In this document: positions 1 through 64,000 of the stretch, piece by piece
Layout: each line of letters opens with the position of its first letter
Position numbering within the stretch: the stretch's first letter is position 1
Origin: a bacterium
Lineage (GTDB): Bacteria; Oederibacteriota; Muellerivitia; Muellerivitales; Muellerivitaceae
Reading direction: 5' to 3'
DNA length: 64,000 nt
NCBI GenBank assembly: GCA_035549195.1
Contig: DASZRK010000017.1
Span: 310,001-374,000, forward strand
Program-made: the position numbers and the translations under genes
Notes under the pieces: model-generated
Databases searched by the model: none
The model's input: only the letters and a program-made list of their open reading frames with translations
Told to the model about the DNA's origin: nothing

Positions 1-199
1 ATCCGGCCTCGCCCAGGCAGTCCTGGAACTCGCCCCAGTCCTTGAGCCAGCGCTTCAGATCCTCCACCGAGCCCAGGGACCGGTCCCGCAGTTCATCGAA
101 GAGGGGCTCCACCTGCTTCCAGTCGCCCAGGTCCGCGCCCGAAGGGACATAGGCGCGCGGGAATTCGTGCGGCAGGGTCTTGGGATCGAGAAGGGTCAT
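1..199 (-). CDS. M3 family oligoendopeptidase, N-terminal fragment
   Basis: The gene runs off the left edge of the window, so only the first 66 residues are visible, starting at the ATG complementary to 197-199. The N-terminus has the FPRAYVP stretch, then a DLGDW stretch and a helical part ending in KRWLKDWGEF. This resembles the opening of M3 (thimet/oligoendopeptidase F type) zinc metallopeptidases, which cleave short peptides in the cytoplasm. The catalytic HEXXH motif would lie outside the window, so activity cannot be judged. The gene diverges from the nuclease gene at 304. The assignment rests on N-terminal similarity recalled from the family only. Confidence 0.6.
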   Translation of the reverse strand, partial: MTLLDPKTLPHEFPRAYVPSGADLGDWKQVEPLFDELRDRSLGSVEDLKRWLKDWGEFQDCLGEAG

Positions 200-303
200 G
201 GGATTTCCTTGGTGCGGGGTTGGGCAACTCTAACAGAGGGCGGGGGAAAAAAGGAGGGGTGCCTTGGTTCGACTTTCCAAATCATGCCCGATATAATCGA
301 CCC

Positions 304-1305
304 GTGACCCTTTATTCTTATTCCCGCATCAACACCTTCTTCACCTGTCCCTCGCAATTCGAACACCGCTACATCAAACGGACCCCTTCCCCGGTCCCGG
401 AGGGCATCGAGCTCTTCCTGGGCAGCCGTTTCCACGAGACCATGGAGCATCTCTATGGCCTCATCCCGGAACGGGTGCCGACGGTCAACGAACTGCTTAA
501 TTTCTTCCAGAAGCACTGGCAGAACCACTTGGTCGAGGCCCAGGACACCCAAAAACGGAAGGGTTTTGACGCTCCTTTGCGCATCGTGAACGAGGGCCAG
601 TCGATCGAGGACTATTTCCAGAAGGGCCAGCTTTTCGTCGAGAACTACTACCATAACTACCAGCCCTTCGACCAGGACGTGACCGAGGGCATCGAAATGA
701 AGGTCATCTTCAACCTGGACCCCAAGGGCCAGTACAAGATGCAGGGTTACATCGACCGCGTGGCCCGGGAACCGGATGGGACCTACGTCATCCACGACTA
801 CAAGACCAGTTCCCGCAAGATGTCGGCGGAGGACGTGAAGTTCGAGGACCAATTGGCCCTCTACCAGGCCGGACTCCTCCAGAATCCCAAGTTCGGGCCC
901 AAGGCCAAGTTCCGCCAGGTCTGGCATTTCGTGGCCTTCGAGAAGGACCAGGTGGTGGACGAACGGGGCCCCGAAGCCATCGCCAAGCTCCAGGAACGCT
1001 ATATCGGCAAGATCAAGACCATCGAAAGCGCCCGTAGTTTTCCGACCAAGACCAGCGCCCTCTGCGGTTGGTGCGAGTTCCTAAGCCTTTGCCCCGACGG
1101 CCAACAGGCCGTGGCCAACCGGAAGAAGAAAAAGGAAGAGGGAGCCCCGGGCGCCCCGCCCGAGGAGCAAGCCCTGCCGGCCGCGCCCGTCATTCCGGCC
1201 CTACCGGCCGAAACACCCGTGCCGGCCTTGGCCGCCGCCCCTGCCCTTCTTCCCAAGAAGAAGGGGAAGGCCGTGGTCTCCCAGGATCAGCTTCAGCTCT
1301 TCTAG
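304..1305 (+). CDS. RecB-like PD-(D/E)XK nuclease with C-terminal clamp-binding-like peptide
   Basis: This 333-residue protein is a stand-alone RecB/Cas4-type nuclease domain. The GTG at 304 is chosen because family similarity (YSYSRINTFFTCP) begins directly after it; the upstream codons look like non-coding leader. Visible motifs are the GSRFHE helix (about 40-45), the active-site stretch GYIDRV (Asp151) and IHDYKTS (Asp165, Lys167). Cys15 with Cys254, Cys257 and Cys263 would form the Fe-S cluster typical of AddB/Cas4-like nucleases. After about residue 275 comes a Lys/Glu run and a long Ala/Pro-rich linker. The protein ends exactly in QLQLF (329-333), close to the bacterial sliding-clamp binding consensus. 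No helicase or Cas gene is adjacent. A role in DNA end processing tied to the replisome is inferred. Confidence 0.85.
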   Translation: MTLYSYSRINTFFTCPSQFEHRYIKRTPSPVPEGIELFLGSRFHETMEHLYGLIPERVPTVNELLNFFQKHWQNHLVEAQDTQKRKGFDAPLRIVNEGQSIEDYFQKGQLFVENYYHNYQPFDQDVTEGIEMKVIFNLDPKGQYKMQGYIDRVAREPDGTYVIHDYKTSSRKMSAEDVKFEDQLALYQAGLLQNPKFGPKAKFRQVWHFVAFEKDQVVDERGPEAIAKLQERYIGKIKTIESARSFPTKTSALCGWCEFLSLCPDGQQAVANRKKKKEEGAPGAPPEEQALPAAPVIPALPAETPVPALAAAPALLPKKKGKAVVSQDQLQLF

Positions 1306-1333
1306 AACGTCCCGGAAAATAAAAAACCCTCCC

Positions 1334-1413
1334 CCGCTGCCGCTCATAGGGGAAGTTCCCCCTATGGACCCCCTCACAAACCTTTAAGGGGCAGAGCCCC
1401 TTGGACCCCCGGT
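1334..1413. repeat. Hairpin repeat unit, copy 1
   Basis: First of two nearly identical units of about 80 bp in the gap between convergent genes. It holds two stem-loops: CATAGGGG/CCCCTATG with a six-base loop (1345-1366) and AAGGGGC/GCCCCTT with loop AGA (1386-1402). The flank AATAAAAAACCCTCCCCCGC before this unit recurs after copy 2. Confidence 0.8.
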
Positions 1414-1435
1414 CCCGAAAATAAAACGACCGGTT

Positions 1436-1515
1436 CCGCTGCCGCTCATAGGGGAAGTTCCCCCTATGGACCCCTGGACAAACCTTAAGGGGGCCAAGCC
1501 CCCTTAAAAACCCGG
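1436..1515. repeat. Hairpin repeat unit, copy 2
   Basis: Second unit, 102 bp downstream of copy 1. The first stem-loop is unchanged. The second is AAGGGGGC/GCCCCCTT with loop CAA (1487-1505): one base pair longer than in copy 1, with matched changes on both arms and a different loop. Paired change like this suggests that the hairpin, not just the sequence, is kept. Confidence 0.8.
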
Positions 1516-1521
1516 GGGCGG

Positions 1522-1557
1522 AAATAAAAAACCCTCCCCCGCTGTCGCGAGGGAGGG
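1522..1557 (-). terminator. Rho-independent terminator for the HEAT-repeat gene
   Basis: Read on the minus strand downstream of the stop at 1615, CCCTCCC pairs with GGGAGGG across a 12-base loop and is followed directly by TTTTTTATTT. It forms the edge of the repeat array, so the array may have supplied the terminator. Confidence 0.65.
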
Positions 1558-1614
1558 GATTTCCCCCGGCGGAAGATGGGCAGTCCCTCCGCCGGAACGA
1601 GATCCGGGACCCGC

Positions 1615-3138
1615 TTACATCGCCTGGATCCTTTCGTGGATGATGCCGTCCAAGGTCTCCTGCAGGGGTTGGTTCTTCTCCTCCATCATGGATTCCAGGA
1701 AGGTCCAAACCTCGGGCCGGTCCAGCTTGGCCAGGGCCTTGATGGCCTCCAGGCGCATGGGCAGGGGGTAGTTCTTGCCGCGCAGGAGCGATTTCTTGCG
1801 CGCGATCTCCTCGAGGAATTCCAAGGCGCCCTCGCCTTTCAGTTCGCCCGCCGCCCGACAGACCGCCATGAGGAATTCCTCATGACCCGGGCCCCGGGAT
1901 TCCCGGATCTTGGCCGACTTAAGGAGCAGGGGCAGCCCCGCCGAGAATCCGATGCGGCCCATCACGTCCGCCGCCCGCGCGGCGATCTCCTCCGAATCGT
2001 CCAGCACCGCCAACCGCAGGGCCGGTCCCCCCGCCGGGTCCGCCATCTCCTCGATGACGCCCAATAGGTTCAGCTTCAGTTCCCGCTTGGCCTTGGCGGT
2101 CCAGGCGGCCACCTGCAGGGCGAGCGGCGCGTCCCAACCGCTGACCTTGAGGATGGGAATGAGGGCCTTCAGGTTCTCCTCCTGCTGGGAATCGGCCAAC
2201 CAGGTGGCCAGCACCGACCGGGTGGCCTCCTTCATCTCGGCCAGCATGGACAGGATCACTTCGCGGTCCTTCCCGCCGTTCTTGAAATAATCCTGCATCA
2301 AGAGCGGGGCGGCCATCTCGGCCAATTGGGGAAGGATAGCCAATTGCCCGCCCTCATGGGCCAGGCGCGCGAAACGGCGGACCATGTCGGGGGTGGAGCG
2401 GCCATAGATCCATTGACGGGCGATGCCGGCGCGTTCAGGGAAATCGGCGATGTCCTCTTCGGCGTGGAAGTGCAGGGTGGTCAGCAGCGCCAGGACCTCC
2501 CGGTCATGGGAGGCGGCGAGCGCGGGCTCCAAAAGGTCCCACGCCAAAAGAAGGGCCGATTGGTAATGGCCGGGAACCTTCTCCTCGCCCAGGAGACGGG
2601 TCAAGGATCCCAGCACTTCCCGGGAAAGATCCGGGTTCTTGAACCAGGGACGGGCATCCATCAGGTGGGTCAGGGCCAGGTGCTTTTCCAGGCGGCTGCC
2701 CTGAAGGCCCTGGGCGAGGCACCGCACGGTGCCTTCCACCAGGTCCTTGCGGCCCTTCGAGTCCCAATAGGCCAGGCACTCGTTGACCAAACCCTCGGTG
2801 GCAGGATCGTAGAGCACCGCGGTCCAGTGGTTGCGCACCGCCACCTCCAGAAGGGGGAACATGGCCTGGATGGTCTCGGTGTCGAGCAATTGACCCTCCG
2901 GGGTGCGGAACCATTGGGCGATATTGGCCAGTTCGGGGGAGGTTTTTTCGACGCGGTCCAAGAGGCGGTCGAAAAGCTTGTCGAAGGACCGCATCATGAA
3001 GCCGGGATCCGAGCCCTCGCCCAGGTTCTTTTTCTGGAGTTGGGCGAATTGCCAGGCCTCGGCCAGGAAACTCAGGAGCATCTCGGGGGTGCGGTCGGCG
3101 GGTTCCTGCGGGAAAGGGACTTCTTGGGATTCGGTCAT
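1615..3138 (-). CDS. HEAT-repeat-like helical protein
   Basis: This 507-residue protein is almost wholly alpha-helical, with Leu/Ala-rich helices. The C-terminal half (about 330-500) shows paired-helix units of HEAT type, for example around LRLAVLDDSEEIAARAADVMG. No signal peptide, membrane segment or catalytic motif is visible, so it is probably a cytoplasmic scaffold or binding protein. The start at 3138 follows a good ribosome binding site (GGAG, five bases upstream). It stands alone, divergent from the LysM lipoprotein gene, and ends at a terminator. The binding partner is unknown. Confidence 0.6.
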   Translation of the reverse strand: MTESQEVPFPQEPADRTPEMLLSFLAEAWQFAQLQKKNLGEGSDPGFMMRSFDKLFDRLLDRVEKTSPELANIAQWFRTPEGQLLDTETIQAMFPLLEVAVRNHWTAVLYDPATEGLVNECLAYWDSKGRKDLVEGTVRCLAQGLQGSRLEKHLALTHLMDARPWFKNPDLSREVLGSLTRLLGEEKVPGHYQSALLLAWDLLEPALAASHDREVLALLTTLHFHAEEDIADFPERAGIARQWIYGRSTPDMVRRFARLAHEGGQLAILPQLAEMAAPLLMQDYFKNGGKDREVILSMLAEMKEATRSVLATWLADSQQEENLKALIPILKVSGWDAPLALQVAAWTAKAKRELKLNLLGVIEEMADPAGGPALRLAVLDDSEEIAARAADVMGRIGFSAGLPLLLKSAKIRESRGPGHEEFLMAVCRAAGELKGEGALEFLEEIARKKSLLRGKNYPLPMRLEAIKALAKLDRPEVWTFLESMMEEKNQPLQETLDGIIHERIQAM

Positions 3139-3475
3139 GTCATCTCCGTTTCATGGGGAATGGGACCGAATTTCAAACGGTGGATCGGTTGTGGAGGATC
3201 TTTCTTGAATAAAAATTAACACCTGTGTCATTGCGGAAGAAGGCTAAAGCGGGCACCAAAAGGAACGACGTTTTCCCCCAACGCCTCTAAAACCCCCTAA
3301 AAAGGCCGCAAATGACGGGGTCAACCGTTTTTCCTATCCCTTCGGTCCCTGTCAACTTCTTTTCGTTCTTGGGCCTTTTCGGCCCAATTTTAAGGGGAAA
3401 AACACATTTCACCCCTTGTCACGTCCTAAAGGAGGATGCACAATCAGATTAAGAGATCTTGAAGGGAGAAAGACC
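3139..3475. other. Divergent intergenic region with promoter candidates
   Basis: A 337-bp non-coding gap between the HEAT gene (minus) and the LysM lipoprotein gene (plus). A plausible sigma70-type promoter for the plus gene is TTGTCA (3416-3421), a 17-bp spacer and CACAAT (3439-3444), matching consensus at 5 and 4 of 6 positions. The ribosome binding site AGGGAGA sits just before 3476. I see no RNA gene or convincing riboswitch fold. Confidence 0.35.
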
Positions 3476-3886
3476 ATGAAACTCAATCTTTGGATGGCGG
3501 CAGTCCTTCTGACCGCTGGGACCCTGGTCGTCGGTTGCGGCAATACGAAACGGATCGAATCCACCGAAGTGCCCAAGCAGGCCCCCGAAAAGGCCGTGGC
3601 CCAAAAGAAGTCCGCGGACCACTACACCGTGGCCAACCACGATACCCTCTGGGGCATCGCCGGGAAGTCGGATATTTACGGGGACAATTTCCAATGGCCC
3701 TTGATCTTCAAGGCCAACCGGGATTCCATCAAGGATCCGGACCTCATCTACCCCAAGCAGAACTTCATGATCGAGAAGGAAGTGGCCAGCGAGGACGTCG
3801 CCAACGCCAAGAAATTGGCTTCCAAGACGCCCAAGTACGTTCCCCACTCCAGCCCGCGGGAAACCCTTCCCTTGGACTACTTCTGA
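3476..3886 (+). CDS. LysM-domain lipoprotein
   Basis: A 136-residue envelope lipoprotein. The ATG at 3476 follows AGGGAGA and begins a signal peptide ending in the lipobox LVVGC, with Cys21 as the lipidated residue. After a Lys/Pro/Glu-rich linker, residues about 48-98 form one LysM domain (HYTVANHDTLWGIAGK to YPKQNFMI), which binds glycan chains of peptidoglycan. The tail is short and charged. It is a single-gene unit closed by a strong terminator at 3902. It likely tethers a membrane to the cell wall, or acts as a helper for a wall enzyme. No catalytic domain is present. Confidence 0.88.
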   Translation: MKLNLWMAAVLLTAGTLVVGCGNTKRIESTEVPKQAPEKAVAQKKSADHYTVANHDTLWGIAGKSDIYGDNFQWPLIFKANRDSIKDPDLIYPKQNFMIEKEVASEDVANAKKLASKTPKYVPHSSPRETLPLDYF

Positions 3887-3901
3887 TCTAGGCCGTACCC
3901 G

Positions 3902-3936
3902 AGCCCGTTCCCCTTCGGGAACGGGCTTTTTTTTTT
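3902..3936 (+). terminator. Rho-independent terminator after the LysM gene
   Basis: A perfect 11-bp stem AGCCCGTTCCC/GGGAACGGGCT with loop CTTC is followed by nine T residues. It lies 15 bases after the LysM stop codon. Confidence 0.93.
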
Positions 3937-3973
3937 GTTTTCCGCCCCCCGGGGTCCGGGAAAGGGAAAAGCG

Positions 3974-4936
3974 ATGCGAGCCATCCAAGTCAGGGAATTC
4001 GGGGGCCCCGAGGTCCTGAAGCTCGAGGAAGTACCCGATCTCAAGCCGGGAGCGGGCCAGGTGCTGGTGCGCCTGGAGGCCGCGGGCGTGAACCCGGTGG
4101 AAGCTTATATCCGTACCGGGACCTACGCTCAAAAACCCGTTTTGCCTTATACGCCCGGCGCCGATGGCGCGGGGGTGGTGGCGGCCCTGGGCCAGGGGGT
4201 CCGGGGGATCAAGGTGAACTCCCGTGTCTATGTGGAGGCCGCCTTGACCGGTACCTACGCCCAGGCCTGCCTGGTCCAAGCCCATCATGTGCACCCGCTC
4301 CCCTCGTTCGTGACCTGTGCCCAGGGCGCCGCCATGGGTGTCCCCTATGGCACGGCCCACCGGGCCCTTTTCGGAAAAGCCAAAGCAAAAAAAGGGGAGA
4401 CCCTCCTGGTCCATGGGGCCTCCGGCGGGGTGGGGACCGCTTCGGTCCAATTGGCCGTGCGGGCGGGTTTGAAGGTCATCGGCACCGCGGGTAGCGGCGA
4501 AGGCCTGGCCCTGGTGCGGGAACAAGGCGCGGTCCTGGCCCTGGACCACAAGGACCCGGACTACCTCAAACAGCTCATGGCCTTTACCCGGGGCCAGGGC
4601 GTGGATATCGTCCTGGAAATGGCGGCCCACCTGAACCTGGGGAAGGACCTGACCTTGCTCGCGAAATACGGCCGGGTGGTGGTGATCGGCTCCCGGGGCC
4701 CGGTGGAGGTGAACCCGCGCGATAGCATGGGCCGCGAAGCGTCCATCCACGGCATGACTCTCTTCAACGTGACCCCCGAAGAACGGGTCAAGATCCACAA
4801 GGACCTGGTGCAGGGTCTCAAGACCAAGAAATTACGCCCTGTCATCGGCAAGGAACTTCCCCTGAGCGCCGCCGCCCAGGCCCACGAACTTCTCATGAAA
4901 CCCGGGGCCTTCGGCAAGACCGTGCTGGTGCCGTGA
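3974..4936 (+). CDS. Zinc-independent NADPH:quinone oxidoreductase (MDR family)
   Basis: This 320-residue protein belongs to the medium-chain dehydrogenase/reductase superfamily, zeta-crystallin/QOR branch, which reduces quinones or activated enones with NADPH. It opens with MRAIQVREFGGPEVLKL, typical of QORs. The nucleotide-binding glycine motif HGASGGVGTASVQLA lies near residues 146-160. The structural zinc Cys cluster of alcohol dehydrogenases is absent, as expected for QORs. The start at 3974 is the first ATG that matches the family. The stop codon overlaps the GTG start of the next small gene (GTGA), so the two are probably coupled. Confidence 0.88.
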   Translation: MRAIQVREFGGPEVLKLEEVPDLKPGAGQVLVRLEAAGVNPVEAYIRTGTYAQKPVLPYTPGADGAGVVAALGQGVRGIKVNSRVYVEAALTGTYAQACLVQAHHVHPLPSFVTCAQGAAMGVPYGTAHRALFGKAKAKKGETLLVHGASGGVGTASVQLAVRAGLKVIGTAGSGEGLALVREQGAVLALDHKDPDYLKQLMAFTRGQGVDIVLEMAAHLNLGKDLTLLAKYGRVVVIGSRGPVEVNPRDSMGREASIHGMTLFNVTPEERVKIHKDLVQGLKTKKLRPVIGKELPLSAAAQAHELLMKPGAFGKTVLVP

Positions 4937-5154
4937 CCGTGGACGAAAGCTTCCAGGATGATCTCCAAAAGCAAGTGCTGGAAGCGACCGTAAAGGCCAT
5001 TGAGGCCAAGATCGCAGGCCTTACGTGCCCCGTTCATGGCCAAAACCCAAAACTCAAGTTCTCCGAGGATTCGGGACCGGGACGGCAAAAGATGTCCTTC
5101 GATTGCTGTTGCAGTGAGTTGGCCACGTTGCTGCAGGAAAAGATCAACACCTAG
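4933..5154 (+). CDS. Small Cys-motif protein (CPVHG...CCC)
   Basis: A 73-residue protein starting at a GTG that overlaps the QOR stop. The first 30 residues form a likely amphipathic helix. Then comes TCPVHG (Cys32, His35) and, after a strand-like segment, FDCCCSEL (Cys58-60) and a C-terminal helix. The spaced CPxHG and CC motifs recall small conserved hypothetical proteins that may bind a metal; that is inference. No signal peptide is present. Coupling to the oxidoreductase and to the secreted dehydrogenase downstream (16 bases) suggests a redox context. Function unknown. Confidence 0.7.
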   Translation: MTVDESFQDDLQKQVLEATVKAIEAKIAGLTCPVHGQNPKLKFSEDSGPGRQKMSFDCCCSELATLLQEKINT

Positions 5155-5169
5155 GAAGGAGCCTTGCCG

Positions 5170-6366
5170 ATGAGGGGAACCTGGCTTGTGGTCCTATCCT
5201 TTTGGATGATGATGGCCCAAGGCCGGGCCTTCACCCTGGAGCCCCATCGCCTGGAACTGTCCTCAGGAAAGGCCATCACCCTTTCCGTGCCCCAAGGCTG
5301 GGACATCACCGTGGCGGCCACGGGCATGAAACGCCCCCGCTTCATGGCCTTCAGTCCCGACGGCCGGCTTTTCCTGGGGGATATGTACAACAAGGGCGAT
5401 ACCCGGCTGGGGCACGTCTATGTGCTGGACGATTATGATCCGGCCCAGGGCCGCTTCGGGAAATGGACGGCCTACCTTTCCAAGCAGCGCAATCCCAATA
5501 GCGTGGCTTTCTTCACCGACCCGCAAGGCGGATCTTGGATCTACGTGGCCTTGACCGACGATCTTCTCCGTTATCCCTACCGCCCGGGGGACCTGGCGCC
5601 TTCCGGTGCCCCCCAGACCCTCGCGTCCTTTCCCGCCTACGGGCTGAACTATAAATACGGTGGGTGGCACCTGACTCGCACCGTTCTGTTGGGGGAGGAC
5701 GGGAAACTTTACGTTTCGGTGGGGAGCAGTTGCGATTCCTGCCCGGAGAAGAAGGGGGAGATCCGCGCCTGCATCCTCCAGATGGACCCGGACGGGAGCA
5801 ATGAACGGGTCTATGCCTCCGGCATCCGGAACGCGGTGGGGATGAAATGGGCCGAGGGCCGGTTGATCGTCACCGCCATGGGCGCCGACAAGCTGGGGGA
5901 CGACCTTCCCTTGGAGGCGGTCTATTCGATCCAGGACGGCGCGAACTATGGCTGGCCCTTTTGCTACAACTCCCCTGACGGCTACCGGCCGGACCCCAAA
6001 TACGCGCCGCAGGACAGGCCGGCGGGCGTTTGTGAGCGGGCCCCCGCGCCCTATTGGACCTACCTGGCCCACGCCGCCCCATTGGGTCTTGAGTATTTCG
6101 ACGCCTCCTATGGCGCGCCGCTGACCGGGCATTACCTGGTCTCGTTCCATGGCTCCTCGAAGAAGACCCTGGGGCATGGTTACCGGGTGGTCAGGATGTT
6201 GAAAGGCGAGAAGGGGGAGGACTTCATCACGGGTTTCCGGGGCCAGGGTCCCCGGGGCAAGGTCTTCGGCAGGCCCTGCGACATCCTGAAGGACGGCCGG
6301 GGCGGGTTCTTCCTGACCGACGACTTCAACGGGGTCCTCTATCACCTTCAAAAAAAGGGACCCTGA
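5170..6366 (+). CDS. Secreted PQQ-type glucose/sorbosone dehydrogenase-like protein
   Basis: A 398-residue beta-propeller protein of the glucose/sorbosone dehydrogenase family, whose characterised members oxidise sugars with PQQ in the periplasm. The ATG at 5170 is preferred over a TTG six bases upstream because the ribosome binding site AGGAAGGAG (5153-5161) is then correctly spaced. Residues 1-20 form a signal peptide ending in GRA. Family-like segments are GWDITVAATGMKRPRFMAF, YVSVGSSCDSC, the ASGIRNAVGMKW loop and GANYGWPFCY. Two Cys pairs suggest disulfides. No haem CxxCH is present. It forms an operon with the two genes before it. The substrate is unknown. Confidence 0.82.
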   Translation: MRGTWLVVLSFWMMMAQGRAFTLEPHRLELSSGKAITLSVPQGWDITVAATGMKRPRFMAFSPDGRLFLGDMYNKGDTRLGHVYVLDDYDPAQGRFGKWTAYLSKQRNPNSVAFFTDPQGGSWIYVALTDDLLRYPYRPGDLAPSGAPQTLASFPAYGLNYKYGGWHLTRTVLLGEDGKLYVSVGSSCDSCPEKKGEIRACILQMDPDGSNERVYASGIRNAVGMKWAEGRLIVTAMGADKLGDDLPLEAVYSIQDGANYGWPFCYNSPDGYRPDPKYAPQDRPAGVCERAPAPYWTYLAHAAPLGLEYFDASYGAPLTGHYLVSFHGSSKKTLGHGYRVVRMLKGEKGEDFITGFRGQGPRGKVFGRPCDILKDGRGGFFLTDDFNGVLYHLQKKGP

Positions 6367-6678
6367 CTACCGTTCGATCTGGGTCCCCCAGCCGTCGCAA
6401 TGGCCTCCCAAGGGCTTGGCCAGGCGGTTCAGGAGCCGCTTGGCCTTCTGGATCTCCTTCAACCGGGGGAGCATCTCCCGAATGGGCAGGCAGACCCAGC
6501 GTTTGGCCGAGCGGTCGCTCATGATGGCGCAATGGAATCCGGCTTTCTTGGCCCGGGCCGCCACCCTCTTGGCCGAGGACTTGGTGGGGCAATAGACGTA
6601 GAACTCCACCGCGTGGGTCTTGCGGAAATTGGAACCCTTCTTTTTCAGGTTCTTCAGGATGTGCCGGTCGAAGTCCAT
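6367..6678 (-). CDS. RraB-like ribonuclease E inhibitor family protein
   Basis: A 103-residue protein with the RraB fold pattern: a strand (VEFYVYCPTKSSA), a helix, a second strand (HCAIMSDRSAKRWVCLPI), a long helix, then the family-typical C-terminal DGWGT. In Enterobacteria RraB binds RNase E and changes RNA decay; in other phyla the family's role is not established. The gene ends directly after the dehydrogenase stop codon, convergent to it. The second half is Lys/Arg-rich. Confidence 0.7.
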   Translation of the reverse strand: MDFDRHILKNLKKKGSNFRKTHAVEFYVYCPTKSSAKRVAARAKKAGFHCAIMSDRSAKRWVCLPIREMLPRLKEIQKAKRLLNRLAKPLGGHCDGWGTQIER

Positions 6679-6737
6679 GACCTTATTTTAACCCGGGTCG
6701 GGAGCATCCATAGGATCTGGATCAGGAAAGGACCACT

Positions 6738-7580
6738 TCAGGCGGGGACCAGCTCGTCGTAAGTGCGGATCCTGGCGATGACCTCTTCGATGAGGTAGTC
6801 GGGGGTCGAAGCGCCGGCGGTGATGCCCACCTTGTTGCGCCCCTCGAACCATTGGGGGTCCAATTCCTGGGCGGTCTCGATATGGTGGGTGTCGTTCGGC
6901 AGGTTCATCTTGCAGGTGTCGGCCAGTTTGTGGGTATTGCTGGAGTTGCGCCCGCCGATCACGATCATGACCTGCACGTTCTTCGAGAGGGCGGTGGCCG
7001 CCGTCTGGCGGTCCTTGGTGGGCTTGCAGATGGTGTTGACCGGGACCACCTCGGCGCAACGGGCCTTCATCAGGTCCACGAACTTGTCGAATTTCTCCAT
7101 CAAGAGGGTGCTCTGGCAGACCACACCCACCCGGGACCCCTCGGGGATGGTCAGGATATCCTCCTCGTGATAAACGATCAGGGGATCCTTCATCCGGCTG
7201 GCGATGCCCTTCACTTCCACGTGCTTGGGGTCGCCCACGATGACCACCCGCAGGCCCTGGGACTGCAGTTTGAGCCCCTCGTTGTAGATCTTGGTGACGA
7301 GCGGGCAGGTGGTGTCCACGATCTCCAGGTTCTTTTCCTTCATCTGGCCGATCACGTTGATGTCCAGGCCGTGGGCGGTGATGACCACCTTGTTGTCCTC
7401 CACGTCCTCGAGCTTATGCACGATCTTCTTGTTGAGGGAGGCCAGGCGGGCCACTTCCTGGGGGTTGTGGATGAGGGAGCCGAAGATGAAGGCGCGGTCC
7501 ATGGTCTCGGCCTTTTGGATGGCCTTCTTCACGCCGAAGCAGAACCCGGCGGCATTCGCGATCTGGATCTCCCGAGCCAT
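6738..7580 (-). CDS. ispH: 4-hydroxy-3-methylbut-2-enyl diphosphate reductase
   Basis: IspH (LytB) catalyses the last step of the MEP pathway, reducing HMBPP to IPP and DMAPP with a 4Fe-4S cluster. The 280-residue length is typical for bacteria. The three cluster ligands are visible: Cys14 in AGFCFGV, Cys92 in DTTCPLV and Cys185 in VNTICKPT. The substrate-binding histidines His38, His70 and His120 and the RNSSNTHKL loop are also present. So the organism makes isoprenoids, including undecaprenyl carriers, by the MEP route. The gene stands alone, downstream of a repeat element. Confidence 0.97.
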   Translation of the reverse strand: MAREIQIANAAGFCFGVKKAIQKAETMDRAFIFGSLIHNPQEVARLASLNKKIVHKLEDVEDNKVVITAHGLDINVIGQMKEKNLEIVDTTCPLVTKIYNEGLKLQSQGLRVVIVGDPKHVEVKGIASRMKDPLIVYHEEDILTIPEGSRVGVVCQSTLLMEKFDKFVDLMKARCAEVVPVNTICKPTKDRQTAATALSKNVQVMIVIGGRNSSNTHKLADTCKMNLPNDTHHIETAQELDPQWFEGRNKVGITAGASTPDYLIEEVIARIRTYDELVPA

Positions 7581-7593
7581 TCAAACCCCGATC

Positions 7594-7747
7594 TTCACCG
7601 CCCAGGCGCCCAGGCGCCAAGTACGGCAAAGTCTTGATGGAAACAGAATATATATATAATGAATTTCAACGCATAATCCAATCGGCCGCGAGCCTAAGAG
7701 CCTTTTTGCCAATGTCTTGTTTGGCGTCTTGGCGCCTTGGCGGTTAA
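7594..7747. repeat. Inverted pair of CCGCCAAGGCGCCAAG-type repeats
   Basis: The left arm (7594-7624, TTCACCGCCCAGGCGCCCAG and on) and right arm (7721-7747, TTGGCGTCTTGGCGCCTTGG and on) are imperfect inverted copies about 100 bp apart in the gap before addB. The same arms recur at 38055-38166, and one arm recurs inside addB at 8423. The gene start at 7767 lies 20 bp beyond the right arm. Confidence 0.8.
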
Positions 7748-7766
7748 TTTTTCTTTAGGACGTTTC

Positions 7767-10700
7767 GTGGCCATTTCCCTTTATTTGGGTCCCTATCAGC
7801 CATTCCTGGAGGAGGAACTCGCCTCCCGGGTCCGGTCCTTCCGGTCCGTTGAGCCCCTTTCCCCCCTGGTCCTCCTCGTCCCCAACCGCGCCCTGGTGCG
7901 CCACCTGCGGGAGGACCTGGCCCGCAAGAACGGGTCGGTGGTCAACCTTCGGGTCCTGACCCTGCACCAATACCTCATCGAGTTCACCGAGGAAAAATGG
8001 ATCCAGGAAGGCTTCCGGCTCCTGCCGGAGTCCATTGTGCCCTGGGTCTTGCGCGAGAACGCCAAGGAGCTCCGGCCCAAGGGCGGCGGCCCCTTCGCGG
8101 CGGTGGAGAAGACCCCCGGGTTCCCGAAAACCCTTCGGGCCACCCTTTCGGAACTGCGCCAGGGAGGGTTCGATCCCCAAGCATTGAAGGTCTCGGCCCA
8201 GGCCATCGGCAAGGCCCGGGACCGCAAGCGTCTGTCGCAGAAGCTGGAGGAATTCGCCGGGCTTTTGACCAAGAACCGGGCCTGGAAAGCCAAGAATCAT
8301 TGGAAGGACCGGGAAGACCTTTATGAGGACGCGCTGACCCTTGCGCCCCCTCAAGCCGCTATTTGGACCTATGGCTTCTATGACGCCTCGGCCCTGCAAC
8401 AGAAGGTCCTGATGCATTTTTGTTCACCGCCAAGGCGCCAAGACGCTAAGAACCCGGAGACCGGAAAAGAGGGTCATTGGTTCATCCCTTATGAGGACCA
8501 TCCGGCCTTCGACTATGCCAAGCCCTTCGTGGAATGGGCGAAGGGATTGGGGAAGGTCCAAAAGTCGGAAAGCTTCAAGAGCGGGAAGACCACGGCTTTG
8601 GGACGGCTCCAGGACCATTTATTTGAGACTGAGATTGCCACGTCGCAATCATCGGCCTATTCGGCCGAGGCTCCTCGCAATGACGGCCATTTGAAATTTG
8701 AGGATTCGGACGTAAAGATCCTCCTTTGCCCCGGCGAACCCCGGGAGATGCGGGAGGTGGTGCGGGCCATCACCGGGGAGGCCGAAAGGCGCAGGACCCA
8801 CCTGTCCCAATGCGGCCTGCTCCTGCGGCAGTTGGAGACCTACCGCCGCATGATCGCCCCCGCCTTCGAAGGACAGGGGGTCGCGGTGGCCAAGAAACCG
8901 TCGGTCTATCTCATGGAAACCCCCGAGGCCAAGGCCTTCCTGCTCCTGCTCGAATGTTTCCAGTCCGAATTCCCCCGAGAAACCCTGATGGACCTCCTCG
9001 CCAGTCCCAACCTTTCCCACGACGGGTTCGGGGTGGGGGAGGAGGATTGGAATCCCCATCTTTGGGACCAGGTCTCGAAAGAGGCGGGGGTGGTGGAAGG
9101 GGAGGCCTCCTGGATCGATCGCATGAAGGAAGCCGAGAAACCCAGGTCGGGCAAGGGCTCCTTCGAGGAAGAGGGACCCGCGTCCGGGGAAGTGACCTCC
9201 CTTGTCGCTTTCCGGATGAAAGTGCTCCAGACCCTTTTCGACGCGAAGAAGGCCTTCGAGAGGACGAAGGACTGGGCCGGCAAGACCGGCGTCCTTTTCG
9301 AGCTCGCCGAGAAGGTCTTCCGAAAGTCGGACGCCAAGGACGAGCTCAAGACCTTGAGGCGCGGCGTGGAGATCCTGTCCCAAGGCTCCTTCAAGGTCGC
9401 CCCCGACGAGCTGAAGGATTTCCTCACCGGTCTCATGGAGGAAGTGCGCATCCCCTGGAAGGCGCCGGAAGCGGGCGGGGTCGAGGTGTCGGAGCTCATG
9501 CAGGCCCGGGGTGTGCCCTTCGACGTGCTGGTCCTTCCCGGCCTGGTGGAACAGGGTTTTCCCCGGGTGCCCCGGCCCGACCCGCTTTTGTTGGATGAGG
9601 AGAGGCGCATCCTCAACGAACGCCACTTGGGCCAGGCGCGTATCCCGGAAAAGGCCGAGGGGAGGCTGGAAGAAAAGATGCTCTTCCTCCTTGCCGTGCG
9701 GAGCGCCCGGCAAGGCGTCATCCTCACCGCCTCCCACCTGCACCCCGGCAGTGGGGCGCCGCGCGTTCCTTCCAGCTATCTTCACGAAGCCTTGAGGGCC
9801 GTCACGGGCGGGCGGCAGGCGAAATGGGAGGATTCCCCCTATGTGCGCAAGGTCGCGGTGTCCGATTGGGTCCGGGACGGCGGCGAAGAGCGGGTGGACG
9901 ACCTGGAAGAGGTGCTCAGCCGTTTCCAGGAGGCCCGGGAAGGGAACCCCCTGCCTGCCCAGGCCTACGCGGGACAGAAACCCTTCTTTGACGAGGCCCG
10001 CCGGCTTCTCAAGGAACGCCAGGGAAGCCGCAAGTTCACGATCTATGACGGCGTCTTCGGGGACCCACAGGCCGTCGAGGCCCTGCGCCAGACCCATTCC
10101 CTGAAGGATAAGACCCTCTCGGCCTCGCGGCTCGAGACCTACGCCGCCTGTCCCCTGCGCTATTTCTACCGCTATGTGCTGGGCCTGAAGGTGCATCCCG
10201 AACCCGAGCGGGTCTTCCAGTTGGACCCGGCCGAGAAGGGGAACCTGATGCATTCGATCCTGGAAGAGACCCTCTCCCGGGGCAAACAGGAAGGCTGGCT
10301 CAAGGACCGGGACGGGGAAAAGGCCGCCCGGACGCTGGAAGAGGAGACCCAAAAGGCATTCAAAAGCTTCGAGAAAGAGGGGGTCACGGGTTCCCAGGCC
10401 CTTTGGCAATGGAGCCAGTTCAGCCTCCGGCGCGACCTGCAACGGACCTTGAGGAAGGTCCTGGCGGACCAGGAATGGACCCCGGTGGATTTCGAGAAGG
10501 CCTTCGGCCGCGAGGGCCAGCCCGAGGTCACTTTCGAAACCCCGGGGGAGACCTTTCGCTTGGAAGGCTTCATGGACCGGGTGGACCTGTCGGCGGACGG
10601 CAAAGCCTTGAGGGTGGTGGACTACAAATCAGGGAGCAAGGAAGGGTTCAAGAAGGACAGCGTGAAGGAAGGCACCAAGATCCAGATGCCCCTTTACCTC

Positions 10701-11009
10701 TGGGCCTGCCGGACCCTTTACCCGGGGGTGACCCCGAAGGAGGCGGTCTATGAGTTCCTGACCGCCAAGGGGGATTATGGGTCGGTCGGGTTCAACGCGA
10801 GCGACTGGAAGACCGTTGAGGAGCCGCTGAAGGCGCTTCTGACCACGGCCGCCGAAGCGGTGGAGCAGGGCCTGTTCCCGGCCGCCGCCAAGGCCTGTGA
10901 CCGGTGTGATTACCGGACACTTTGTGGACCGGGAGTGGAGAAAAGGGAAGAAAGGAAGCGAGATGATGTGAAAGTAGAGAGATATTTCGAGCTGAAAGAG
11001 CTGAAATGA
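7767..11009 (+). CDS. addB: AddB-like helicase/nuclease subunit
   Basis: This 1080-residue protein resembles the AddB/RexB subunit of the AddAB double-strand-break repair nuclease. The GTG at 7767 follows an AGGA site. The N-terminus (LVLLVPNRALVRHLREDL, then VVNLRVLTLHQYL) is a UvrD-like domain without a Walker A lysine. The C-terminal PD-(D/E)XK nuclease has the helix LSASRLETYAACPLRYFYRY, the GNLMHSILEE segment, DRVDL and RVVDYKSGSK (about 949-955), and IQMPLYLWA. Cys795 with Cys1044, Cys1047 and Cys1053 fit the AddB Fe-S cluster. Residues about 219-229 and 288-308 are encoded by dispersed-repeat DNA. The stop overlaps the next start by four bases. The partner addA follows after one foreign-looking gene. 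Confidence 0.88.
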   Translation: MAISLYLGPYQPFLEEELASRVRSFRSVEPLSPLVLLVPNRALVRHLREDLARKNGSVVNLRVLTLHQYLIEFTEEKWIQEGFRLLPESIVPWVLRENAKELRPKGGGPFAAVEKTPGFPKTLRATLSELRQGGFDPQALKVSAQAIGKARDRKRLSQKLEEFAGLLTKNRAWKAKNHWKDREDLYEDALTLAPPQAAIWTYGFYDASALQQKVLMHFCSPPRRQDAKNPETGKEGHWFIPYEDHPAFDYAKPFVEWAKGLGKVQKSESFKSGKTTALGRLQDHLFETEIATSQSSAYSAEAPRNDGHLKFEDSDVKILLCPGEPREMREVVRAITGEAERRRTHLSQCGLLLRQLETYRRMIAPAFEGQGVAVAKKPSVYLMETPEAKAFLLLLECFQSEFPRETLMDLLASPNLSHDGFGVGEEDWNPHLWDQVSKEAGVVEGEASWIDRMKEAEKPRSGKGSFEEEGPASGEVTSLVAFRMKVLQTLFDAKKAFERTKDWAGKTGVLFELAEKVFRKSDAKDELKTLRRGVEILSQGSFKVAPDELKDFLTGLMEEVRIPWKAPEAGGVEVSELMQARGVPFDVLVLPGLVEQGFPRVPRPDPLLLDEERRILNERHLGQARIPEKAEGRLEEKMLFLLAVRSARQGVILTASHLHPGSGAPRVPSSYLHEALRAVTGGRQAKWEDSPYVRKVAVSDWVRDGGEERVDDLEEVLSRFQEAREGNPLPAQAYAGQKPFFDEARRLLKERQGSRKFTIYDGVFGDPQAVEALRQTHSLKDKTLSASRLETYAACPLRYFYRYVLGLKVHPEPERVFQLDPAEKGNLMHSILEETLSRGKQEGWLKDRDGEKAARTLEEETQKAFKSFEKEGVTGSQALWQWSQFSLRRDLQRTLRKVLADQEWTPVDFEKAFGREGQPEVTFETPGETFRLEGFMDRVDLSADGKALRVVDYKSGSKEGFKKDSVKEGTKIQMPLYLWACRTLYPGVTPKEAVYEFLTAKGDYGSVGFNASDWKTVEEPLKALLTTAAEAVEQGLFPAAAKACDRCDYRTLCGPGVEKREERKRDDVKVERYFELKELK
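8423..8451. repeat. Dispersed repeat arm inside addB
   Basis: TTCACCGCCAAGGCGCCAAG followed by ACGCTAAGA matches the arms of the intergenic repeats at 7594 and 38055. It lies in frame inside addB and encodes the low-similarity stretch FCSPPRRQDAKN. No stop or frameshift results. Confidence 0.75.
8629..8690. repeat. Second repeat-like palindromic insert inside addB
   Basis: The stretch from GAGATTGCCACGTCGCAATC to GGCTCCTCGCAATGACGG, with the central inverted repeat TCGGCCTATTCGGCCGA, closely resembles a widespread intergenic repeat recalled from many bacterial genomes. Here it is read in frame and encodes SSAYSAEAPRNDG. Only one copy is in the window, so the family call rests on recall. Confidence 0.55.
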
Positions 11010-11794
11010 CACCTCAAAAACAGTGGTGGGATGTTTGGACGAGTTTAGTTTTGCCCGTTTTTTTTCTGAATTTCCTTTTATTCGCCGGTTATTCCAAAGC
11101 TGATATGGAATTTATCAAATCAAAAACTTTCAAAGTAAAAGTATATTTAAAAAACGGAAAACAATTCGAATGTTATTTAGGAGGAGAAGAAAAGTTTGAA
11201 AAGTATAGCGGTTCTCAATTGCTAAAATTTCTTCGAGCGAATCACATGGCTTATTTTTTTGAGAATGAGGACGAACTGAAATTTTATAGCCACGTCCAAA
11301 AAGTAAAATATCCGTTTAACTTTTATGCCACCATGGAAAATAAAAAAACAAAAATAAAAGTAGCCGAAATAATAAAAATTGAAAATCTGGGATTTATATC
11401 TGATGGCCTAATTAGCAATGGGTTAAGTCAAAAAGTTATTTCTTTTCTTAATAAAAAGCCAAATTATATTTTGGGCGGCAAGGCGTCTAATTATCAATGT
11501 GGGGATGGCCATGGCGATGATGCCACTGGATATGGGAGTGAATTTTTAGTTTATGATTTCAAAGGAAAAAAAGATTCTGCCCAAAAGCTCTGCAACGATT
11601 ATGAAGAAGAAGTCTTTGTGAAACACTTTGATAAAAACTGTCGATTTATAAAAGGCGATAAAATGGAAAGTTGGGCCCAATTGGTCAATTTTGAAGACGA
11701 AGAATTATTAAATAAGGGAATAGTTGTTCTTCACATTCCGGATTCCCCAGGAAAAAAAGCTTTTGGCGATGTTAGGTACATGAATGATTATTAA
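11006..11794 (+). CDS. AT-rich gene of unknown function between addB and addA
   Basis: A 262-residue protein of unknown function. Residues about 12-32 (SLVLPVFFLNFLLFAGYS) are a signal peptide or membrane anchor; the rest is hydrophilic, Lys-rich and likely exported. Composition is strikingly unlike the neighbours: 12 of 60 bases are G or C at 11101-11160 and 20 of 60 at 11521-11580, against 37 of 60 in addA at 12841-12900. Codons are AT-ending. Its ATG overlaps the addB stop (ATGA), so it is read as part of the operon. Acquisition by transfer is likely. There are no transposase or repeat boundaries, and I recognise no conserved motif apart from a GDGHGDD loop near residue 170. Confidence 0.7.
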   Translation: MTPQKQWWDVWTSLVLPVFFLNFLLFAGYSKADMEFIKSKTFKVKVYLKNGKQFECYLGGEEKFEKYSGSQLLKFLRANHMAYFFENEDELKFYSHVQKVKYPFNFYATMENKKTKIKVAEIIKIENLGFISDGLISNGLSQKVISFLNKKPNYILGGKASNYQCGDGHGDDATGYGSEFLVYDFKGKKDSAQKLCNDYEEEVFVKHFDKNCRFIKGDKMESWAQLVNFEDEELLNKGIVVLHIPDSPGKKAFGDVRYMNDY

Positions 11795-11812
11795 AATTGA
11801 ATTAATTTATCA

Positions 11813-14800
11813 ATGATCTCCGACCAATCCGTCCGAGAATCGGTCATCCATGACCACGACACCCTCTTTGCGGTGGACGCGGGGGCGGGCACAGGGAAGA
11901 CCACGCTCCTGGTATCCCGGCTCATTGCGCTCCTGCTCGAAAAGCAGGCACCCTTAAGCCGCATTGCGGCCATCACCTTCACCGAAAAGGCCGCCGCCGA
12001 GTTGGCGGAGCGGCTCCGTTCCAAGTTGGAGGAGGCCCTGGGGCCCGTTCGTCCCGCTTCGCTCGCTCAGGGTGACCAAAGCCAAGAAGCGGTTTTGGCC
12101 AGAAAAACTATTATTCTTAAGGCTCTCGAAGATATGGAACGGGCGCCTATCTCCACCATCCATTCCTTCTGCGCGGGGCTTTTGCGGGAGTATCCGGTGG
12201 AAGCCAGGGTGGACCCCCAGTTCACCCTTATGGACGAGGTGCAATCGGGGGCCTTCGAGAACCAGGCCTGGGACCATTGGCTCAAGAAGAACCTAGCTAA
12301 GCCGGTCGAACCTCTGTTCCAGTTCCTGCGCTTGGGCGGCACCTTTGAGCATTTGGATGAACTGAAGCAGTTCCTGAAACGCAACCGAACCCTCCTGAGC
12401 CCCCAACCGCCCAAGCCATTGCCTTCGGTCAAAGCATTCCGGGACCAATGGACAGCCTTTGTGGCCATGACAAAGCGGGAAGCCGCTCAATGCGCCAAGC
12501 ACGAGGACACGCTTTATGAGGCTCTGGAAGCTTTTTGGAGCCAATGCGAGGCGATCGAGGGGGATGCCAAGGATATCGACTTCGCCTTGGCGAACCTCAA
12601 GGTTCCCAAGGTAGGGAACAAAGGTGCCCAGGGAAATTGGGGGAAGGACCGCTTGGCGGCGCTTCGGGACGGATTTGTGAGGCTGGCGGATGACCACACC
12701 AAAGCCTTTGCTCCCTTCAAAGAAGCAATAGTTCTGAATCTGGTCCATTGGATCGGGGATTACCTCAAGGAATGGGAGGAGAAGAAGGCCCAGGGCGGGT
12801 TCCTGGATTTTGACGATCTGCTCCTGAAGACCCGGGACCTCCTCCGGGATCACCCGGAAGCCCGGGAGGAGATCAAAGGCCGGCTCGACTATCTTTTCGT
12901 CGATGAGTTCCAGGACACCGACCCCTTGCAGGTCGAGATCGTTTTTTTCTTATGCGAGGCCCCCAAAAGGGTCGAGAAGAATTGGAAGAAAGTGCAGTTG
13001 GAGCCGGGGAAGTTGTTCCTGGTGGGCGACCCTAAACAGAGCATCTACCGGTTCCGCCGGGCGGATGTGGCCATTTATGAGGCGACGAAAGAACGGATCG
13101 TCGCCAATGGGGGTAAGGTCGAGATATTGACCGAGAACTTCCGCACGGTGGGGGGACTGGTGGAATGGGTCAATGACCGGTTCACGTCCCAATTTGAAGG
13201 TACGGGCATCGGTTACAGCCCCTTGAACGCCAGCCGGGAGAAGGGAAAGACCGAAGGAACGCTCCCCATCCTGTGGGGCATGAAGATCCCGGTTCCCAAG
13301 GAAGAAAAGCCCAGCAAGGCCCTGCTCCGGCAACTTGAGGCGGAAGCGGTGGCTACCTTCCTGAGAGAGCACGTGCTGGGTGGCGGGTTCACGGTGTCCG
13401 ATCCCAAGACCCACGAGAAGCGTCCGGTGCGTAAGGGCGACATCGCCATCCTTTTCCGGGACCTTTCCAACGACAACGAGGAATTCTGGGAAGAGGCCCT
13501 ACGCAAGCGGGACCTGGCCTATCAGATCGTGGGCGGCAAACGCTTCTACAACCGGCCCGAGATCGTGGCCCTTTCGACCCTTCTGACCTGCCTTTCCTCG
13601 CCCGCCGACGAAGCGGCCTGCGTGGCGGTGCTCCGGGGGCCTCTCTTCGGCTTCAGTGACGAGGAACTGTTCCTGCACCGAGCCGGGGGCGGAAGCTTCC
13701 ACTTTTTGGAACATACGAAGGGAAAGGTCGGAGAGGCCTTTAGGTTCCTGCGGGAATGGCTGGAGGCCACCCGGACCTTGGGCGTCTCGGACACCCTGGC
13801 CAAGCTCTATGAGAGCACCGATCTTCTCGCCATCACCGCCGGCCAGCCCCATGGGGAACAGAGGGTGGCGAACCTGATGAAGGTGCTCGACCAGGCCCGC
13901 GAACTGGAGACTTCCCAACACTTCACCTACCGAGCCTTCGTGAAATGGCTCACCACCCAGCAGGAGGAAGGCACCATGGAGGGCGAGGCCCCAGGGCCCG
14001 ACTCCACCGAAGACCGTACCGGTGCCTTGAATGACACCGGCACCGTCAAATCCAGCGCCTCGGCGGGTGGCCTCGGCGCGGACCGTATCACCCTCATGAC
14101 CATCCACAAGGCCAAAGGGCTCGAGTTCCCCTTGGTGTTCGTGTCCGGGATCGCCGCCGACCCGAAGGATTCGGGGAGCTTGGTGGACCGCAAGCACCTG
14201 GCGGGAGCCTTCAAGGTGGGCAAGGTGGACCTGGGTTTAAAGACCATGAATTACGATGCCGTGCAAGAAGAAGAGGAGAACCAGCGCAAGGCCGAGGACA
14301 CGCGCCTCCTTTATGTGGCCGCCACCCGGGCCCGGGACTGCCTGCTCCTGCCCCTTTTCCAATTTCCCGTCGGGGCTAAGATCCAGAACGAGAACCTTTT
14401 CGCCGGGCCGCTCCTGAAGGCGCTGGAAGAGAAGGGTGCCCCGGTTTTTTGGGCGGACGCAAAGGAAACGGATGCTTCCCTGGGCGACCCGCCCGCCTGG
14501 GTGGTGCCTTTGGACGAAAGACCGGGCAAGGCCTTGGACCAGGAAAAGGAAAAGCTCAAGGTCGAACAAGAGGCCCGTCGGAAAAAACTCGGGTCGTTGC
14601 GCGGCGCGAAACAATTCAAGTCGGTGACCTCGGTCCTGAAGGTGGACGCCGATAAACAGGAACGGGAAGAAAGGGTCCTCGAGGAACCGGAAACCTCCTC
14701 CCCCTGGGGCGGCAAGGACCTGGGTTCTTTCGCCCATCTGCTGTTGGAAAAGGGGTGGGATTGGGACGACGCGACCTTGGAAAAGAGCGCGGACCATTAC

Positions 14801-15145
14801 CGTCAAAGGATGGGGGTCACCCCCGAGCAAGCGGAGCTGGCCTTGGATTGGGTGAAAAAAGCCCTCCAGAGCGACTTGGTGAAAAGGGCCAAGAAGTCCG
14901 GACAGGCTTTCCGGGAATTGCCCATCACGGGCCGACAGGAGGACGGGTCCTACCTCAATGCGGTCATCGACCTGGCTTTCCTCGAGGACGACCAATGGGT
15001 CATCGTGGATTACAAGACCGATCAGGACCCCAAGAGGCTCGAGGCCAAATATAAGGAACAGTTGGGCTATTACGGAACGATGTTGGAGGCCTTCACGAAC
15101 AAGAAGGTCAAGGCGACGGAGCTTCTGTTCTTAAGGAAGCTTTGA
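11813..15145 (+). CDS. addA: AddA-like UvrD-family helicase/nuclease
   Basis: This 1110-residue protein is the helicase-nuclease subunit of an AddAB-type complex, which unwinds and resects DNA ends for recombination. Motifs in order are Walker A GAGTGKTT (Lys29), motif Ia AITFTEKAAAELAERLR, Walker B FVDEFQDTD (Asp364), motif III GDPKQSIYRFRRADV, motif V MTIHKAKGLEFP, and motif VI LLYVAATRARD. The C-terminal PD-(D/E)XK nuclease shows SFAHLLLEKG (about 972), VIDLAF, IVDYKTD (about 1065-1070) and KEQLGYYG. Residues about 77-89 (after the first helicase motifs) come from repeat-like DNA. No strong ribosome binding site is seen at 11813. The last 15 bp overlap the convergent glycosyltransferase gene. 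Confidence 0.92.
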   Translation: MISDQSVRESVIHDHDTLFAVDAGAGTGKTTLLVSRLIALLLEKQAPLSRIAAITFTEKAAAELAERLRSKLEEALGPVRPASLAQGDQSQEAVLARKTIILKALEDMERAPISTIHSFCAGLLREYPVEARVDPQFTLMDEVQSGAFENQAWDHWLKKNLAKPVEPLFQFLRLGGTFEHLDELKQFLKRNRTLLSPQPPKPLPSVKAFRDQWTAFVAMTKREAAQCAKHEDTLYEALEAFWSQCEAIEGDAKDIDFALANLKVPKVGNKGAQGNWGKDRLAALRDGFVRLADDHTKAFAPFKEAIVLNLVHWIGDYLKEWEEKKAQGGFLDFDDLLLKTRDLLRDHPEAREEIKGRLDYLFVDEFQDTDPLQVEIVFFLCEAPKRVEKNWKKVQLEPGKLFLVGDPKQSIYRFRRADVAIYEATKERIVANGGKVEILTENFRTVGGLVEWVNDRFTSQFEGTGIGYSPLNASREKGKTEGTLPILWGMKIPVPKEEKPSKALLRQLEAEAVATFLREHVLGGGFTVSDPKTHEKRPVRKGDIAILFRDLSNDNEEFWEEALRKRDLAYQIVGGKRFYNRPEIVALSTLLTCLSSPADEAACVAVLRGPLFGFSDEELFLHRAGGGSFHFLEHTKGKVGEAFRFLREWLEATRTLGVSDTLAKLYESTDLLAITAGQPHGEQRVANLMKVLDQARELETSQHFTYRAFVKWLTTQQEEGTMEGEAPGPDSTEDRTGALNDTGTVKSSASAGGLGADRITLMTIHKAKGLEFPLVFVSGIAADPKDSGSLVDRKHLAGAFKVGKVDLGLKTMNYDAVQEEEENQRKAEDTRLLYVAATRARDCLLLPLFQFPVGAKIQNENLFAGPLLKALEEKGAPVFWADAKETDASLGDPPAWVVPLDERPGKALDQEKEKLKVEQEARRKKLGSLRGAKQFKSVTSVLKVDADKQEREERVLEEPETSSPWGGKDLGSFAHLLLEKGWDWDDATLEKSADHYRQRMGVTPEQAELALDWVKKALQSDLVKRAKKSGQAFRELPITGRQEDGSYLNAVIDLAFLEDDQWVIVDYKTDQDPKRLEAKYKEQLGYYGTMLEAFTNKKVKATELLFLRKL
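12043..12076. repeat. Repeat-like insert inside addA
   Basis: CGTCCCGCTTCGCTCGCTCA followed by GGGTGACC reads on the other strand as GTCACCCTGAGCGAGCGAAG, a familiar dispersed bacterial repeat type. It encodes PVRPASLAQGDQ in a region of the helicase that is normally variable. It is a single copy in this window, so the family call rests on recall. Confidence 0.5.
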
Positions 15146-17179
15146 GGTTTCCGGGCCCGGGCGGCCTTCCATTGCCATCAATTCGCCGAATTTCTTCCGT
15201 AAAACATCATCCCGATAACTTTGCCGGTAAGCCGATGTGAAGACCCCCGAGAAGTTCTCCCACGAAGCCCAGGAATCCTCCGGATGGAAGGTCCTTTCCC
15301 AGGCGTAATGGTAAAGAAGCTTTTCAAAGAAGCAGGACTGCAGGAAGGGTTCCTTGGGAAGGGCGGGATAGGATCTCTTCAAGAGGTCCAGGATCCCCTT
15401 CCTGGACCTCCCATTCGAAAGGTCGGTGACCAGGAAATCGGCCTGCCAAAAGACCCGGAAGGCCGGCCACCAATCCTTATAGGAAGCCAGGTCGCCGTCG
15501 TGGAGGGGAAGGACGGCCAGGAACCGGTCACTCATCCTGCCCGGGACCTGGGATGGCAGGGGATTCCCCCTCAACCCCGGGAATTCCCGGACCATGGATG
15601 GAAGGTCATGCACCGGGGCCAGGAAGGCCAACCAACGGATCGACGGCGAAGGCTCCACGGGGAATTCCCGGGCGTCCGCCGGGAGGGTCATATAGGCCAG
15701 GGACATATCCGTCGAGTCCGGGACCAGCTCGGCGAAGAAGAAACCGGGACCCGAACCCGCCGAAAGGTCCGAAACCATCCAGAAGGCCTGGAATTTCTCC
15801 AGGCTTTTCCCGGTCGTGGAAAAAAGTCCCGGATGGCCGGGGACGTCCCGGTAAGGACGGATCAAACGGCCCAGGTCCCAGGCCCCGGAGACGGCCACCA
15901 AGGCCAGGGCCACCCACCCTTTCCCCGCTTTCGGGATGGATCCCAACAGCGTTTGGATCCCCACGGCAATGGCCAGCAGGATCAAGGGCAGGAGTTGAAA
16001 AAGACGGAAGGGCTCCACCACGGAGAAGAAAAGGGCCGGAAGGGTCCAGAGAAGGACCAATTGGAAAAAGACCTTTCCCCGGACGTCCTTCCAATTCCTG
16101 GCGAGGGCCAGGAGCCCCACCCCAAAAAGGCTTCCCGCCAAGGGGTTCAAGAAACCCATCTCCTGGGGGATGTAAGCCGCCGGGACCGGCCAGAAAAAGC
16201 AGCCGAAATAATCCTTGGCCATTCGCAGTGGACCCAGGAGGCCGGTCCCCCCCGAAAGGGACGAAGCGAGGATATGGCCGCCGTATTCCTCCCGTGTAAG
16301 GGCCCGTAGGAAGGGCGTCAGAGCCAATAGAAAACCGATCGCATAAGCCCCAAGGGGCCCCCGGCCGGACCGTTCCCTTAGGGTCGAGCCAAGGACCAGC
16401 AAGGTCATGCCGAAAGCGAAGATGGACCAGGTGGTGCAGACCAGGGAACCGGCCCCCAGGACCGATCCCAACAGGAAAGCCCGGACAAGGCGGGAAAGGA
16501 TCCTTTCCCGCGGCACGCCTTGGAACCAGCCCCAGCACCACCAGGACAGGCAGATCCATAGGAGCAGGAGGGACCAATCCAAACCGATCCGCCCCGATAA
16601 AAGGGGCCAATAACCCAGGGTGAATCCCGAGGCGATCAGGAACGAAAGCGAACGGGGAAAAAGGGTCCGGGCCGCCCAATAACCCATGGGCACGCATAAC
16701 GCTGAAGCCAAGGCGGGGGGGAACCAGAGGCTGAAAAGAGGGGAATGGGTCCAGCCCAACAGCAGGCCGATCAGGGAGATATAGGTCGGTGGGGATTGGT
16801 TGAATCCCCGGAAGAAGCCCCCCTCCGATCCCATGTTCCCGCAAAGGGCCAGGAACCCCCGGGTGGCTTCGTCCAGGCTCGGCCAGAGGAAGAGGGAAGT
16901 CAGGCCGGACATCCGGAGCGCGAAGGCGATGGAAAAAAGAAGGAGAAGCAGGGGCCATGGGACCGAAAAGGACTCGGCGTCCAAGGGACCTTTGGGGCCG
17001 CCGGACTTGGCGGAGGGCCATTTCTTCCAGAGGTAGAAGGCGGGAAGCCCCCAGCCGACCGCCAGGACGAGAGGCCTCCATGGAAAGGCGGGAGGATAGA
17101 CCAGCAACGAATTGGTCAGGAAAAAGCCCAGGAAAGGGACCCAAGGTCCACGAGGGATGGCCCCCCAGGAAGTCCTCAT
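15131..17179 (-). CDS. GT-C type membrane glycosyltransferase paralog 1
   Basis: A 682-residue polytopic protein with about ten to twelve membrane segments followed by a periplasmic C-terminal domain. It is the most divergent of six paralogs in this locus. Shared landmarks are LFLWPSLDEATRG (Asp103, Glu104, in the first outer loop where GT-C enzymes place the catalytic acid), GYWPLLSGR, GFLNPLAGSLF, VEPFRLFQLLP and, in the soluble part, SGPGFFF and IRWLAFL. GT-C enzymes of the ArnT/PMT type use polyprenyl-phosphate sugars. The TPR-like tail of the other paralogs is missing. It starts at an ATG overlapping the methyltransferase stop and is last in its operon. Substrates are unknown. Confidence 0.8.
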   Translation of the reverse strand: MRTSWGAIPRGPWVPFLGFFLTNSLLVYPPAFPWRPLVLAVGWGLPAFYLWKKWPSAKSGGPKGPLDAESFSVPWPLLLLLFSIAFALRMSGLTSLFLWPSLDEATRGFLALCGNMGSEGGFFRGFNQSPPTYISLIGLLLGWTHSPLFSLWFPPALASALCVPMGYWAARTLFPRSLSFLIASGFTLGYWPLLSGRIGLDWSLLLLWICLSWWCWGWFQGVPRERILSRLVRAFLLGSVLGAGSLVCTTWSIFAFGMTLLVLGSTLRERSGRGPLGAYAIGFLLALTPFLRALTREEYGGHILASSLSGGTGLLGPLRMAKDYFGCFFWPVPAAYIPQEMGFLNPLAGSLFGVGLLALARNWKDVRGKVFFQLVLLWTLPALFFSVVEPFRLFQLLPLILLAIAVGIQTLLGSIPKAGKGWVALALVAVSGAWDLGRLIRPYRDVPGHPGLFSTTGKSLEKFQAFWMVSDLSAGSGPGFFFAELVPDSTDMSLAYMTLPADAREFPVEPSPSIRWLAFLAPVHDLPSMVREFPGLRGNPLPSQVPGRMSDRFLAVLPLHDGDLASYKDWWPAFRVFWQADFLVTDLSNGRSRKGILDLLKRSYPALPKEPFLQSCFFEKLLYHYAWERTFHPEDSWASWENFSGVFTSAYRQSYRDDVLRKKFGELMAMEGRPGPETSKLP

Positions 17180-17841
17180 TTTCCGCCTTCCCTCTTCCGG
17201 CGGGTGAGGTAAAGCAGTTCGGAGCCGGTCAGGGTATAGGTGTGGCGGCTGGTCTCCCATTTTCCAGGCCAAGCTTTCGTGAAGATCCGCAAGAGCCCTT
17301 CCTGGTCCCGCATGTGGGCCCCCCGGTCGAAGCGGCGGATGAACCAGGCCATCGGCCGGGTCCAACCGTTCCGGGGCCAGACATCCTCCAGCACCACCAC
17401 CCGGCCTCCGGGTTTGAGGCAGCGACGCATCTCCTTCACCGCCTGTTCCAAAACCCTGTCCGGTAGATGGTGCAGGAAGCCCACCGCGCGGATCTCATCG
17501 AACGTATGGGCGGCGAAAGGAAGATGGTCCACCGAGGCCCGGTATCCCAGCCGGGTCCTTCCCTTCGGCGGCCGCGCCACGAGGCGCGGATCCCGATCGA
17601 GGGAACCGCCGGTGTAATCCCTGAGGAAAGCCTCATTGATATCCACTCCGACCAGCAGCCCCTTGGGTTCCGGGGTGACCAGCTTGGGGCCGCAGCCCAG
17701 GTCCAGCACCTTGCCGCGTGAATGCGGAAAGGCCAGGTCGAAGACCTTTTGGATCATCCAGGGTTTGCCGGGGGCGAGCAGGGTCTGGGAAAGGCGATAG
17801 ACCCAGGGAATATCGAGGATGGCATAAAGGCCTGGGCCCAT
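17176..17841 (-). CDS. Class I SAM-dependent methyltransferase
   Basis: A 221-residue methyltransferase of the Rossmann class. Motif I is KVLDLGCGPK, followed by the acidic strand end VGVDINEAF, the motif-II-like HTFDEIRAVGFLHHL and KEMRRCLKPGGRVVVLED. No membrane segment is present. It lies three bases after the GMC oxidoreductase gene and overlaps the GT-C gene by four, so it belongs to the glycan operon and may methylate a sugar or lipid intermediate. The target cannot be read from the sequence. Confidence 0.85.
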   Translation of the reverse strand: MGPGLYAILDIPWVYRLSQTLLAPGKPWMIQKVFDLAFPHSRGKVLDLGCGPKLVTPEPKGLLVGVDINEAFLRDYTGGSLDRDPRLVARPPKGRTRLGYRASVDHLPFAAHTFDEIRAVGFLHHLPDRVLEQAVKEMRRCLKPGGRVVVLEDVWPRNGWTRPMAWFIRRFDRGAHMRDQEGLLRIFTKAWPGKWETSRHTYTLTGSELLYLTRRKREGGK

Positions 17842-17844
17842 GGG

Positions 17845-19443
17845 TCAGTCCTTTCCGAAAGCTTGGTCGGCGATGCGGTAGGCGTTGCCCATGAGCAGGA
17901 GCCCGATGGTGGTGCCCGGAAGGGACGGGAAGATGGACGAATCCACCACATGGATGTTCTCCCATCCGGCCACCCTTCCCAAGCGGTCCGTCCGGAAGCC
18001 GCGGGGTTCCCCTTCGGTCATGGGCATCGTGCCGCCCACGTGGTAGGAACCGCTGTTGAGGCGGGCCAGGGGAAAAAGGGGAAGGCACCCGATGCGGCCG
18101 AAGACGCCCAAAAGCCGCCAGACGGTGGCCCCCAGCACGCCGAAGGAGGGCCACTTTTTCACGTGCCGGGAGACCAGGGTCGCCGGTTTCCCGTCGCCCT
18201 GCAGGGGCTCCAAGGACATCTCGTAGGTCCCCGAGTGGTCCGAGTGGTAATTAACGAACAAAAGGAAGAGGTGGCGGGAAAGGAAGCGCTTCAGGGCGGT
18301 CCAGGGCCCCTTCGCGTTCCCCAGGAGCCCCAGTTTTTTCAGGACCAATTCGTTCTCGGTGGAGACCTGCACATGGACCCAGTGCTTCAGGCCCCCGCCC
18401 TTGAGGTCGAGGAAGATCCCGGGTTCGGTGTTGCAGTCGGGCCATTGGGCCGGCAGGCCTTTCAGGCTCAAGGCCGGGAGCACGAAACCGCCCCGGGTTC
18501 GAAGGCGCATGGACGCGCCGAAATTCCCCTTCGAGGCCGCCACCAGGCGGGTGCTGTTCACCGCGCCCGCGGCCAGGAAGATCCGGTCGAAGGGTTCGGT
18601 CCGGACCGCGCCCTGGGCGTTCCGGTAGGTGACCAGGGCCTTCCCGCCTTCCTCCGCCAAACCTTCCACCAGGCAACCGGGGACATAATCCAGCTTGCCC
18701 TCTTTTTGGAGCCGGAGGATCTCGTCACCCGCCCGGAAGATGGAGCCATAGACGCAACCCGACATGCAGTGGCCGCAGTAGCGGCAAGCCTTCTCCCCTT
18801 GCGCCTGGATGAGCTGGCGGGCCCGTCCGAAGACGGTCCTACCCTTTTGAAGCAGGCCGGTCCGTCCCAAGGCCTCCAGCAAGGACCGACCCGCCACGCC
18901 CAAGCGCAGGGTCCCGGTGCCGGGGGAAAGGAGGGGGAAATCCAGGCTCAATCCGTCGTCCTCGGCCGAATAAGGAAGCCCCTCGAGCGCTTTCGCGCCG
19001 TAGGCGGCCAGTTCCCCGGCTTCGACGGGCCATCCTTCCAGGTCGCAAGCCTGCGGGGGAAGCACCGCTGCGCCCCAACCCGCGCTCAATCCCCCCAGGG
19101 CGTAGCTGAAGGGAGGCATGGTGTCCTTGGACTTGACCGGCGCCCCGGCCAAGCTACGGCCGTAGAAATACTCGGACCCGAATTCCCGCTTCTTGGGGAT
19201 CCCGGACCCGTCCTTTGGGGTCCCGTCGGGCGTGAGCCAAACGCGCTGTTCGGGGGTCCATTGGGAAGGCTCCACGGCGGCCATTTGGGCGGCCTTTTCC
19301 TCCCGGTCCTTCTCCAGGCGTTCGCCACGGTCCAGGACCACGGGTTTGATCCCTCGCGCGATCAATCCCTTCACGGCCCCGAGCGCCGCCAGGCCGCTGC
19401 CGATGACCGCCACCCGGAGGGTCCCTTCCATGTTGGCGTTCAT
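17845..19443 (-). CDS. GMC-family FAD oxidoreductase with Cys cluster
   Basis: A 532-residue flavoprotein of the glucose-methanol-choline family. The FAD-binding motif VAVIGSGLAALGA starts near residue 11. The C-terminal GMC domain has GSYHVGGTMPM and VVDSSIFPSLPGTTIGL. Around residues 217-228 it carries CRYCGHCMSGC, a ferredoxin-like Cys arrangement known in a GMC subgroup often found in surface-polysaccharide loci, whose reaction I do not know. No signal peptide is seen, so it is cytoplasmic. It overlaps the aminotransferase gene by four bases. A sugar oxidation step making a keto group for transamination is plausible but unproven. Confidence 0.82.
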   Translation of the reverse strand: MNANMEGTLRVAVIGSGLAALGAVKGLIARGIKPVVLDRGERLEKDREEKAAQMAAVEPSQWTPEQRVWLTPDGTPKDGSGIPKKREFGSEYFYGRSLAGAPVKSKDTMPPFSYALGGLSAGWGAAVLPPQACDLEGWPVEAGELAAYGAKALEGLPYSAEDDGLSLDFPLLSPGTGTLRLGVAGRSLLEALGRTGLLQKGRTVFGRARQLIQAQGEKACRYCGHCMSGCVYGSIFRAGDEILRLQKEGKLDYVPGCLVEGLAEEGGKALVTYRNAQGAVRTEPFDRIFLAAGAVNSTRLVAASKGNFGASMRLRTRGGFVLPALSLKGLPAQWPDCNTEPGIFLDLKGGGLKHWVHVQVSTENELVLKKLGLLGNAKGPWTALKRFLSRHLFLLFVNYHSDHSGTYEMSLEPLQGDGKPATLVSRHVKKWPSFGVLGATVWRLLGVFGRIGCLPLFPLARLNSGSYHVGGTMPMTEGEPRGFRTDRLGRVAGWENIHVVDSSIFPSLPGTTIGLLLMGNAYRIADQAFGKD

Positions 19444-20687
19444 GACCGATCCTTGAAAAGGGACCGGACGGCCCCGGCGATGCGTTCCATGTCCTCATCG
19501 GTCAAATGCGGGAAGCAGGGAATGAAGAGGCCGTGGTGATAGAGCCTCTCGGCCTCGGGCATGGGGGCGGCGTTGGGATAGTCGGGGAGGTCACTGATGA
19601 GTTCCAGGCTGGAGGTGGCCGAGTCGATGCCTTCCCGGGCCAGGGCCCGTTGGGCGGCGCGGGCGTCGGGGACGGGCAGGATGAGCTGCCAATAGACGTT
19701 GCGGGAAACGGGCGTGGTCGCCGGGAAGGGCGCCCCGGGGCAATGGCGTTTGAGGAAGTCCACGTGGGCTACGCGCGAGCGATCAATGGCCTCCACCCAG
19801 GGAAGGCGCTCCTTCCCGATGCGGGCCTGGAGCGACGTGTAACGCCGGAACCAAAGGTCGGGCAGGGCCTTCAGACGGCCTTTGGCGCGGTGGCCCGTTT
19901 GCTTGAGGGCGGCTTCCGGGTCCTTCCATTCCAGCAAACGCAGGAAGGGGAAGGTGAAGATCGAGAAGAAGGGCTGGGTGGTGGCGAGGTTCCGGACCAG
20001 ATTGGTCCAGGCCTTCCGGACGAGCCATCCCCGGCTGGGCGGCGCGAGGCCTTCCTGCGCCCGCCGCAACTTCGCGGCCAGGGCGTCGTCGTCGGTGACG
20101 GCCATGCCGCCGCCCAAGGTGTCGAGGGTCTTGATGGAGGAGGAACTATAGACCGAAAGGTCGCCGAAAGTGCCGACCTTCCGTTCGCTCAGGCGTCCGT
20201 TGAGGCATTGGGAAAAATCCTCGATGACGAAGAGGCCCCGCCCCTTCAGGAAGGCGCAAAGGTCCTCCAGGTCGGGTACCAGGCCGAAGAGCGGGGTCAC
20301 CAGGGCCACCCGCACCTGGGGCCCGAGTTTTTCCTCCAAGCCTTCCCGGCGGAAGCAGGCAGTGGCGGGGTCCAGGTCCGCGTAGACGGGGACCAGGCCG
20401 AGGTCCACCACCGCGTCCAGGATGCCCTTGATGGTGATGGGGGGCATGAGGACCTGGGAACCCTCGGGAAGGTCCAGGGTCTTCAGGGCCGCATGGATGG
20501 CGGTGCGGGCGAAGGGGAAGGCCACCGCGTGACGCCGGCCGATGTAGCCCGTGAAGGTCCTTTCCCAATCCTCCACCCGGTCCTTTTCCTCCAGTGGCGC
20601 CAAGAGGGAAAGGAAGAGGTAACGGAAGCTTTGGGAAAGGGAATGGTAGATGACCCCGCGGGGGATCTTTTTACGCAAAGGGTTCAT
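19440..20687 (-). CDS. DegT/DnrJ/EryC1/StrS-type PLP aminotransferase
   Basis: A 415-residue fold-type I PLP protein of the DegT family, whose members usually make amino-sugar nucleotides. The PLP-binding features are VIEDFSQCLNG (Asp157) and the Schiff-base lysine Lys186 in SSSSIKTLDTLGGG. The N-terminal 40 residues, with the hydrophobic SQSFRYLFLSLLAPL segment, are longer than usual and could form a membrane-facing helix. It overlaps both flanking genes by four bases. Differences from the WecE-like enzyme at 21337 suggest another substrate. Confidence 0.83.
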   Translation of the reverse strand: MNPLRKKIPRGVIYHSLSQSFRYLFLSLLAPLEEKDRVEDWERTFTGYIGRRHAVAFPFARTAIHAALKTLDLPEGSQVLMPPITIKGILDAVVDLGLVPVYADLDPATACFRREGLEEKLGPQVRVALVTPLFGLVPDLEDLCAFLKGRGLFVIEDFSQCLNGRLSERKVGTFGDLSVYSSSSIKTLDTLGGGMAVTDDDALAAKLRRAQEGLAPPSRGWLVRKAWTNLVRNLATTQPFFSIFTFPFLRLLEWKDPEAALKQTGHRAKGRLKALPDLWFRRYTSLQARIGKERLPWVEAIDRSRVAHVDFLKRHCPGAPFPATTPVSRNVYWQLILPVPDARAAQRALAREGIDSATSSLELISDLPDYPNAAPMPEAERLYHHGLFIPCFPHLTDEDMERIAGAVRSLFKDRS

Positions 20688-21250
20688 CGGAACTCCAGGG
20701 AGTAGGCGTCGGCCAGGCCCAGGACGCCGCGGTGCCCCAGGATGCGGCCATATTCCTGAAGGACGGCCAGTTCCCTCATGGGCGCGAGCCGGGCGGCGGC
20801 GTGGGCTTGGGGGCGGCCCAAAAGGACCATGCCCATTTTGTTGAGAAAACCCCGGCGGCTGATGCCCACCACCAGGCGGGGTCGAGGGGACCGCCCCTTC
20901 AGTTCCTCCAGCAGGGACCGGAGGTCCCCTTCCTGGAACGAGTAGAAGACCTCGTTGGCCACCAGCACGTCGAAAGGAACGGCCCGCCAGTCGGGCACCT
21001 CGGTCAGGTCGGGACGGATGTCATAGCCTGTGACCAGGGCCCCAGGGAGGAGTTTTTTCAGTTCGCCCCCGCCACAGCCGAAATCGAGGATCCGCAGGCC
21101 CGGCCTGTGAAGCTCCCCCACCCGGATGACCGCGCGAAGAAGGCTCCGGAAATAGAGTTGGGAGAGGCCGGAATAAAGGGTCACGCCCCATTTTAGGGGC
21201 GGGCCGATAGGACGGGAAAGCCCGTCCACCGGGCTCTTTTGGATGGGCAA
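20684..21250 (-). CDS. Short SAM-dependent methyltransferase
   Basis: A 188-residue methyltransferase with motif I LRILDFGCGGGE, the acidic end TGYDIRPDL and a FDVLVANEVFYSF segment. It is shorter than most of the class, ending soon after the fourth or fifth strand. The basic, hydrophobic first 45 residues may associate with the membrane. It is first in the minus-strand unit and diverges from the WecE-like gene across 86 bp, where promoters for both directions must lie. Confidence 0.75.
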   Translation of the reverse strand: MPIQKSPVDGLSRPIGPPLKWGVTLYSGLSQLYFRSLLRAVIRVGELHRPGLRILDFGCGGGELKKLLPGALVTGYDIRPDLTEVPDWRAVPFDVLVANEVFYSFQEGDLRSLLEELKGRSPRPRLVVGISRRGFLNKMGMVLLGRPQAHAAARLAPMRELAVLQEYGRILGHRGVLGLADAYSLEFR

Positions 21251-21336
21251 GGCCTTGGGAAGGCGTTATCTTGGAAAGCACCGGCCTTTCCAGATCCCCT
21301 GAGGCCACGAGGAGAGAACGCCCCCCGGCTGGCCCC

Positions 21337-22479
21337 ATGAACGCTCCCATCCCTTTCCATCAACCGATCCTGGCCGGGAACGAACTTCGTTACGTCGAGG
21401 AGTCCCTGAAGAGCGGCCGGTTGGCCGCTTCCGGCCCCTTCTCCAAGAAGGCTTCCACCTTTCTGAGGGAGCAACTGGGAGCCGCCGAGGTCTTCCTGAC
21501 CACCTCCTGCACCGACGCCCTGGAAATGGGCGTCCTTCTGCTCGGCCTGGAGCCCGGGGACATCGCCATCCTGCCTTCCTTCACCTTCGTTTCCACCGCC
21601 CTGGCCCTGGTGCGCCGGGGGGTGAAACTCATCTTTGCCGACATCGAGCGGGAGACCTTCGGCCTGGACCCGGCCCATGTGGCAGAACTCCTCGACGACA
21701 AGGTCAAGGTGATCGTGCCGGTCCATTACGCCGGGGTGGCCTGCGACCTGGCGGGGATCGAGAAGGTCCTTGGGGGACGCCCCATCGACCTGATGGAGGA
21801 CAACGCCCAGGGCCTCTTCGCCTCCTATCAAGGCAAGCCCCTGGGGAGCCGGGGACGGATCTCGGCCCTGAGCTTCCATGAGACCAAGAACCTCACCTGT
21901 GGCGAGGGCGGGGCCCTGGTGGTCAACCGGACCGCCGATCTGGACCGCGCCCACCTGCTTTACGACAAGGGGACCAACCGCCGGGCCTTCCAATTGGGCC
22001 AGGTGGACAAGTATTCCTGGGTGGATGAAGGCTCTTCCTTCGGGCTCTCGGACCTTTTGGCCGCGGCCCTTTGGGCCCAGTTGGAACAGCGGGACGCCAT
22101 CCAATCCCGGCGCAAGACCCTCTGGGGTCTCTACCACTCGCTTTTGACACCCGCGGCGGCCCGGCTGGGCTTCCAGGTGCCCCGTGTACCGCCGGACCGG
22201 GAACAGCCTTATCATATGTACTACGTGTTGCTGAAGGACCGTTCGGAACGGGACCGGGTCCTGAAGGCCCTGGGAGACCAGGGCATCCAAGCCACCTTCC
22301 ACTACACCCCGCTGCATTCGGCGCCGGGTGCCAAGAAGCACCTGGCCCGTCCCACCGATTGCCCGGTCACCGAGGAAGTGAGCGGGAGGCTGCTGCGCCT
22401 TCCCTTCCACAACGCCCTCACCGACGACCAGGTCCGCCGGGTCGCCGCCACCTTCCTGGAGGCCTTGGAGAGACCATGA
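21337..22479 (+). CDS. WecE/RffA-like sugar-nucleotide aminotransferase
   Basis: A 380-residue DegT-family enzyme closest in motif order to WecE/RffA, which makes dTDP-4-amino-4,6-dideoxygalactose from the 4-keto sugar. Similarity starts at IPFHQPILAGNELRYVEESL and continues through TTSCTDALEMG, PSFTFVSTALALV and VPVHYAGVACDL to the PLP lysine Lys184 in SFHETKNLTCGEGG. The ATG at 21337 fits the family start. The stop overlaps the GT2 start by four bases, so amino-sugar synthesis and lipid-linking are coupled. Exact stereochemistry and substrate are not provable here. Confidence 0.88.
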   Translation: MNAPIPFHQPILAGNELRYVEESLKSGRLAASGPFSKKASTFLREQLGAAEVFLTTSCTDALEMGVLLLGLEPGDIAILPSFTFVSTALALVRRGVKLIFADIERETFGLDPAHVAELLDDKVKVIVPVHYAGVACDLAGIEKVLGGRPIDLMEDNAQGLFASYQGKPLGSRGRISALSFHETKNLTCGEGGALVVNRTADLDRAHLLYDKGTNRRAFQLGQVDKYSWVDEGSSFGLSDLLAAALWAQLEQRDAIQSRRKTLWGLYHSLLTPAAARLGFQVPRVPPDREQPYHMYYVLLKDRSERDRVLKALGDQGIQATFHYTPLHSAPGAKKHLARPTDCPVTEEVSGRLLRLPFHNALTDDQVRRVAATFLEALERP

Positions 22480-23429
22480 ACCTGAAGCCCCCCCGTTCCC
22501 GCCGGACGAAATACTCGGTGGTCATCCCGGTCTTCAACAGCGCATCCCTGGTGGGCGAGACGGTGGACCGCACGGCCGCTTTCCTCAAGTCCCAGGGACT
22601 CGACTACGAGATCATCCTCGTCAACGATGGGAGCCGGGACGGAAGCTGGGACGTCATCCGTTCGAAGGCGTTGGCCAACCCGCGCCTCAAGGCCATCAAC
22701 CTGCTGCGCAACTACGGCCAGCACAACGCCAACCTCTGCGGTTTCCGCCACACCAAGGGCGACTACGTCATCACCATGGACGATGACGGCCAGAACCCGC
22801 CCGAGGAGATCGCCAAGCTGGTGCGCAAGGCCGCCGAAGGCCACGACCTGGTCTTCGGGAAATTCAAGACCAAGGCCGCCCCCTTTTACCGGGCCTGGGG
22901 AAGCCGTGCCATCGGGCTCCTGAACCGCCGTGTCTTCCACCAGCCCCGGGACCTGACGGTGAGCAACTTCCGCATCCTGCGGCGGGACGTGGTGGACCGC
23001 ATCTGCGCCTACCGGGCGGCCTTTCCCTATATCACGGGACTGGCCTTGATGAATTCGAAGGACCGGGCCAACGTGGAGGTCCGGCACGAACCCCGACGCG
23101 TGGGCAAGAGCAACTATTCGGCGCTCCGCATCGCCAAACTGGTCATGACCATCCTCTTCAGCTATTCCAGTTTTCCGCTGAGGTTCCTGGCGGGCGTGGG
23201 GCTGGCGGTGTCCGTGGGAAGCTTCCTGACCGGGCTGGTCTTCCTGGCCCAGGGGCTCCGCCACGAGGTGCAGGTGCCCGGCTGGACCACGGTGGTGGTG
23301 CTGCTGTCCTTCCTCAACGGCATGACCATCCTGATGCTCTCCATGCTGGGGGAATACGTGGTGCGCATCCTCAACCAGTCCTCCAACATCGAGACCTACA
23401 ATGTCACCGACGTCGTCACCGCCCCCTAA
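22476..23429 (+). CDS. ArnC/DPM1-like polyprenyl-phosphate GT2 glycosyltransferase
   Basis: A 317-residue family-2 glycosyltransferase: a cytoplasmic catalytic domain (YSVVIPVFN, VNDGSRDGSWD, metal-binding MDDDGQNPPEE at 101-111) followed by two C-terminal membrane helices near 235-255 and 270-297. This is the ArnC/GtrB/DPM1 layout. Such enzymes load a sugar from a nucleotide onto undecaprenyl or dolichyl phosphate, the donor later used by GT-C transferases in the periplasm. Its place directly after the WecE-like gene and among six GT-C genes fits that logic. The start is taken at the ATGA overlap. Confidence 0.9.
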   Translation: MNLKPPRSRRTKYSVVIPVFNSASLVGETVDRTAAFLKSQGLDYEIILVNDGSRDGSWDVIRSKALANPRLKAINLLRNYGQHNANLCGFRHTKGDYVITMDDDGQNPPEEIAKLVRKAAEGHDLVFGKFKTKAAPFYRAWGSRAIGLLNRRVFHQPRDLTVSNFRILRRDVVDRICAYRAAFPYITGLALMNSKDRANVEVRHEPRRVGKSNYSALRIAKLVMTILFSYSSFPLRFLAGVGLAVSVGSFLTGLVFLAQGLRHEVQVPGWTTVVVLLSFLNGMTILMLSMLGEYVVRILNQSSNIETYNVTDVVTAP

Positions 23430-24174
23430 GGGCGGGCGGTTCTTCATCATCGGCGCCCAGCGCTGCGGCACCACCTATCTCTATGAAATGATGGAGGGGC
23501 ACCCCCAAGTGCGGCTGGCCCGGCCCAAGCGTCCCGAGCCCAAGTGGTTCCTGGACCAGGCCAAGGCGGCGTTGGGGCCCCAAGCCTGGGAGAAGGAACT
23601 CTTTCCGGACGGACCGGGACCCTGGTCGGGCGAGAAGGGGACCAGCTACCTGGAGCACCCCGAGGCGGCGTCCGCCATCCTCTCCGTTCTTCCCGAAGCC
23701 CGCTTCCTGGCGATCCTGCGCGAACCCGTCGCCCGGGCGGTCTCCAATTACCGCTTCAGCAAGGACAACGGGGTGGAGACGCTCCCCTTGGAGAAGGCCC
23801 TGGATCCCGAACGCCCGGCCCGGGACTATGACCGCTCCCGCTTTTCCGCTTCCCCTTTCGCCTACCTGGAGCGGGGCCGCTACGTGGAATACCTGGAAGC
23901 TTGGGCCGCGAAGGTGCCGAAGGGCCGTTTGCACGTGCTCCTCTTCGAGGAACTCACCGGAGGGGATGGGGCCTTGAACGGGGTTTGGTCCTTCCTGGGG
24001 CTCCCGCCCCACCGGCCGAAGGACCTGGGACGGATCGTGAACGCCGCGCAGGAGCCCATGCCGGAGATCCCGCCGGGACTGTTGAAAGGATTGAGGGACC
24101 ATTTCGAGGAGCCCAACCGGCGGTTGGAAAAATTCCTGGGAAGGCCGCTGGACGCCTGGAAGGCCCGGCCCTAG
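23401..24174 (+). CDS. Sulfotransferase
   Basis: A 257-residue PAPS-dependent sulfotransferase. The 5'-phosphosulfate loop is FFIIGAQRCGTTYLYEM near residues 14-30, and the 3'-phosphate motif is FLAILREPVARAVSNYRF. These define the heparan-sulfate/NodH-like superfamily, which sulfates sugars and lipids. The gene overlaps the GT2 gene by 29 bases in another frame and ends four bases into the convergent helical-protein gene. It suggests that the locus product, or its lipid-linked precursor, is sulfated. No PAPS synthesis genes are in the window. Confidence 0.87.
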   Translation: MSPTSSPPPKGGRFFIIGAQRCGTTYLYEMMEGHPQVRLARPKRPEPKWFLDQAKAALGPQAWEKELFPDGPGPWSGEKGTSYLEHPEAASAILSVLPEARFLAILREPVARAVSNYRFSKDNGVETLPLEKALDPERPARDYDRSRFSASPFAYLERGRYVEYLEAWAAKVPKGRLHVLLFEELTGGDGALNGVWSFLGLPPHRPKDLGRIVNAAQEPMPEIPPGLLKGLRDHFEEPNRRLEKFLGRPLDAWKARP

Positions 24175-24530
24175 CGGGAACTGGCCTTCTTCCACTGTTC
24201 CAGATAGCGGTCGATGAGGGTGAGGCGCTTGGCCCAGCGTTCCTGCAGCTCGGCCGAGAGAAGGTTCTTCTTCAGGGCCAGGCTCATCAAGGGCACGCAC
24301 TCGTGGGCCAGGGACGTGGCCTCCTCCAGCAGTTTTTCCGTACGGGCCTGGCTGGCGGATTTTTTCGCCCCGGCCACCGCCTGGGAAAGGGCGTGGACCT
24401 GGCGCTTGAGCCGCGACACAGCCTCGTGCTTCAAGGCCCAGGGCAGGTTCTGGTAGGTCTTGTTGATCTCCCCCGCCAGGTCGTCGCAGAGGGCGTTCAC
24501 GTCCACTTCCATGAAATCCGAATGGGCCAT
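24171..24530 (-). CDS. Small four-helix-bundle-like protein
   Basis: A 119-residue protein made almost entirely of amphipathic helices (about 10-30, 37-60, 63-85 and 90-115), rich in Ala, Leu, Lys and Gln. The helix pattern resembles four-helix-bundle proteins such as the S23/bAvd group, but similarity is weak and no reverse transcriptase is near. It follows the GT-C operon on the same strand after a 44-bp gap and may be its last gene. Function unknown. Confidence 0.6.
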   Translation of the reverse strand: MAHSDFMEVDVNALCDDLAGEINKTYQNLPWALKHEAVSRLKRQVHALSQAVAGAKKSASQARTEKLLEEATSLAHECVPLMSLALKKNLLSAELQERWAKRLTLIDRYLEQWKKASSR

Positions 24531-24574
24531 GGGGCCATTCTAACCGGACCGGGGGCCGCCGGGGAGGGGGCCGG

Positions 24575-26710
24575 TCAACGCCCTGGGACGGGCGCCCCTT
24601 CCGTTTCCAGGCGGCGCTGAAGGTCCGCCTTACGGTGGAGGATCTTCCATTGGGCGGGGCTCCAGCAGGGAACGCCATGGGCCTCGGCCTGACGATAGGC
24701 GCCTTCGGCGGTGATGAAATCCAGGTGGTAACGGGCCAGTTCGCCCAATTCGCGGAACTCATCCCCTCGACCCCAGCCCCTTTCCAAACTGGCCAGGACC
24801 CCGCCCAAGTCACCGTCCCGAAGGAAGCTGACGGCCCGCATGTGCCCCCAACGGCTTTCCAGGAAAGGAATGCCCACGGCCAGGTCCTGCCTGTCCTGCA
24901 GGAGGGAACGGACCCGCTCCCGGGTCCGTGGCGAGGGAAAGCAAAGACTTTCGTAAAGCATTCGATCGAGAAAGGCATTCGCTTCCAGGAACCGATGGGC
25001 CTGGGCCCGGGCCGCCCCTTCCAGATCCACGACCTCCATCCAATAGGAGACGCCTTCCTGGACCGGGTAGAGGGGTGGGCCCAGCCGATACCAGGAACCT
25101 TTGGGGAATGTCCGGCCCAAGAGCGGGACCTCGGGCGTTTCAGCGAAAAAAGCGGCCCATCGGGCTTGGTCCGGGCCTAGGGCCGGATTGCGCCCCGCAT
25201 CGAAGGGGAAGCAAGCCACCTCCAGACTTTGTTCCTTGGGGTCCTTTTCCAGGGAGGCGGGGAATCCGTTCAGGACCCATCCGGGACCGTGCTCCCGTTG
25301 GAAGGCCTCCAGGATGCGGTAGGCCTCGAAGCAGGGACGTTGTTTTGCGTATCGGTCCCAAAGCCCCGGATTTTTTTCCCAGAAGGCCGGATAGGCCACG
25401 GTCAAGTGGTAAAGATCCAGGGCCAGGGAAGGCAAGGCAAGGGCCAGCAGAAGGGCCCATCGCCGATGACCCTTCCACGATCCCGAAAGGAGCCAAAGGC
25501 CCCGGGCGGCCAACAAAAGGACCAGGGGCATCAGGCATCCCAGACGGAACATCTCCAGGTTGGATGTCAGGAAAGCGGGCAGCAGGAAGACCGTGCCGGC
25601 GAAAGCCATCCAACGGGCCCAGGCCCGCCGTGGATCCCCGAGACACTCGAGCAGGCCCAAAAAAAATGCCGAAGCGAGCAGGGGATTCAAGAAGCCCCCC
25701 CAAAAGGGCCGATAGGAGAAAGTGCCCAAAGCCGGATCGCTCCCCCAAAAGATCGCGCCCAGGTAGGAGCCCAAGACCCTTGCATAATGCGACCACGAGA
25801 AGCCGTCCTGGAAAGCCCAGATGCTGGCCAAGTAATCCTCCCGGGGAAGGGCAAGGTGGGCCTCAGCCAGGGGAAGGGCGATCAGCCCCGCGGGAAGGGC
25901 CAAGGCCAGGAAGCGGGGAAGCCGTTCCCGGCGCGGGACCGTCCGAAGACGCCCAAGGAGCGTTCCCCCGATCACGGCCCCGATCAGAAGGCCTTGGTTC
26001 CAAAAAAGGTAGAGCCCTCCCGCCAGGGCCGCGCCGGCCAGGGCCCAGGTCCATGGCCGTCCTTTGAGGGCGACCCCCAGCAGGGCCAGGCCAAGGAGTT
26101 CCCAAAGGGGGAGCCAAGTGGCGGGTACGTTGAAGCGGCCCAGGTAAAAGGGCCAAAAGGAAAGGCCGACCAATGAAGCGGCGAGGAAGGCGAAAGGTGC
26201 CGGGAAGAAGACCCGGGCGGCCCCATACGCCATCGGTACCGCCGCCAGGGAGACCAGGGCGGGAAGGGCCCAAAGATGGGCGAGGGAAGGCGGGAAGATC
26301 CGGTAAAAGAGGGCTTGGATCCAATAGGAAGCCGGGGAAACATGATCGAAGGAGAAGAGGAGGTTCCACCGCCATTCATGGTCCAGTTGGCAGGCGAAAA
26401 AACTCCCGGTCCCTTCATCGGTCAGGGGCCAGAGGGAGAGCGAGTCGAGGCGGTAGAACCGAATGGCCGCGGAGGCCAGCAGGAGCGGGATCCAGGCCCA
26501 AACGGCAGGGGCCGGGCCTTTGTCCCTCCCGGAGAGGCGGACCCAACCCTTCGGGACCCGGCCCAGAAGGATCATCACGGACAGGAGACCCGCCACCATC
26601 TTCCAGGGGAATGGAAAAGGAACACAGGACAAGAAGGCATTGCCCAGGACGAGGATCAGGAACAAGAGACCTAAAGACCGGGAGTTCGGGACCCGGGCCC
26701 GTGGGTTCAT
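24575..26710 (-). CDS. GT-C type membrane glycosyltransferase paralog 2
   Basis: A 711-residue polytopic protein. The start at 26710 is the ATG overlapping the upstream stop. Family landmarks are SLWPLTDEGTG (Asp98, Glu99), LSFWPFYLGRF, YRPFWGGFLNPLL, LEMFRLGCLMP, the periplasmic HGPGWVL and QARWAAFF. The C-terminal 150 residues are helical and TPR-like (for example LARYHLDFITAEGAYRQAEA). GT-C enzymes of this layout transfer sugars from polyprenyl-phosphate donors on the outer face of the inner membrane. It is coupled to the YfhO-like gene. The distinct C-terminus suggests a different acceptor from its sisters. Confidence 0.83.
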   Translation of the reverse strand: MNPRARVPNSRSLGLLFLILVLGNAFLSCVPFPFPWKMVAGLLSVMILLGRVPKGWVRLSGRDKGPAPAVWAWIPLLLASAAIRFYRLDSLSLWPLTDEGTGSFFACQLDHEWRWNLLFSFDHVSPASYWIQALFYRIFPPSLAHLWALPALVSLAAVPMAYGAARVFFPAPFAFLAASLVGLSFWPFYLGRFNVPATWLPLWELLGLALLGVALKGRPWTWALAGAALAGGLYLFWNQGLLIGAVIGGTLLGRLRTVPRRERLPRFLALALPAGLIALPLAEAHLALPREDYLASIWAFQDGFSWSHYARVLGSYLGAIFWGSDPALGTFSYRPFWGGFLNPLLASAFFLGLLECLGDPRRAWARWMAFAGTVFLLPAFLTSNLEMFRLGCLMPLVLLLAARGLWLLSGSWKGHRRWALLLALALPSLALDLYHLTVAYPAFWEKNPGLWDRYAKQRPCFEAYRILEAFQREHGPGWVLNGFPASLEKDPKEQSLEVACFPFDAGRNPALGPDQARWAAFFAETPEVPLLGRTFPKGSWYRLGPPLYPVQEGVSYWMEVVDLEGAARAQAHRFLEANAFLDRMLYESLCFPSPRTRERVRSLLQDRQDLAVGIPFLESRWGHMRAVSFLRDGDLGGVLASLERGWGRGDEFRELGELARYHLDFITAEGAYRQAEAHGVPCWSPAQWKILHRKADLQRRLETEGAPVPGR

Positions 26711-29058
26711 GGCCGGGCCTTCCTGGGTCCATGTCTCCAACGTATCAGCAGAAGGAAGGACCCGAAGGCCGCGGCTATCAAGGTGATCCCGGCGCCCAGG
26801 CGGAAGGAATTGGGCTCGTAGGAGAACAAGAAGTGGTGGTAGCCGGCGCCCAAAGGGACCGCCCGGAAAAGATAATCCCCGGGTTGGATCGAATAGGACC
26901 GTTGGGAGCTGTCGGGAAAGGCCTTCGCGCGCCAGCCGGGGAGGAGGTTGTCGGTCATGAGGAGCATCCGGGGACGGTCCGTCGCGGCCCGAACCTCGAT
27001 GTGGTCCGGATCCCACTCCTTCCATTCCAGGCGCCCCGGGTCCTTCCCCGGCCGGGGTGCGGGATCGGGCGGCGATTCGAGCAGGACCTCGGAGCCGGGC
27101 TGGAAGCGGGGATCGGTCAATGCGGCCAACAAACCCTCGTCCCCTACGACTTCCCGCCATTGGTCCAAAAGCAGCATCCGGGGGAAGGAGGGAAAGGGGA
27201 CCGGGATGACCTTGAAGCCGCCCTTGAGGTCGCTCACGAGGCATTGGAGGCGGAGCAGCCGGTAACAGGGCGGGAACTGGAACAGGACCGGGACGGAAGG
27301 GTGCACCGCGCTCAGGGGCAAGCCCTGGGAATAGGCGATGAAATAGCCGTAGCGCCGGGGAAGGACCGGATCGTCCCCGAGGATGTCGGGTATCCCTAAG
27401 GCCAGGGCCCGGTCATCGTGGTCGATCCAATAGATCCGGGAGGCTTCCGGCCTGTCCTTCATGGCCTTTTGGACGAGGGCGCTTTGTTCCTGGATCCCTT
27501 GGCGGTCGAAGGTCGGCCGGTGGGAAAAGGCGAAAAGGAACAGTTCGGCCGCCGCCGCGAGCGGAAGGGCGAAACGCCACCGGGGGAGATGACAGCCCGC
27601 CAAAGCCAGCAGGGCACCCAGGGCCAGGAAGATCGAAAGCTTGGCCAGGGCGACCACGCGGACAGCGGATCTTTGGGCTTCCCACTGGTCCATCAGTTCC
27701 CGATGGATGGCCTGTAGCCCGTTGAGATGCCAGGCCTTGGAAAGTCCGAGGCCCGAGTGCCACGCCAGGAAAAGGGCCGTGGCCAGGGCCAGGAGGGACA
27801 GGGCCAGTGCGGTCGGAAAGAGCTTCTTTTCCTCCGGCCGGGGCCGGGACCAGGATTCGACCCCGAAAGCGGTGAGGAAACAGAGCCCCAAATGGATGAA
27901 GATCCCGAACTTATAGGTCCCCCGGAAGAACCGGAAGAAAGGAAGATGATCGTAAAGGAAAGGATAGAGCGGGGTGTAGGACCCCAAGGCCAGCAGGACG
28001 GGCACCAGGAGCAACGACCCGATGCGGATGGAGCGGCCCGAACGGTCGGTCATCACCCCGTAGAGGGCCAGAAGGAAGGAACCGCCTCCCAGGAACAAGG
28101 AGGCCTCCCACCAGATGGCCCGGTCGCCCCAGCCGAAAAGGGGAGGATCCCCGGAACTCAAGCCGGGGGACAGGAAGCTCAGGAGGTTCAGGGGTTCCAA
28201 GGAGAACTCTTTTTGGGAAAGCCCTGAAAGGGGAATGTCCCGGAGGCTTTCCAAGCCGGCTTCCGATCCCGGGAGCCATTGGATCGCGGTCAAGGCCAGG
28301 GCGCCGCCCAGGGCGGCCAGGAGCCCCCCGGCCCTTTTCCAACGGCCCGAGGGCGACAAGGCCATGCGGACCAGGCCGTAGAGCCCGGCGCAAAGGACCG
28401 TATAGAAGAAATACTGGATGTGACCGGAAAGCAGTTGAAGGGCCAAGGCGGCCGTGGCGCCCAGGATCCTTTTCCTGTCGGGCCCTTCCACGGCCAAGGC
28501 TTCCGTCCGTTCGAAAACCAAGGGGATCCAAGCCATGGTGCAGAGGTTGGGAAGATGGCCCGGGTAAAGATGCAGGAAGAAAGCCCCTCCCAGCAGGAAG
28601 GTGGCCGCTCCCGATAGCCGGGCACCCATTCCCAGGGGATAACGGCCCAGCCAACGATGGAGGAAATAGCCGGCCAGGAAGAAATGAAGGGCGATGGAAA
28701 GGTTGAGGGCGGGAGCCAGGGGCAGGACAAGGAAAAGCCAATTGGGCGGGTAAAGAAGGGCCGATTGGAAACCGGCGAAGAAGGGGCTACCCCCGAAAAT
28801 GTAGGGATCCCATAGGGGCAGGATGCCTTTTTTCATCATCGAAGCGCCGAATCCACGCCAGGCGTAGAACTGGTCGGCCAGGTCCCCCTGCAGCGAGGAA
28901 AGGATCCGATCCTGGGCGGGGGAAAAAAGCACATCGCCGAAAAGGAACAGGACCAGGGCCAGCAGGATCCCGGCGGCCAGGGCCTCGGCACGAAGGTCCA
29001 TAGGTTCCAGGACCGATGAGTGGGACGGCCGAGAAGGGCGATGGGGGAGGCGGGACAT
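26707..29058 (-). CDS. YfhO-like multi-pass membrane protein
   Basis: A 783-residue membrane protein, different from the GT-C paralogs around it but sharing their general layout. The N-terminal part has the YfhO-type pattern: GDLADQFYAWRGFG, then ILPLWDPYIFGGSPFFAGFQ, YPPNWLF and a glycine-rich membrane stretch. About twelve membrane segments lie before a periplasmic region (about 480-740) and a last helix near the Arg-rich end. YfhO proteins help glycosylate lipoteichoic acid in Gram-positives; elsewhere the role is open. The start at 29058 sits right behind AGGGGA, and an internal ATG at 29001 is an alternative. It is nine bases from the upstream gene. Confidence 0.82.
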   Translation of the reverse strand: MSRLPHRPSRPSHSSVLEPMDLRAEALAAGILLALVLFLFGDVLFSPAQDRILSSLQGDLADQFYAWRGFGASMMKKGILPLWDPYIFGGSPFFAGFQSALLYPPNWLFLVLPLAPALNLSIALHFFLAGYFLHRWLGRYPLGMGARLSGAATFLLGGAFFLHLYPGHLPNLCTMAWIPLVFERTEALAVEGPDRKRILGATAALALQLLSGHIQYFFYTVLCAGLYGLVRMALSPSGRWKRAGGLLAALGGALALTAIQWLPGSEAGLESLRDIPLSGLSQKEFSLEPLNLLSFLSPGLSSGDPPLFGWGDRAIWWEASLFLGGGSFLLALYGVMTDRSGRSIRIGSLLLVPVLLALGSYTPLYPFLYDHLPFFRFFRGTYKFGIFIHLGLCFLTAFGVESWSRPRPEEKKLFPTALALSLLALATALFLAWHSGLGLSKAWHLNGLQAIHRELMDQWEAQRSAVRVVALAKLSIFLALGALLALAGCHLPRWRFALPLAAAAELFLFAFSHRPTFDRQGIQEQSALVQKAMKDRPEASRIYWIDHDDRALALGIPDILGDDPVLPRRYGYFIAYSQGLPLSAVHPSVPVLFQFPPCYRLLRLQCLVSDLKGGFKVIPVPFPSFPRMLLLDQWREVVGDEGLLAALTDPRFQPGSEVLLESPPDPAPRPGKDPGRLEWKEWDPDHIEVRAATDRPRMLLMTDNLLPGWRAKAFPDSSQRSYSIQPGDYLFRAVPLGAGYHHFLFSYEPNSFRLGAGITLIAAAFGSFLLLIRWRHGPRKARP

Positions 29059-29067
29059 TCCCCTATT

Positions 29068-31203
29068 CTACCGAGCGGTCCCCGGACTTTGCTCCTTTTC
29101 CGGGACGGAGCCCGGAGGCGGAGAGCCGCGCCGTAACCGGTCGAGCAATCCGGGCGGGGGCTTGAAGAGGGGATCGAGGCGCCCGGCTTCCAGGAAATTC
29201 CCGCAGGCCTTCTTGTATTCGCCGCCCTTCACCTGCAGCACGGCGAGGCGGTGCAACAACGCGGCGCGCCGGAGGCCGGAGCGAAGGGTCCTTTCCAGGG
29301 TCCCACGGGCGGCCCCGGCCTGTCCGGCCTCCAGTTCGAAGGCGGCCAATTGGTCCCCATAGACCGAGACCTTCCAAGGATCGTCCTGGAAATAGGTCCG
29401 CCCCTCCCGCAAGGCCTCCAGCACCATGGTCCGGTCCCCCTGGGCGGGCCGGTTCAATTCCTGGAAAGAGGCTTCCCGCAGGCAGCGTTCTGCGGCGATC
29501 CATGACGCCAGGGAGGTCCGCTCGCCTCCGCCGACCCGCACCAGGCGTAGCCGCAAATGGTGGACCCATTGGAGTCCCTCCGAAAGGTCCTCGGGCCAGG
29601 GCCCCAGGTCCGCCGCCGAGGATCGGGGAAAGCGCCGGGAAAGGTAGGTGTCCTCATCGTCCCATTGGAAGAAGGCCATCCACCGCACCTGGGCGGGATC
29701 CAAAGCCGGATTCCCGCAGGCGTCGAAGGGATAGGCCGCCACGGCCAGGGTCCGGTCGTTGGAGGCGATCCGGTCGGCGAAGAGGACGGCGCCGGGACCC
29801 TGCTCCTTCGCCAGGGGCGCCAGGGCCTGGTAGGCCTCGTAAAAGGGATAGGTCTTGAAGTTCTTCGCCCAATCCCCCGTATTTCCCCAGGCGGAAGGAT
29901 AGACCTTGAAAAGGTGGAAGGCGGAGAGACTTGTGATGGCCAAAAGAAGGGCGGCCAGGAGCCAGGGCCTTTGAACGGCCGGGCGGCCGGCCAAAAGCAC
30001 CGAAGCCCCCCGGGCCGCGGCCACGAGCAGGAGGGGAAGCAGGGGGATGATCCGGAAGGTCTCCAGGTCGTGGGTGAGCAGGCCGGGCAAGAGGAAGATC
30101 GGGATGCCCAGGAGCACCCAAAGGGCCAGGCCACGGCGTTCGCGGAGCATTCCGGCCAGCCCTAAAAGCGCGAGTGCGCCGGTCAGGGGATCGAGCAATC
30201 CACCCCAATAGGGTTTGTAGGCGAAGTAGTCCAGATGAAGTCCCCAGAGAAGGGCGTCCAGATAGAGGCCCATGGAGTGGAAAGGTCCGCCGCTCCCGGC
30301 GGTCGGTGCCGTGAGGTCATGAAGGTAATCGCCATAGGACGAGCGCAGGACGGCGAGAAACAACGGGAATGGGATCAAAAGGACGGGCAGCAGGAAACCC
30401 GCAAGGATCGGCGTCCTGGGCTCGCGGGAAGGAAGACCCCGCAGGATCTTGAGGAAGGCCAAGGCCGTGAGGAGCGCCACGCCGGGCCAGTGCAGGTGGG
30501 TGTAGAAACCCGAACCTACGACCCCGCCCAAGAGCAGGGCGCGGGAAATTCCCGGGCGCCGTTGGAAGAAGGCGAGGGCGACCCAGGCCAAAAGTTCCCA
30601 GACCAGCACCAGCAGGCCTTCCACGGTGAAATGTCCCGCATAGAGGGGCCAGAAGCCCAACGCGCCGAAGGCCGCGGCCAGGAAGGCTTGTGATCGGCCC
30701 AGGGCCAGGCGGGCCGCCAGGGCTCCCAGTCCCAGGGCCGCCAGCGACAGCACCAGCGCGAAACCGCCGATGGCCGGGAGGGAGGGGGGAACGAGACGAA
30801 GGAAAAGGGAGAAGAGCCAGTAAAAGAGAGGGGGCAGCTGGTTGTATCCATAAAGAAGTTTCCAGTCCCAATGAAGGTCCTGCCGCAGGGCGAAATAGGC
30901 GGTGCGGCCTTCATCCAGGTTGGGCCAGGGAGAGAGGTCGCCCGAGCCGTGGAGCCGCAGGAGCAGGCCGCTTAAGAACAGGGCACCCCAAGTCCCAAGG
31001 GGGATGGCCCGGAAGGGTTCCGGATCCTTGCGCCCTTTGTCGGTTGCCGGCGTCCGGCAACCGAAAAGGAAAATTCCCAGGACGCCGATCTCCAAAAGGA
31101 CTTGGATGATGAAAGGGACCGGGACCCAGGCCCGAAAGGCCAGGAGGGCGGCCAGTCCGAGGAAGATCCATTCGGTCCTAAGGGTCCGGTGGGAAAGGGT
31201 CAT
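29068..31203 (-). CDS. GT-C type membrane glycosyltransferase paralog 3
   Basis: A 711-residue polytopic protein whose start overlaps the upstream stop by four bases. Landmarks are SPWPNLDEGRT (Asp97, Glu98), LGFWPLYAGHF (His in place of the usual Arg), YKPYWGGLLDPL, LETFRIIPLLP, and in the soluble domain QGPGAVLF and QVRWMAFF. The C-terminus contains a clear TPR-like pair (AALLHRLAVLQVKGGEYKKA, then NFLEAGRLDP). The tail GSVPEKEQSPG is polar. Expected to act on the periplasmic face with a lipid-linked sugar. Donor and acceptor unknown. Confidence 0.83.
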   Translation of the reverse strand: MTLSHRTLRTEWIFLGLAALLAFRAWVPVPFIIQVLLEIGVLGIFLFGCRTPATDKGRKDPEPFRAIPLGTWGALFLSGLLLRLHGSGDLSPWPNLDEGRTAYFALRQDLHWDWKLLYGYNQLPPLFYWLFSLFLRLVPPSLPAIGGFALVLSLAALGLGALAARLALGRSQAFLAAAFGALGFWPLYAGHFTVEGLLVLVWELLAWVALAFFQRRPGISRALLLGGVVGSGFYTHLHWPGVALLTALAFLKILRGLPSREPRTPILAGFLLPVLLIPFPLFLAVLRSSYGDYLHDLTAPTAGSGGPFHSMGLYLDALLWGLHLDYFAYKPYWGGLLDPLTGALALLGLAGMLRERRGLALWVLLGIPIFLLPGLLTHDLETFRIIPLLPLLLVAAARGASVLLAGRPAVQRPWLLAALLLAITSLSAFHLFKVYPSAWGNTGDWAKNFKTYPFYEAYQALAPLAKEQGPGAVLFADRIASNDRTLAVAAYPFDACGNPALDPAQVRWMAFFQWDDEDTYLSRRFPRSSAADLGPWPEDLSEGLQWVHHLRLRLVRVGGGERTSLASWIAAERCLREASFQELNRPAQGDRTMVLEALREGRTYFQDDPWKVSVYGDQLAAFELEAGQAGAARGTLERTLRSGLRRAALLHRLAVLQVKGGEYKKACGNFLEAGRLDPLFKPPPGLLDRLRRGSPPPGSVPEKEQSPGTAR

Positions 31204-33305
31204 GGGGCGGCTCCGCCGGTCTTGGCCCCGCCCAGGTCGCGGAGGCGTTGGGCCGCGTCGGTCAGGTCCAGCGGCGCGCGACGGGCCTTTTGGAAGAGGG
31301 CTTTCGCCTCGGCTGGGCGGCCCTGGAGCATTTCCAGCACGCCTCCCTCCCGCAAAAGATGGGCGGCGGGGTAGCCTTCCCGCGCGGCCCTTTCCAGGTC
31401 CTGGACGGCTTCGGTCCATCCGCCGGTCCCTCCCTTGACGCGGACGTCGGCCAATTTTTCCCAGTAGCAGGCCCGCAGATAAGGGTCGCCCTGGAAGGCG
31501 GGCTCGATCTTTTCAAGCGCCCGGATATCCCCTTCCATCGGATTTCCCATCACGTAGCAAAGATGCCGGTCCAGAAAAGGTTCCAGGGCCTGTTGGGCCT
31601 CGACCCAGTGCCGCAGGGTCCCCGCCGGGACCCCTTGGGTGGGAAAGAGGAACAGCATCCAGCCGCCGTCCCCCGAAGGGAGTTCCCGGGTGAGGGCATA
31701 GGCCCTGCCGGAAGGGAACCGCTTCTTAAGGAAGGGTTGGTAGTTCACGTTGGTCAGCACCGCCGCCCAACGGGCTTGGGACGCCTGGAGCCGCGGGTTC
31801 AAGACCGCGTTGTAGTCGAAGGTCGCCACCGCCAGGGACTGGTCGGGAAGCCCCCCGACGAAATCGGGAAAGATCAGGCCGGGTCCTTCGGCTTTCCGTT
31901 GTTCCTCCAGGAGGCCGAAGGCGTGGTAACGCCCGAAGGATTTGGTATAGGAGGACCAGGTCGGGGGGTCGTCCCAGACCCGGTGGAAAACGCCGAAGAG
32001 ATGATGGCCGTCCAAGGCCAGGGAAGGAACGGCCAGGGCCAGCACCAGGACCAACGAACGCTTGGCGGGAAAACCCTGGGCCAGTATCCCGAGCCCCATC
32101 AGGCAGGTGAGGATGAGGAAGGGGACCATGGGAAAAAGCCGGAAGGTCTCCTGGTCCTGGGTGAGCAGCCCGGGCAGCAGCGAGACCAAAAGGCCGAAGA
32201 TCACCCAGCGTTCCAAGGGTTCCTTCCGGCGCCGCGCCAGGCGCAGGCATCCCAGGAAGAAAAGGGAGGTGAGCACGGGGTTCAGGAAGCCGCCCCAGAC
32301 CGGCTGGTAGGTATGAACGGCCGGGTCCATGCCCCAGAAGGGCGACGTGAGGCAGGAACTCCAGACGGCCCATTGCCGGGACCAGGAAAAACCAGGATGG
32401 GCCACGAAGAGATGGGCCAGGTAGCCGCCGAAATGGCCCCGCCAGGCGGCGATCCCCAGGGGCAGGGCGAGGATCAGGGCCGGCAACAGGGCCGCGCCAA
32501 GCAGTTGTCCGGAGGAAGAAGGGCGTTGTCGGCGTCCTTTCCAAAGATGAAGGGCGAAGGGAGGAAAGGTCACGGCCAGCACCACGGGCCAATGAAGATG
32601 GGTGTAACAACCCAGCCCCCAGGCGACGCCGAGCCCCCAGGCGGCTTTACGGCGCGCGCCGGCGTCCAAGGCGGTGAGAAAACGCCCCAGGAAATAGAAG
32701 GCCAAGAGCTCGGCGGGCAGGACCAGCCCGGTCATGAGGGCGAAGCGCCCCACGAAAAGGGGCCAGAAGGAAAGGGCTGTCAGCCCCGCGGCCAGGAAGG
32801 CGAAGGGCCGGGGGAAGAAGGTGCGCGCGGCCAGGTAGGCCAAGGGGACCGCGCTCAGCGAGACCAGCGCGGGGAAGGCCCAGAAGGCCGGGAGCGAACA
32901 GCCGAAGAGCTTGAAGAAGGCCGCCAGGCCCCAGATGAAAAGGGGCGGGGCCTGGCTGACGCCGTAGAGGAAGCGCGGCGCTTCGCCCGAAGCCAGGCGG
33001 AAAGCATCGAAGCCGTAGGAGGATTCGTCGAAATTGGGCCAGACCAACAGGGTCGTCAGTCCGGAAAATCGAGCGGCGACGGCCAGGAGACCCAGGAGGG
33101 CGAAGGCGATCCAGCCGGGCTGGAAACCGTCCTTTTTCCCCGCCGGGGCTTGCACCGGGAGGTCCCTTTGGCGAAAGGCCCAAAGCCAGGGGAGCAGAAC
33201 CCCCAGGAGGAGTATCCCGATCTTCCAGCCGATGGAAAGGGGGACATAGGACAGCAAGCCATTGGCCATCCACAGGACCAGAAAGAGCGGGAAAGAATGT
33301 TTCAT
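31200..33305 (-). CDS. GT-C type membrane glycosyltransferase paralog 4
   Basis: A 701-residue polytopic protein. Landmarks are LLVWPNFDESSYG (Asp93, Glu94), LSFWPLFVGRF, YQPVWGGFLNPVL, QETFRLFPMVP, EGPGLIF and QARWAAVLTNVNYQPFL. The C-terminus ends with a TPR-like helix pair (GGVLEMLQGRPAEAKALFQK) and ARRAPLDLTDAA, which is almost the same in paralog 5 and recognisable in paralog 6. These three form a closer subgroup, probably from tandem duplication. It overlaps both neighbours by four bases. Confidence 0.84.
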   Translation of the reverse strand: MKHSFPLFLVLWMANGLLSYVPLSIGWKIGILLLGVLLPWLWAFRQRDLPVQAPAGKKDGFQPGWIAFALLGLLAVAARFSGLTTLLVWPNFDESSYGFDAFRLASGEAPRFLYGVSQAPPLFIWGLAAFFKLFGCSLPAFWAFPALVSLSAVPLAYLAARTFFPRPFAFLAAGLTALSFWPLFVGRFALMTGLVLPAELLAFYFLGRFLTALDAGARRKAAWGLGVAWGLGCYTHLHWPVVLAVTFPPFALHLWKGRRQRPSSSGQLLGAALLPALILALPLGIAAWRGHFGGYLAHLFVAHPGFSWSRQWAVWSSCLTSPFWGMDPAVHTYQPVWGGFLNPVLTSLFFLGCLRLARRRKEPLERWVIFGLLVSLLPGLLTQDQETFRLFPMVPFLILTCLMGLGILAQGFPAKRSLVLVLALAVPSLALDGHHLFGVFHRVWDDPPTWSSYTKSFGRYHAFGLLEEQRKAEGPGLIFPDFVGGLPDQSLAVATFDYNAVLNPRLQASQARWAAVLTNVNYQPFLKKRFPSGRAYALTRELPSGDGGWMLFLFPTQGVPAGTLRHWVEAQQALEPFLDRHLCYVMGNPMEGDIRALEKIEPAFQGDPYLRACYWEKLADVRVKGGTGGWTEAVQDLERAAREGYPAAHLLREGGVLEMLQGRPAEAKALFQKARRAPLDLTDAAQRLRDLGGAKTGGAAP

Positions 33306-35347
33306 GGAGCCACCCCCTTCAAACGCGCCAGGTCCAGGGCGGCATGGGTGAGGTCGAGCGGGGCCCGATGGGCCGCCGCATAATCCCGCAGGGCGGATCG
33401 GGAGTCCCCGGCGAGTTCCTCATAGACCCCCCTGCGCCAGAGCAGGTTGGCCGCGGGGAAGGCTTCCGTCATCGCCCGGTCCAGGGCCTCCCGGGCGGAA
33501 CGCGGGTCCCGGAAGCCCGAGGAACGGAAGACCAGGTCCGCGGATTTCTCCGCATAGACCGCCCTGAGGAAGGGATCCTCTTCGAAAGCGGAACGGACTT
33601 CCAGCAACGCGCGCAGTTGATAGGGCGGGTCCCATTGGGGATGGGGAGAGTCGGCTTGGGATGCTTCCATCCACCGTTGGAGCGCAGGCCGGTCCCTTTC
33701 TTCCACGGGAAAGACCCAAAGCATCGATCCGCCGTCGGGCCGGTCGAGGTCCTGCGACAAGGCATAGGCCTTCCCTTTGGGGAAACGCCGGAGGAGGAAA
33801 GGGCGGTAGTTGACGTTGGCCAGCACGGCGGCCCAGGAGGATTGGGCCGGGTCCAACCTGGGATTTTCCAGGGCGTTGAAAGGGCGATCCAGGACTTCCA
33901 GGCTCACATCGCAAAGGCCGGGCATGAAGCGGGTGAAGACCAGTCCGGGACCTTTTTGCGCCGCCAGGGCCGTAAGTCTTTCAAAGGCCCGGGACCTCTC
34001 GGGCGACCGGGAATAGGCTTTCCAGCCTTCGGGCCTTCGGCAGAACCCTCCATAGGCTGTTTGAAGATGGTATTGATCCAGGGCGGCGAAGGCCAAAGCG
34101 GAAAGGATGAGGGCCGCGAGCGCGCGTTTTTCGGGGAAAGAAGTGAGCCATCGTTCCCAACCCAGGGCGCCGAGCAGACCCAAGGGCGCCAGGACCGGCA
34201 GCACCCGGAAAGGCTCCAGGCTGTCCGTCGCCATCCCAGGAAGAAGGAAAAGGACCAAGGCGCAAAGGGTCCAAAGGCCCAGGGAATCCTTCCGCGTCCG
34301 GAGCGTTCCGATCCCCAGCAGGACAAAGGAGGATAGGACCGGGTCCAGGAACCCGCCCCAGACCGGACGGTAGGGACCTTGGGCCGGGTCCGTTCCCCAG
34401 AACAGGGTGGTCAGATAGGAAAGGGGAATGGAAAGGTCCGGGTGCGGCGAATGCCAGGCCCCCGCTTGGGTGTAGGTCCGCCAGGCCTCCATCCAACCCG
34501 CCAGGAGCAAAGGCAGGAACAGGACCAAGGCGCCGCCGAGGAACCACAGGGCGGGTCCCAGGTCCCGGCGTTTTGGGGCCGACCAGATCACGAAAAGCGT
34601 GCAGGCGCCCAAGAAACCAATGGGCCCGCAGGAAATGAAGATATAAAGCCCGGAAACGGTGGCCATTCCCATCCCGAAAGCCGCCCATCCGGACAGTGCG
34701 CCTTTCCTTATATAAAGGCCCAAAAGTCCGAAGTAGGCGCATTCCCAAAGCGATACTGAAACCATTTGGTCGGCGAACCTCCCGATGAAAAGAGGCCAAA
34801 ATCCAAAGGACAGGAAAAGGCAAGCCAAGAAAGAGAGGAAAGGTGGAAAGAATTGTCGGGCCGCCCAATAGCCGATCCCGACCGTCAAGGCGGACAGGAA
34901 GGCCGGATAGGCCCAGAGGGAGAAAAGCGACGGGCCGGCCGTCCGGAAAAGAAGGTCCAATCCCCAAAGGTGGGTGGTGGGGAAGTTCGAATCCAGGAAG
35001 AGCGGCCAGACCGCGGCCTCATGGAACTTAAGGGCCATCCATCCCCAAAGGGCGTCATCGTAACAGGGCCACACCGAGAGGGAATCCAAACGAAAAAAAC
35101 GGAAAGCCAGCCCCAAGATCAAGACGACCATGACGGCCCATCCGGGAATATGGAAAGGGCCAGGCCCGGGCGCCGGGATGGGCCTTCGCCCATCCCAAAG
35201 GCAGGTGAGCCCCAGGCCCGAAAGGCCGACGATCCAGTGCCAGGGACCCAGGCCGGACCCGAAGGACAAGAGGGAATTGAAAAAGAGGAAGGACAGGAAT
35301 GGCCCATGCAGGGAAAAGGGTTTGTTGGAGGAGGGCGCGGGTGCCAT
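33302..35347 (-). CDS. GT-C type membrane glycosyltransferase paralog 5
   Basis: A 681-residue polytopic protein. The first-loop acid pair is Asp97-Asp98 (SVWPCYDDALWG) instead of Asp-Glu, so the second acid is conserved only in charge. Other landmarks are FGFWPLFIGRF, YRPVWGGFLDPVL, LEPFRVLPVLA, KGPGLVF and QSSWAAVLANVNYRPFL. The C-terminal TPR-like pair (RRGVYEELAGDSRSALRDYA) and HRAPLDLTHAA match paralog 4. The gene is 36 bp from paralog 6 and overlaps paralog 4 by four bases. Confidence 0.84.
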   Translation of the reverse strand: MAPAPSSNKPFSLHGPFLSFLFFNSLLSFGSGLGPWHWIVGLSGLGLTCLWDGRRPIPAPGPGPFHIPGWAVMVVLILGLAFRFFRLDSLSVWPCYDDALWGWMALKFHEAAVWPLFLDSNFPTTHLWGLDLLFRTAGPSLFSLWAYPAFLSALTVGIGYWAARQFFPPFLSFLACLFLSFGFWPLFIGRFADQMVSVSLWECAYFGLLGLYIRKGALSGWAAFGMGMATVSGLYIFISCGPIGFLGACTLFVIWSAPKRRDLGPALWFLGGALVLFLPLLLAGWMEAWRTYTQAGAWHSPHPDLSIPLSYLTTLFWGTDPAQGPYRPVWGGFLDPVLSSFVLLGIGTLRTRKDSLGLWTLCALVLFLLPGMATDSLEPFRVLPVLAPLGLLGALGWERWLTSFPEKRALAALILSALAFAALDQYHLQTAYGGFCRRPEGWKAYSRSPERSRAFERLTALAAQKGPGLVFTRFMPGLCDVSLEVLDRPFNALENPRLDPAQSSWAAVLANVNYRPFLLRRFPKGKAYALSQDLDRPDGGSMLWVFPVEERDRPALQRWMEASQADSPHPQWDPPYQLRALLEVRSAFEEDPFLRAVYAEKSADLVFRSSGFRDPRSAREALDRAMTEAFPAANLLWRRGVYEELAGDSRSALRDYAAAHRAPLDLTHAALDLARLKGVAP

Positions 35348-35382
35348 CGGGGCATTCTAGCCTATAAAGGACGGACCCAGCC

Positions 35383-37530
35383 TCATTCCCCCGAGGGCTC
35401 CAACAACAGGGCGGCCCCCGTCATGGCGGGGGCCGTGTGGACCGCCCGTCGGAAGTCCCTTTGGGCCGCGGCTCGGCGGCCCAAAAGGGACTCCAGGGCG
35501 CCCCGCCGGTAATAAAGGTGCGCCGCGGGGATCCCTTGGGTGATGGCCCGCTGCAGGTCGTCCAGGGAGGCGATCAGATCTTCCTTCGGCAAGGCGCCCG
35601 GCACTAGGGCCCCATTGACGGGTTCGGCCAGGGCCCTTCCGGCGCCTTGGGCCTGGGAAGCACCGAGGGCCGCTTCGAAACGCAGGCGCGAGGATTTTTC
35701 CCAATAGAAAGCACGCAGGAAAGGATCCCCCTGGAAGACGGGCGCCAGGGCCATCCAAGCCCCTTGCAAGCGGTCAGGGTCCTCCCCCGGCCGCTTTTCC
35801 ATTTCCATGCGGTTCCAGGACCGGAGGCTTCGTGAAGCCTGGATCCAAGGGTCGAAGGAACTGGCCCCTCCCGGGGGCAGGTCCCAGATCCAGACCATCA
35901 GGCCACCCTCGGCAGGCCGGGTTCCCTTATCCAGCCAGACCGCCCGACCTCCTGGGAAACGGGAGTCGAGCCATGGTTTGTAGTTGGGATTGGTCAACAA
36001 GGCGGCCCAATGGGCCTGGCCGGGCGATGATCGGGGATCTTCCAACAGGTTGAGATCGTAAACGCACGCAGGAAAATAAGAAAGGCGGGGCCCCCCCAAA
36101 AAGAAACCGTCGAAGATCAACCCGGGCCCATCCTTCGCCGCTTTATCCCGCAAGAGCTCCGCGGCCCTCGCGAATTCAGCGGGTCTTTGGGTCGGAAAGG
36201 CGTTACGCAGGGCTTGTCCCGAAGCCGATAGGCATCGCAGGTCCATCCCGAAAGAGAGCGATCCCACCAGGACCGCGATCCACCCGATCCTGCCACCACT
36301 CACCCCACGGGGCAGGGACACAATGCCCATGGCGCAGAGATAGGCCGCCAAGGGCATCCAGGGGATCAAACGCAAGCCGTTGATGGGCCGGGTAAAAGCC
36401 AGGGGCAGGAGGGCGAGAGCGGCAACCACCGCCAAAAAAATGGAAAAAAGGCGCGGTTGGACCTTCCATGCCGCCGCCGCACCCAGGAAGAACAGCGCCC
36501 CGCCGATAGGGTTCAAATAACCGCCCAAGGCCGATCCATAGGTGAATCCACCGACCGGATCTCCTCCGAAGATGATACGAAGATAGGACGCGGCCCCCTG
36601 GAAGAAGATGGTTCCGGGGTCCGTTCCTTGGGCCCATAAGCCGTGGAAATAAGAGCCGAAATGTTCCCGCCAGGCCACCGGAACCACCGGGAACAATGGG
36701 ACCAGGGTCCAAAACGCCAATTGGATGTTCTTCCATACGCGGGTCTTTTCTTTTCGGGCGGGTTCCCAAAGGACCGAAGCGAGAAAAAGGGGACCGGCGA
36801 AAAGGGGCCACGCGAAATAAGTGTAAAAACCCGATCCGAGGACCAACCCCAGGCCCGCCCTCCAAAGCCCGCTCCGCGGGGGAGTGGATCCAAGGAACCT
36901 CGCCAGGACCCAGAGGGCGAGCCATTCCCAAAAATATCCCAAGGCGGCTTGATGGGAAAACCGGCCCAGATAAAGGGGCCAAAAGCCGATGCTGGTGAAA
37001 AAGAAGAGGGCCAGGGAAAGGGACCTGGAAAAAAAGGAACGGGCGGCGGCATAGGCCAGGAGCGACGCCCCCCAGCTAAGAAGGGCGGGCACCAGCCAAA
37101 GGCTGCATAAGGAGGGGGAGATCTTGAAGGCCAAGGCCAGAAGCCAGATATAAAAGGGCGGGAGCTGAGAAGTGAAGAAAAAGGGATGCCAGCCCCAATG
37201 ACGGGTCAGACCCAAGGCGTAAAAGGCGTTCAATCCCTCGTCCAAAAGAGGGAATCCGATGTAGGTTTCCAGGTGCCACAGCCTCAGGCCAAGGCCCGAA
37301 AGGAGCAGGAAGGCCCAGATCCATCGGGCGACCGGCGCGGGAATATCTCCGGCCGGCGATGGTTTTTCCATGCGGAAGATAAGGATAAGACCCGCCCCCA
37401 AGAGCAGGGCGGCCGGGAGGATGCCTAGGGGACCCGCCGGGCCGAAGACCCGCCAGGCGTTCCCCAAGGTGATGGCAAGGAAGGGGACCAAGGGCCGGTG
37501 GGTCTTGAGGAAGGATTGGGCGGGGAACAT
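35383..37530 (-). CDS. GT-C type membrane glycosyltransferase paralog 6
   Basis: A 715-residue polytopic protein and the first gene of the long minus-strand operon. Landmarks are IGFPLLDEGLN (Asp97, Glu98; the family Trp is Phe), IGFWPLYLGRF, ALGGYLNPIGG, DGPGLIF and QAHWAALLTNPNYKPWL. Instead of the E-x-FR motif it has RPINGLRLIP. The C-terminal YYRRGALESLLGRRAAAQRD is the TPR-like pair shared with paralogs 4 and 5. The 57-bp gap to the divergent trmL gene must hold the operon promoter. Confidence 0.83.
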   Translation of the reverse strand: MFPAQSFLKTHRPLVPFLAITLGNAWRVFGPAGPLGILPAALLLGAGLILIFRMEKPSPAGDIPAPVARWIWAFLLLSGLGLRLWHLETYIGFPLLDEGLNAFYALGLTRHWGWHPFFFTSQLPPFYIWLLALAFKISPSLCSLWLVPALLSWGASLLAYAAARSFFSRSLSLALFFFTSIGFWPLYLGRFSHQAALGYFWEWLALWVLARFLGSTPPRSGLWRAGLGLVLGSGFYTYFAWPLFAGPLFLASVLWEPARKEKTRVWKNIQLAFWTLVPLFPVVPVAWREHFGSYFHGLWAQGTDPGTIFFQGAASYLRIIFGGDPVGGFTYGSALGGYLNPIGGALFFLGAAAAWKVQPRLFSIFLAVVAALALLPLAFTRPINGLRLIPWMPLAAYLCAMGIVSLPRGVSGGRIGWIAVLVGSLSFGMDLRCLSASGQALRNAFPTQRPAEFARAAELLRDKAAKDGPGLIFDGFFLGGPRLSYFPACVYDLNLLEDPRSSPGQAHWAALLTNPNYKPWLDSRFPGGRAVWLDKGTRPAEGGLMVWIWDLPPGGASSFDPWIQASRSLRSWNRMEMEKRPGEDPDRLQGAWMALAPVFQGDPFLRAFYWEKSSRLRFEAALGASQAQGAGRALAEPVNGALVPGALPKEDLIASLDDLQRAITQGIPAAHLYYRRGALESLLGRRAAAQRDFRRAVHTAPAMTGAALLLEPSGE

Positions 37531-37587
37531 GGCCCAATTTTATTGGAGGAGGCTGGAGACTTCCTTATGATTCCCCAAGGAGGCGCC

Positions 37588-38046
37588 ATGTTCCACGTTG
37601 TTCTCATCGAACCTGAAATACCCTGGAATACGGGGAACATCGGCCGCACCTGCCTGGGGGCAGGGGCGAAGCTGCACCTGGTGGGCCGGTTGGGCTTCCG
37701 CCTGGACGACCAGCAGGTCCAAAGGGCGGGACTCGATTACTGGGAGAAGGTGGACCCGGTCCATCACGGGACCTGGGAGAAGTTCCTGGGAAGCGTCCCC
37801 CGGGACGCGGCCCTCTTCTTCCTTTCCACCAAGGGGCCCAAGGCCTATTGGGATGCGGCCTTTCCCGACGAGGCCTATCTCATCTTCGGCAAGGAGACGG
37901 CGGGTTTTCCCGCCCATTTCTACGACCTCTATCAGGAAAGGCTCTACCGCATCCCCCAACAAGAGGAAGGCATCCGCAGCCTGAACCTCTCCACGGCGGT
38001 GGGCATCGTGCTCTTCGAGGCCTTGCGCCAAAACCAAAAGGCATAG
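37588..38046 (+). CDS. trmL: tRNA (cytidine(34)-2'-O)-methyltransferase
   Basis: A 152-residue SPOUT methyltransferase that modifies the wobble base of tRNA-Leu. The start at 37588 is well set by AAGGAGG five bases upstream. Family motifs are MFHVVLIEPEIPWNTGNIGRT at the N-terminus (the Asn-Thr-Gly-Asn loop), LIFGKETAGFP in the middle, and the knotted C-terminal RSLNLSTAVGIVLFEALRQ. The length is normal. It is followed by an inverted-pair repeat element. Confidence 0.95.
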   Translation: MFHVVLIEPEIPWNTGNIGRTCLGAGAKLHLVGRLGFRLDDQQVQRAGLDYWEKVDPVHHGTWEKFLGSVPRDAALFFLSTKGPKAYWDAAFPDEAYLIFGKETAGFPAHFYDLYQERLYRIPQQEEGIRSLNLSTAVGIVLFEALRQNQKA

Positions 38047-38054
38047 CGACCCTA

Positions 38055-38166
38055 TTCACCGCCAAGACGCCAAGCTCGCCAAGAAAGGCTTGAAGAACCT
38101 GGTTGGAGATCTTGGCAGGATGACGACTTTCGCTGTTCTTGGCGGACTTGGCGCCTTGGCGGTTCA
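38055..38166. repeat. Inverted pair of CCGCCAAGGCGCCAAG-type repeats
   Basis: The left arm TTCACCGCCAAGACGCCAAG (38055 on) and right arm, whose complement reads AACCGCCAAGGCGCCAAGTC (ending about 38166), are imperfect inverted copies about 45 bp apart. It is the same element as at 7594-7747 and fills the gap between trmL and the DUF255 gene. Confidence 0.82.
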
Positions 38167-38220
38167 AAATTCCGTTACTCCTTGATTCCAGATCCTTTCA
38201 GCATTCATCATGCCCTCCTT

Positions 38221-40344
<2,124 letters not shown>

Positions 40345-40432
40345 AGCCCCGCCCCGCAGGCGGGAAAGCTCCGGTTATCATGGTGCCCGCTTGGGCCCCG
40401 GGGGGCCTGGAACACCGCTCAAGGAGCTTGGG

Positions 40433-41293
40433 ATGAAACGGATGCCATGGCTGGTCTTGATGTTCTTGGCGGCCTTCAAGGCCGTTTGGGGGGAGGACGC
40501 GGCGCCCGCCGCCACGCCTCCGGTGGACAGTTGGAAAAAACAAGTGGTGGCCAGCCTCAACCTGAACCAGGGCGCTTTCAGCGACTGGCAGCAAGGCGGC
40601 ACCAACTTCATTTCTTGGCAGGCGGCCTTCAACGCCAGGCTGGAGAACGACAACGCCGCCTCCAACTGGCTCAATACCCTTAAATTGGAATATGGCCTCA
40701 CCTACATCGACGGGCAGGGCACCCGGAAATCGGCGGATAACCTCGACCTGGAGAGCGTCTTCGCCTGGAAGACCTGGCCCCAGGTGAATCCCTTCGTGTC
40801 CTTCTCGGCCAAGAGCCAGTTCGACGCGGGCTTCGACTACAGCCAGGACCCCGCCGTGCAGACCTCGGCCTTCCTGGACCCGGGTTATTTCACCGAGACC
40901 GCCGGATTGAAGTACGTTCCGGGTCCCGAGTTCAATACCCGCCTGGGACTGGCGGTCAAGGAGACGGTGGCCGACAAGTTCCAGGCCATCTACACGGTGG
41001 ACCCGGACACGGGGAAGCTGCAAGGCGTGCTGACCGAGTTGGGCGCCGGCTGGGTGTCGGAGCTGAACCTGAAGTTCTCCGAGGATTCCAAGTTCGGGTC
41101 CAAGCTGGACCTCTTCTGGAACGGCAAGGGCCTGGACCGCACCGTGGCCGAGTGGGACAACCTGCTCTCCATCGGCCTCAACAAGGTCCTCAGCGTGAAC
41201 ATCGAGAACGACTACCGTTACGACCCCAAGGTCTACCTGGGCTGGCAGATCAAGGAGACCGTGGGATTGGGCTTCGCTTACAACCTTTTGTGA
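40433..41293 (+). CDS. DUF3078 outer-membrane protein
   Basis: A 286-residue secreted protein. The ATG at 40433 lies six bases after AAGGAG. Residues 1-20 are a signal peptide, then come about 260 residues of alternating amphipathic strands typical of an outer-membrane barrel. The family mark LNLNQGAFSDWQQGG is clear near the mature start, followed by the NWLNTLKLEYG segment. DUF3078 proteins are common in Bacteroidota-like two-membraned bacteria, with no known function. It precedes mscL by 18 bp, suggesting a shared envelope-stress transcript. Confidence 0.85.
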   Translation: MKRMPWLVLMFLAAFKAVWGEDAAPAATPPVDSWKKQVVASLNLNQGAFSDWQQGGTNFISWQAAFNARLENDNAASNWLNTLKLEYGLTYIDGQGTRKSADNLDLESVFAWKTWPQVNPFVSFSAKSQFDAGFDYSQDPAVQTSAFLDPGYFTETAGLKYVPGPEFNTRLGLAVKETVADKFQAIYTVDPDTGKLQGVLTELGAGWVSELNLKFSEDSKFGSKLDLFWNGKGLDRTVAEWDNLLSIGLNKVLSVNIENDYRYDPKVYLGWQIKETVGLGFAYNLL

Positions 41294-41311
41294 CCCTGGA
41301 AGGAGGGCGTC

Positions 41312-41725
41312 ATGGGCATGTGGAAGGAATTCAAGGAATTCGCGGTGAAGGGGAACATGGTGGACCTGGCGGTGGGTATCATCATCGGCGGGGCCTTCGG
41401 CAAGGTGGTCTCCTCGATCGTGTCGGACGTCCTGATGCCGCCCCTGGGCTATCTCATCGGGGGAATGAATTTCACGGACATCAAGATCCACCTGAAGGCC
41501 CCGTCCCTGGACCTGGCGGGAAAGGTCCAGGAAGTGACCATCAACATCGGTAATTTCATCCAGTCCTTGGTGGATTTCACCATCATCGCCTTCGCGGTGT
41601 TCTTGATGGTGAAGGCCATCAACCGCCTGCAACGCAAGGCCGCCGAGGCGCCGGCCGCCCCCCCGCCTCCCACCAAGGATCAAGAGCTCCTCACCGAGAT
41701 CCGGGATCTATTGAAGAAAAAATAG
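41312..41725 (+). CDS. mscL: Large-conductance mechanosensitive channel
   Basis: A 137-residue MscL, the pentameric inner-membrane valve that opens under hypo-osmotic stress. The ribosome binding site GGAGG precedes the ATG at 41312. The N-terminal [20 protein letters not shown] and pore helix [25 protein letters not shown] are canonical. The second membrane helix is near 75-100, and the cytoplasmic bundle ends in [13 protein letters not shown] after a short Ala/Pro linker. All parts needed for a working channel are present. Confidence 0.97.
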
Positions 41726-41734
41726 AGGGACGCG

Positions 41735-42124
41735 ATGCCCCACAAGACCCGCCCCCAGGCCCCAAGCCCCTTCGATCGGACCGTTCGAAGGGTCCTTCAA
41801 GAACTGCCGACCGACTTGAAGGGCGCCCTGGCGACCGTGGCCATTTCCGTCCAACGGCGCCCGACCCCGGCCCTTTTGAAAAGACTGGGCCTTCCCCCGG
41901 GCAGCATCCTTTACGGCGTCTTCGAGGGCTGGGACCTCAAGTCCCTTCCGGCGGGCGAACCCCGCTTAGGCGCGGACCGCGTCATCCTCTTCGAGGGATG
42001 CTTGCGCCGGGATTTTCCCGATCCGAAGGACCTGCGTCGGGAAGTGCGGGCCACCCTGATCCATGAATTGGGCCACTTCTTCGGTTTCACCGAGAAGGAA
42101 CTGAAGGCCCGGGGTTGGGGATGA
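41735..42124 (+). CDS. Minimal zincin metallopeptidase-like protein
   Basis: A 129-residue protein of the short metallopeptidase family with the zinc motif HELGHFFG (His110, Glu111, His114). The third ligand is probably a downstream acid in FTEKELK. A family segment PGSILYGVFEG lies in the middle. Such minimal zincins are widespread and uncharacterised. There is no signal peptide. The stop overlaps the next start (ATGA), coupling it to the hydrolase. Confidence 0.82.
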   Translation: MPHKTRPQAPSPFDRTVRRVLQELPTDLKGALATVAISVQRRPTPALLKRLGLPPGSILYGVFEGWDLKSLPAGEPRLGADRVILFEGCLRRDFPDPKDLRREVRATLIHELGHFFGFTEKELKARGWG

Positions 42125-42966
42125 CCCTGCGCACCGTCGATTTCTGCCTGGAAGGTCCCCGGGAGATCTGGGGGACCTTGACCCTGCCCGAAGGGGACCC
42201 GGCCAAACCCCCGGTCGTGATGAGCCATGGGTTCCTGGGCTTCAAGGACTGGTCCTTCTTCCCGTGGGTCGCCGGGTCCCTCGCCGCCGCCGGCTACCCG
42301 GTGGTGCGGTTCAACTTCTCCGGCTCGGGCATGGGTCCCCAGGCGGACGGGCCCTTCGAGGACCTGGCGGCCTTCGAGGCCGACACCATCACCCGCCAGG
42401 TGGAGGACCTCAAACGGGTCCTGGGCGCGGTGGTCTCGGGCGGTTTCGAGCCCGACCTTCCGGCGGTTCCCCGGGCCTTCCTTTGGGGCCATTCCCGGGG
42501 AGGGGGCGTGAGCCTGCTGGCCGCGGTGAACCGGCCCGAGGTCCTGGGGATCGCCACCTGGGCCACCCTTTCCCGGGTGAACCGTTACTTATATGAGATG
42601 AAGAAGACCTGGAAAGAGAAGGGCTATTACCCCTTCGAGAGCTCCCGCACGGGACAAGTCCTCAAAAGCGGGATCGCTTTTTTGGAGGACGCGGAGCATT
42701 GGGGCCGGGAGGGGGACATCCCCACTTATCTCCATCACCTCACCGCCCCGGTGCTCCTGGTGCACGGAAGCGAGGACGTGAGCGTGAAGCCCGACGAATC
42801 CGAAAGCCTGGCGGCGTTGCACCCCTCCGCCCAACTCGCCATCCTGGCGGGCGCGGACCATAAGTTCAACAGCGTCCATCCCTTCCCAGGGCCTTCCCCT
42901 GCGCTCGAGGCGGCCTTCCAGCGCACCCTGGCTTTTTTCGAGTCGGTCCGGGGCGGACGCCCATGA
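42121..42966 (+). CDS. Alpha/beta hydrolase
   Basis: A 281-residue serine hydrolase. The nucleophile elbow is GHSRGGG (Ser125), the oxyanion segment is VMSHGFLGFKDW, the acid is likely the Asp of LLVHGSEDVSV, and the histidine is in GADHKFNSVHPF. Residues 1-20 form the first strand pair rather than a signal peptide, so it is cytoplasmic. It resembles dienelactone-hydrolase/acylaminopeptidase-like proteins of unknown substrate. It overlaps both neighbours by four bases. Confidence 0.87.
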   Translation: MTLRTVDFCLEGPREIWGTLTLPEGDPAKPPVVMSHGFLGFKDWSFFPWVAGSLAAAGYPVVRFNFSGSGMGPQADGPFEDLAAFEADTITRQVEDLKRVLGAVVSGGFEPDLPAVPRAFLWGHSRGGGVSLLAAVNRPEVLGIATWATLSRVNRYLYEMKKTWKEKGYYPFESSRTGQVLKSGIAFLEDAEHWGREGDIPTYLHHLTAPVLLVHGSEDVSVKPDESESLAALHPSAQLAILAGADHKFNSVHPFPGPSPALEAAFQRTLAFFESVRGGRP

Positions 42967-43610
42967 AGACCATCCATCCTTTCCGGCTCAAGGATTTTCC
43001 CGGGTTCTCCCGGAAGGACCTCACCCGCCTGGAAGCTTATTACCGCGCCCAGTTGGAAGGCCACGCGGCCCCTGAACGCCGGGTGGGATGGAACGGTCCC
43101 CACAGCCAGCAGGTCCGTTTCGAGGCCCTGGCCTTGGTGGGGGACCTGAGGGGGCGGACGATCCTGGACGTGGGTTGCGGCCTGGGGGCCTTCTGGGGTT
43201 ACCTGAAAAAGAAACGGGTCCAAGCCGACTACACGGGCGTGGACCTTTTTCCCAACGTCATCGCCGAGGCCAGGCGGCACTATCCCGGCGCCCGGTTCGA
43301 GGCCCGGGTGCTGACGGCCCGGCCCTATCGGGCCCGATCCTTCGACTATGCCTTCCTCTCGGGCGTTTTCAACGTGAAGGTGAAGGACAACTGGGCCTAC
43401 ATGCGGTCGCTCCTCAAGTGCGTCCTGAAGCAAACGCGGAAGGCGGTGGCCTTCAATGTGCTCAACGCCGAGGCGGGGTTGAAGGAGAAGGACCGGTTCA
43501 CGGTCCGTTCCGAGGACCTGGTGTCCTTCGGGAGGAAACTGGATGTGTCGAAGGTCGGGCTTCTGGACCACTATCATCCGATGGACCTGACCCTTTTTCT
43601 TTACCGGTAG
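42963..43610 (+). CDS. Class I SAM-dependent methyltransferase
   Basis: A 215-residue methyltransferase with motif I TILDVGCGLGAFWGYL, acidic strand end YTGVDLFPNVI, and ARSFDYAFLSGVFNV in the catalytic region. The C-terminus closes the sheet (LLDHYHPMDLTLFLYR). It overlaps the hydrolase by four bases and ends a three-gene unit (zincin, hydrolase, methyltransferase). The substrate is unknown. Confidence 0.86.
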   Translation: MKTIHPFRLKDFPGFSRKDLTRLEAYYRAQLEGHAAPERRVGWNGPHSQQVRFEALALVGDLRGRTILDVGCGLGAFWGYLKKKRVQADYTGVDLFPNVIAEARRHYPGARFEARVLTARPYRARSFDYAFLSGVFNVKVKDNWAYMRSLLKCVLKQTRKAVAFNVLNAEAGLKEKDRFTVRSEDLVSFGRKLDVSKVGLLDHYHPMDLTLFLYR

Positions 43611-43665
43611 GGCGCTCCCGGAAAAATCCCTAGAATCGACCCTGGCCTTCCCCTAGACTTGGCCC

Positions 43666-44490
43666 ATGCCCTTCCAACCGCCCAAGCACATCGCGTCCTT
43701 CTCCCACGCGGCCACCGAGGTGCTGGCCTACCTGGGTTTCAGCGACCAAGTGACCACCTTGAAGGAATATTGCGAGGACGAGCCCCCCTCCAGCGACCGG
43801 GACCGCCCCGAATACTGGTTCACCATGGCCGAGGGGCGGGTCAAAAGCCTTCGGGCCGACCTTTGCATCACCTACTCCATCTCCCAGCAGGACCTCTACA
43901 AGCGGCTCAAGGAAAAGGGCTTCCATGTGCTTCACCTGGACCCCCGTTCCCTGAGGGAAGTGGAGGATTCCTTCCTGCAGATCGGCAAAGCCACCGGCAA
44001 CCTGGCCGGGGCCAAGATGCTGGCCCAGGACTTCATGGGCGGCCTCACCGCCCTTCAGTCCAAGATCCCGCCCAAGGCCTACCGCCCCAAGCTCTATGTG
44101 GAGCAATGGCCCAAACCGCCGTCCGCCGCCGGGGGCTGGTACACCGAACTGATGCCCTTCCTGGGGGCCCATTATTTCCCCATGCTCACCCGGGAGCTGA
44201 GCCGGACGGTCAAGATCCAGGAGATGATCAAGTTCGACCCCGAGATCATCCTTTTCGCCGTCTATGGCCAGGGCCTGGCCTTCAACCCCGACGAGGCCCT
44301 GAAACGCATCGGCTGGGAGAACCTCAACGCGGTGCGCAAGAGGCGTATCTTCAGCATCGAGGAAAGCCTCCTCAACCGCCCGGGGCCCCGCATGATCGAG
44401 GGGGCCAAGGTGGTGCAGTGGATCTTGGGCGAGGCCTTCTGGGGCTGGCCCCTGGTGCAATCCGCCTATGCACGTCGGGTGGTGGATTGA
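43666..44490 (+). CDS. BtuF-like cobalamin/iron-siderophore binding protein without signal peptide
   Basis: A 274-residue protein of the periplasmic-binding-protein class III fold (BtuF/FecB type). It opens with HIASFSHAATEVLAYLGFSDQV, the typical first-domain segment, and has ADLCITYSISQQDL and the interdomain helix near 100-125. The protein starts directly at the mature domain: there is no signal peptide or lipobox, and no upstream start in frame adds one. A cytosolic copy without transporter genes next to it is unusual, though similar stand-alone proteins exist. The ligand is not predictable. Confidence 0.78.
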   Translation: MPFQPPKHIASFSHAATEVLAYLGFSDQVTTLKEYCEDEPPSSDRDRPEYWFTMAEGRVKSLRADLCITYSISQQDLYKRLKEKGFHVLHLDPRSLREVEDSFLQIGKATGNLAGAKMLAQDFMGGLTALQSKIPPKAYRPKLYVEQWPKPPSAAGGWYTELMPFLGAHYFPMLTRELSRTVKIQEMIKFDPEIILFAVYGQGLAFNPDEALKRIGWENLNAVRKRRIFSIEESLLNRPGPRMIEGAKVVQWILGEAFWGWPLVQSAYARRVVD

Positions 44491-44654
44491 GATAAAGAAG
44501 CCGGTCTAATTACGAAGGATTGCTCCCGGTTGCGGTGAAGCCGGTCCTTGATGATTCCCCCGGTGGTCCATCCCGCCTGTTCCCTTGTTCACGACTTTTC
44601 CGCTTCGGTAAGATAGGTCCCTCAAAATAACGACGTCCATGAAGGTTTTTCCCG

Positions 44655-47600
44655 ATGAACCCTCCTGACCGAACTTCCACTTCCATTTTTTCAAGGCTTT
44701 CCCGGGAACTGATGCTCCTGCTGGATGAAAAGGGCCTGGTCCAAACGGCCCAAGGCGCCTGGGCGGTCCTTTTGGGTCAGGACCCGGACCGATTGACCGG
44801 GTCGCCGTTCCTGGACCTGGTGCATCCCGAGGACCAGGTGCGCGCCCAACCCGTTCTTTTAAAAGCAGGGCAGGGGGCCGGGCCCTTCCCATTGGAACTT
44901 CGGGTCCGCACGTCGAAGGGAGGATGGCATTGGACCCAATGGCACGGCGAGTTCGACAGCGCCTCCCGGACCTTCTCCCTGGTGGGCCGTTCCCTCCAGG
45001 ACCTGAAAGAAGCGGAAGCGGCCCTTGAGGAAAGCCGTTCCAAGTTCGACCGGCTCAGCGACGCGGCCGGCGAGGGAGTGGCCATCCACGAGAAGGGGGT
45101 GGTGGTGGAGGCGAACGTCTCCTTCGCCCGTTTGCTAGGCTTCGAGAGGCCCGAGGAGGTCTTGGGCCGTAACGGCTTGGACTTCGTGGCCCCCGAGTTC
45201 CGTGAGCTGGTGACCCAACAGATCCGCTCCGGCAGCGAGGAACCCTATGAGATCGTGGGGATCCGGAGGGATGGGACCCGGTTCAACACGCTGGTGCAGG
45301 GCCGGGCGATGCAATACCAGGGCCGGTCCTTGAGGGTCGCCACTTTCCTGGACATCACGCGCTCGAAGAAAAGGGAACAGGAACTCTTCGAGAGCCAGGA
45401 GCTGTTCCGCAAATTGGCCGATGCCTCCAAGGACGGGATCGCGGTCAGCGAAAAAGGGGTCATCCTCATGGCCAATCCCGCCCTCGCCCGGATGCTGGGT
45501 CGGGAACTGCCCGAACTCATCGGGCGCAACGCCCTGGAATTCACCGCCCCCGAGTTCCGCGAGACCATCCTGCAGCATATGACCGAGGAGTCCGAGGCCA
45601 CCTACGAGATCATGGGCCTGCGTTCCGACGGCTTGCGGTTCCCGGTGGAGATCACCCCCCGCATGACCACCTATCAGGGGCGCCGGGTCCGGCTGGTCTA
45701 TTTCCGGGACATCACCCAACGTAAGCGGATCGAGGAAGAAGTGGTCCGGCAGAAGGAGTTCACCCAGAACCTGATCAACAGCAGCGTGGACGGCCTGCTG
45801 GCCTTCGACCATGAGTGCCGCTACACCCTCTGGAACCCGGCCATGGAGAGGATCAGCGGGCATTCCCGGGAGGAATGCATCGGCCAAGTGGCCTTCGATG
45901 TGTTCCCCTTCCTCAAACAGATCGGCGAGGACGTCCATTTTTACGCGGCCCTCAAAGGGGAGAGTCCCGTGACCCAGGAGAGGCCCTACCGGACCCCCGC
46001 GGGCCGGCAGGGTTATTTCGAGGCCTACTACATGCCCGTCAAGAACGCGAAAGGCGAGATCCTGGGGGGCCTTGGTATCGTGAGGGATGTCACCGAACGG
46101 CGCCGGGTCTCGGAGGCCCTGCGGCAGTCCGAAGCCAACCTCCAGGCGGTCTTCAACAACACCTTCCAGAACATCGTGCTGGTGGACCGGGAAGGGCGCA
46201 TCCGGGCCTTCAACAACAACGCACTGCTCAACAACCGCCAATGGACCGGCCAGGACCTCAAGGCGGGGGGCTCGATCGTGGATTTCGTCTCAGAAGGGAA
46301 CAAACCCCTCTTCCGCGCGCGTTTCCAGAAGGCCCTGCAGGGGGAGGTGGTGACCCACGAACAGCGCTACCACAAGGGCGGGGAGGAGCAGTGGCTGGAG
46401 GTCTCCTACAATCCGGTCTTCGGGGACCAGGGCGAGATCGAGGGTGTCTGTCTCATCGCCACCAATGTGATCGAGCGCAAGATGGCCGAAGAGGCCCTGC
46501 AGAAGTCCGAGGCGGACCTGCGGGCCATTTTCGAGAGCAGCCACCAGAGCCTGGTGCTGGTGGGAAAGGATGGCCGGATCCGGGACTTCAACCGGCGGGC
46601 CCTGGAGGGCCTGAAGGCGGCCCGGGGTATGCAACTGGAAAAGGGACGGGCCATGGCCGACTACGTCGAGCCCGAGCACCTGGAGGATTTCCGTAAAAGG
46701 TTCCAACTGGTCCTGGAGGGAAAAGTGACCCGCATCGAACGGTCCGTCCGGGCGCCGGACGGGACCGTGCTTTGGTTCGATTTCCACTATTACCCCGTGC
46801 TCGACCATATGGGCCAGGTCCAGGGCGCCTGCATGGTGGCCGACTCCATCGACGAACGTAAGAAGGCCGAGGCCATCATCCGGGAGAGCGAGGAGAAGTT
46901 CCGCCGGGTCTTCGAGGACGCCGCCATGCCCATGGCCATGGTCTCCGATTTCCGCTACCTGAAGGTCAACCGGGCCTTTCGTGAACTGCTGGGATACGAG
47001 GAAAAGGAGATCCTGGGCCGCCACCTGCTGGAGATCACCCATCCGGAGGACCGCACCGAGAGCGACAAGATCTCCCGGGAAGTGCATCGGGGCGAGCAGG
47101 ACCGGTTCGAATCGGAAAAACGCTACCTTCGGAAGAACGGGGAGAGCGTCTGGGTCCATCTTTTCGGCACCCTCATCCGGGACCCCCAAGGCCAGGTCCT
47201 TTATTCCCTGGTCCTGGTGGAGAACATCCAGGAACGGAAACTGGCCCAGGAGGCCCTGCGCCGGTCGGAGGCGGACCTGCGCGCGGTCTTCGACAACGTG
47301 GACCAGGCGGTCGTCCTCCTGACCCCGGAGGGGCGGATCCAATCCTTCAACCCGCGCGCCGAGGAGTCCTTCCGGATGGCCACGGACAAGGAATTGCGCC
47401 GCGGGAACTTCTTCCGGGACTACATCCGGCCTGCGGACATGGGTCTTTACGAGGCGAGCTTCAAGAAGGCCCTGGAGGGGCAACGCATGACGCGGGAAAG
47501 GGCCTACCGGACCCCCGACGGCGTCGAGCATTGGTTCGAGTTCGGCTATTATCCCGTCCCCGGGGCCGACGGAAAGGTGGCCGGGATCTGCTTCGTCTCC

Positions 47601-49427
47601 CAGAGGATCGACGAGCGCAAGAAGGCCGAGGAGGACCTGCGCCGCTCGGAAGCGGAACTGCGGGCGGTCTTCAACAGCGGCTCCCAGGTGATGGTGTTGA
47701 TCAATCCCGACGGGACCATCCAGGACTTCAACCAGTTCGCCGCCATGATGGCCCAGCGGGTCCAGGGGAAGGCGCTGACCAAGGGCATGAAATTCGTCGA
47801 GACCCTGCCCCGGGGGGCCAGCGAGGATCAGTTCCACGAGAGCTTCCAGGCCGCGCTGGCGGGCAAGGAGAACAAGGCCGAGCGGGCGATCCGGGACGCC
47901 CGGGGCCAGGAACGCTGGGTGGAGGTGCGCTACCAGCCCGCCCTGAACCCCGCCGGGGGCGTGGAGGCGGTCTGTTTCTCGCTGACCTTCATCGACGAGC
48001 GTAAAAAGGCCGAGGAGGCCTTGCGGGAGAGCCAGGAGCGTTTCGAGCGGTTCGCCCTGGTGACCAACGAGGGGATCTTGCTGCACGAGAATCCCAGGGT
48101 GGTGGACGCCAACCCGGCCCTGGCGCATATGCTGGGCTACGAAGTGGAGGAGATGATCGGCCGCCCCGGGTTCGACTTCATCGCGCCCGAATCCCATCCG
48201 ATCGCTCGAAAACACATGGTCTCCGGCTCCTCCCAGCCCTATGAGGTCCTGGCCCTGCGCAAGGACGGATCGACCTTCCCGGTGGAACTGCGGGGCCGGA
48301 ATTTCCCCTTCAAAGGCAGGGACCTCAGGGTCATGAGCGTGCGGGACATGACCTGGAACAAGGCGGCGGAACGGATCCTCACCGAGAGCGAGGAACGCTA
48401 CCGGCGGCTGGTGGAGCTTTCCCCCGACGCGGTCGTGGTCCATTCGGGCGGCGAGATCCTCTATGTCAATCCGGCGGGACTGGAGCTCTTTGGAGGGCAG
48501 GGAAGGGACCTACGGGAGGTCCAATTGGCCGACTTCCTCCATCCGGAGACCAGGGAGAAGGCGATGGAGCGGGTCCGGAGGATCCAGGAGACGGGCGAAC
48601 CCACCGATTGGATGGAACAGAAGCTCCGGCGGTTGGACGGCGGGGAATTCTTCGGGGAGACCAAGGGAACGCCCTTCCTCTTCAAAGGGGTCCCGGCGGT
48701 GCTGACCATCGTGCGGGACGTGACCGAGCGGCATAGGTCCCAACAGACCCTGCTCCGCTACGAAAGGCTGGCCGCGGTGGGCAAGGTCATCGCCGCCATC
48801 GCCCATGAGGTCCGCAATCCCCTGGCGGTCCTGACCGGCATGATCCAATTGATGAACGCCAAGATGGAGGGGCGGAAGGAATATTCCCAGGAGCTCAAGA
48901 CCATCCTGTCCCAGGCCGAGCGCCTGCGCTTCTTCATGAACGATATCCTGGATTATTCCAAGGAACTGGAGATCCGCAAAAGTCCCGTGGACCTGGAGGT
49001 CCTGCTCCAGGAATCCCTGACCGCGGCCCAGGCCCAGGTGGGAGGCCGGGCCGACCTCATCCGGGTCGAGATGCCCGTCGGGAAGAAATGGGCGGTCTTT
49101 TCCGCCGACCGGGACCGGCTGCAGCAGGTGCTGGTGAACCTGCTGACCAACGCCTACCAGGCGGTCGGGGAGAAGGGGAGCCTGAAGCTGGGGGCCAGGC
49201 AGACCAAGGCCGAGACCCGTTTGACCGTCGAGGACGACGGGCCGGGCATCGGGGACACGGAAATGTCCCATCTCTTCGAACCCTTCTTCACCACCAAGAA
49301 AGGGGGGTCGGGCCTGGGCCTTTCCATCAGTCAGAAGATCGTCGAGGCCCACGGCGGGAGGATCGAGTTGGAAAGATTGAGGCCCCACGGCACCCGTTTC
49401 ACGGTGGTCCTGCCCCGCAAGGATTGA
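44655..49427 (+). CDS. Orphan sensor histidine kinase with eleven PAS domains
   Basis: A 1590-residue soluble kinase. Eleven PAS-type modules follow one another at about 14, 126, 249, 369, 494, 619, 744, 870, 1000, 1127 and 1247. Many linkers are near-identical (for example DERKKAEEALRRSEADLRAVF in several versions), which shows internal duplication. The HisKA domain has the phospho-accepting His near 1383 in IAHEVRNPL. The HATPase domain shows NLLTNAYQAV, DDGPGIG and GSGLGLSISQKIVEAHGG. There are no membrane segments, no receiver domain and no response regulator next to it. It must sense cytoplasmic cues and signal to a partner encoded elsewhere. A weak promoter candidate, TTGTTC-18-TAAGAT, lies at 44585-44614. 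Confidence 0.95.
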   Translation: MNPPDRTSTSIFSRLSRELMLLLDEKGLVQTAQGAWAVLLGQDPDRLTGSPFLDLVHPEDQVRAQPVLLKAGQGAGPFPLELRVRTSKGGWHWTQWHGEFDSASRTFSLVGRSLQDLKEAEAALEESRSKFDRLSDAAGEGVAIHEKGVVVEANVSFARLLGFERPEEVLGRNGLDFVAPEFRELVTQQIRSGSEEPYEIVGIRRDGTRFNTLVQGRAMQYQGRSLRVATFLDITRSKKREQELFESQELFRKLADASKDGIAVSEKGVILMANPALARMLGRELPELIGRNALEFTAPEFRETILQHMTEESEATYEIMGLRSDGLRFPVEITPRMTTYQGRRVRLVYFRDITQRKRIEEEVVRQKEFTQNLINSSVDGLLAFDHECRYTLWNPAMERISGHSREECIGQVAFDVFPFLKQIGEDVHFYAALKGESPVTQERPYRTPAGRQGYFEAYYMPVKNAKGEILGGLGIVRDVTERRRVSEALRQSEANLQAVFNNTFQNIVLVDREGRIRAFNNNALLNNRQWTGQDLKAGGSIVDFVSEGNKPLFRARFQKALQGEVVTHEQRYHKGGEEQWLEVSYNPVFGDQGEIEGVCLIATNVIERKMAEEALQKSEADLRAIFESSHQSLVLVGKDGRIRDFNRRALEGLKAARGMQLEKGRAMADYVEPEHLEDFRKRFQLVLEGKVTRIERSVRAPDGTVLWFDFHYYPVLDHMGQVQGACMVADSIDERKKAEAIIRESEEKFRRVFEDAAMPMAMVSDFRYLKVNRAFRELLGYEEKEILGRHLLEITHPEDRTESDKISREVHRGEQDRFESEKRYLRKNGESVWVHLFGTLIRDPQGQVLYSLVLVENIQERKLAQEALRRSEADLRAVFDNVDQAVVLLTPEGRIQSFNPRAEESFRMATDKELRRGNFFRDYIRPADMGLYEASFKKALEGQRMTRERAYRTPDGVEHWFEFGYYPVPGADGKVAGICFVSQRIDERKKAEEDLRRSEAELRAVFNSGSQVMVLINPDGTIQDFNQFAAMMAQRVQGKALTKGMKFVETLPRGASEDQFHESFQAALAGKENKAERAIRDARGQERWVEVRYQPALNPAGGVEAVCFSLTFIDERKKAEEALRESQERFERFALVTNEGILLHENPRVVDANPALAHMLGYEVEEMIGRPGFDFIAPESHPIARKHMVSGSSQPYEVLALRKDGSTFPVELRGRNFPFKGRDLRVMSVRDMTWNKAAERILTESEERYRRLVELSPDAVVVHSGGEILYVNPAGLELFGGQGRDLREVQLADFLHPETREKAMERVRRIQETGEPTDWMEQKLRRLDGGEFFGETKGTPFLFKGVPAVLTIVRDVTERHRSQQTLLRYERLAAVGKVIAAIAHEVRNPLAVLTGMIQLMNAKMEGRKEYSQELKTILSQAERLRFFMNDILDYSKELEIRKSPVDLEVLLQESLTAAQAQVGGRADLIRVEMPVGKKWAVFSADRDRLQQVLVNLLTNAYQAVGEKGSLKLGARQTKAETRLTVEDDGPGIGDTEMSHLFEPFFTTKKGGSGLGLSISQKIVEAHGGRIELERLRPHGTRFTVVLPRKD

Positions 49428-49433
49428 CCGGTC

Positions 49434-50390
49434 CTAGGGATTATCGTGGCCCTCGGGGACACCCGCCATATAGTCGGTGTCCTTGAAGCGGCCGTGGCAT
49501 TTCACACAGGAGTTCAGGTGGGGATCGCCCGAGACCCAGGTCACGGGCCCCTTGATCCTCTCCGGGTTCCCTTCCACCGGATGGTCCCAGCGGAGGGCAT
49601 AACGCCAGCCCCCGGTGCGGGGCGACTCGGACCTCTTTCCCTTTTCCATCACATAGAGGGGACCCGGAACCTTGGAGGGGCCGTCCTCCCCGGAGTCCTC
49701 GAAGGATTCCTTGACCACCAGGGCGCCTTCGGGCATGGCCTCGGTGTCCCGGTAAGCCTGAGCGGCTTCAGGGGAAACGTAGGTGTTGACCCAGCGATGC
49801 CCATGGGTGCGGCTGTTCCAGGGCGAGGAATCCATCAAGACCAGATCGCGGCGGTAATTACCCACTCTTTTCCAGAGGCCATCGGCCTCGGGGGCCCCCG
49901 GTGTCGCGGCCGGCTCCTCCTCGGCCATGGCCACCGGGCCGGCGTCCTCATAGACCATTTCCCCTCCCTCGTGCCCGGCCAGCCCCAAGAAGGCCGCCGA
50001 ACCCAAAAGCAGCAGTCCTACCGCCCAGGGGTTGGGCTTGCGCCCCCGGAGCAAGGCCCAGGCGAAGACCGCGCCCGCCGCGCAGAAGAGGGTGCCGGTC
50101 AGGGCCAGTTCCACATGCTCGCGCAGCTTGCCTTTCATGGCGGTTTCGGGAGGCAAAAAGGTCCACTCGTCCAGCATGGCCAGGTGGTGGGCGAAAAGGT
50201 GGCCGGTCACCAGGCCCGTCAGGCCTCCGATCAGGGCCAGGAGCCAAAGGGCGCCGGAGGCCCGCAGGACCCAGTCCTCCGAATGAAGGCGGCCGTAGAG
50301 ATAGGCCAGGAGGGCCAGCAGGGAACAGGCGATGGGGAAATGGGTGACGGGGGGATGCAGGGGGCCGAACCAGTGGCTCAAAGTTTCCAT
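49434..50390 (-). CDS. DUF2231 membrane domain fused to a cytochrome P460-like haem c domain
   Basis: A 318-residue protein in two parts. Residues 1-150 are a DUF2231 domain with four membrane helices (start HWFGPLHPPVTHFPIA, with conserved His residues; the loop TGHLFAHHLAML). After an acidic Glu/Ala/Pro linker, residues about 170-318 form a periplasmic domain like cytochrome P460 (ESFED, GPLYVMEK, WRYALRW) ending with the haem c site CVKCHGRFKDTDYM near 296. The two domains are usually on separate genes. A membrane-anchored haem redox protein is inferred. It is divergent from the TPR/barrel gene and convergent with the kinase gene. Confidence 0.8.
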   Translation of the reverse strand: METLSHWFGPLHPPVTHFPIACSLLALLAYLYGRLHSEDWVLRASGALWLLALIGGLTGLVTGHLFAHHLAMLDEWTFLPPETAMKGKLREHVELALTGTLFCAAGAVFAWALLRGRKPNPWAVGLLLLGSAAFLGLAGHEGGEMVYEDAGPVAMAEEEPAATPGAPEADGLWKRVGNYRRDLVLMDSSPWNSRTHGHRWVNTYVSPEAAQAYRDTEAMPEGALVVKESFEDSGEDGPSKVPGPLYVMEKGKRSESPRTGGWRYALRWDHPVEGNPERIKGPVTWVSGDPHLNSCVKCHGRFKDTDYMAGVPEGHDNP

Positions 50391-50576
50391 CTTCCCTCCT
50401 TGGGGATAAAGGACCGGGGATCCATATCGGAGCCCATCCTGAACTAGACCGGGCCCGGCGGAAAGGTTTCCGAACCCCGTTCATTATCCTAATCTTTCGC
50501 CCGAGCGGAAGCCCTGAAGGGAGATTCCCGTGTCCTGGAACTGGCCTTCGACATTCGGCCGGGTGATAATGGCCCC

Positions 50577-51734
50577 ATGAGAAACCCCTTCCGTGCGGTC
50601 CCCGTCTGGGTCCTGCTCCTCCTGGCTTTCTTCCCGGCTTCGCCTTCCCGGGCCGCCACGCCCGACGCCTATTACAACGCCGGGAACCTTTACCTGCACC
50701 AGGGCCATTACGACAAGGCCGTTCCTTATTTCCGGGCGGTCCTGAACCTGGACCCCAACCATGCCCTGGCCTATGAGGGACTGGCCGAATGCTATTACCG
50801 CCTGGGCCAATATGACCAAGCCTATGAGGCCTGCCAAAAGGGGTTGGTCCTCTATCCGGAAAGCGCCATGCTACAGGCCATCAACCAAAGGCTGGGCCCC
50901 CGGATGGCCAAGCCCCCCATGCCGGTGGTCCAGGGCCCGGGCAAGGTGGTACAGGGAGGCCGGGTCATCCAGGAAGGCCCCATGCTGGCCCCGCAGTTCT
51001 GGGTCAAGGGTGCGCTCAAATACGATTATTCCTTCGAATCGGATTTCAACCAGGCGGTCAACGGCTGGAAGACGGCCGCCCCCAATAACGGGGCCACGGT
51101 CTATGACGCCTCGGCGGGGAACAGCGGCTTCGGGGGCAAGATGGAGTTCGGCTATGGCTTGGATGCCTGGGACGGCCTGACCCTGACCCTGTCGGCCTTC
51201 GCGGAGGACGGTTTCCACGGGACCGCCCGCAGCGCCGCCCCGGCCACCTTGACCAGTGATTTCAATCCCCTGGTCACCGCCGTCGAGGCCGATTATTGCC
51301 TTTTTTGGCCCCATGACGACTACCGCTTCTATATAAAAGGCGGGTTCGGTTACTACTATTCTTTCATCGGCTTCCAGCAGAGGAACCAGCCGGTCACGAC
51401 CCTGTGGGGGAACCTGCCGGGGACCTACTCGGGGACCCTGGGCAGCGGGGATTTCGGCCTGAACCTGGGCGGCGGCTATGAGCTGAGGCTGGAGGACCAC
51501 CTGGGGCTGGAACTCTCCATCCTGGCGCGTTACGCCACCCTTTCCCAGTTCACCGTGAACGGCCCGAAGAATCCCGACGGAAGCACGCCGGTCTACGGGC
51601 TTATTTCCATGCCCGATGGGTTCATCGGGGTGGCCGACACCGCCACCATCAATAATACGACCCACAACAAGTTCCTCACCATGGACCTCACGGGGGTCGA
51701 AGTGGCGCTTTCCTTGGACTATTATTTCTTCTAA
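50577..51734 (+). CDS. TPR domain fused to an outer-membrane beta-barrel
   Basis: A 385-residue secreted protein. A signal peptide (1-27, ending in SRA) is followed by two to three TPR units (AYYNAGNLYLHQGHYDKAVP and on, to about 105). A Pro/Gly/Gln-rich linker follows. From about 135 come alternating amphipathic strands (FGGKMEFGYGLDAWDGLTLT and similar) ending in LDYYFF, with the C-terminal aromatic residue typical of barrels inserted by the BAM machinery. The TPR part would sit in the periplasm. It is coupled to the next TPR gene (stop and start share one base). Confidence 0.75.
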   Translation: MRNPFRAVPVWVLLLLAFFPASPSRAATPDAYYNAGNLYLHQGHYDKAVPYFRAVLNLDPNHALAYEGLAECYYRLGQYDQAYEACQKGLVLYPESAMLQAINQRLGPRMAKPPMPVVQGPGKVVQGGRVIQEGPMLAPQFWVKGALKYDYSFESDFNQAVNGWKTAAPNNGATVYDASAGNSGFGGKMEFGYGLDAWDGLTLTLSAFAEDGFHGTARSAAPATLTSDFNPLVTAVEADYCLFWPHDDYRFYIKGGFGYYYSFIGFQQRNQPVTTLWGNLPGTYSGTLGSGDFGLNLGGGYELRLEDHLGLELSILARYATLSQFTVNGPKNPDGSTPVYGLISMPDGFIGVADTATINNTTHNKFLTMDLTGVEVALSLDYYFF

Positions 51735-53185
51735 TGGCCAAGCCCGAGAACCCCGCGTCCCAAGTCCCTCCCCGCTTCTCCTTCGTCTCCCTTCCCAAAG
51801 GCTTGGCCCAGTTCCACCACCTGCCCCAGCATGTGCCCATCGAGGCCTACCGGCAGGAAGAGGTGGAAAAGAAGGGTTATGACTTCGCCGAGGGCGCGCG
51901 GGTCATGGAGGAACTGCTGAAGGAAGCCCCGGCCGTCCCGGGGGCCTACCTCTTCCATCTTTTCGTGGACAAGTGGCCCAAGCTCAAGGAAGTGGAACCC
52001 TTCTTCGTTTCCGGGAGGATCGCGGAAGCCATTCCCAAGCTGGTGGAGATCCTGGACATCGACCCGGAGTGCCCCCTCACCTCCTTCCAACTCGGTTTTT
52101 GCTTCCGGGCCACGGGTGAACTGGAGAAGTCCGAGTCCTTCTATAAGAAGGCGCTGCGCATGGCCCCCGCCGCGGGCTGGATCTATCCCAACCTGGGCCG
52201 CACCTACCTGGCCATGGACCGAAAGGCCGAAGCGGCGCAGGCCTTCTGGAAGGCCCTCGAGCTTTTGCCGGGCGACCCCTTCGTGCTGGACCAGCTGATG
52301 GCCTTGGGCGAACTGTTCCTGTTGCCGCCGGTTTCGGGCCGCCCGGAGGACCCGCCCTTCTTCGTGAAACGCTCCGATTATGAGAAGAAGATGCGCGAGG
52401 GGCTGGGACAGGAGAAGGACCCGGACAATATCCTGGCCTTGGGATGGAAACTGCTCCAGGACCGGCTCCTGGACCTGGCGGGGGAGGCCTTCGAAAGGGC
52501 CAAGGCCGCCGGCCGGAAGGACGCGCTGCTGGGCCTGGGGATCGTCCAGGCCGAGGCGAGGCGTTTCGCCGAGGCTGAGCGCTCACTGGAGGAATACCTG
52601 GAGGAACATCCGGACTCCGCCCCGGCCCACCTGAACCTCTTCAAGGTCTACCTGGCCCAGGAGGAAATGGACCTGGCCTGGGAGGAGATCCAGGCGGCGG
52701 TGCGCAGTGAGCCCGAGCGTTTGGATGCCCTGCGCCAGCTCTACCAGCTTTTCCTGCAGGATGACCGGCGGGAGGAGGCCCTGGATTGGTTCGAGGGATT
52801 GTCCAAGGAAAAGCCGGAGAGTTTCGCGCCCCACCTGGCCCGGGCCTGGGCCCTGGCGGAAGCGGACTGGCCCGCCGCCCGGGTCGAACTGGAAAAGGCC
52901 CGGTTGCTGGCCCCGGACCAGGAGGAAGTGCTCCTTTTCCTGACCGCCGAACTGGGCAAGCGGGGGGAAAGGGAGGAAGTGGTCCGCCTCCTGGAACCCC
53001 AAGCGGGGAAACTCCCCCTTTCGCTCACCATCAACCTGGCCCTGGCGCACAGCCAAGAAGGCCGGTCCGCGCGGGGTAAGGAATTGCTGGAGGCCTACCG
53101 GCAAAGGCCCGGGTTGGGGAACCTGGAGAAGGAAAGGGTCGAAAGGATCCTGGCCGAATTCGCCAAGGCCGGGCCCGCCGCCTGA
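51734..53185 (+). CDS. TPR-repeat protein
   Basis: A 483-residue, all-helical cytoplasmic protein without signal peptide. TPR units are recognisable from about residue 95 (SGRIAEAIPKLVEILDIDPE) onward, with more at 130-190 and 250-440 and a break near 200 (LLPPVSGRPEDPPFF). The N-terminal 60 residues are not TPR. It directly follows the TPR/barrel gene and may assist the same envelope process. No catalytic motif is seen. Confidence 0.8.
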   Translation: MAKPENPASQVPPRFSFVSLPKGLAQFHHLPQHVPIEAYRQEEVEKKGYDFAEGARVMEELLKEAPAVPGAYLFHLFVDKWPKLKEVEPFFVSGRIAEAIPKLVEILDIDPECPLTSFQLGFCFRATGELEKSESFYKKALRMAPAAGWIYPNLGRTYLAMDRKAEAAQAFWKALELLPGDPFVLDQLMALGELFLLPPVSGRPEDPPFFVKRSDYEKKMREGLGQEKDPDNILALGWKLLQDRLLDLAGEAFERAKAAGRKDALLGLGIVQAEARRFAEAERSLEEYLEEHPDSAPAHLNLFKVYLAQEEMDLAWEEIQAAVRSEPERLDALRQLYQLFLQDDRREEALDWFEGLSKEKPESFAPHLARAWALAEADWPAARVELEKARLLAPDQEEVLLFLTAELGKRGEREEVVRLLEPQAGKLPLSLTINLALAHSQEGRSARGKELLEAYRQRPGLGNLEKERVERILAEFAKAGPAA

Positions 53186-53194
53186 AGAGGGCCG

Positions 53195-53764
53195 TCAGTC
53201 GTCCAGGGAAATGACCCGCGTTTGCGAGCGCGGCTGCGGGAGCGGTTGGGGCTGCGGCGGGGCCGCGGGGCTTTCCCGGACCTTGCGCTGGAGCATGGGG
53301 TTGATGACCAGGTCCTGGGACGAATAGATCCTCTGCACCCGGTCCAATTCGGCCCTTTGGGCGGGGCCCAGGAAGTCCAGCTTGTTCAAATGGTCCGCCA
53401 CCAGGCAGAAACCCGTGCCCTGCCGTTTCCAGAACTCCAACAGGTTCTCCAGGACCAGGACCGGTCCTTCCATTCCCTTGAGTTTTTGTTCCTCGGTGGC
53501 GTGGAGCCCTTCGTGATAGACGAAGAAGTAATCGGGATGGAAGCGGTATTTGACCTTGCGCACCGGGTCGAGGAAGAAGACCCCGGCGTCGGAGACCACC
53601 AGTTCGGTGAAGCGGTCGTTGTGGGTCTGGGTGCGGAAGGCCAGGAAGCGGACCGGATCGAGCGTGAGCCCGGAATAGCCCAGGTTGCGGAACTCATCGT
53701 GGATCTTCTTGTTCATCCTCCCCAGGGCATCCACTTGTTCCGGGGTCATGTGGTCCATTTGCAT
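53195..53764 (-). CDS. Protein of unknown function
   Basis: A 189-residue soluble protein that I do not recognise. The start at 53764 follows GAGG five bases upstream. The core (about 20-130) alternates strands and helices, with hydrophobic strands such as ELVVSDAGVFFLDP and YFFVYHEGL; the latter includes HEG but no full zinc motif. The tail from about 165 is Pro/Gln-rich. It is convergent with the TPR gene and separated from the rhodanese/DoxX genes by a 147-bp gap. Confidence 0.6.
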   Translation of the reverse strand: MQMDHMTPEQVDALGRMNKKIHDEFRNLGYSGLTLDPVRFLAFRTQTHNDRFTELVVSDAGVFFLDPVRKVKYRFHPDYFFVYHEGLHATEEQKLKGMEGPVLVLENLLEFWKRQGTGFCLVADHLNKLDFLGPAQRAELDRVQRIYSSQDLVINPMLQRKVRESPAAPPQPQPLPQPRSQTRVISLDD

Positions 53765-53911
53765 AAAAGCCTCGACTGGCGGTGAGCGTTCGATCGTTCA
53801 TAGAGCGAAGGACCGACGGACCAATCTTAGCATGGGCCCATGAATGGTTTCAGGGGCCCGATCATGGTTTAACGGACAAACGACCTTCTCGCGCGATTTT
53901 TCGGAGTTGGT

Positions 53912-54454
53912 TTAAACGTTTTTGTGGGAGGGAGCCGGGTCGGAGGCCAGGAGGACCTTGGATCCGATGGCGAGGAAGAAGAGGTCCCGGACCACGGTGA
54001 GCCAGGTCATCTTCTCGGTGGAGGTCTTGTCGAAGCAACTGCAGTTGCAATCGATGCCATGCGCCACGTCCCAGGTGATGGAGAGGGTATAGAGCACCAT
54101 CAGCACGCAAAAGACCAGGGCCGCGGGGCGCCACTGGAAGCGGACGAGCAGGAGGACCCCCGTGAAGAATTCGACCCAAGGGATGGCCACCGCCGTCAGG
54201 GGTTGAAGGTCCTTGGGGACGAAATAAAAACATTCCTGGATGTGGTGGTAGAAACCCAAGGGGTCCCCCAATTTGTCCAGGCTGGCGCCGGCGAGGATGA
54301 GCCCGGCGGCGACCCGAAGGATCAAGGCGCCCCAGGTCTCTCCCTTCAGCGCGACGGCCTTGGGGAATCGCCGATCCGCCCAAAAGGAAAAGGCCGTGAG
54401 GGCGGCGCTGAGGAGCACCAGGTTGCGGTCGTTCAACAGATCGGCGGCCGTCAC
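53912..54454 (-). CDS. DoxX/MauE-like membrane protein with CNCSCF motif
   Basis: A 180-residue protein with four to five membrane helices (about 8-22, 38-57, 80-100, 105-128 and 145-165). It resembles DoxX/MauE family proteins, which support disulfide or cofactor formation in the envelope. The IDCNCSCF segment near 136-143 matches the Cys-rich loop typical of MauE-like members. The GTG start overlaps the rhodanese stop (GTGA), so the two act together. It contains no haem or flavin motif. Confidence 0.78.
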   Translation of the reverse strand: MTAADLLNDRNLVLLSAALTAFSFWADRRFPKAVALKGETWGALILRVAAGLILAGASLDKLGDPLGFYHHIQECFYFVPKDLQPLTAVAIPWVEFFTGVLLLVRFQWRPAALVFCVLMVLYTLSITWDVAHGIDCNCSCFDKTSTEKMTWLTVVRDLFFLAIGSKVLLASDPAPSHKNV

Positions 54455-55059
54455 GGGTCCTCCCCTTGCTTGGCGGGGTAACCGGCCTTGGTCCAGGCGG
54501 GCCAGCCGTCCTGGAAAACCTTCACGTTCGTGTATCCCTGGGCCCGCAGCGTTTCGGCCACTTGCAGGGAAAGGTCGCAATCGCCCCCATGGCAATAGGC
54601 CACGATCTCCTTCGCCTTGTCGGGGAGCTGGGGCATGACCCGGGGCGCGAAAAGATCCAGTTCGTTGCCGTAGAAGTTCAGGGCGCCGGGGATATGGCCC
54701 TCTTGGTATTCCTCGGGTTTGCGGGCGTCCAGGAAGACCGCCGTACCCTTTTGAAAACGCGCGAAGGTGCCCTGAAGGCTCAAACGGGGAATGGAGGAGG
54801 GCCGGGGAACATCCCGCGTGGAGGACGGATGAGTGGGGGATGTCCCCAGGCCGGCATAGGTCACGGGCGCATGGGAGTCCGGGGGAGGGGAAGCCTTGCG
54901 GGGTTGGACCTTGAGCTCGATCCCGTCGGCGTAGAAGGCGTTGAAGAACACCCCGAAGGCGGAGGCGGCGAGGAAGAGGACGGCCGCACCCTTCCAGGAC
55001 CCGGCCAGGGCCTGGGGGAAAGAGGGGGAGGAAACACCCTTCGTGGGTTTGGTCCGCAT
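54451..55059 (-). CDS. Membrane-anchored rhodanese-like sulfurtransferase
   Basis: A 202-residue protein: a basic N-terminus, one membrane anchor (about 24-42), a Pro/Ser/Thr-rich linker and a C-terminal rhodanese domain (about 95-195). The active-site loop is YCHGGDCDLS, with Cys156 as the probable catalytic residue and Cys161 as a second thiol. The substrate-site segment FLDARKPEEYQEGHIPGALN is typical. The catalytic domain faces the periplasm if the anchor is oriented by its positive N-terminus. It is coupled to the DoxX/MauE-like gene, pointing to periplasmic thiol or sulfur transfer. Confidence 0.85.
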   Translation of the reverse strand: MRTKPTKGVSSPSFPQALAGSWKGAAVLFLAASAFGVFFNAFYADGIELKVQPRKASPPPDSHAPVTYAGLGTSPTHPSSTRDVPRPSSIPRLSLQGTFARFQKGTAVFLDARKPEEYQEGHIPGALNFYGNELDLFAPRVMPQLPDKAKEIVAYCHGGDCDLSLQVAETLRAQGYTNVKVFQDGWPAWTKAGYPAKQGEDP

Positions 55060-55185
55060 GGTTTTTCTATTCTAAGGGCCGGGGGCCATATTTCAAGGAA
55101 GGGACCTACGACCGCCGCTTCTTCCCTCGGCCCGGACCTTTTCCCTATAGAATGGTCGCACTCGATGCAAGGAAAGGAGGAGCCC

Positions 55186-56286
55186 GTGGCCGATCAGATC
55201 AAGATCTCGCGGCAGAACATCTTTGTCATCGCCTTCTTCGCCCTCCTGCTGGGCCTCTTGAGCCTGCTCTTCTCGCTATTGGAGCCTTTCCTACGTTCCT
55301 TCGTTTGGGCCACCATCTTTGTGATGGTCTTTTACCCGGTCTATTCCTTCCTCTTCCGTTCCACGGGGAAGCGGCCGACCCTGGCGGCCTTCCTTTCCAC
55401 GCTCTTCGTCATGGGTCTTTTGGCGTTGCCCGGATTCTTCATAGCCGTCAACCTGGGCCGGGAGATCCCCCGGGCCTACGCCTTCCTTTCCACCGCCCAA
55501 TGGGACGAGAAAAGCCAGATGGTCCTCACCCAGATCCAGAGCATCCACTTGGGCGATTGGCTCAAGGATTGGGGCATCGACCCGACCCAATACGACGCGG
55601 TCATCCAAAAGCAGGTCTCGGGCGCCCTGGAGAACCTCTCCAAGACGCTGCTGACCCGTTTCTCCGAGGTCTTCGCCAACATCGCCCGCTTCGCCCTGGA
55701 GGTGGTGCTGGTCTGCGTGGCCCTTTTCTTCTTCTTCCGGGATGGGGCCCGCCTGGCCCATCGGGCCGTCGAGATGCTCCCCCTGGAGAAAGACCACCGC
55801 GAAAAGGTCGCCCGGACATTCTCCGACACCGTGACGGCGGTGGTACGGGCCATCTTCCTGACCGCGGTGGCCCAGGGCGTCATGTCGGGGATCGGCTTCG
55901 CGGTGGCGGGCGTTCCCGTTCCCATCCTGCTGGGGTTGGTGGCCTTCGTGAATTCCTTCATCCCTTTCCTGGGGGCGGCCTCCGTCTGGATCCCGGTCAG
56001 CCTGTGGCTCTTCTACAACGGTCAAGTGGCCGCGGGGGTGGGGATGCTCCTTTGGGGCGGGGTCATCAGCGTGGTGGATAACGTCCTCAAGCCCTGGATC
56101 ATCGGCAACCGGGCCCAACTGCCCCTCTTCTGGCTTTTCTTCACGACCCTGGGAGGCCTGAAGGTCTACGGCATCCTGGGCATCTTCCTGGGCCCGATCA
56201 TCCTTTCCATGGGGCTGGCTTTCCTGACCATCTACCGGGACGTTTACCTGAGCGTCCGCAAGGCCCCGGCGCGGGCGAAGCGCTGA
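55186..56286 (+). CDS. AI-2E family transporter (PerM-like permease)
   Basis: A 366-residue membrane protein of the AI-2E/PerM/UPF0118 family with about seven to eight helices. The GTG at 55186 is chosen because AAGGAGG lies five bases upstream; an in-frame ATG at 55165 lacks a site. Family segments are PVYSFLFRSTGKRP, the soluble loop around residue 90-160, FFFRDGARL, and the conserved C-terminal FIPFLGAASVWIPV, DNVLKPWIIGNRAQLP and GLKVYGILGIFLGP. Members export small solutes, but substrates are seldom known. It is divergent from the rhodanese gene. Confidence 0.92.
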   Translation: MADQIKISRQNIFVIAFFALLLGLLSLLFSLLEPFLRSFVWATIFVMVFYPVYSFLFRSTGKRPTLAAFLSTLFVMGLLALPGFFIAVNLGREIPRAYAFLSTAQWDEKSQMVLTQIQSIHLGDWLKDWGIDPTQYDAVIQKQVSGALENLSKTLLTRFSEVFANIARFALEVVLVCVALFFFFRDGARLAHRAVEMLPLEKDHREKVARTFSDTVTAVVRAIFLTAVAQGVMSGIGFAVAGVPVPILLGLVAFVNSFIPFLGAASVWIPVSLWLFYNGQVAAGVGMLLWGGVISVVDNVLKPWIIGNRAQLPLFWLFFTTLGGLKVYGILGIFLGPIILSMGLAFLTIYRDVYLSVRKAPARAKR

Positions 56287-56388
56287 AAAAGCCCTTCCAG
56301 TCCCGCCGGGAGGTTGCAATGCCCCCGTGGCCCCTTTCAGAATGGATCGTTCCCTTTACCTTTTTTCCATAAGAGATCGGAGGTCCCG

Positions 56389-57510
56389 ATGCGTTACCGA
56401 TGGCTGGGCAATACAGGATTGAAGGTCAGTGAGATCGGCTTCGGGGCCTGGGCCATCGGGGGCGCATGGTGGGGCCCTCAGGACGACAGCGACTCCCGGC
56501 TGGCGCTCCATCAGGCCCTCGATATGGGCTGCAATTTCATCGACACCGCTTGGGTCTATGGCGACGGCCATAGCGAAAGGCTCATCGGGGAGGTCCTGAA
56601 GGAACGCCGGGAGAGCCCGATCGTGGCCACCAAGGTCCCTCCGAAGAACTGGCAGTGGGACAACGCGCCCGGCACGCCGCTTTCCTCCACCTTTCCCGGG
56701 GACTGGGTGAAACAAAAGGCCGAGGAATCCCTCGCGCACCTGGGCTTGGAAAGGATCGACGTCCTTCAACTGCACACCTGGCACGGGGACTGGAACCGCC
56801 AGGCCGAGCCGCTCCTCAAGGCGGTGGGCGAACTGAAACGGGAGGGGAAGATCCGGGCCTTCGGGATCTCGCTCCGGGACAAAGGGAGCGACGAGGCCAA
56901 CGACCTGATCCGTTGGCGTCAGGTGGACAGCCTGCAGATCTTCTTCAATCTCTTCTACCAGGAACCCATCCGGAAGGTCTTCCCCCTGGCGCAAACCTAC
57001 AACGTGGGCGTCATCGCGCGCGTGCCACTCGCCTTCGGCGCCTTGAGCGGGAGGTTCACGGAAAAGACCCGTTTCCTCGGGGACGACCACCGGGCCCGGC
57101 TCTATACGGGCGAAGGGATGACCACGACCTTGAAGAAGGTGAAGAAGCTGGATTTCCTGAAGGATCGTTCGCGGTCCCTGGCCGACGCTTCCATCCTTTG
57201 GACCCTGGCCCATCCGGCGGTCTCCACGTCCATTCCCGGGATCCGCAACCCATCCCAAGCCAGGACGAACTGCCGGGTGGGCGACCTGCCGCCGCTCCCC
57301 TCCCTTGCCGTCAAAAAATCCCAGGCCCTCTATACGAAGAACTTCGGCCTCCCGGTCAAGCCTGCGGCCTCGTTGGAAGGCGTTCCCGCGGTGCTCATCT
57401 CCGGGTTCAAAGCGGGGAAGGTCCCATCCGTGAAAAAGAAGGCCGGGAAAAGGACGGCGCGCAAACCCGTTCGGCGTCCCGTCAAGAAGGGAAAGGGCAA
57501 AAGGAAATGA
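56389..57510 (+). CDS. Aldo/keto reductase with Lys/Arg-rich C-terminal tail
   Basis: A 373-residue protein. The ATG at 56389 follows GGAGG six bases upstream. The catalytic tetrad is visible: Asp52 and Tyr57 (DTAWVYG), Lys82 (VATKVPP) and His129 (LQLHTWH). The NADPH-site segment SIPGIRNPSQARTN is near 285. The barrel is typical of the general AKR family. The last 30 residues are very basic (VKKKAGKRTARKPVRRPVKK and on), like a nucleic-acid-binding tail, which is unusual for an AKR. The stop overlaps the NUDIX start by four bases. Confidence 0.9.
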   Translation: MRYRWLGNTGLKVSEIGFGAWAIGGAWWGPQDDSDSRLALHQALDMGCNFIDTAWVYGDGHSERLIGEVLKERRESPIVATKVPPKNWQWDNAPGTPLSSTFPGDWVKQKAEESLAHLGLERIDVLQLHTWHGDWNRQAEPLLKAVGELKREGKIRAFGISLRDKGSDEANDLIRWRQVDSLQIFFNLFYQEPIRKVFPLAQTYNVGVIARVPLAFGALSGRFTEKTRFLGDDHRARLYTGEGMTTTLKKVKKLDFLKDRSRSLADASILWTLAHPAVSTSIPGIRNPSQARTNCRVGDLPPLPSLAVKKSQALYTKNFGLPVKPAASLEGVPAVLISGFKAGKVPSVKKKAGKRTARKPVRRPVKKGKGKRK

Positions 57511-58064
57511 TCCAACCTTGGAAAAAGAACCGCGAGAGGACCGATTACGACTGCGGATTCTTCCAGGTGAGCGTCCAGCATAGTGCCTCGCCCATCACGG
57601 GCAAGGAGCATCCCTTTTACGTGCTCTCCACCCGGAATTGGACCAATGTCATCGCGTTGACGCCGGAGAAGAAACTGTTGATGGTCGAACAATTCCGACA
57701 TGGCTCCCAGGCCCTGAGCCTGGAGGTGCCCGGCGGCGCGGTGGATCCCCAGGAAAGCCCCTTGGAGGCGGCCAAGAGGGAACTGCGGGAGGAAACGGGC
57801 TACGAGGCCGACGAATGGCATTTACTGGGGGATGTACGCCCCAACCCGGCCATTTTGGACAACCATTGCCACCTTTACCTGGCCCTGGGGGCCCGGCCGG
57901 CCGGGGAACTGCGCTTGGATGAGGCGGAGGAGCTGGAGGTGAGCCTGCATGATCTGGAACGCATCCCAGGGCTTGTACAAAGCGGACGGATCCACCATTC
58001 CCTTGTCTTGGCCGCCTTCCTTCTCCTGGATCTTTTTAAGGCGAAAAATCCGGGCAAAATTTGA
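57507..58064 (+). CDS. NUDIX hydrolase (ADP-ribose pyrophosphatase-like)
   Basis: A 185-residue NUDIX protein. The Nudix box runs from Gly76 to Tyr99 (GGAVDPQESPLEAAKRE then LREETGY), with the catalytic glutamates intact. The preceding LLMVEQFRHGSQALSLEVPGG is typical of the ADP-ribose/sugar-nucleotide pyrophosphatase group. It cleaves X-linked nucleoside diphosphates. It is coupled to the aldo/keto reductase. No signal peptide. Confidence 0.9.
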   Translation: MIQPWKKNRERTDYDCGFFQVSVQHSASPITGKEHPFYVLSTRNWTNVIALTPEKKLLMVEQFRHGSQALSLEVPGGAVDPQESPLEAAKRELREETGYEADEWHLLGDVRPNPAILDNHCHLYLALGARPAGELRLDEAEELEVSLHDLERIPGLVQSGRIHHSLVLAAFLLLDLFKAKNPGKI

Positions 58065-58206
58065 AAATCATAAGGGTGGCGACAAGCGTTCCAGCCCGGA
58101 CCCCAATTCCTATGGCATCCTCTTGCGGCGGGTTTTGAAAAAGTGTAGCTTCAAGTCGTAAGAAGAACGCCAATCCTTCCCGAATGGAACCGAAAGAGGT
58201 GCAAGG

Positions 58207-58791
58207 ATGTCCCGAGTTTGCGTATTTATCGACGGCAGCAATCTTTATTTCGCGCTCAAGCGCAACAACAAGATGACCCGGGTGGACTACTATCAGTTCT
58301 CCCTGGCCCTGGCGGGCAAGGACCGGCAATTGGTCCGGACCTTCTATTACAACGCGACCTTCGACTCGAACCATTTCTCCGACAAGGCCAAGAGCCAGCA
58401 GTCCTTCTTCGACTCGCTCGACCGCACGCCTTACCTGGAACTTCGCTTGGGACGGATCATCCAGAACCGGGAGGGCCACCGCATGGAGAAGGGCGTGGAC
58501 GTCCGCATGGCCGGCGACATGGTCTATTACGCCGCCCGGGATTTCTACGATACCGCGATCGTCGTCACGGAGGACCAGGACTTCGCCCCCTCTATGGGGT
58601 TGGTCAAGGAACTGGGCAAGCATGTGGAGTTGGCCGCATTCCCCGACGCGCAGAACCGGGAGATGGTGCGGGCCGCGGACCGGGTCCTGGGGCTCGATGA
58701 GGTCGTCCATGGAAGCGCCGCGCTGATCTTCCCTCCGGCGCAAACATCCGAGGACCGGACCCAGGACGTGGAGATGGCCTTCGGGGTCTGA
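58207..58791 (+). CDS. NYN-domain putative ribonuclease (LabA/DUF88-like)
   Basis: A 194-residue PIN-like NYN-domain protein. Conserved acids are in VFIDGSNLYF (Asp9), KGVDVRMAGDM and VTEDQDFAPSMGLVKELGK. These match the LabA/DUF88 family of predicted RNA nucleases. A short Pro/Thr tail follows about residue 175. The gene has its own 142-bp upstream gap and an efficient terminator, so it is likely a single-gene unit. Confidence 0.87.
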   Translation: MSRVCVFIDGSNLYFALKRNNKMTRVDYYQFSLALAGKDRQLVRTFYYNATFDSNHFSDKAKSQQSFFDSLDRTPYLELRLGRIIQNREGHRMEKGVDVRMAGDMVYYAARDFYDTAIVVTEDQDFAPSMGLVKELGKHVELAAFPDAQNREMVRAADRVLGLDEVVHGSAALIFPPAQTSEDRTQDVEMAFGV

Positions 58792-58814
58792 CCCAAAGCG
58801 AAGGACGAGGACCG

Positions 58815-58847
58815 AAGCGGCCCGAGGGGAACCTCCGGCCGCTTTTT
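58815..58847 (+). terminator. Rho-independent terminator after the NYN gene
   Basis: Stem AAGCGGCC/GGCCGCTT encloses a second stem GAGG/CCTC with loop GGAA, followed by T residues. It abuts the stop codon of the convergent radical SAM gene (58847-58849). Confidence 0.82.
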
Positions 58848-59824
58848 CATTTCTCGAAGAGCTCACCCTGTTTCTCCCCGAAGATCCTCCGCCAGCGGCC
58901 TTGAACACCATAAACTGCCCGAAAACTGTCCACTTTTCCCCGAAGTGCCTGTAAATAGGCCTCGTTCGGATAGCTTCGGGAGCCGTAGAGACGCCTGGTC
59001 TTTTCCCAGGCCTCGGGGTTCCATTGGCGAAGCCGGGCGAAATAATAATCCCGTACGACCGCGCCCTTGAGCTGCAGGACGTTATAGATGAAGTAATCCA
59101 CCCCGACCTCGGCCCCCAGCCGCACGATGGATCCGATGGCTTCGTCCGAATCGGTCACGAAGGGGATGATCGGCATCAAGTGGATGCCACAGGGGATGCG
59201 GTGGGCCTTCAAAGCCCGCAAGGTCTCCACCCGGCGCTCGATAGGCGCGGCGTGGGGCTCCAGGAATTTCTTCAAGGCCGGGTCCAGCGTGGTCAGGGTC
59301 ATGGCGACCCCGACTTGGGCGCGGTCCCTTAAGCTCTCCAACACGTCCAGGTCCCGCAGCACTAGGTCCGATTTGGTGGAAAAAACCGCAGGCCAACGGT
59401 ATTTGGCCAGGAGCGTGAAAGCACCCCGGGCCAAGCCATACTTTTTCTCGGCGGGTTGGTAAGGGTCGGTGGCGGCGCCCAGGCTCACCCAGTCCTTGTG
59501 TTTGCGGGAGTTGGAAAGTTCCCCTTCCAGCACCTCCAAAAGGTTCACCTTCACCTGGATCTTGCGTTGGAAGTCGAAGGTGTTCTGGAAACCGAGGAAC
59601 CAATGGGTGTAGCGGGCGAAACAGAAAGGGCAGCCGTGCCGGCATCCCCGGTAGAGGTTCAGGGTGTAATAGGACGGCTTGGGACGGTAGGGAAGACGGG
59701 TGTGATGAAGGGCAGTCTTGACCTTCATCTCGATGTATTCGACCTGGCGCGGGTCGTCGTCCACTTCCGTATAAACGGGGGTGAGCGACGAGTCCAGCCT
59801 GGGGGCGGGTACGTGTGGACGCAT
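58847..59824 (-). CDS. SPL-like radical SAM protein (Rv2578c type)
   Basis: A 325-residue radical SAM enzyme of the spore-photoproduct-lyase-like group. The 4Fe-4S motif is Cys61-x3-Cys65-x2-Cys68 in YRGCRHGCPFCFAR. The SAM-barrel strands follow with LGAATDPYQPAEKK, FSTKSDLVLRDLDVL, VAMTLTTLDP and IPCGIHLMPIIPFVTDS. Characterised SPL repairs DNA photoproducts; the role of this subgroup is unproven. Its position next to lexA and radC fits a repair function, but that is context only. Confidence 0.85.
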   Translation of the reverse strand: MRPHVPAPRLDSSLTPVYTEVDDDPRQVEYIEMKVKTALHHTRLPYRPKPSYYTLNLYRGCRHGCPFCFARYTHWFLGFQNTFDFQRKIQVKVNLLEVLEGELSNSRKHKDWVSLGAATDPYQPAEKKYGLARGAFTLLAKYRWPAVFSTKSDLVLRDLDVLESLRDRAQVGVAMTLTTLDPALKKFLEPHAAPIERRVETLRALKAHRIPCGIHLMPIIPFVTDSDEAIGSIVRLGAEVGVDYFIYNVLQLKGAVVRDYYFARLRQWNPEAWEKTRRLYGSRSYPNEAYLQALRGKVDSFRAVYGVQGRWRRIFGEKQGELFEK

Positions 59825-59902
59825 GGGGATCTACCATGAATAGGCGAACGAAGAACGGGTCCCGGCGGATGGCGGGTCCTAGGACGAAGGGGCGAATGCC
59901 CC

Positions 59903-60520
59903 CTAGCGGGGACTGAAGACCCCGACGACCTTGCCGATGATCCGGAAATCCTGCTTCTCGTTGACCACGATGGGTTCGTATTTAGGGTTGGCCGGTTCCA
60001 GCACGACCAGGTTGGACCTCTTCTTGAAGGTCTTCACCGTGGCCTCGCCCTCGATGAGGGCCACGACGATGTCCCCGGGCGTGGCGTGGGTGGTCTGCTG
60101 CACGATGACCTTGTCGCCCGGCAGGATATGGGCGTTCAACATGGAATCCCCGCGTACGGTCAGGGCGAAAAGGTTGCGGCCGCCCCGGGCCATGGAAGGG
60201 TCCACCACCATGGTGCTTTCCCGGTTCTCCTCCGCCAGTAAAGGAAGTCCCGCCGCGACTTTCCCCAGCACAGGGATGGAAATGCCGACGGAAGAATCCT
60301 CGACCACCCGCAAACCCCGCGCAGTGCGGTCCTCGCGTTCCAAGTAGCCCTTTTCCTCCAAGGCCAGCAAATGTTTGCGGGCGCTCTGGGGGGAGTTCCA
60401 TTTGAAGTGGCGCATCACTTCGCGCACGGTGGGGGGACGGTGATCCTCCATGAGATGGTCCTGCACGTATTTCAGGACGCTGCGCTGGATGTCGGTCAGG
60501 GGTTCGTCGCTGGGCGCCAT
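59903..60520 (-). CDS. lexA: SOS-response repressor LexA
   Basis: A 205-residue LexA with a winged-helix N-terminal domain (LTDIQRSVLKYVQDHLMED, then RPPTVREVMRHF) and an S24 autoprotease domain. The self-cleavage bond is Ala90-Gly91 in KVAAGLP. The catalytic pair is Ser126 in RGDSM and Lys163 in EATVKTF. The ATG at 60520 is chosen over upstream codons because GGAGG lies five bases before it. RecA-stimulated cleavage derepresses DNA-repair genes. The recognition helix region (NSPQSARKHLLAL) differs from E. coli LexA, so a different operator is expected. A strong palindrome is found in the shared promoter with radC. Confidence 0.96.
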   Translation of the reverse strand: MAPSDEPLTDIQRSVLKYVQDHLMEDHRPPTVREVMRHFKWNSPQSARKHLLALEEKGYLEREDRTARGLRVVEDSSVGISIPVLGKVAAGLPLLAEENRESTMVVDPSMARGGRNLFALTVRGDSMLNAHILPGDKVIVQQTTHATPGDIVVALIEGEATVKTFKKRSNLVVLEPANPKYEPIVVNEKQDFRIIGKVVGVFSPR

Positions 60521-60550
60521 GGAAGCCTCCAAGGAAAATGTTGTTGCAAG

Positions 60551-60584
60551 GAATACGACCGTATACTAGTATACAGCCGTATTC
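60551..60584. promoter_or_regulatory. Candidate LexA operator between lexA and radC
   Basis: A 34-bp dyad symmetric about 60567.5: the inner perfect palindrome GTATACTAGTATAC (60561-60574) and outer arms GAATACG (60551-60557) and CGTATTC (60578-60584) share one centre. It can also be read as two 12-bp sites, ATACGACCGTAT (60553) and ATACAGCCGTAT (60571), with spacer ACTAGT. TATACT, a -10-like hexamer, occurs on both strands in the centre. The position between lexA and radC fits autoregulation. It does not match the E. coli (CTGT-N8-ACAG) or Bacillus (GAAC-N4-GTTC) boxes. Confidence 0.75.
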
Positions 60585-60609
60585 TTGTCCAGCGAAAAAA
60601 GAGGCTCCC

Positions 60610-61338
60610 ATGGTCGAGATGGACATCCAAAAAGAGATGAAAACCAAGGCCCAGGAAGGGCCCGTCGGCTACCACGCGGGGCACCGGAAACGCTTGAAGG
60701 AGCGTTATGCCGCCCAGGGGCCCGCAGCCCTGGCCCGCCATGAGCTGTTGGAGCTTCTGCTGACCTATTCCATCCCTCATCGGGATACCAAGCCCTACGC
60801 CAAGAAGCTTTTGTCGGTCTTCCAAAGCCTGCGTCGCATCCTGGAAGCGGATATCTCGACCCTGGAGACCTTGGGGGAATTGCCCCCCCAAAGCGCGCTG
60901 CACTTCAAGGCCATGGGAGACCTCTTCCGGGCGGCCCAGGGGGAGGAGTTCAAGCGGGGCCGCGCCATTACCAGCCCCCAGGACGTGGCTTCCTTCCTTC
61001 AAGAACAGATCGGAGGACGTCCCCGGGAGGTCTTCACGATCATTTTCCTCGACCACCGCAACCACCTGTTGGCCTTCGAGCACCTGCAGGAAGGGACGGT
61101 GGACCATACGGCGGTCTATCCCCGGGAGATCCTGCGCCGGGCGATCGATCTGCACGCGACCGGCATGATCCTCGCCCACAACCATCCGGCGGGGAGCCTG
61201 GAACCTTCCGAGGGCGATAAGCAATTGACCCGGCAGGTCCTGACCGCGGCCCGGGCTTTGGGGGTCACGGTGCATGACCATTTGATCCTTACCACCGAGG
61301 GGCATTTCTCGTTCCGCCAGGCGGGGTTGTTGGTTTGA
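60610..61338 (+). CDS. radC: RadC-family JAB-domain protein
   Basis: A 242-residue RadC. The N-terminal helix-hairpin-helix-like part (ALARHELLELLLTYSIPHRDT) precedes a JAB/MPN metal-binding domain (about 115-242) with HNHPAG (His190, His192) and the downstream acid Asp203. The VFTIIFLDHRNHLLAFEHLQEG strand pair is typical. The ATG at 60610 follows GAGG. The biochemical role of RadC is unsettled despite its name. Here it shares an operator region with lexA, so SOS control is likely in this organism. Confidence 0.93.
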   Translation: MVEMDIQKEMKTKAQEGPVGYHAGHRKRLKERYAAQGPAALARHELLELLLTYSIPHRDTKPYAKKLLSVFQSLRRILEADISTLETLGELPPQSALHFKAMGDLFRAAQGEEFKRGRAITSPQDVASFLQEQIGGRPREVFTIIFLDHRNHLLAFEHLQEGTVDHTAVYPREILRRAIDLHATGMILAHNHPAGSLEPSEGDKQLTRQVLTAARALGVTVHDHLILTTEGHFSFRQAGLLV

Positions 61339-61409
61339 GGTTGCATTTTGCCACCTCAAAGAGGTGCGATCCAAAGATCAAAAATGGTGATCTCAAACAA
61401 AGGATTGAA

Positions 61410-61949
61410 ATGACCTATATCGAGAAAGTTGAAAATTCGATTTTTCTTATAAGGGGTTTCAAGGTTTTATTAAGCACAGACCTCGCCATTTTATACGGGG
61501 TTCCTCCAAAAGTTTTCATTCAGGCCGTTAAAAGGAACATCCGCCGTTTTCCTCACGACTTCATGTTCAAATTGACCCATCAAGAAATGGTTTCTCTAAG
61601 GTCACAATTTGTGACCTTAGAGAAAGGTAAGGGAAAATATTCGAAATATCCTCCTTATGCCTTTACGGAACAAGGTGTGGCTATGCTCTCCAGTGTTCTC
61701 AATAGTCCCAAAGCAATCCAAGTGAACATCCAGATCATGCGGACTTTCGTGAAACTTCGACAGCTCATGGCTTCCAATGCGGATCTTGCCAAGAAAATCG
61801 ATGAACTGGAGCGGAAATATGACGGTCACTTTACGGTGGTTTTCGAGGCCATTCGTGAGTTGGTCGCTGTCCCGGCTTCCAAAACCCGGAAGATCGGATT
61901 TTTATCGGAACCACAAATGAAATATGGAGGGGATCATGCAAGAAATTAA
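61410..61949 (+). CDS. AT-rich ORF6N-domain protein
   Basis: A 179-residue protein with the ORF6N DNA-binding domain: FLIRGFKVLLSTDLAILYGV, VKRNIRRFPHDFMFKLT and YPPYAFTEQGVAMLSSVLNS are all typical. The second half is helical (VKLRQLMASNADLAKKIDEL). The ATG at 61410 follows AAAGGA. Base use is AT-rich (23 of 60 G or C at 61441-61500), unlike radC before it, so transfer is likely. ORF6N proteins occur in phages and as lone bacterial genes, with unknown targets. The coding sequence contains a 35-bp perfect palindrome. Its end overlaps the next gene by 14 bases. Confidence 0.85.
   Translation: MTYIEKVENSIFLIRGFKVLLSTDLAILYGVPPKVFIQAVKRNIRRFPHDFMFKLTHQEMVSLRSQFVTLEKGKGKYSKYPPYAFTEQGVAMLSSVLNSPKAIQVNIQIMRTFVKLRQLMASNADLAKKIDELERKYDGHFTVVFEAIRELVAVPASKTRKIGFLSEPQMKYGGDHARN
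61591..61625. repeat. 35-bp perfect palindrome inside the ORF6N gene
   Basis: TTTCTCTAAGGTCACAA (61591-61607) is the exact reverse complement of TTGTGACCTTAGAGAAA (61609-61625), with one T between. It codes for SLRSQFVTLEK and would form a 15-17 bp hairpin in RNA or a symmetric protein-binding site in DNA. Confidence 0.9.
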
Positions 61950-62319
61950 ATCGTCGTTGGAGAAGATCCTGAAAGTGACGGGTATCTTCCGCTTGGAAAA
62001 GAAGAAATGGCCCCTGCATGCGGCCGAACTGCAGGGTTTCGCCCTGGAACTGGGACGGTCCCTGGACCTGACCCAGTTCCACCGTTGCCGTTTCGTGGTG
62101 AAATCGAACCAAGAACTGGTCCTGGATTTCTGCCTCTCGCCGTCGGAGGAGGGTTGGGCCCCCCGGGGGATCATGGAGATGCGGATTCCCGCCGCCGAGG
62201 CCGCGGATACCTTGCCCCTTCAGATGGAAATAAAAAACCTGGAACCCCAAAAGGTGGAGTCCAGGTCTTTTTGTTTCGTCCAGGAAGGTGGCCCCTCGGC
62301 CGCCCGGTTGTCCGCTTGA
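61936..62319 (+). CDS. Small conserved-looking protein of unknown function
   Basis: A 127-residue soluble protein that I do not recognise. The ATG at 61936 is set by GGAGGGG four bases upstream, inside the end of the ORF6N gene. It begins with an amphipathic helix (IKSSLEKILKVTGIFRLEKK), then a mixed strand region (RCRFVVKSNQELVLDFCLS) and a strand-rich end. Composition returns to G+C-rich, so the AT-rich segment ends at this start. It is convergent with fabI, three bases apart. Confidence 0.65.
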   Translation: MQEIKSSLEKILKVTGIFRLEKKKWPLHAAELQGFALELGRSLDLTQFHRCRFVVKSNQELVLDFCLSPSEEGWAPRGIMEMRIPAAEAADTLPLQMEIKNLEPQKVESRSFCFVQEGGPSAARLSA

Positions 62320-62322
62320 GGC

Positions 62323-63132
62323 TCAAGCTTTCGGTGCGGCGGGTTCTTCCTTCTTGATGTCGAGGTTCATGCCCACGATATTGGCGCCGGCGTCCACATA
62401 AAGGATCTCCCCGGTCACCGCCGAGGACAGGCTGCTGGCCAGGTAGGTCGCGGTCCCGCCCACTTCGTCCTGGGAGACGTTGCGGCGCAGCGGGGTCATC
62501 TCTTCGGAGGCCTTCAGCATGCTCTTGATGCCGCCGACGGCTGAAGAGGCCAGGGTCTTGATGGCGCCGGCCGAAATGGCGTTGACGCGGATGTTCTTCG
62601 GGCCCAGGTCATAAGCCAGGTAGCGCACATTGGCCTCCAAGGCGGCCTTGGCCACGCCCATCACGTTGTAATTGGGGATCACCTTCACCGAACCGTAATA
62701 GGTCAGGGCGATGATGCTGGCGCCGTCGTTCAGGAGAGGGACGGCCGGGCGGGTAATGGCGATCAAGCTATAGGCCGAAATGTCCATGGCCAGGTGGAAG
62801 CCGGCGCGGCTGGTATTGGTGAAAGTGCCCTTCAGATCGTCCCGGTTGGCGAACGCGATGCAATGGACCAGGATGTCGAACTTGCCCCAGGTCTTCTCCA
62901 CTTCCTTATATAAGGCCTCGATCTCGTTGTCCTTGGACACATCACAGGGCAGGATGAGCTTGGAGCCGACGGACTCGGCCAGGGGGCGGACCCGTTTTTC
63001 CAGGGCCTCGCCCAGGTAATTGAAGCCCAGTTCGGCACCTTCCGCGTGCAAAGCCTTGGCGATCCCCCAGGCAATGGACATGTCGTTGGCGACCCCGAAG
63101 ATGAAGGCTTTCTTTCCGGACAAGAGACCCAT
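62323..63132 (-). CDS. fabI: Enoyl-[acyl-carrier-protein] reductase (NADH)
   Basis: A 269-residue short-chain dehydrogenase of the FabI type, the last reduction in each round of fatty-acid synthesis. The start at 63132 follows GGAGG six bases upstream. The N-terminal cofactor motif is FIFGVANDMSIAWGIA; the active-site Tyr155 and Lys162 (YNVMGVAK, spacing Tyr-x6-Lys) and the TYYGS loop are present, as is SAGAIKTLASSAVGG near the substrate helix. The tail KKEEPAAPKA is an extra short charged end. Likely the housekeeping enzyme and target of triclosan-type inhibitors. Confidence 0.96.
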   Translation of the reverse strand: MGLLSGKKAFIFGVANDMSIAWGIAKALHAEGAELGFNYLGEALEKRVRPLAESVGSKLILPCDVSKDNEIEALYKEVEKTWGKFDILVHCIAFANRDDLKGTFTNTSRAGFHLAMDISAYSLIAITRPAVPLLNDGASIIALTYYGSVKVIPNYNVMGVAKAALEANVRYLAYDLGPKNIRVNAISAGAIKTLASSAVGGIKSMLKASEEMTPLRRNVSQDEVGGTATYLASSLSSAVTGEILYVDAGANIVGMNLDIKKEEPAAPKA

Positions 63133-63286
63133 GGACTTCCTCCAAGTTGGACATGAGCAACAGCGAACTAAATTAGCCTGTTTCCTGGGGCCTTTAAAGC
63201 AGAAAAGGGGCCCGGGACAGGGCCTTTATTTAATCCGGCCGGTCCCGAATAATGGCGCGATCCTTAGAACCTTCCCGGGATAGGCC

Positions 63287-63592
63287 ATGATCAAACATAT
63301 CGTGATGTGGAAATTGAAGGCGACGGACCCCGGCGCCAAGAAGGCCGCCGCGATCGAATTGAAAGAAGCCTTGGAGGGACTGAAGGGAAAGGTGCCCCAG
63401 GTCCGTTCGCTCGAGGTCGGGATCAACTTCAACCCCGCCGACACCGCCAGCGACGTTTCCCTCTATACCGTCTTCGACAGCCAAGCGGACCTGGACCTTT
63501 ACCAGAAGCATCCCGACCACCTGAAGGTGGTGGAGGTGGTCAAACGCCTGACCTCCGAGCGCCGCGTTTCGGATTATGAGACCCAAGGATGA
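63287..63592 (+). CDS. Dabb (stress-responsive A/B barrel) domain protein
   Basis: A 101-residue protein made of one Dabb domain, a dimeric ferredoxin-like alpha/beta barrel. The opening MIKHIVMWKLK, the helix ELKEALEGLKGKVPQV, the strand SLEVGINFNP and the end HPDHLKVVEVVKRL with the conserved His residues are typical. Members bind or convert small hydrophobic compounds, often with no known substrate. It precedes the exonuclease gene by 13 bases. Confidence 0.88.
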   Translation: MIKHIVMWKLKATDPGAKKAAAIELKEALEGLKGKVPQVRSLEVGINFNPADTASDVSLYTVFDSQADLDLYQKHPDHLKVVEVVKRLTSERRVSDYETQG

Positions 63593-63605
63593 ACAGGAGG
63601 CTGCC

Positions 63606-64000
63606 ATGCCCAAGACTCCGAGCGTGAAGAAAAAGCCGAAAGCAGTGAAGGCTCCCAAGGTCGTGAAAGGGGTCGTTCGAAAGGGGGGCGCCACCCTGAA
63701 GATCGCCACCTTCAACGCCAATTCCATCCGGGCCCGCATGCCCATCCTTTTGGATTGGTTGAAGAAGGAGAAGCCCGACGTGCTGGCGGTGCAGGAGACC
63801 AAGGTCCAAGACATCGAGTTCCCGAGAGATGTGATCGAAGGCGCGGGTTGGAAAGTGGTCTTTCACGGCCAGAAAAGCTACAACGGGGTGGCCTTCATCT
63901 CGAAGAGGCCCATGGAAAAGGTCGACGCGGGTTTTTACAAGAAGGCCGACGAGCAGGCACGGTTCATCGCCGGTACCTATGAGGGCGTGCGGCTCTTCAA
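63606..64000 (+). CDS. xth: Exodeoxyribonuclease III, N-terminal part
   Basis: The gene runs off the right edge; 131 residues are visible from the ATG at 63606, which follows AGGAGG. The endonuclease/exonuclease/phosphatase domain starts at about residue 34 with LKIATFNANSIRARMPILLDWL and continues with DVLAVQETKVQD (metal-binding Glu in QETK) and SYNGVAFISK. Before it lies a Lys/Pro/Val-rich basic extension of about 33 residues (TPSVKKKPKAVKAPKVVK) not found in the usual enzyme. The protein acts on abasic sites and 3' ends in base-excision repair. Confidence 0.92.
   Translation, partial: MPKTPSVKKKPKAVKAPKVVKGVVRKGGATLKIATFNANSIRARMPILLDWLKKEKPDVLAVQETKVQDIEFPRDVIEGAGWKVVFHGQKSYNGVAFISKRPMEKVDAGFYKKADEQARFIAGTYEGVRLF

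Follow-up and report, generated by a model that had tools for sequence, protein, structure and literature searches.

Introduction

The closest described counterparts of the locus reported here are glycosyltransferases of the GT-C type and the systems built around them. ArnT transfers aminoarabinose to lipid A and is represented by the structures 5ezm and 5f15, whereas PMT (GT39) and the animal proteins TMTC1–4 (GT105) are protein O-glycosyltransferases; the latter have an acid pair in the first loop, and their TPR, placed after the GT-C part, lie outside the cytoplasm (PMC7801869). The Pfam family PMT_2 (PF13231) comprises bacterial GT-C proteins. In the Gtr system, composed of GtrA, GtrB and a Gtr GT-C, the O-antigen is glucosylated, and three-component periplasmic glycosylation of this type with seroconversion provides a precedent for surface variation (PMC11127046).

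We analysed a 64,000-nt stretch of DNA (the window) within contig G000:C17 of a draft genome of 3.2 Mb that is 97.9% complete and whose named relatives (GTDB) are metagenome-assembled genomes of the candidate division/phylum FCPU426. The literature found on this candidate phylum describes little beyond its occurrence, and searches on the phylum together with glycosyltransferases, and on tandem GT-C expansions, returned nothing relevant. The proteins encoded in the window define a GT-C family that is distinct in its arrangement of domains, confined to one taxonomic family of this barely studied candidate phylum and present in up to 21 copies. The family combines an ArnT/PMT-type fold with a TMTC-like end that has far fewer repeats; its role may be Gtr-like, and it does not show the full set of defining features of any one of these systems.

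An array of six homologous membrane proteins

Codon-usage gene calls gave six family genes in the window, all on the minus strand: p1 (15131–17179, 682 aa), p2 (24575–26710, 711 aa), p3 (29068–31203, 711 aa), p4 (31200–33305, 701 aa), p5 (33302–35347, 681 aa) and p6 (35383–37530, 715 aa). Their scores against the family profile were 708, 735, 746, 849, 783 and 729 bits, respectively, and p1, which adjoins addA, is the most diverged of the six. All pairs are homologous by BLASTP (27–38% identity, E = 7e-16 to 1e-99; best E with shuffled sequences 0.47), which bears out the original prediction of six homologous membrane proteins of 681–715 residues. The same prediction had listed a line of shared landmarks, and all of them are present, albeit in a looser form than written and with substitutions, notably in p1 and p6. 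The acid motif starts at residues 89–99 and reads WPSLDE, WPLTDE, WPNLDE, WPNFDE, WPCYDD (p5, residue 93) or FPLLDE (p6, residue 93); the loop landmark is [FY]WP[LF]xxG[RH][FI]; YxPxWGGFLNP is degenerate in p1 and p6; and GPGxx[FL] and a W-A motif complete the series.

The genes are tightly packed. Overlaps of 4 nt join p5 to p4, p4 to p3 and the gene starting at 26707 to p2, and p6 and p5 are 35 nt apart. Judged from this spacing, p6, p5, p4, p3, a membrane protein gene, p2 and a gene for a 119-aa protein read as a single unit, and p1 reads as the last gene of a second unit with a methyltransferase, a GMC oxidoreductase, a DegT-type and a further methyltransferase gene. The gene that separates p3 from p2 (26707–29001, minus strand) encodes a large multi-pass membrane protein (764 aa, or 783 aa with a start at 29058) that has no match in Pfam or NCBIfam, looks YfhO-like by eye, and is about 29% identical to a protein of genome G001 that likewise adjoins a family gene.

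Fold, topology and C-terminal domain

AlphaFold (AF2), with the window and relative sequences as its only input, gave confident models of p4 (pLDDT 90.2, pTM 0.90) and p1 (pLDDT 87.2, pTM 0.90). The leading Foldseek matches in the PDB were all GT-C proteins (ranks 1–24 for p4 and 1–30 for p1); ArnT (5f15, 5ezm) came first for both models and was followed by PMT, oligosaccharyltransferases, ALG12 and arabinosyltransferases. The TM-scores to ArnT are moderate (0.41–0.46 by query length, 0.51–0.56 by target) and therefore indicate the same superfamily rather than the same enzyme, the identity over the structural alignment being only 11–13%. When the membrane part was used as a profile, no solved GT-C protein was matched at the sequence level and the only matches were chance ones to gp41, so that the assignment of the fold rests on structure comparison and Pfam. 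In Pfam, PMT_2 matched p2 (3.6e-7) and p4 (9.7e-6) above the gathering score and p3 (3.3e-5) slightly below it, with no match for p1, p5 and p6; across the family, 17 of 30 members matched at E ≤ 1e-3 over about 150 residues directly after the acid motif. Taken together, the proteins are almost certainly GT-C glycosyltransferases, as had been predicted. At E ≤ 1, no NCBIfam model matched five of the six, ArnT (GT83) included, and p6 had a TPR-type match only; neither PF02366 of PMT nor MIR matched any of the six in Pfam at the same threshold.

In the p4 model, two N-terminal helices are followed by a loop (46–64), a third helix (65–80), the acid pair (93–94) and a C-terminal domain from residue 446, with about 13 long helices in total. 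This order of helices, together with a charge bias (17 K/R in 82 residues assumed to be inside against 13 in 205 outside), fits an N-in topology in which the acid pair and the C-terminal domain would be periplasmic. Number of helices, an acid in the first periplasmic loop and a C-terminal periplasmic domain are all reminiscent of ArnT; in contrast to ArnT, the proteins end in TPR, and relative to PMT_2 proteins they add two N-terminal helices and a C-terminal domain of their own. It is this C-terminal combination of an alpha/beta domain with a short TPR that sets the family apart. A TPR-like hairpin at the end of most of the proteins had been predicted, and it is real at the family level: the family profile matched consensus TPR structures (E = 6e-18), and residues 608–675 of the p4 model form consecutive helices. 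Individually, however, only p4 has a Pfam TPR match (E = 0.003), that of p6 being marginal (E = 0.87).

The main rival to the function that we propose below takes this end as its starting point. The proteins would then be protein O-glycosyltransferases like PMT and animal TMTC, in which the short periplasmic TPR recognizes exported proteins and each copy has its own set of clients. TPR domains often bind peptides, and Pmt4 is among the best structural matches. The succession of a GT-C part and a C-terminal TPR is moreover the layout of TMTC (PMC7801869), although only about 2 repeats are present here compared with about 10 in TMTC, the alpha/beta domain is extra, and neither DUF1736 nor MIR matched any of the six.

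Distribution of the family and conserved residues

This genome holds 15 full-length copies, 9 of them outside the window. In eight genomes, all from one taxonomic family, a profile built from the full-length copies gave 15, 19, 20, 7, 8, 17, 6 and 21 matches at E ≤ 1e-45, and the 37 other genomes of the phylum gave none. Some of the matches are fragments cut off by the end of a contig, and the count of 7 comes from a genome that is only 65% complete. The rest of the phylum yielded partial matches only, over the membrane core; the full-length relatives found are thus from one taxonomic family only, a further difference from PMT_2 proteins. With p4 alone as the query against the genome contigs, no relative was found. 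After removal of duplicates, 107 members from the eight genomes were analysed; an alignment of all 15 copies of this genome was too diverse for a pattern search, and a tighter alignment was used instead.

The acid pair, which had been put forward as a family hallmark, is indeed carried by all six proteins, and its leading Asp is near-invariant in the relatives. The first Asp of WPxxD[ED] (D93) is kept in 102 of the 103 scorable rows of the 107-member set and is followed by Glu in 81% and Asp in 16%, with DA, DV, DP or DQ in a few members. Although identity within the family is about 30%, R79 (0.96), R389 (0.97), W513 (0.97) and D607 (0.98) are near-invariant as well. One could regard the proteins as degenerate, non-enzymatic GT-C-like membrane proteins that serve as scaffolds or sensors, as the very high divergence and the few members without DE might suggest. 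Given the retention of the leading Asp, the other near-invariant polar residues and a dN/dS far under 1, we consider this very improbable.

Position 118 is more variable (Q 63%, E 13%, R 7%). Where ArnT carries the Lys of its EKPP motif, the family has Q, E or R. This variation bears on the combinatorial system that had been envisaged for the array, in which the copies would add the same or a related lipid-linked sugar, each to a different acceptor. This genome has 7 mostly distant GT2 matches (E ≤ 1e-6) against 15 GT-Cs, as might be expected if donors were shared. However, GT2 matches at that threshold are no proof of donor synthesis, donor specificity is not readable from sequence, and position 118, which lies near the presumed donor site, varies, so that this model, taken as one sugar for all copies with only the acceptor differing, appears unlikely.

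The copies are old and kept in place

In the family tree, p6 groups with genes from the arrays of G007 and G002 (support 1.0), p5 clusters with G002 L036 and G007 L024 (0.999), and p4 is joined by a gene of G002 (0.98). Of the remaining three, p2 and p3 form a sister pair (0.999) and p1 branches far away. The subgroup of p4–p6 that had been proposed is recovered as one clade (support 0.97), which nevertheless also contains genes of other genomes. An origin of p4–p6 by recent tandem duplication was rejected, as orthologs in other genera are closer than the neighbours in the array. Chromosomal positions are kept too: p1-like genes of G001 and G002 adjoin addA or lie close to it, the same situation as in the window, and a tandem pair next to a gene for a TPP enzyme (TPP-synthase) and a copy next to the RF3 gene occupy the same positions across several genera. 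The dN/dS values (0.14–0.53) show that the copies are under purifying selection. The conserved positions and the orthology across genera mean that the copies are old, in line with the earlier view of them as ancient and retained paralogs.

At fourfold sites, four array GT-Cs differ between G002 and G007, which belong to the same genus, by 0.95, 0.75, 1.13 and 1.03, and the second member of the tandem pair at the TPP locus by 1.15, the larger of these values being imprecise owing to saturation. By comparison, the values for genes that lie between or beside them on those contigs are 0.12–0.66 (with a wide interval for the 119-aa gene, 0.42–1.23), and the first member of the TPP-locus pair, at 0.50, resembles its flanks. 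At several positions the synonymous sites of the GT-Cs are thus about twice as diverged as the genes between them, and this raised divergence suggests that several slots hold alleles older than their surroundings. Our preferred reading is replacement of alleles by recombination, but hidden paralogy could also produce the pattern. For the raised divergence, a fixed division of labour among the copies is no better an explanation than an exchange of alleles of the kind seen in surface loci.

The arrays of G002 and G007 also contain a separate PMT_2 protein of 504–517 aa (L056:8283–9797 and L062:2998–4551), which is kept in both and was not seen in the array of the window, and large proteins without a Pfam match lie between their members (L057:9179–11434, L057:554–2128 and L062:8951–10801).

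Glycan-type genes next to the array

The genes beside p1 and p2 look like functions for the modification of sugars or lipid carriers. On the minus strand, p1 overlaps by 4 nt with a class I methyltransferase gene (17176–17841; Methyltransf_11, 1.5e-12), beyond which lie genes for a GMC-type FAD oxidoreductase (17845–19443; GMC_oxred_C, 1.1e-6), a DegT/DnrJ/EryC1 sugar aminotransferase-like protein (19440–20687; 9.6e-43) and a methyltransferase (20684–21250; Methyltransf_23, 4.4e-7). On the plus strand follow a second DegT-family aminotransferase (21337–22479; 9.4e-78), an ArnC/GtrB-like polyprenyl-phosphate sugar synthase of the GT2 type (22476–23429; Glycos_transf_2, 2.1e-30), whose best curated match is NF007986 (ArnC; 3.3e-51, under the equivalog cut-off), and a sulfotransferase (23401–24174; Sulfotransfer_3, 2.7e-15).

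Comparison with other genomes limits what these neighbours can say. The ArnC-like, DegT, sulfotransferase and GMC genes do not occur in the arrays of G001, G002, G005 or G007, and close ArnC homologs are absent from several genomes at E ≤ 1e-25. A conserved donor-sugar operon was therefore rejected as the function of the array, and sugar genes that other arrays do not share cannot define the role of the GT-C family; the ArnC-like, aminotransferase and sulfotransferase genes may be local cargo. The resemblance to the Gtr system is partial. In both, GT-Cs would diversify a surface glycan, and a GtrB/ArnC-like gene is at hand in this window only; unlike Gtr, however, there are many GT-Cs per genome, the donor gene is not kept with the arrays of the family in other genomes, and no flippase, GtrA-like or otherwise, was recognized among the window genes scanned.

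When the solo copies were checked for a common neighbour, those neighbours that could be identified proved to have housekeeping or unrelated functions (RF3, TPP enzyme, sulfate permease and HemE). Glycosylation of exported proteins guided by the TPR would require no glycan locus at such sites, which speaks for that alternative; on the other hand, the array on the addA side is accompanied here by glycan-modifying genes, and no client can be named. On balance, we find protein O-glycosylation doubtful.

Proposed function

We favour the reading, at a probability of about 50%, that the proteins are periplasmic transferases that use polyprenyl-phosphate sugars and decorate and diversify a surface glycan. 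The family has expanded within one bacterial family that is related to candidate phylum FCPU426, and each protein would probably lie in the inner membrane, its N-terminus facing the cytoplasm. Below the first periplasmic loop, a cavity would receive a sugar, probably carried on polyprenyl phosphate; with the Asp of WPxxD[ED] as a putative catalytic base, the sugar would then pass to an acceptor, which the alpha/beta and TPR domain would hold in place on the periplasmic side. The likeliest acceptor would be a surface glycan, LPS or another exopolysaccharide, either as its repeat units or in a lipid-linked form. By analogy with serotype-specific Gtr proteins, the copies may differ in the linkage or position that they set, in which case gain, loss and replacement of copies would alter the surface.

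Several observations speak for a surface-glycan role, namely the overlap of p1 with the methyltransferase/GMC/DegT unit, the adjacent ArnC-like, DegT and sulfotransferase genes, and the presence of LpxC (lipid A synthesis) in all nine genomes searched. Against it count the many solo copies that lie by housekeeping genes (RF3, TPP enzyme, HemE) in no glycan context, the lack of a named donor or acceptor, and, as described above, the unshared sugar genes and the failure to recognize a flippase among the window genes scanned. Hidden paralogy as an alternative source of the high fourfold divergence, and the first copy of the TPP-locus pair, no more diverged than its flanks, count against it too. 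A more specific version, in which the copies form a hypervariable repertoire for surface glycosylation and GT-C alleles at fixed slots are swapped between lineages by recombination through conserved flanks, is put forward only tentatively. If it is true, a serotype-like diversification exists in an uncultured lineage with 6–21 TPR-bearing GT-Cs per genome. Should the copies set the structure of a surface glycan, these fixed slots with their unusually diverged alleles would lend themselves to the study of how acceptor specificity evolves in GT-C enzymes and of how an uncultured bacterium varies its surface.

A conserved companion gene and other genes of the window

The unit from p6 to p2 ends with the gene for the 119-aa companion protein (24171–24530, minus strand), which has a weak match to PF05635 (23S_rRNA_IVP; 2.2e-4). 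Seven of the eight genomes of the taxonomic family carry the gene once each, and it was absent from all 52 other genomes searched. The protein is 55–77% identical to its homologs and is far better conserved than the surrounding GT-Cs. In G000, G001, G002, G005, G006 and G007, the coordinates place its gene inside or near family genes; in G004, some 18 kb separate the two. An export signal is not obvious in the protein, which is thus probably cytoplasmic.

Elsewhere in the window, the plus strand encodes a histidine kinase of 1571 aa with about 8–9 PAS domains (44712–49427), and the minus strand a protein in which a DUF2231 membrane part and a cytochrome P460 domain appear to be fused (49434–50390).
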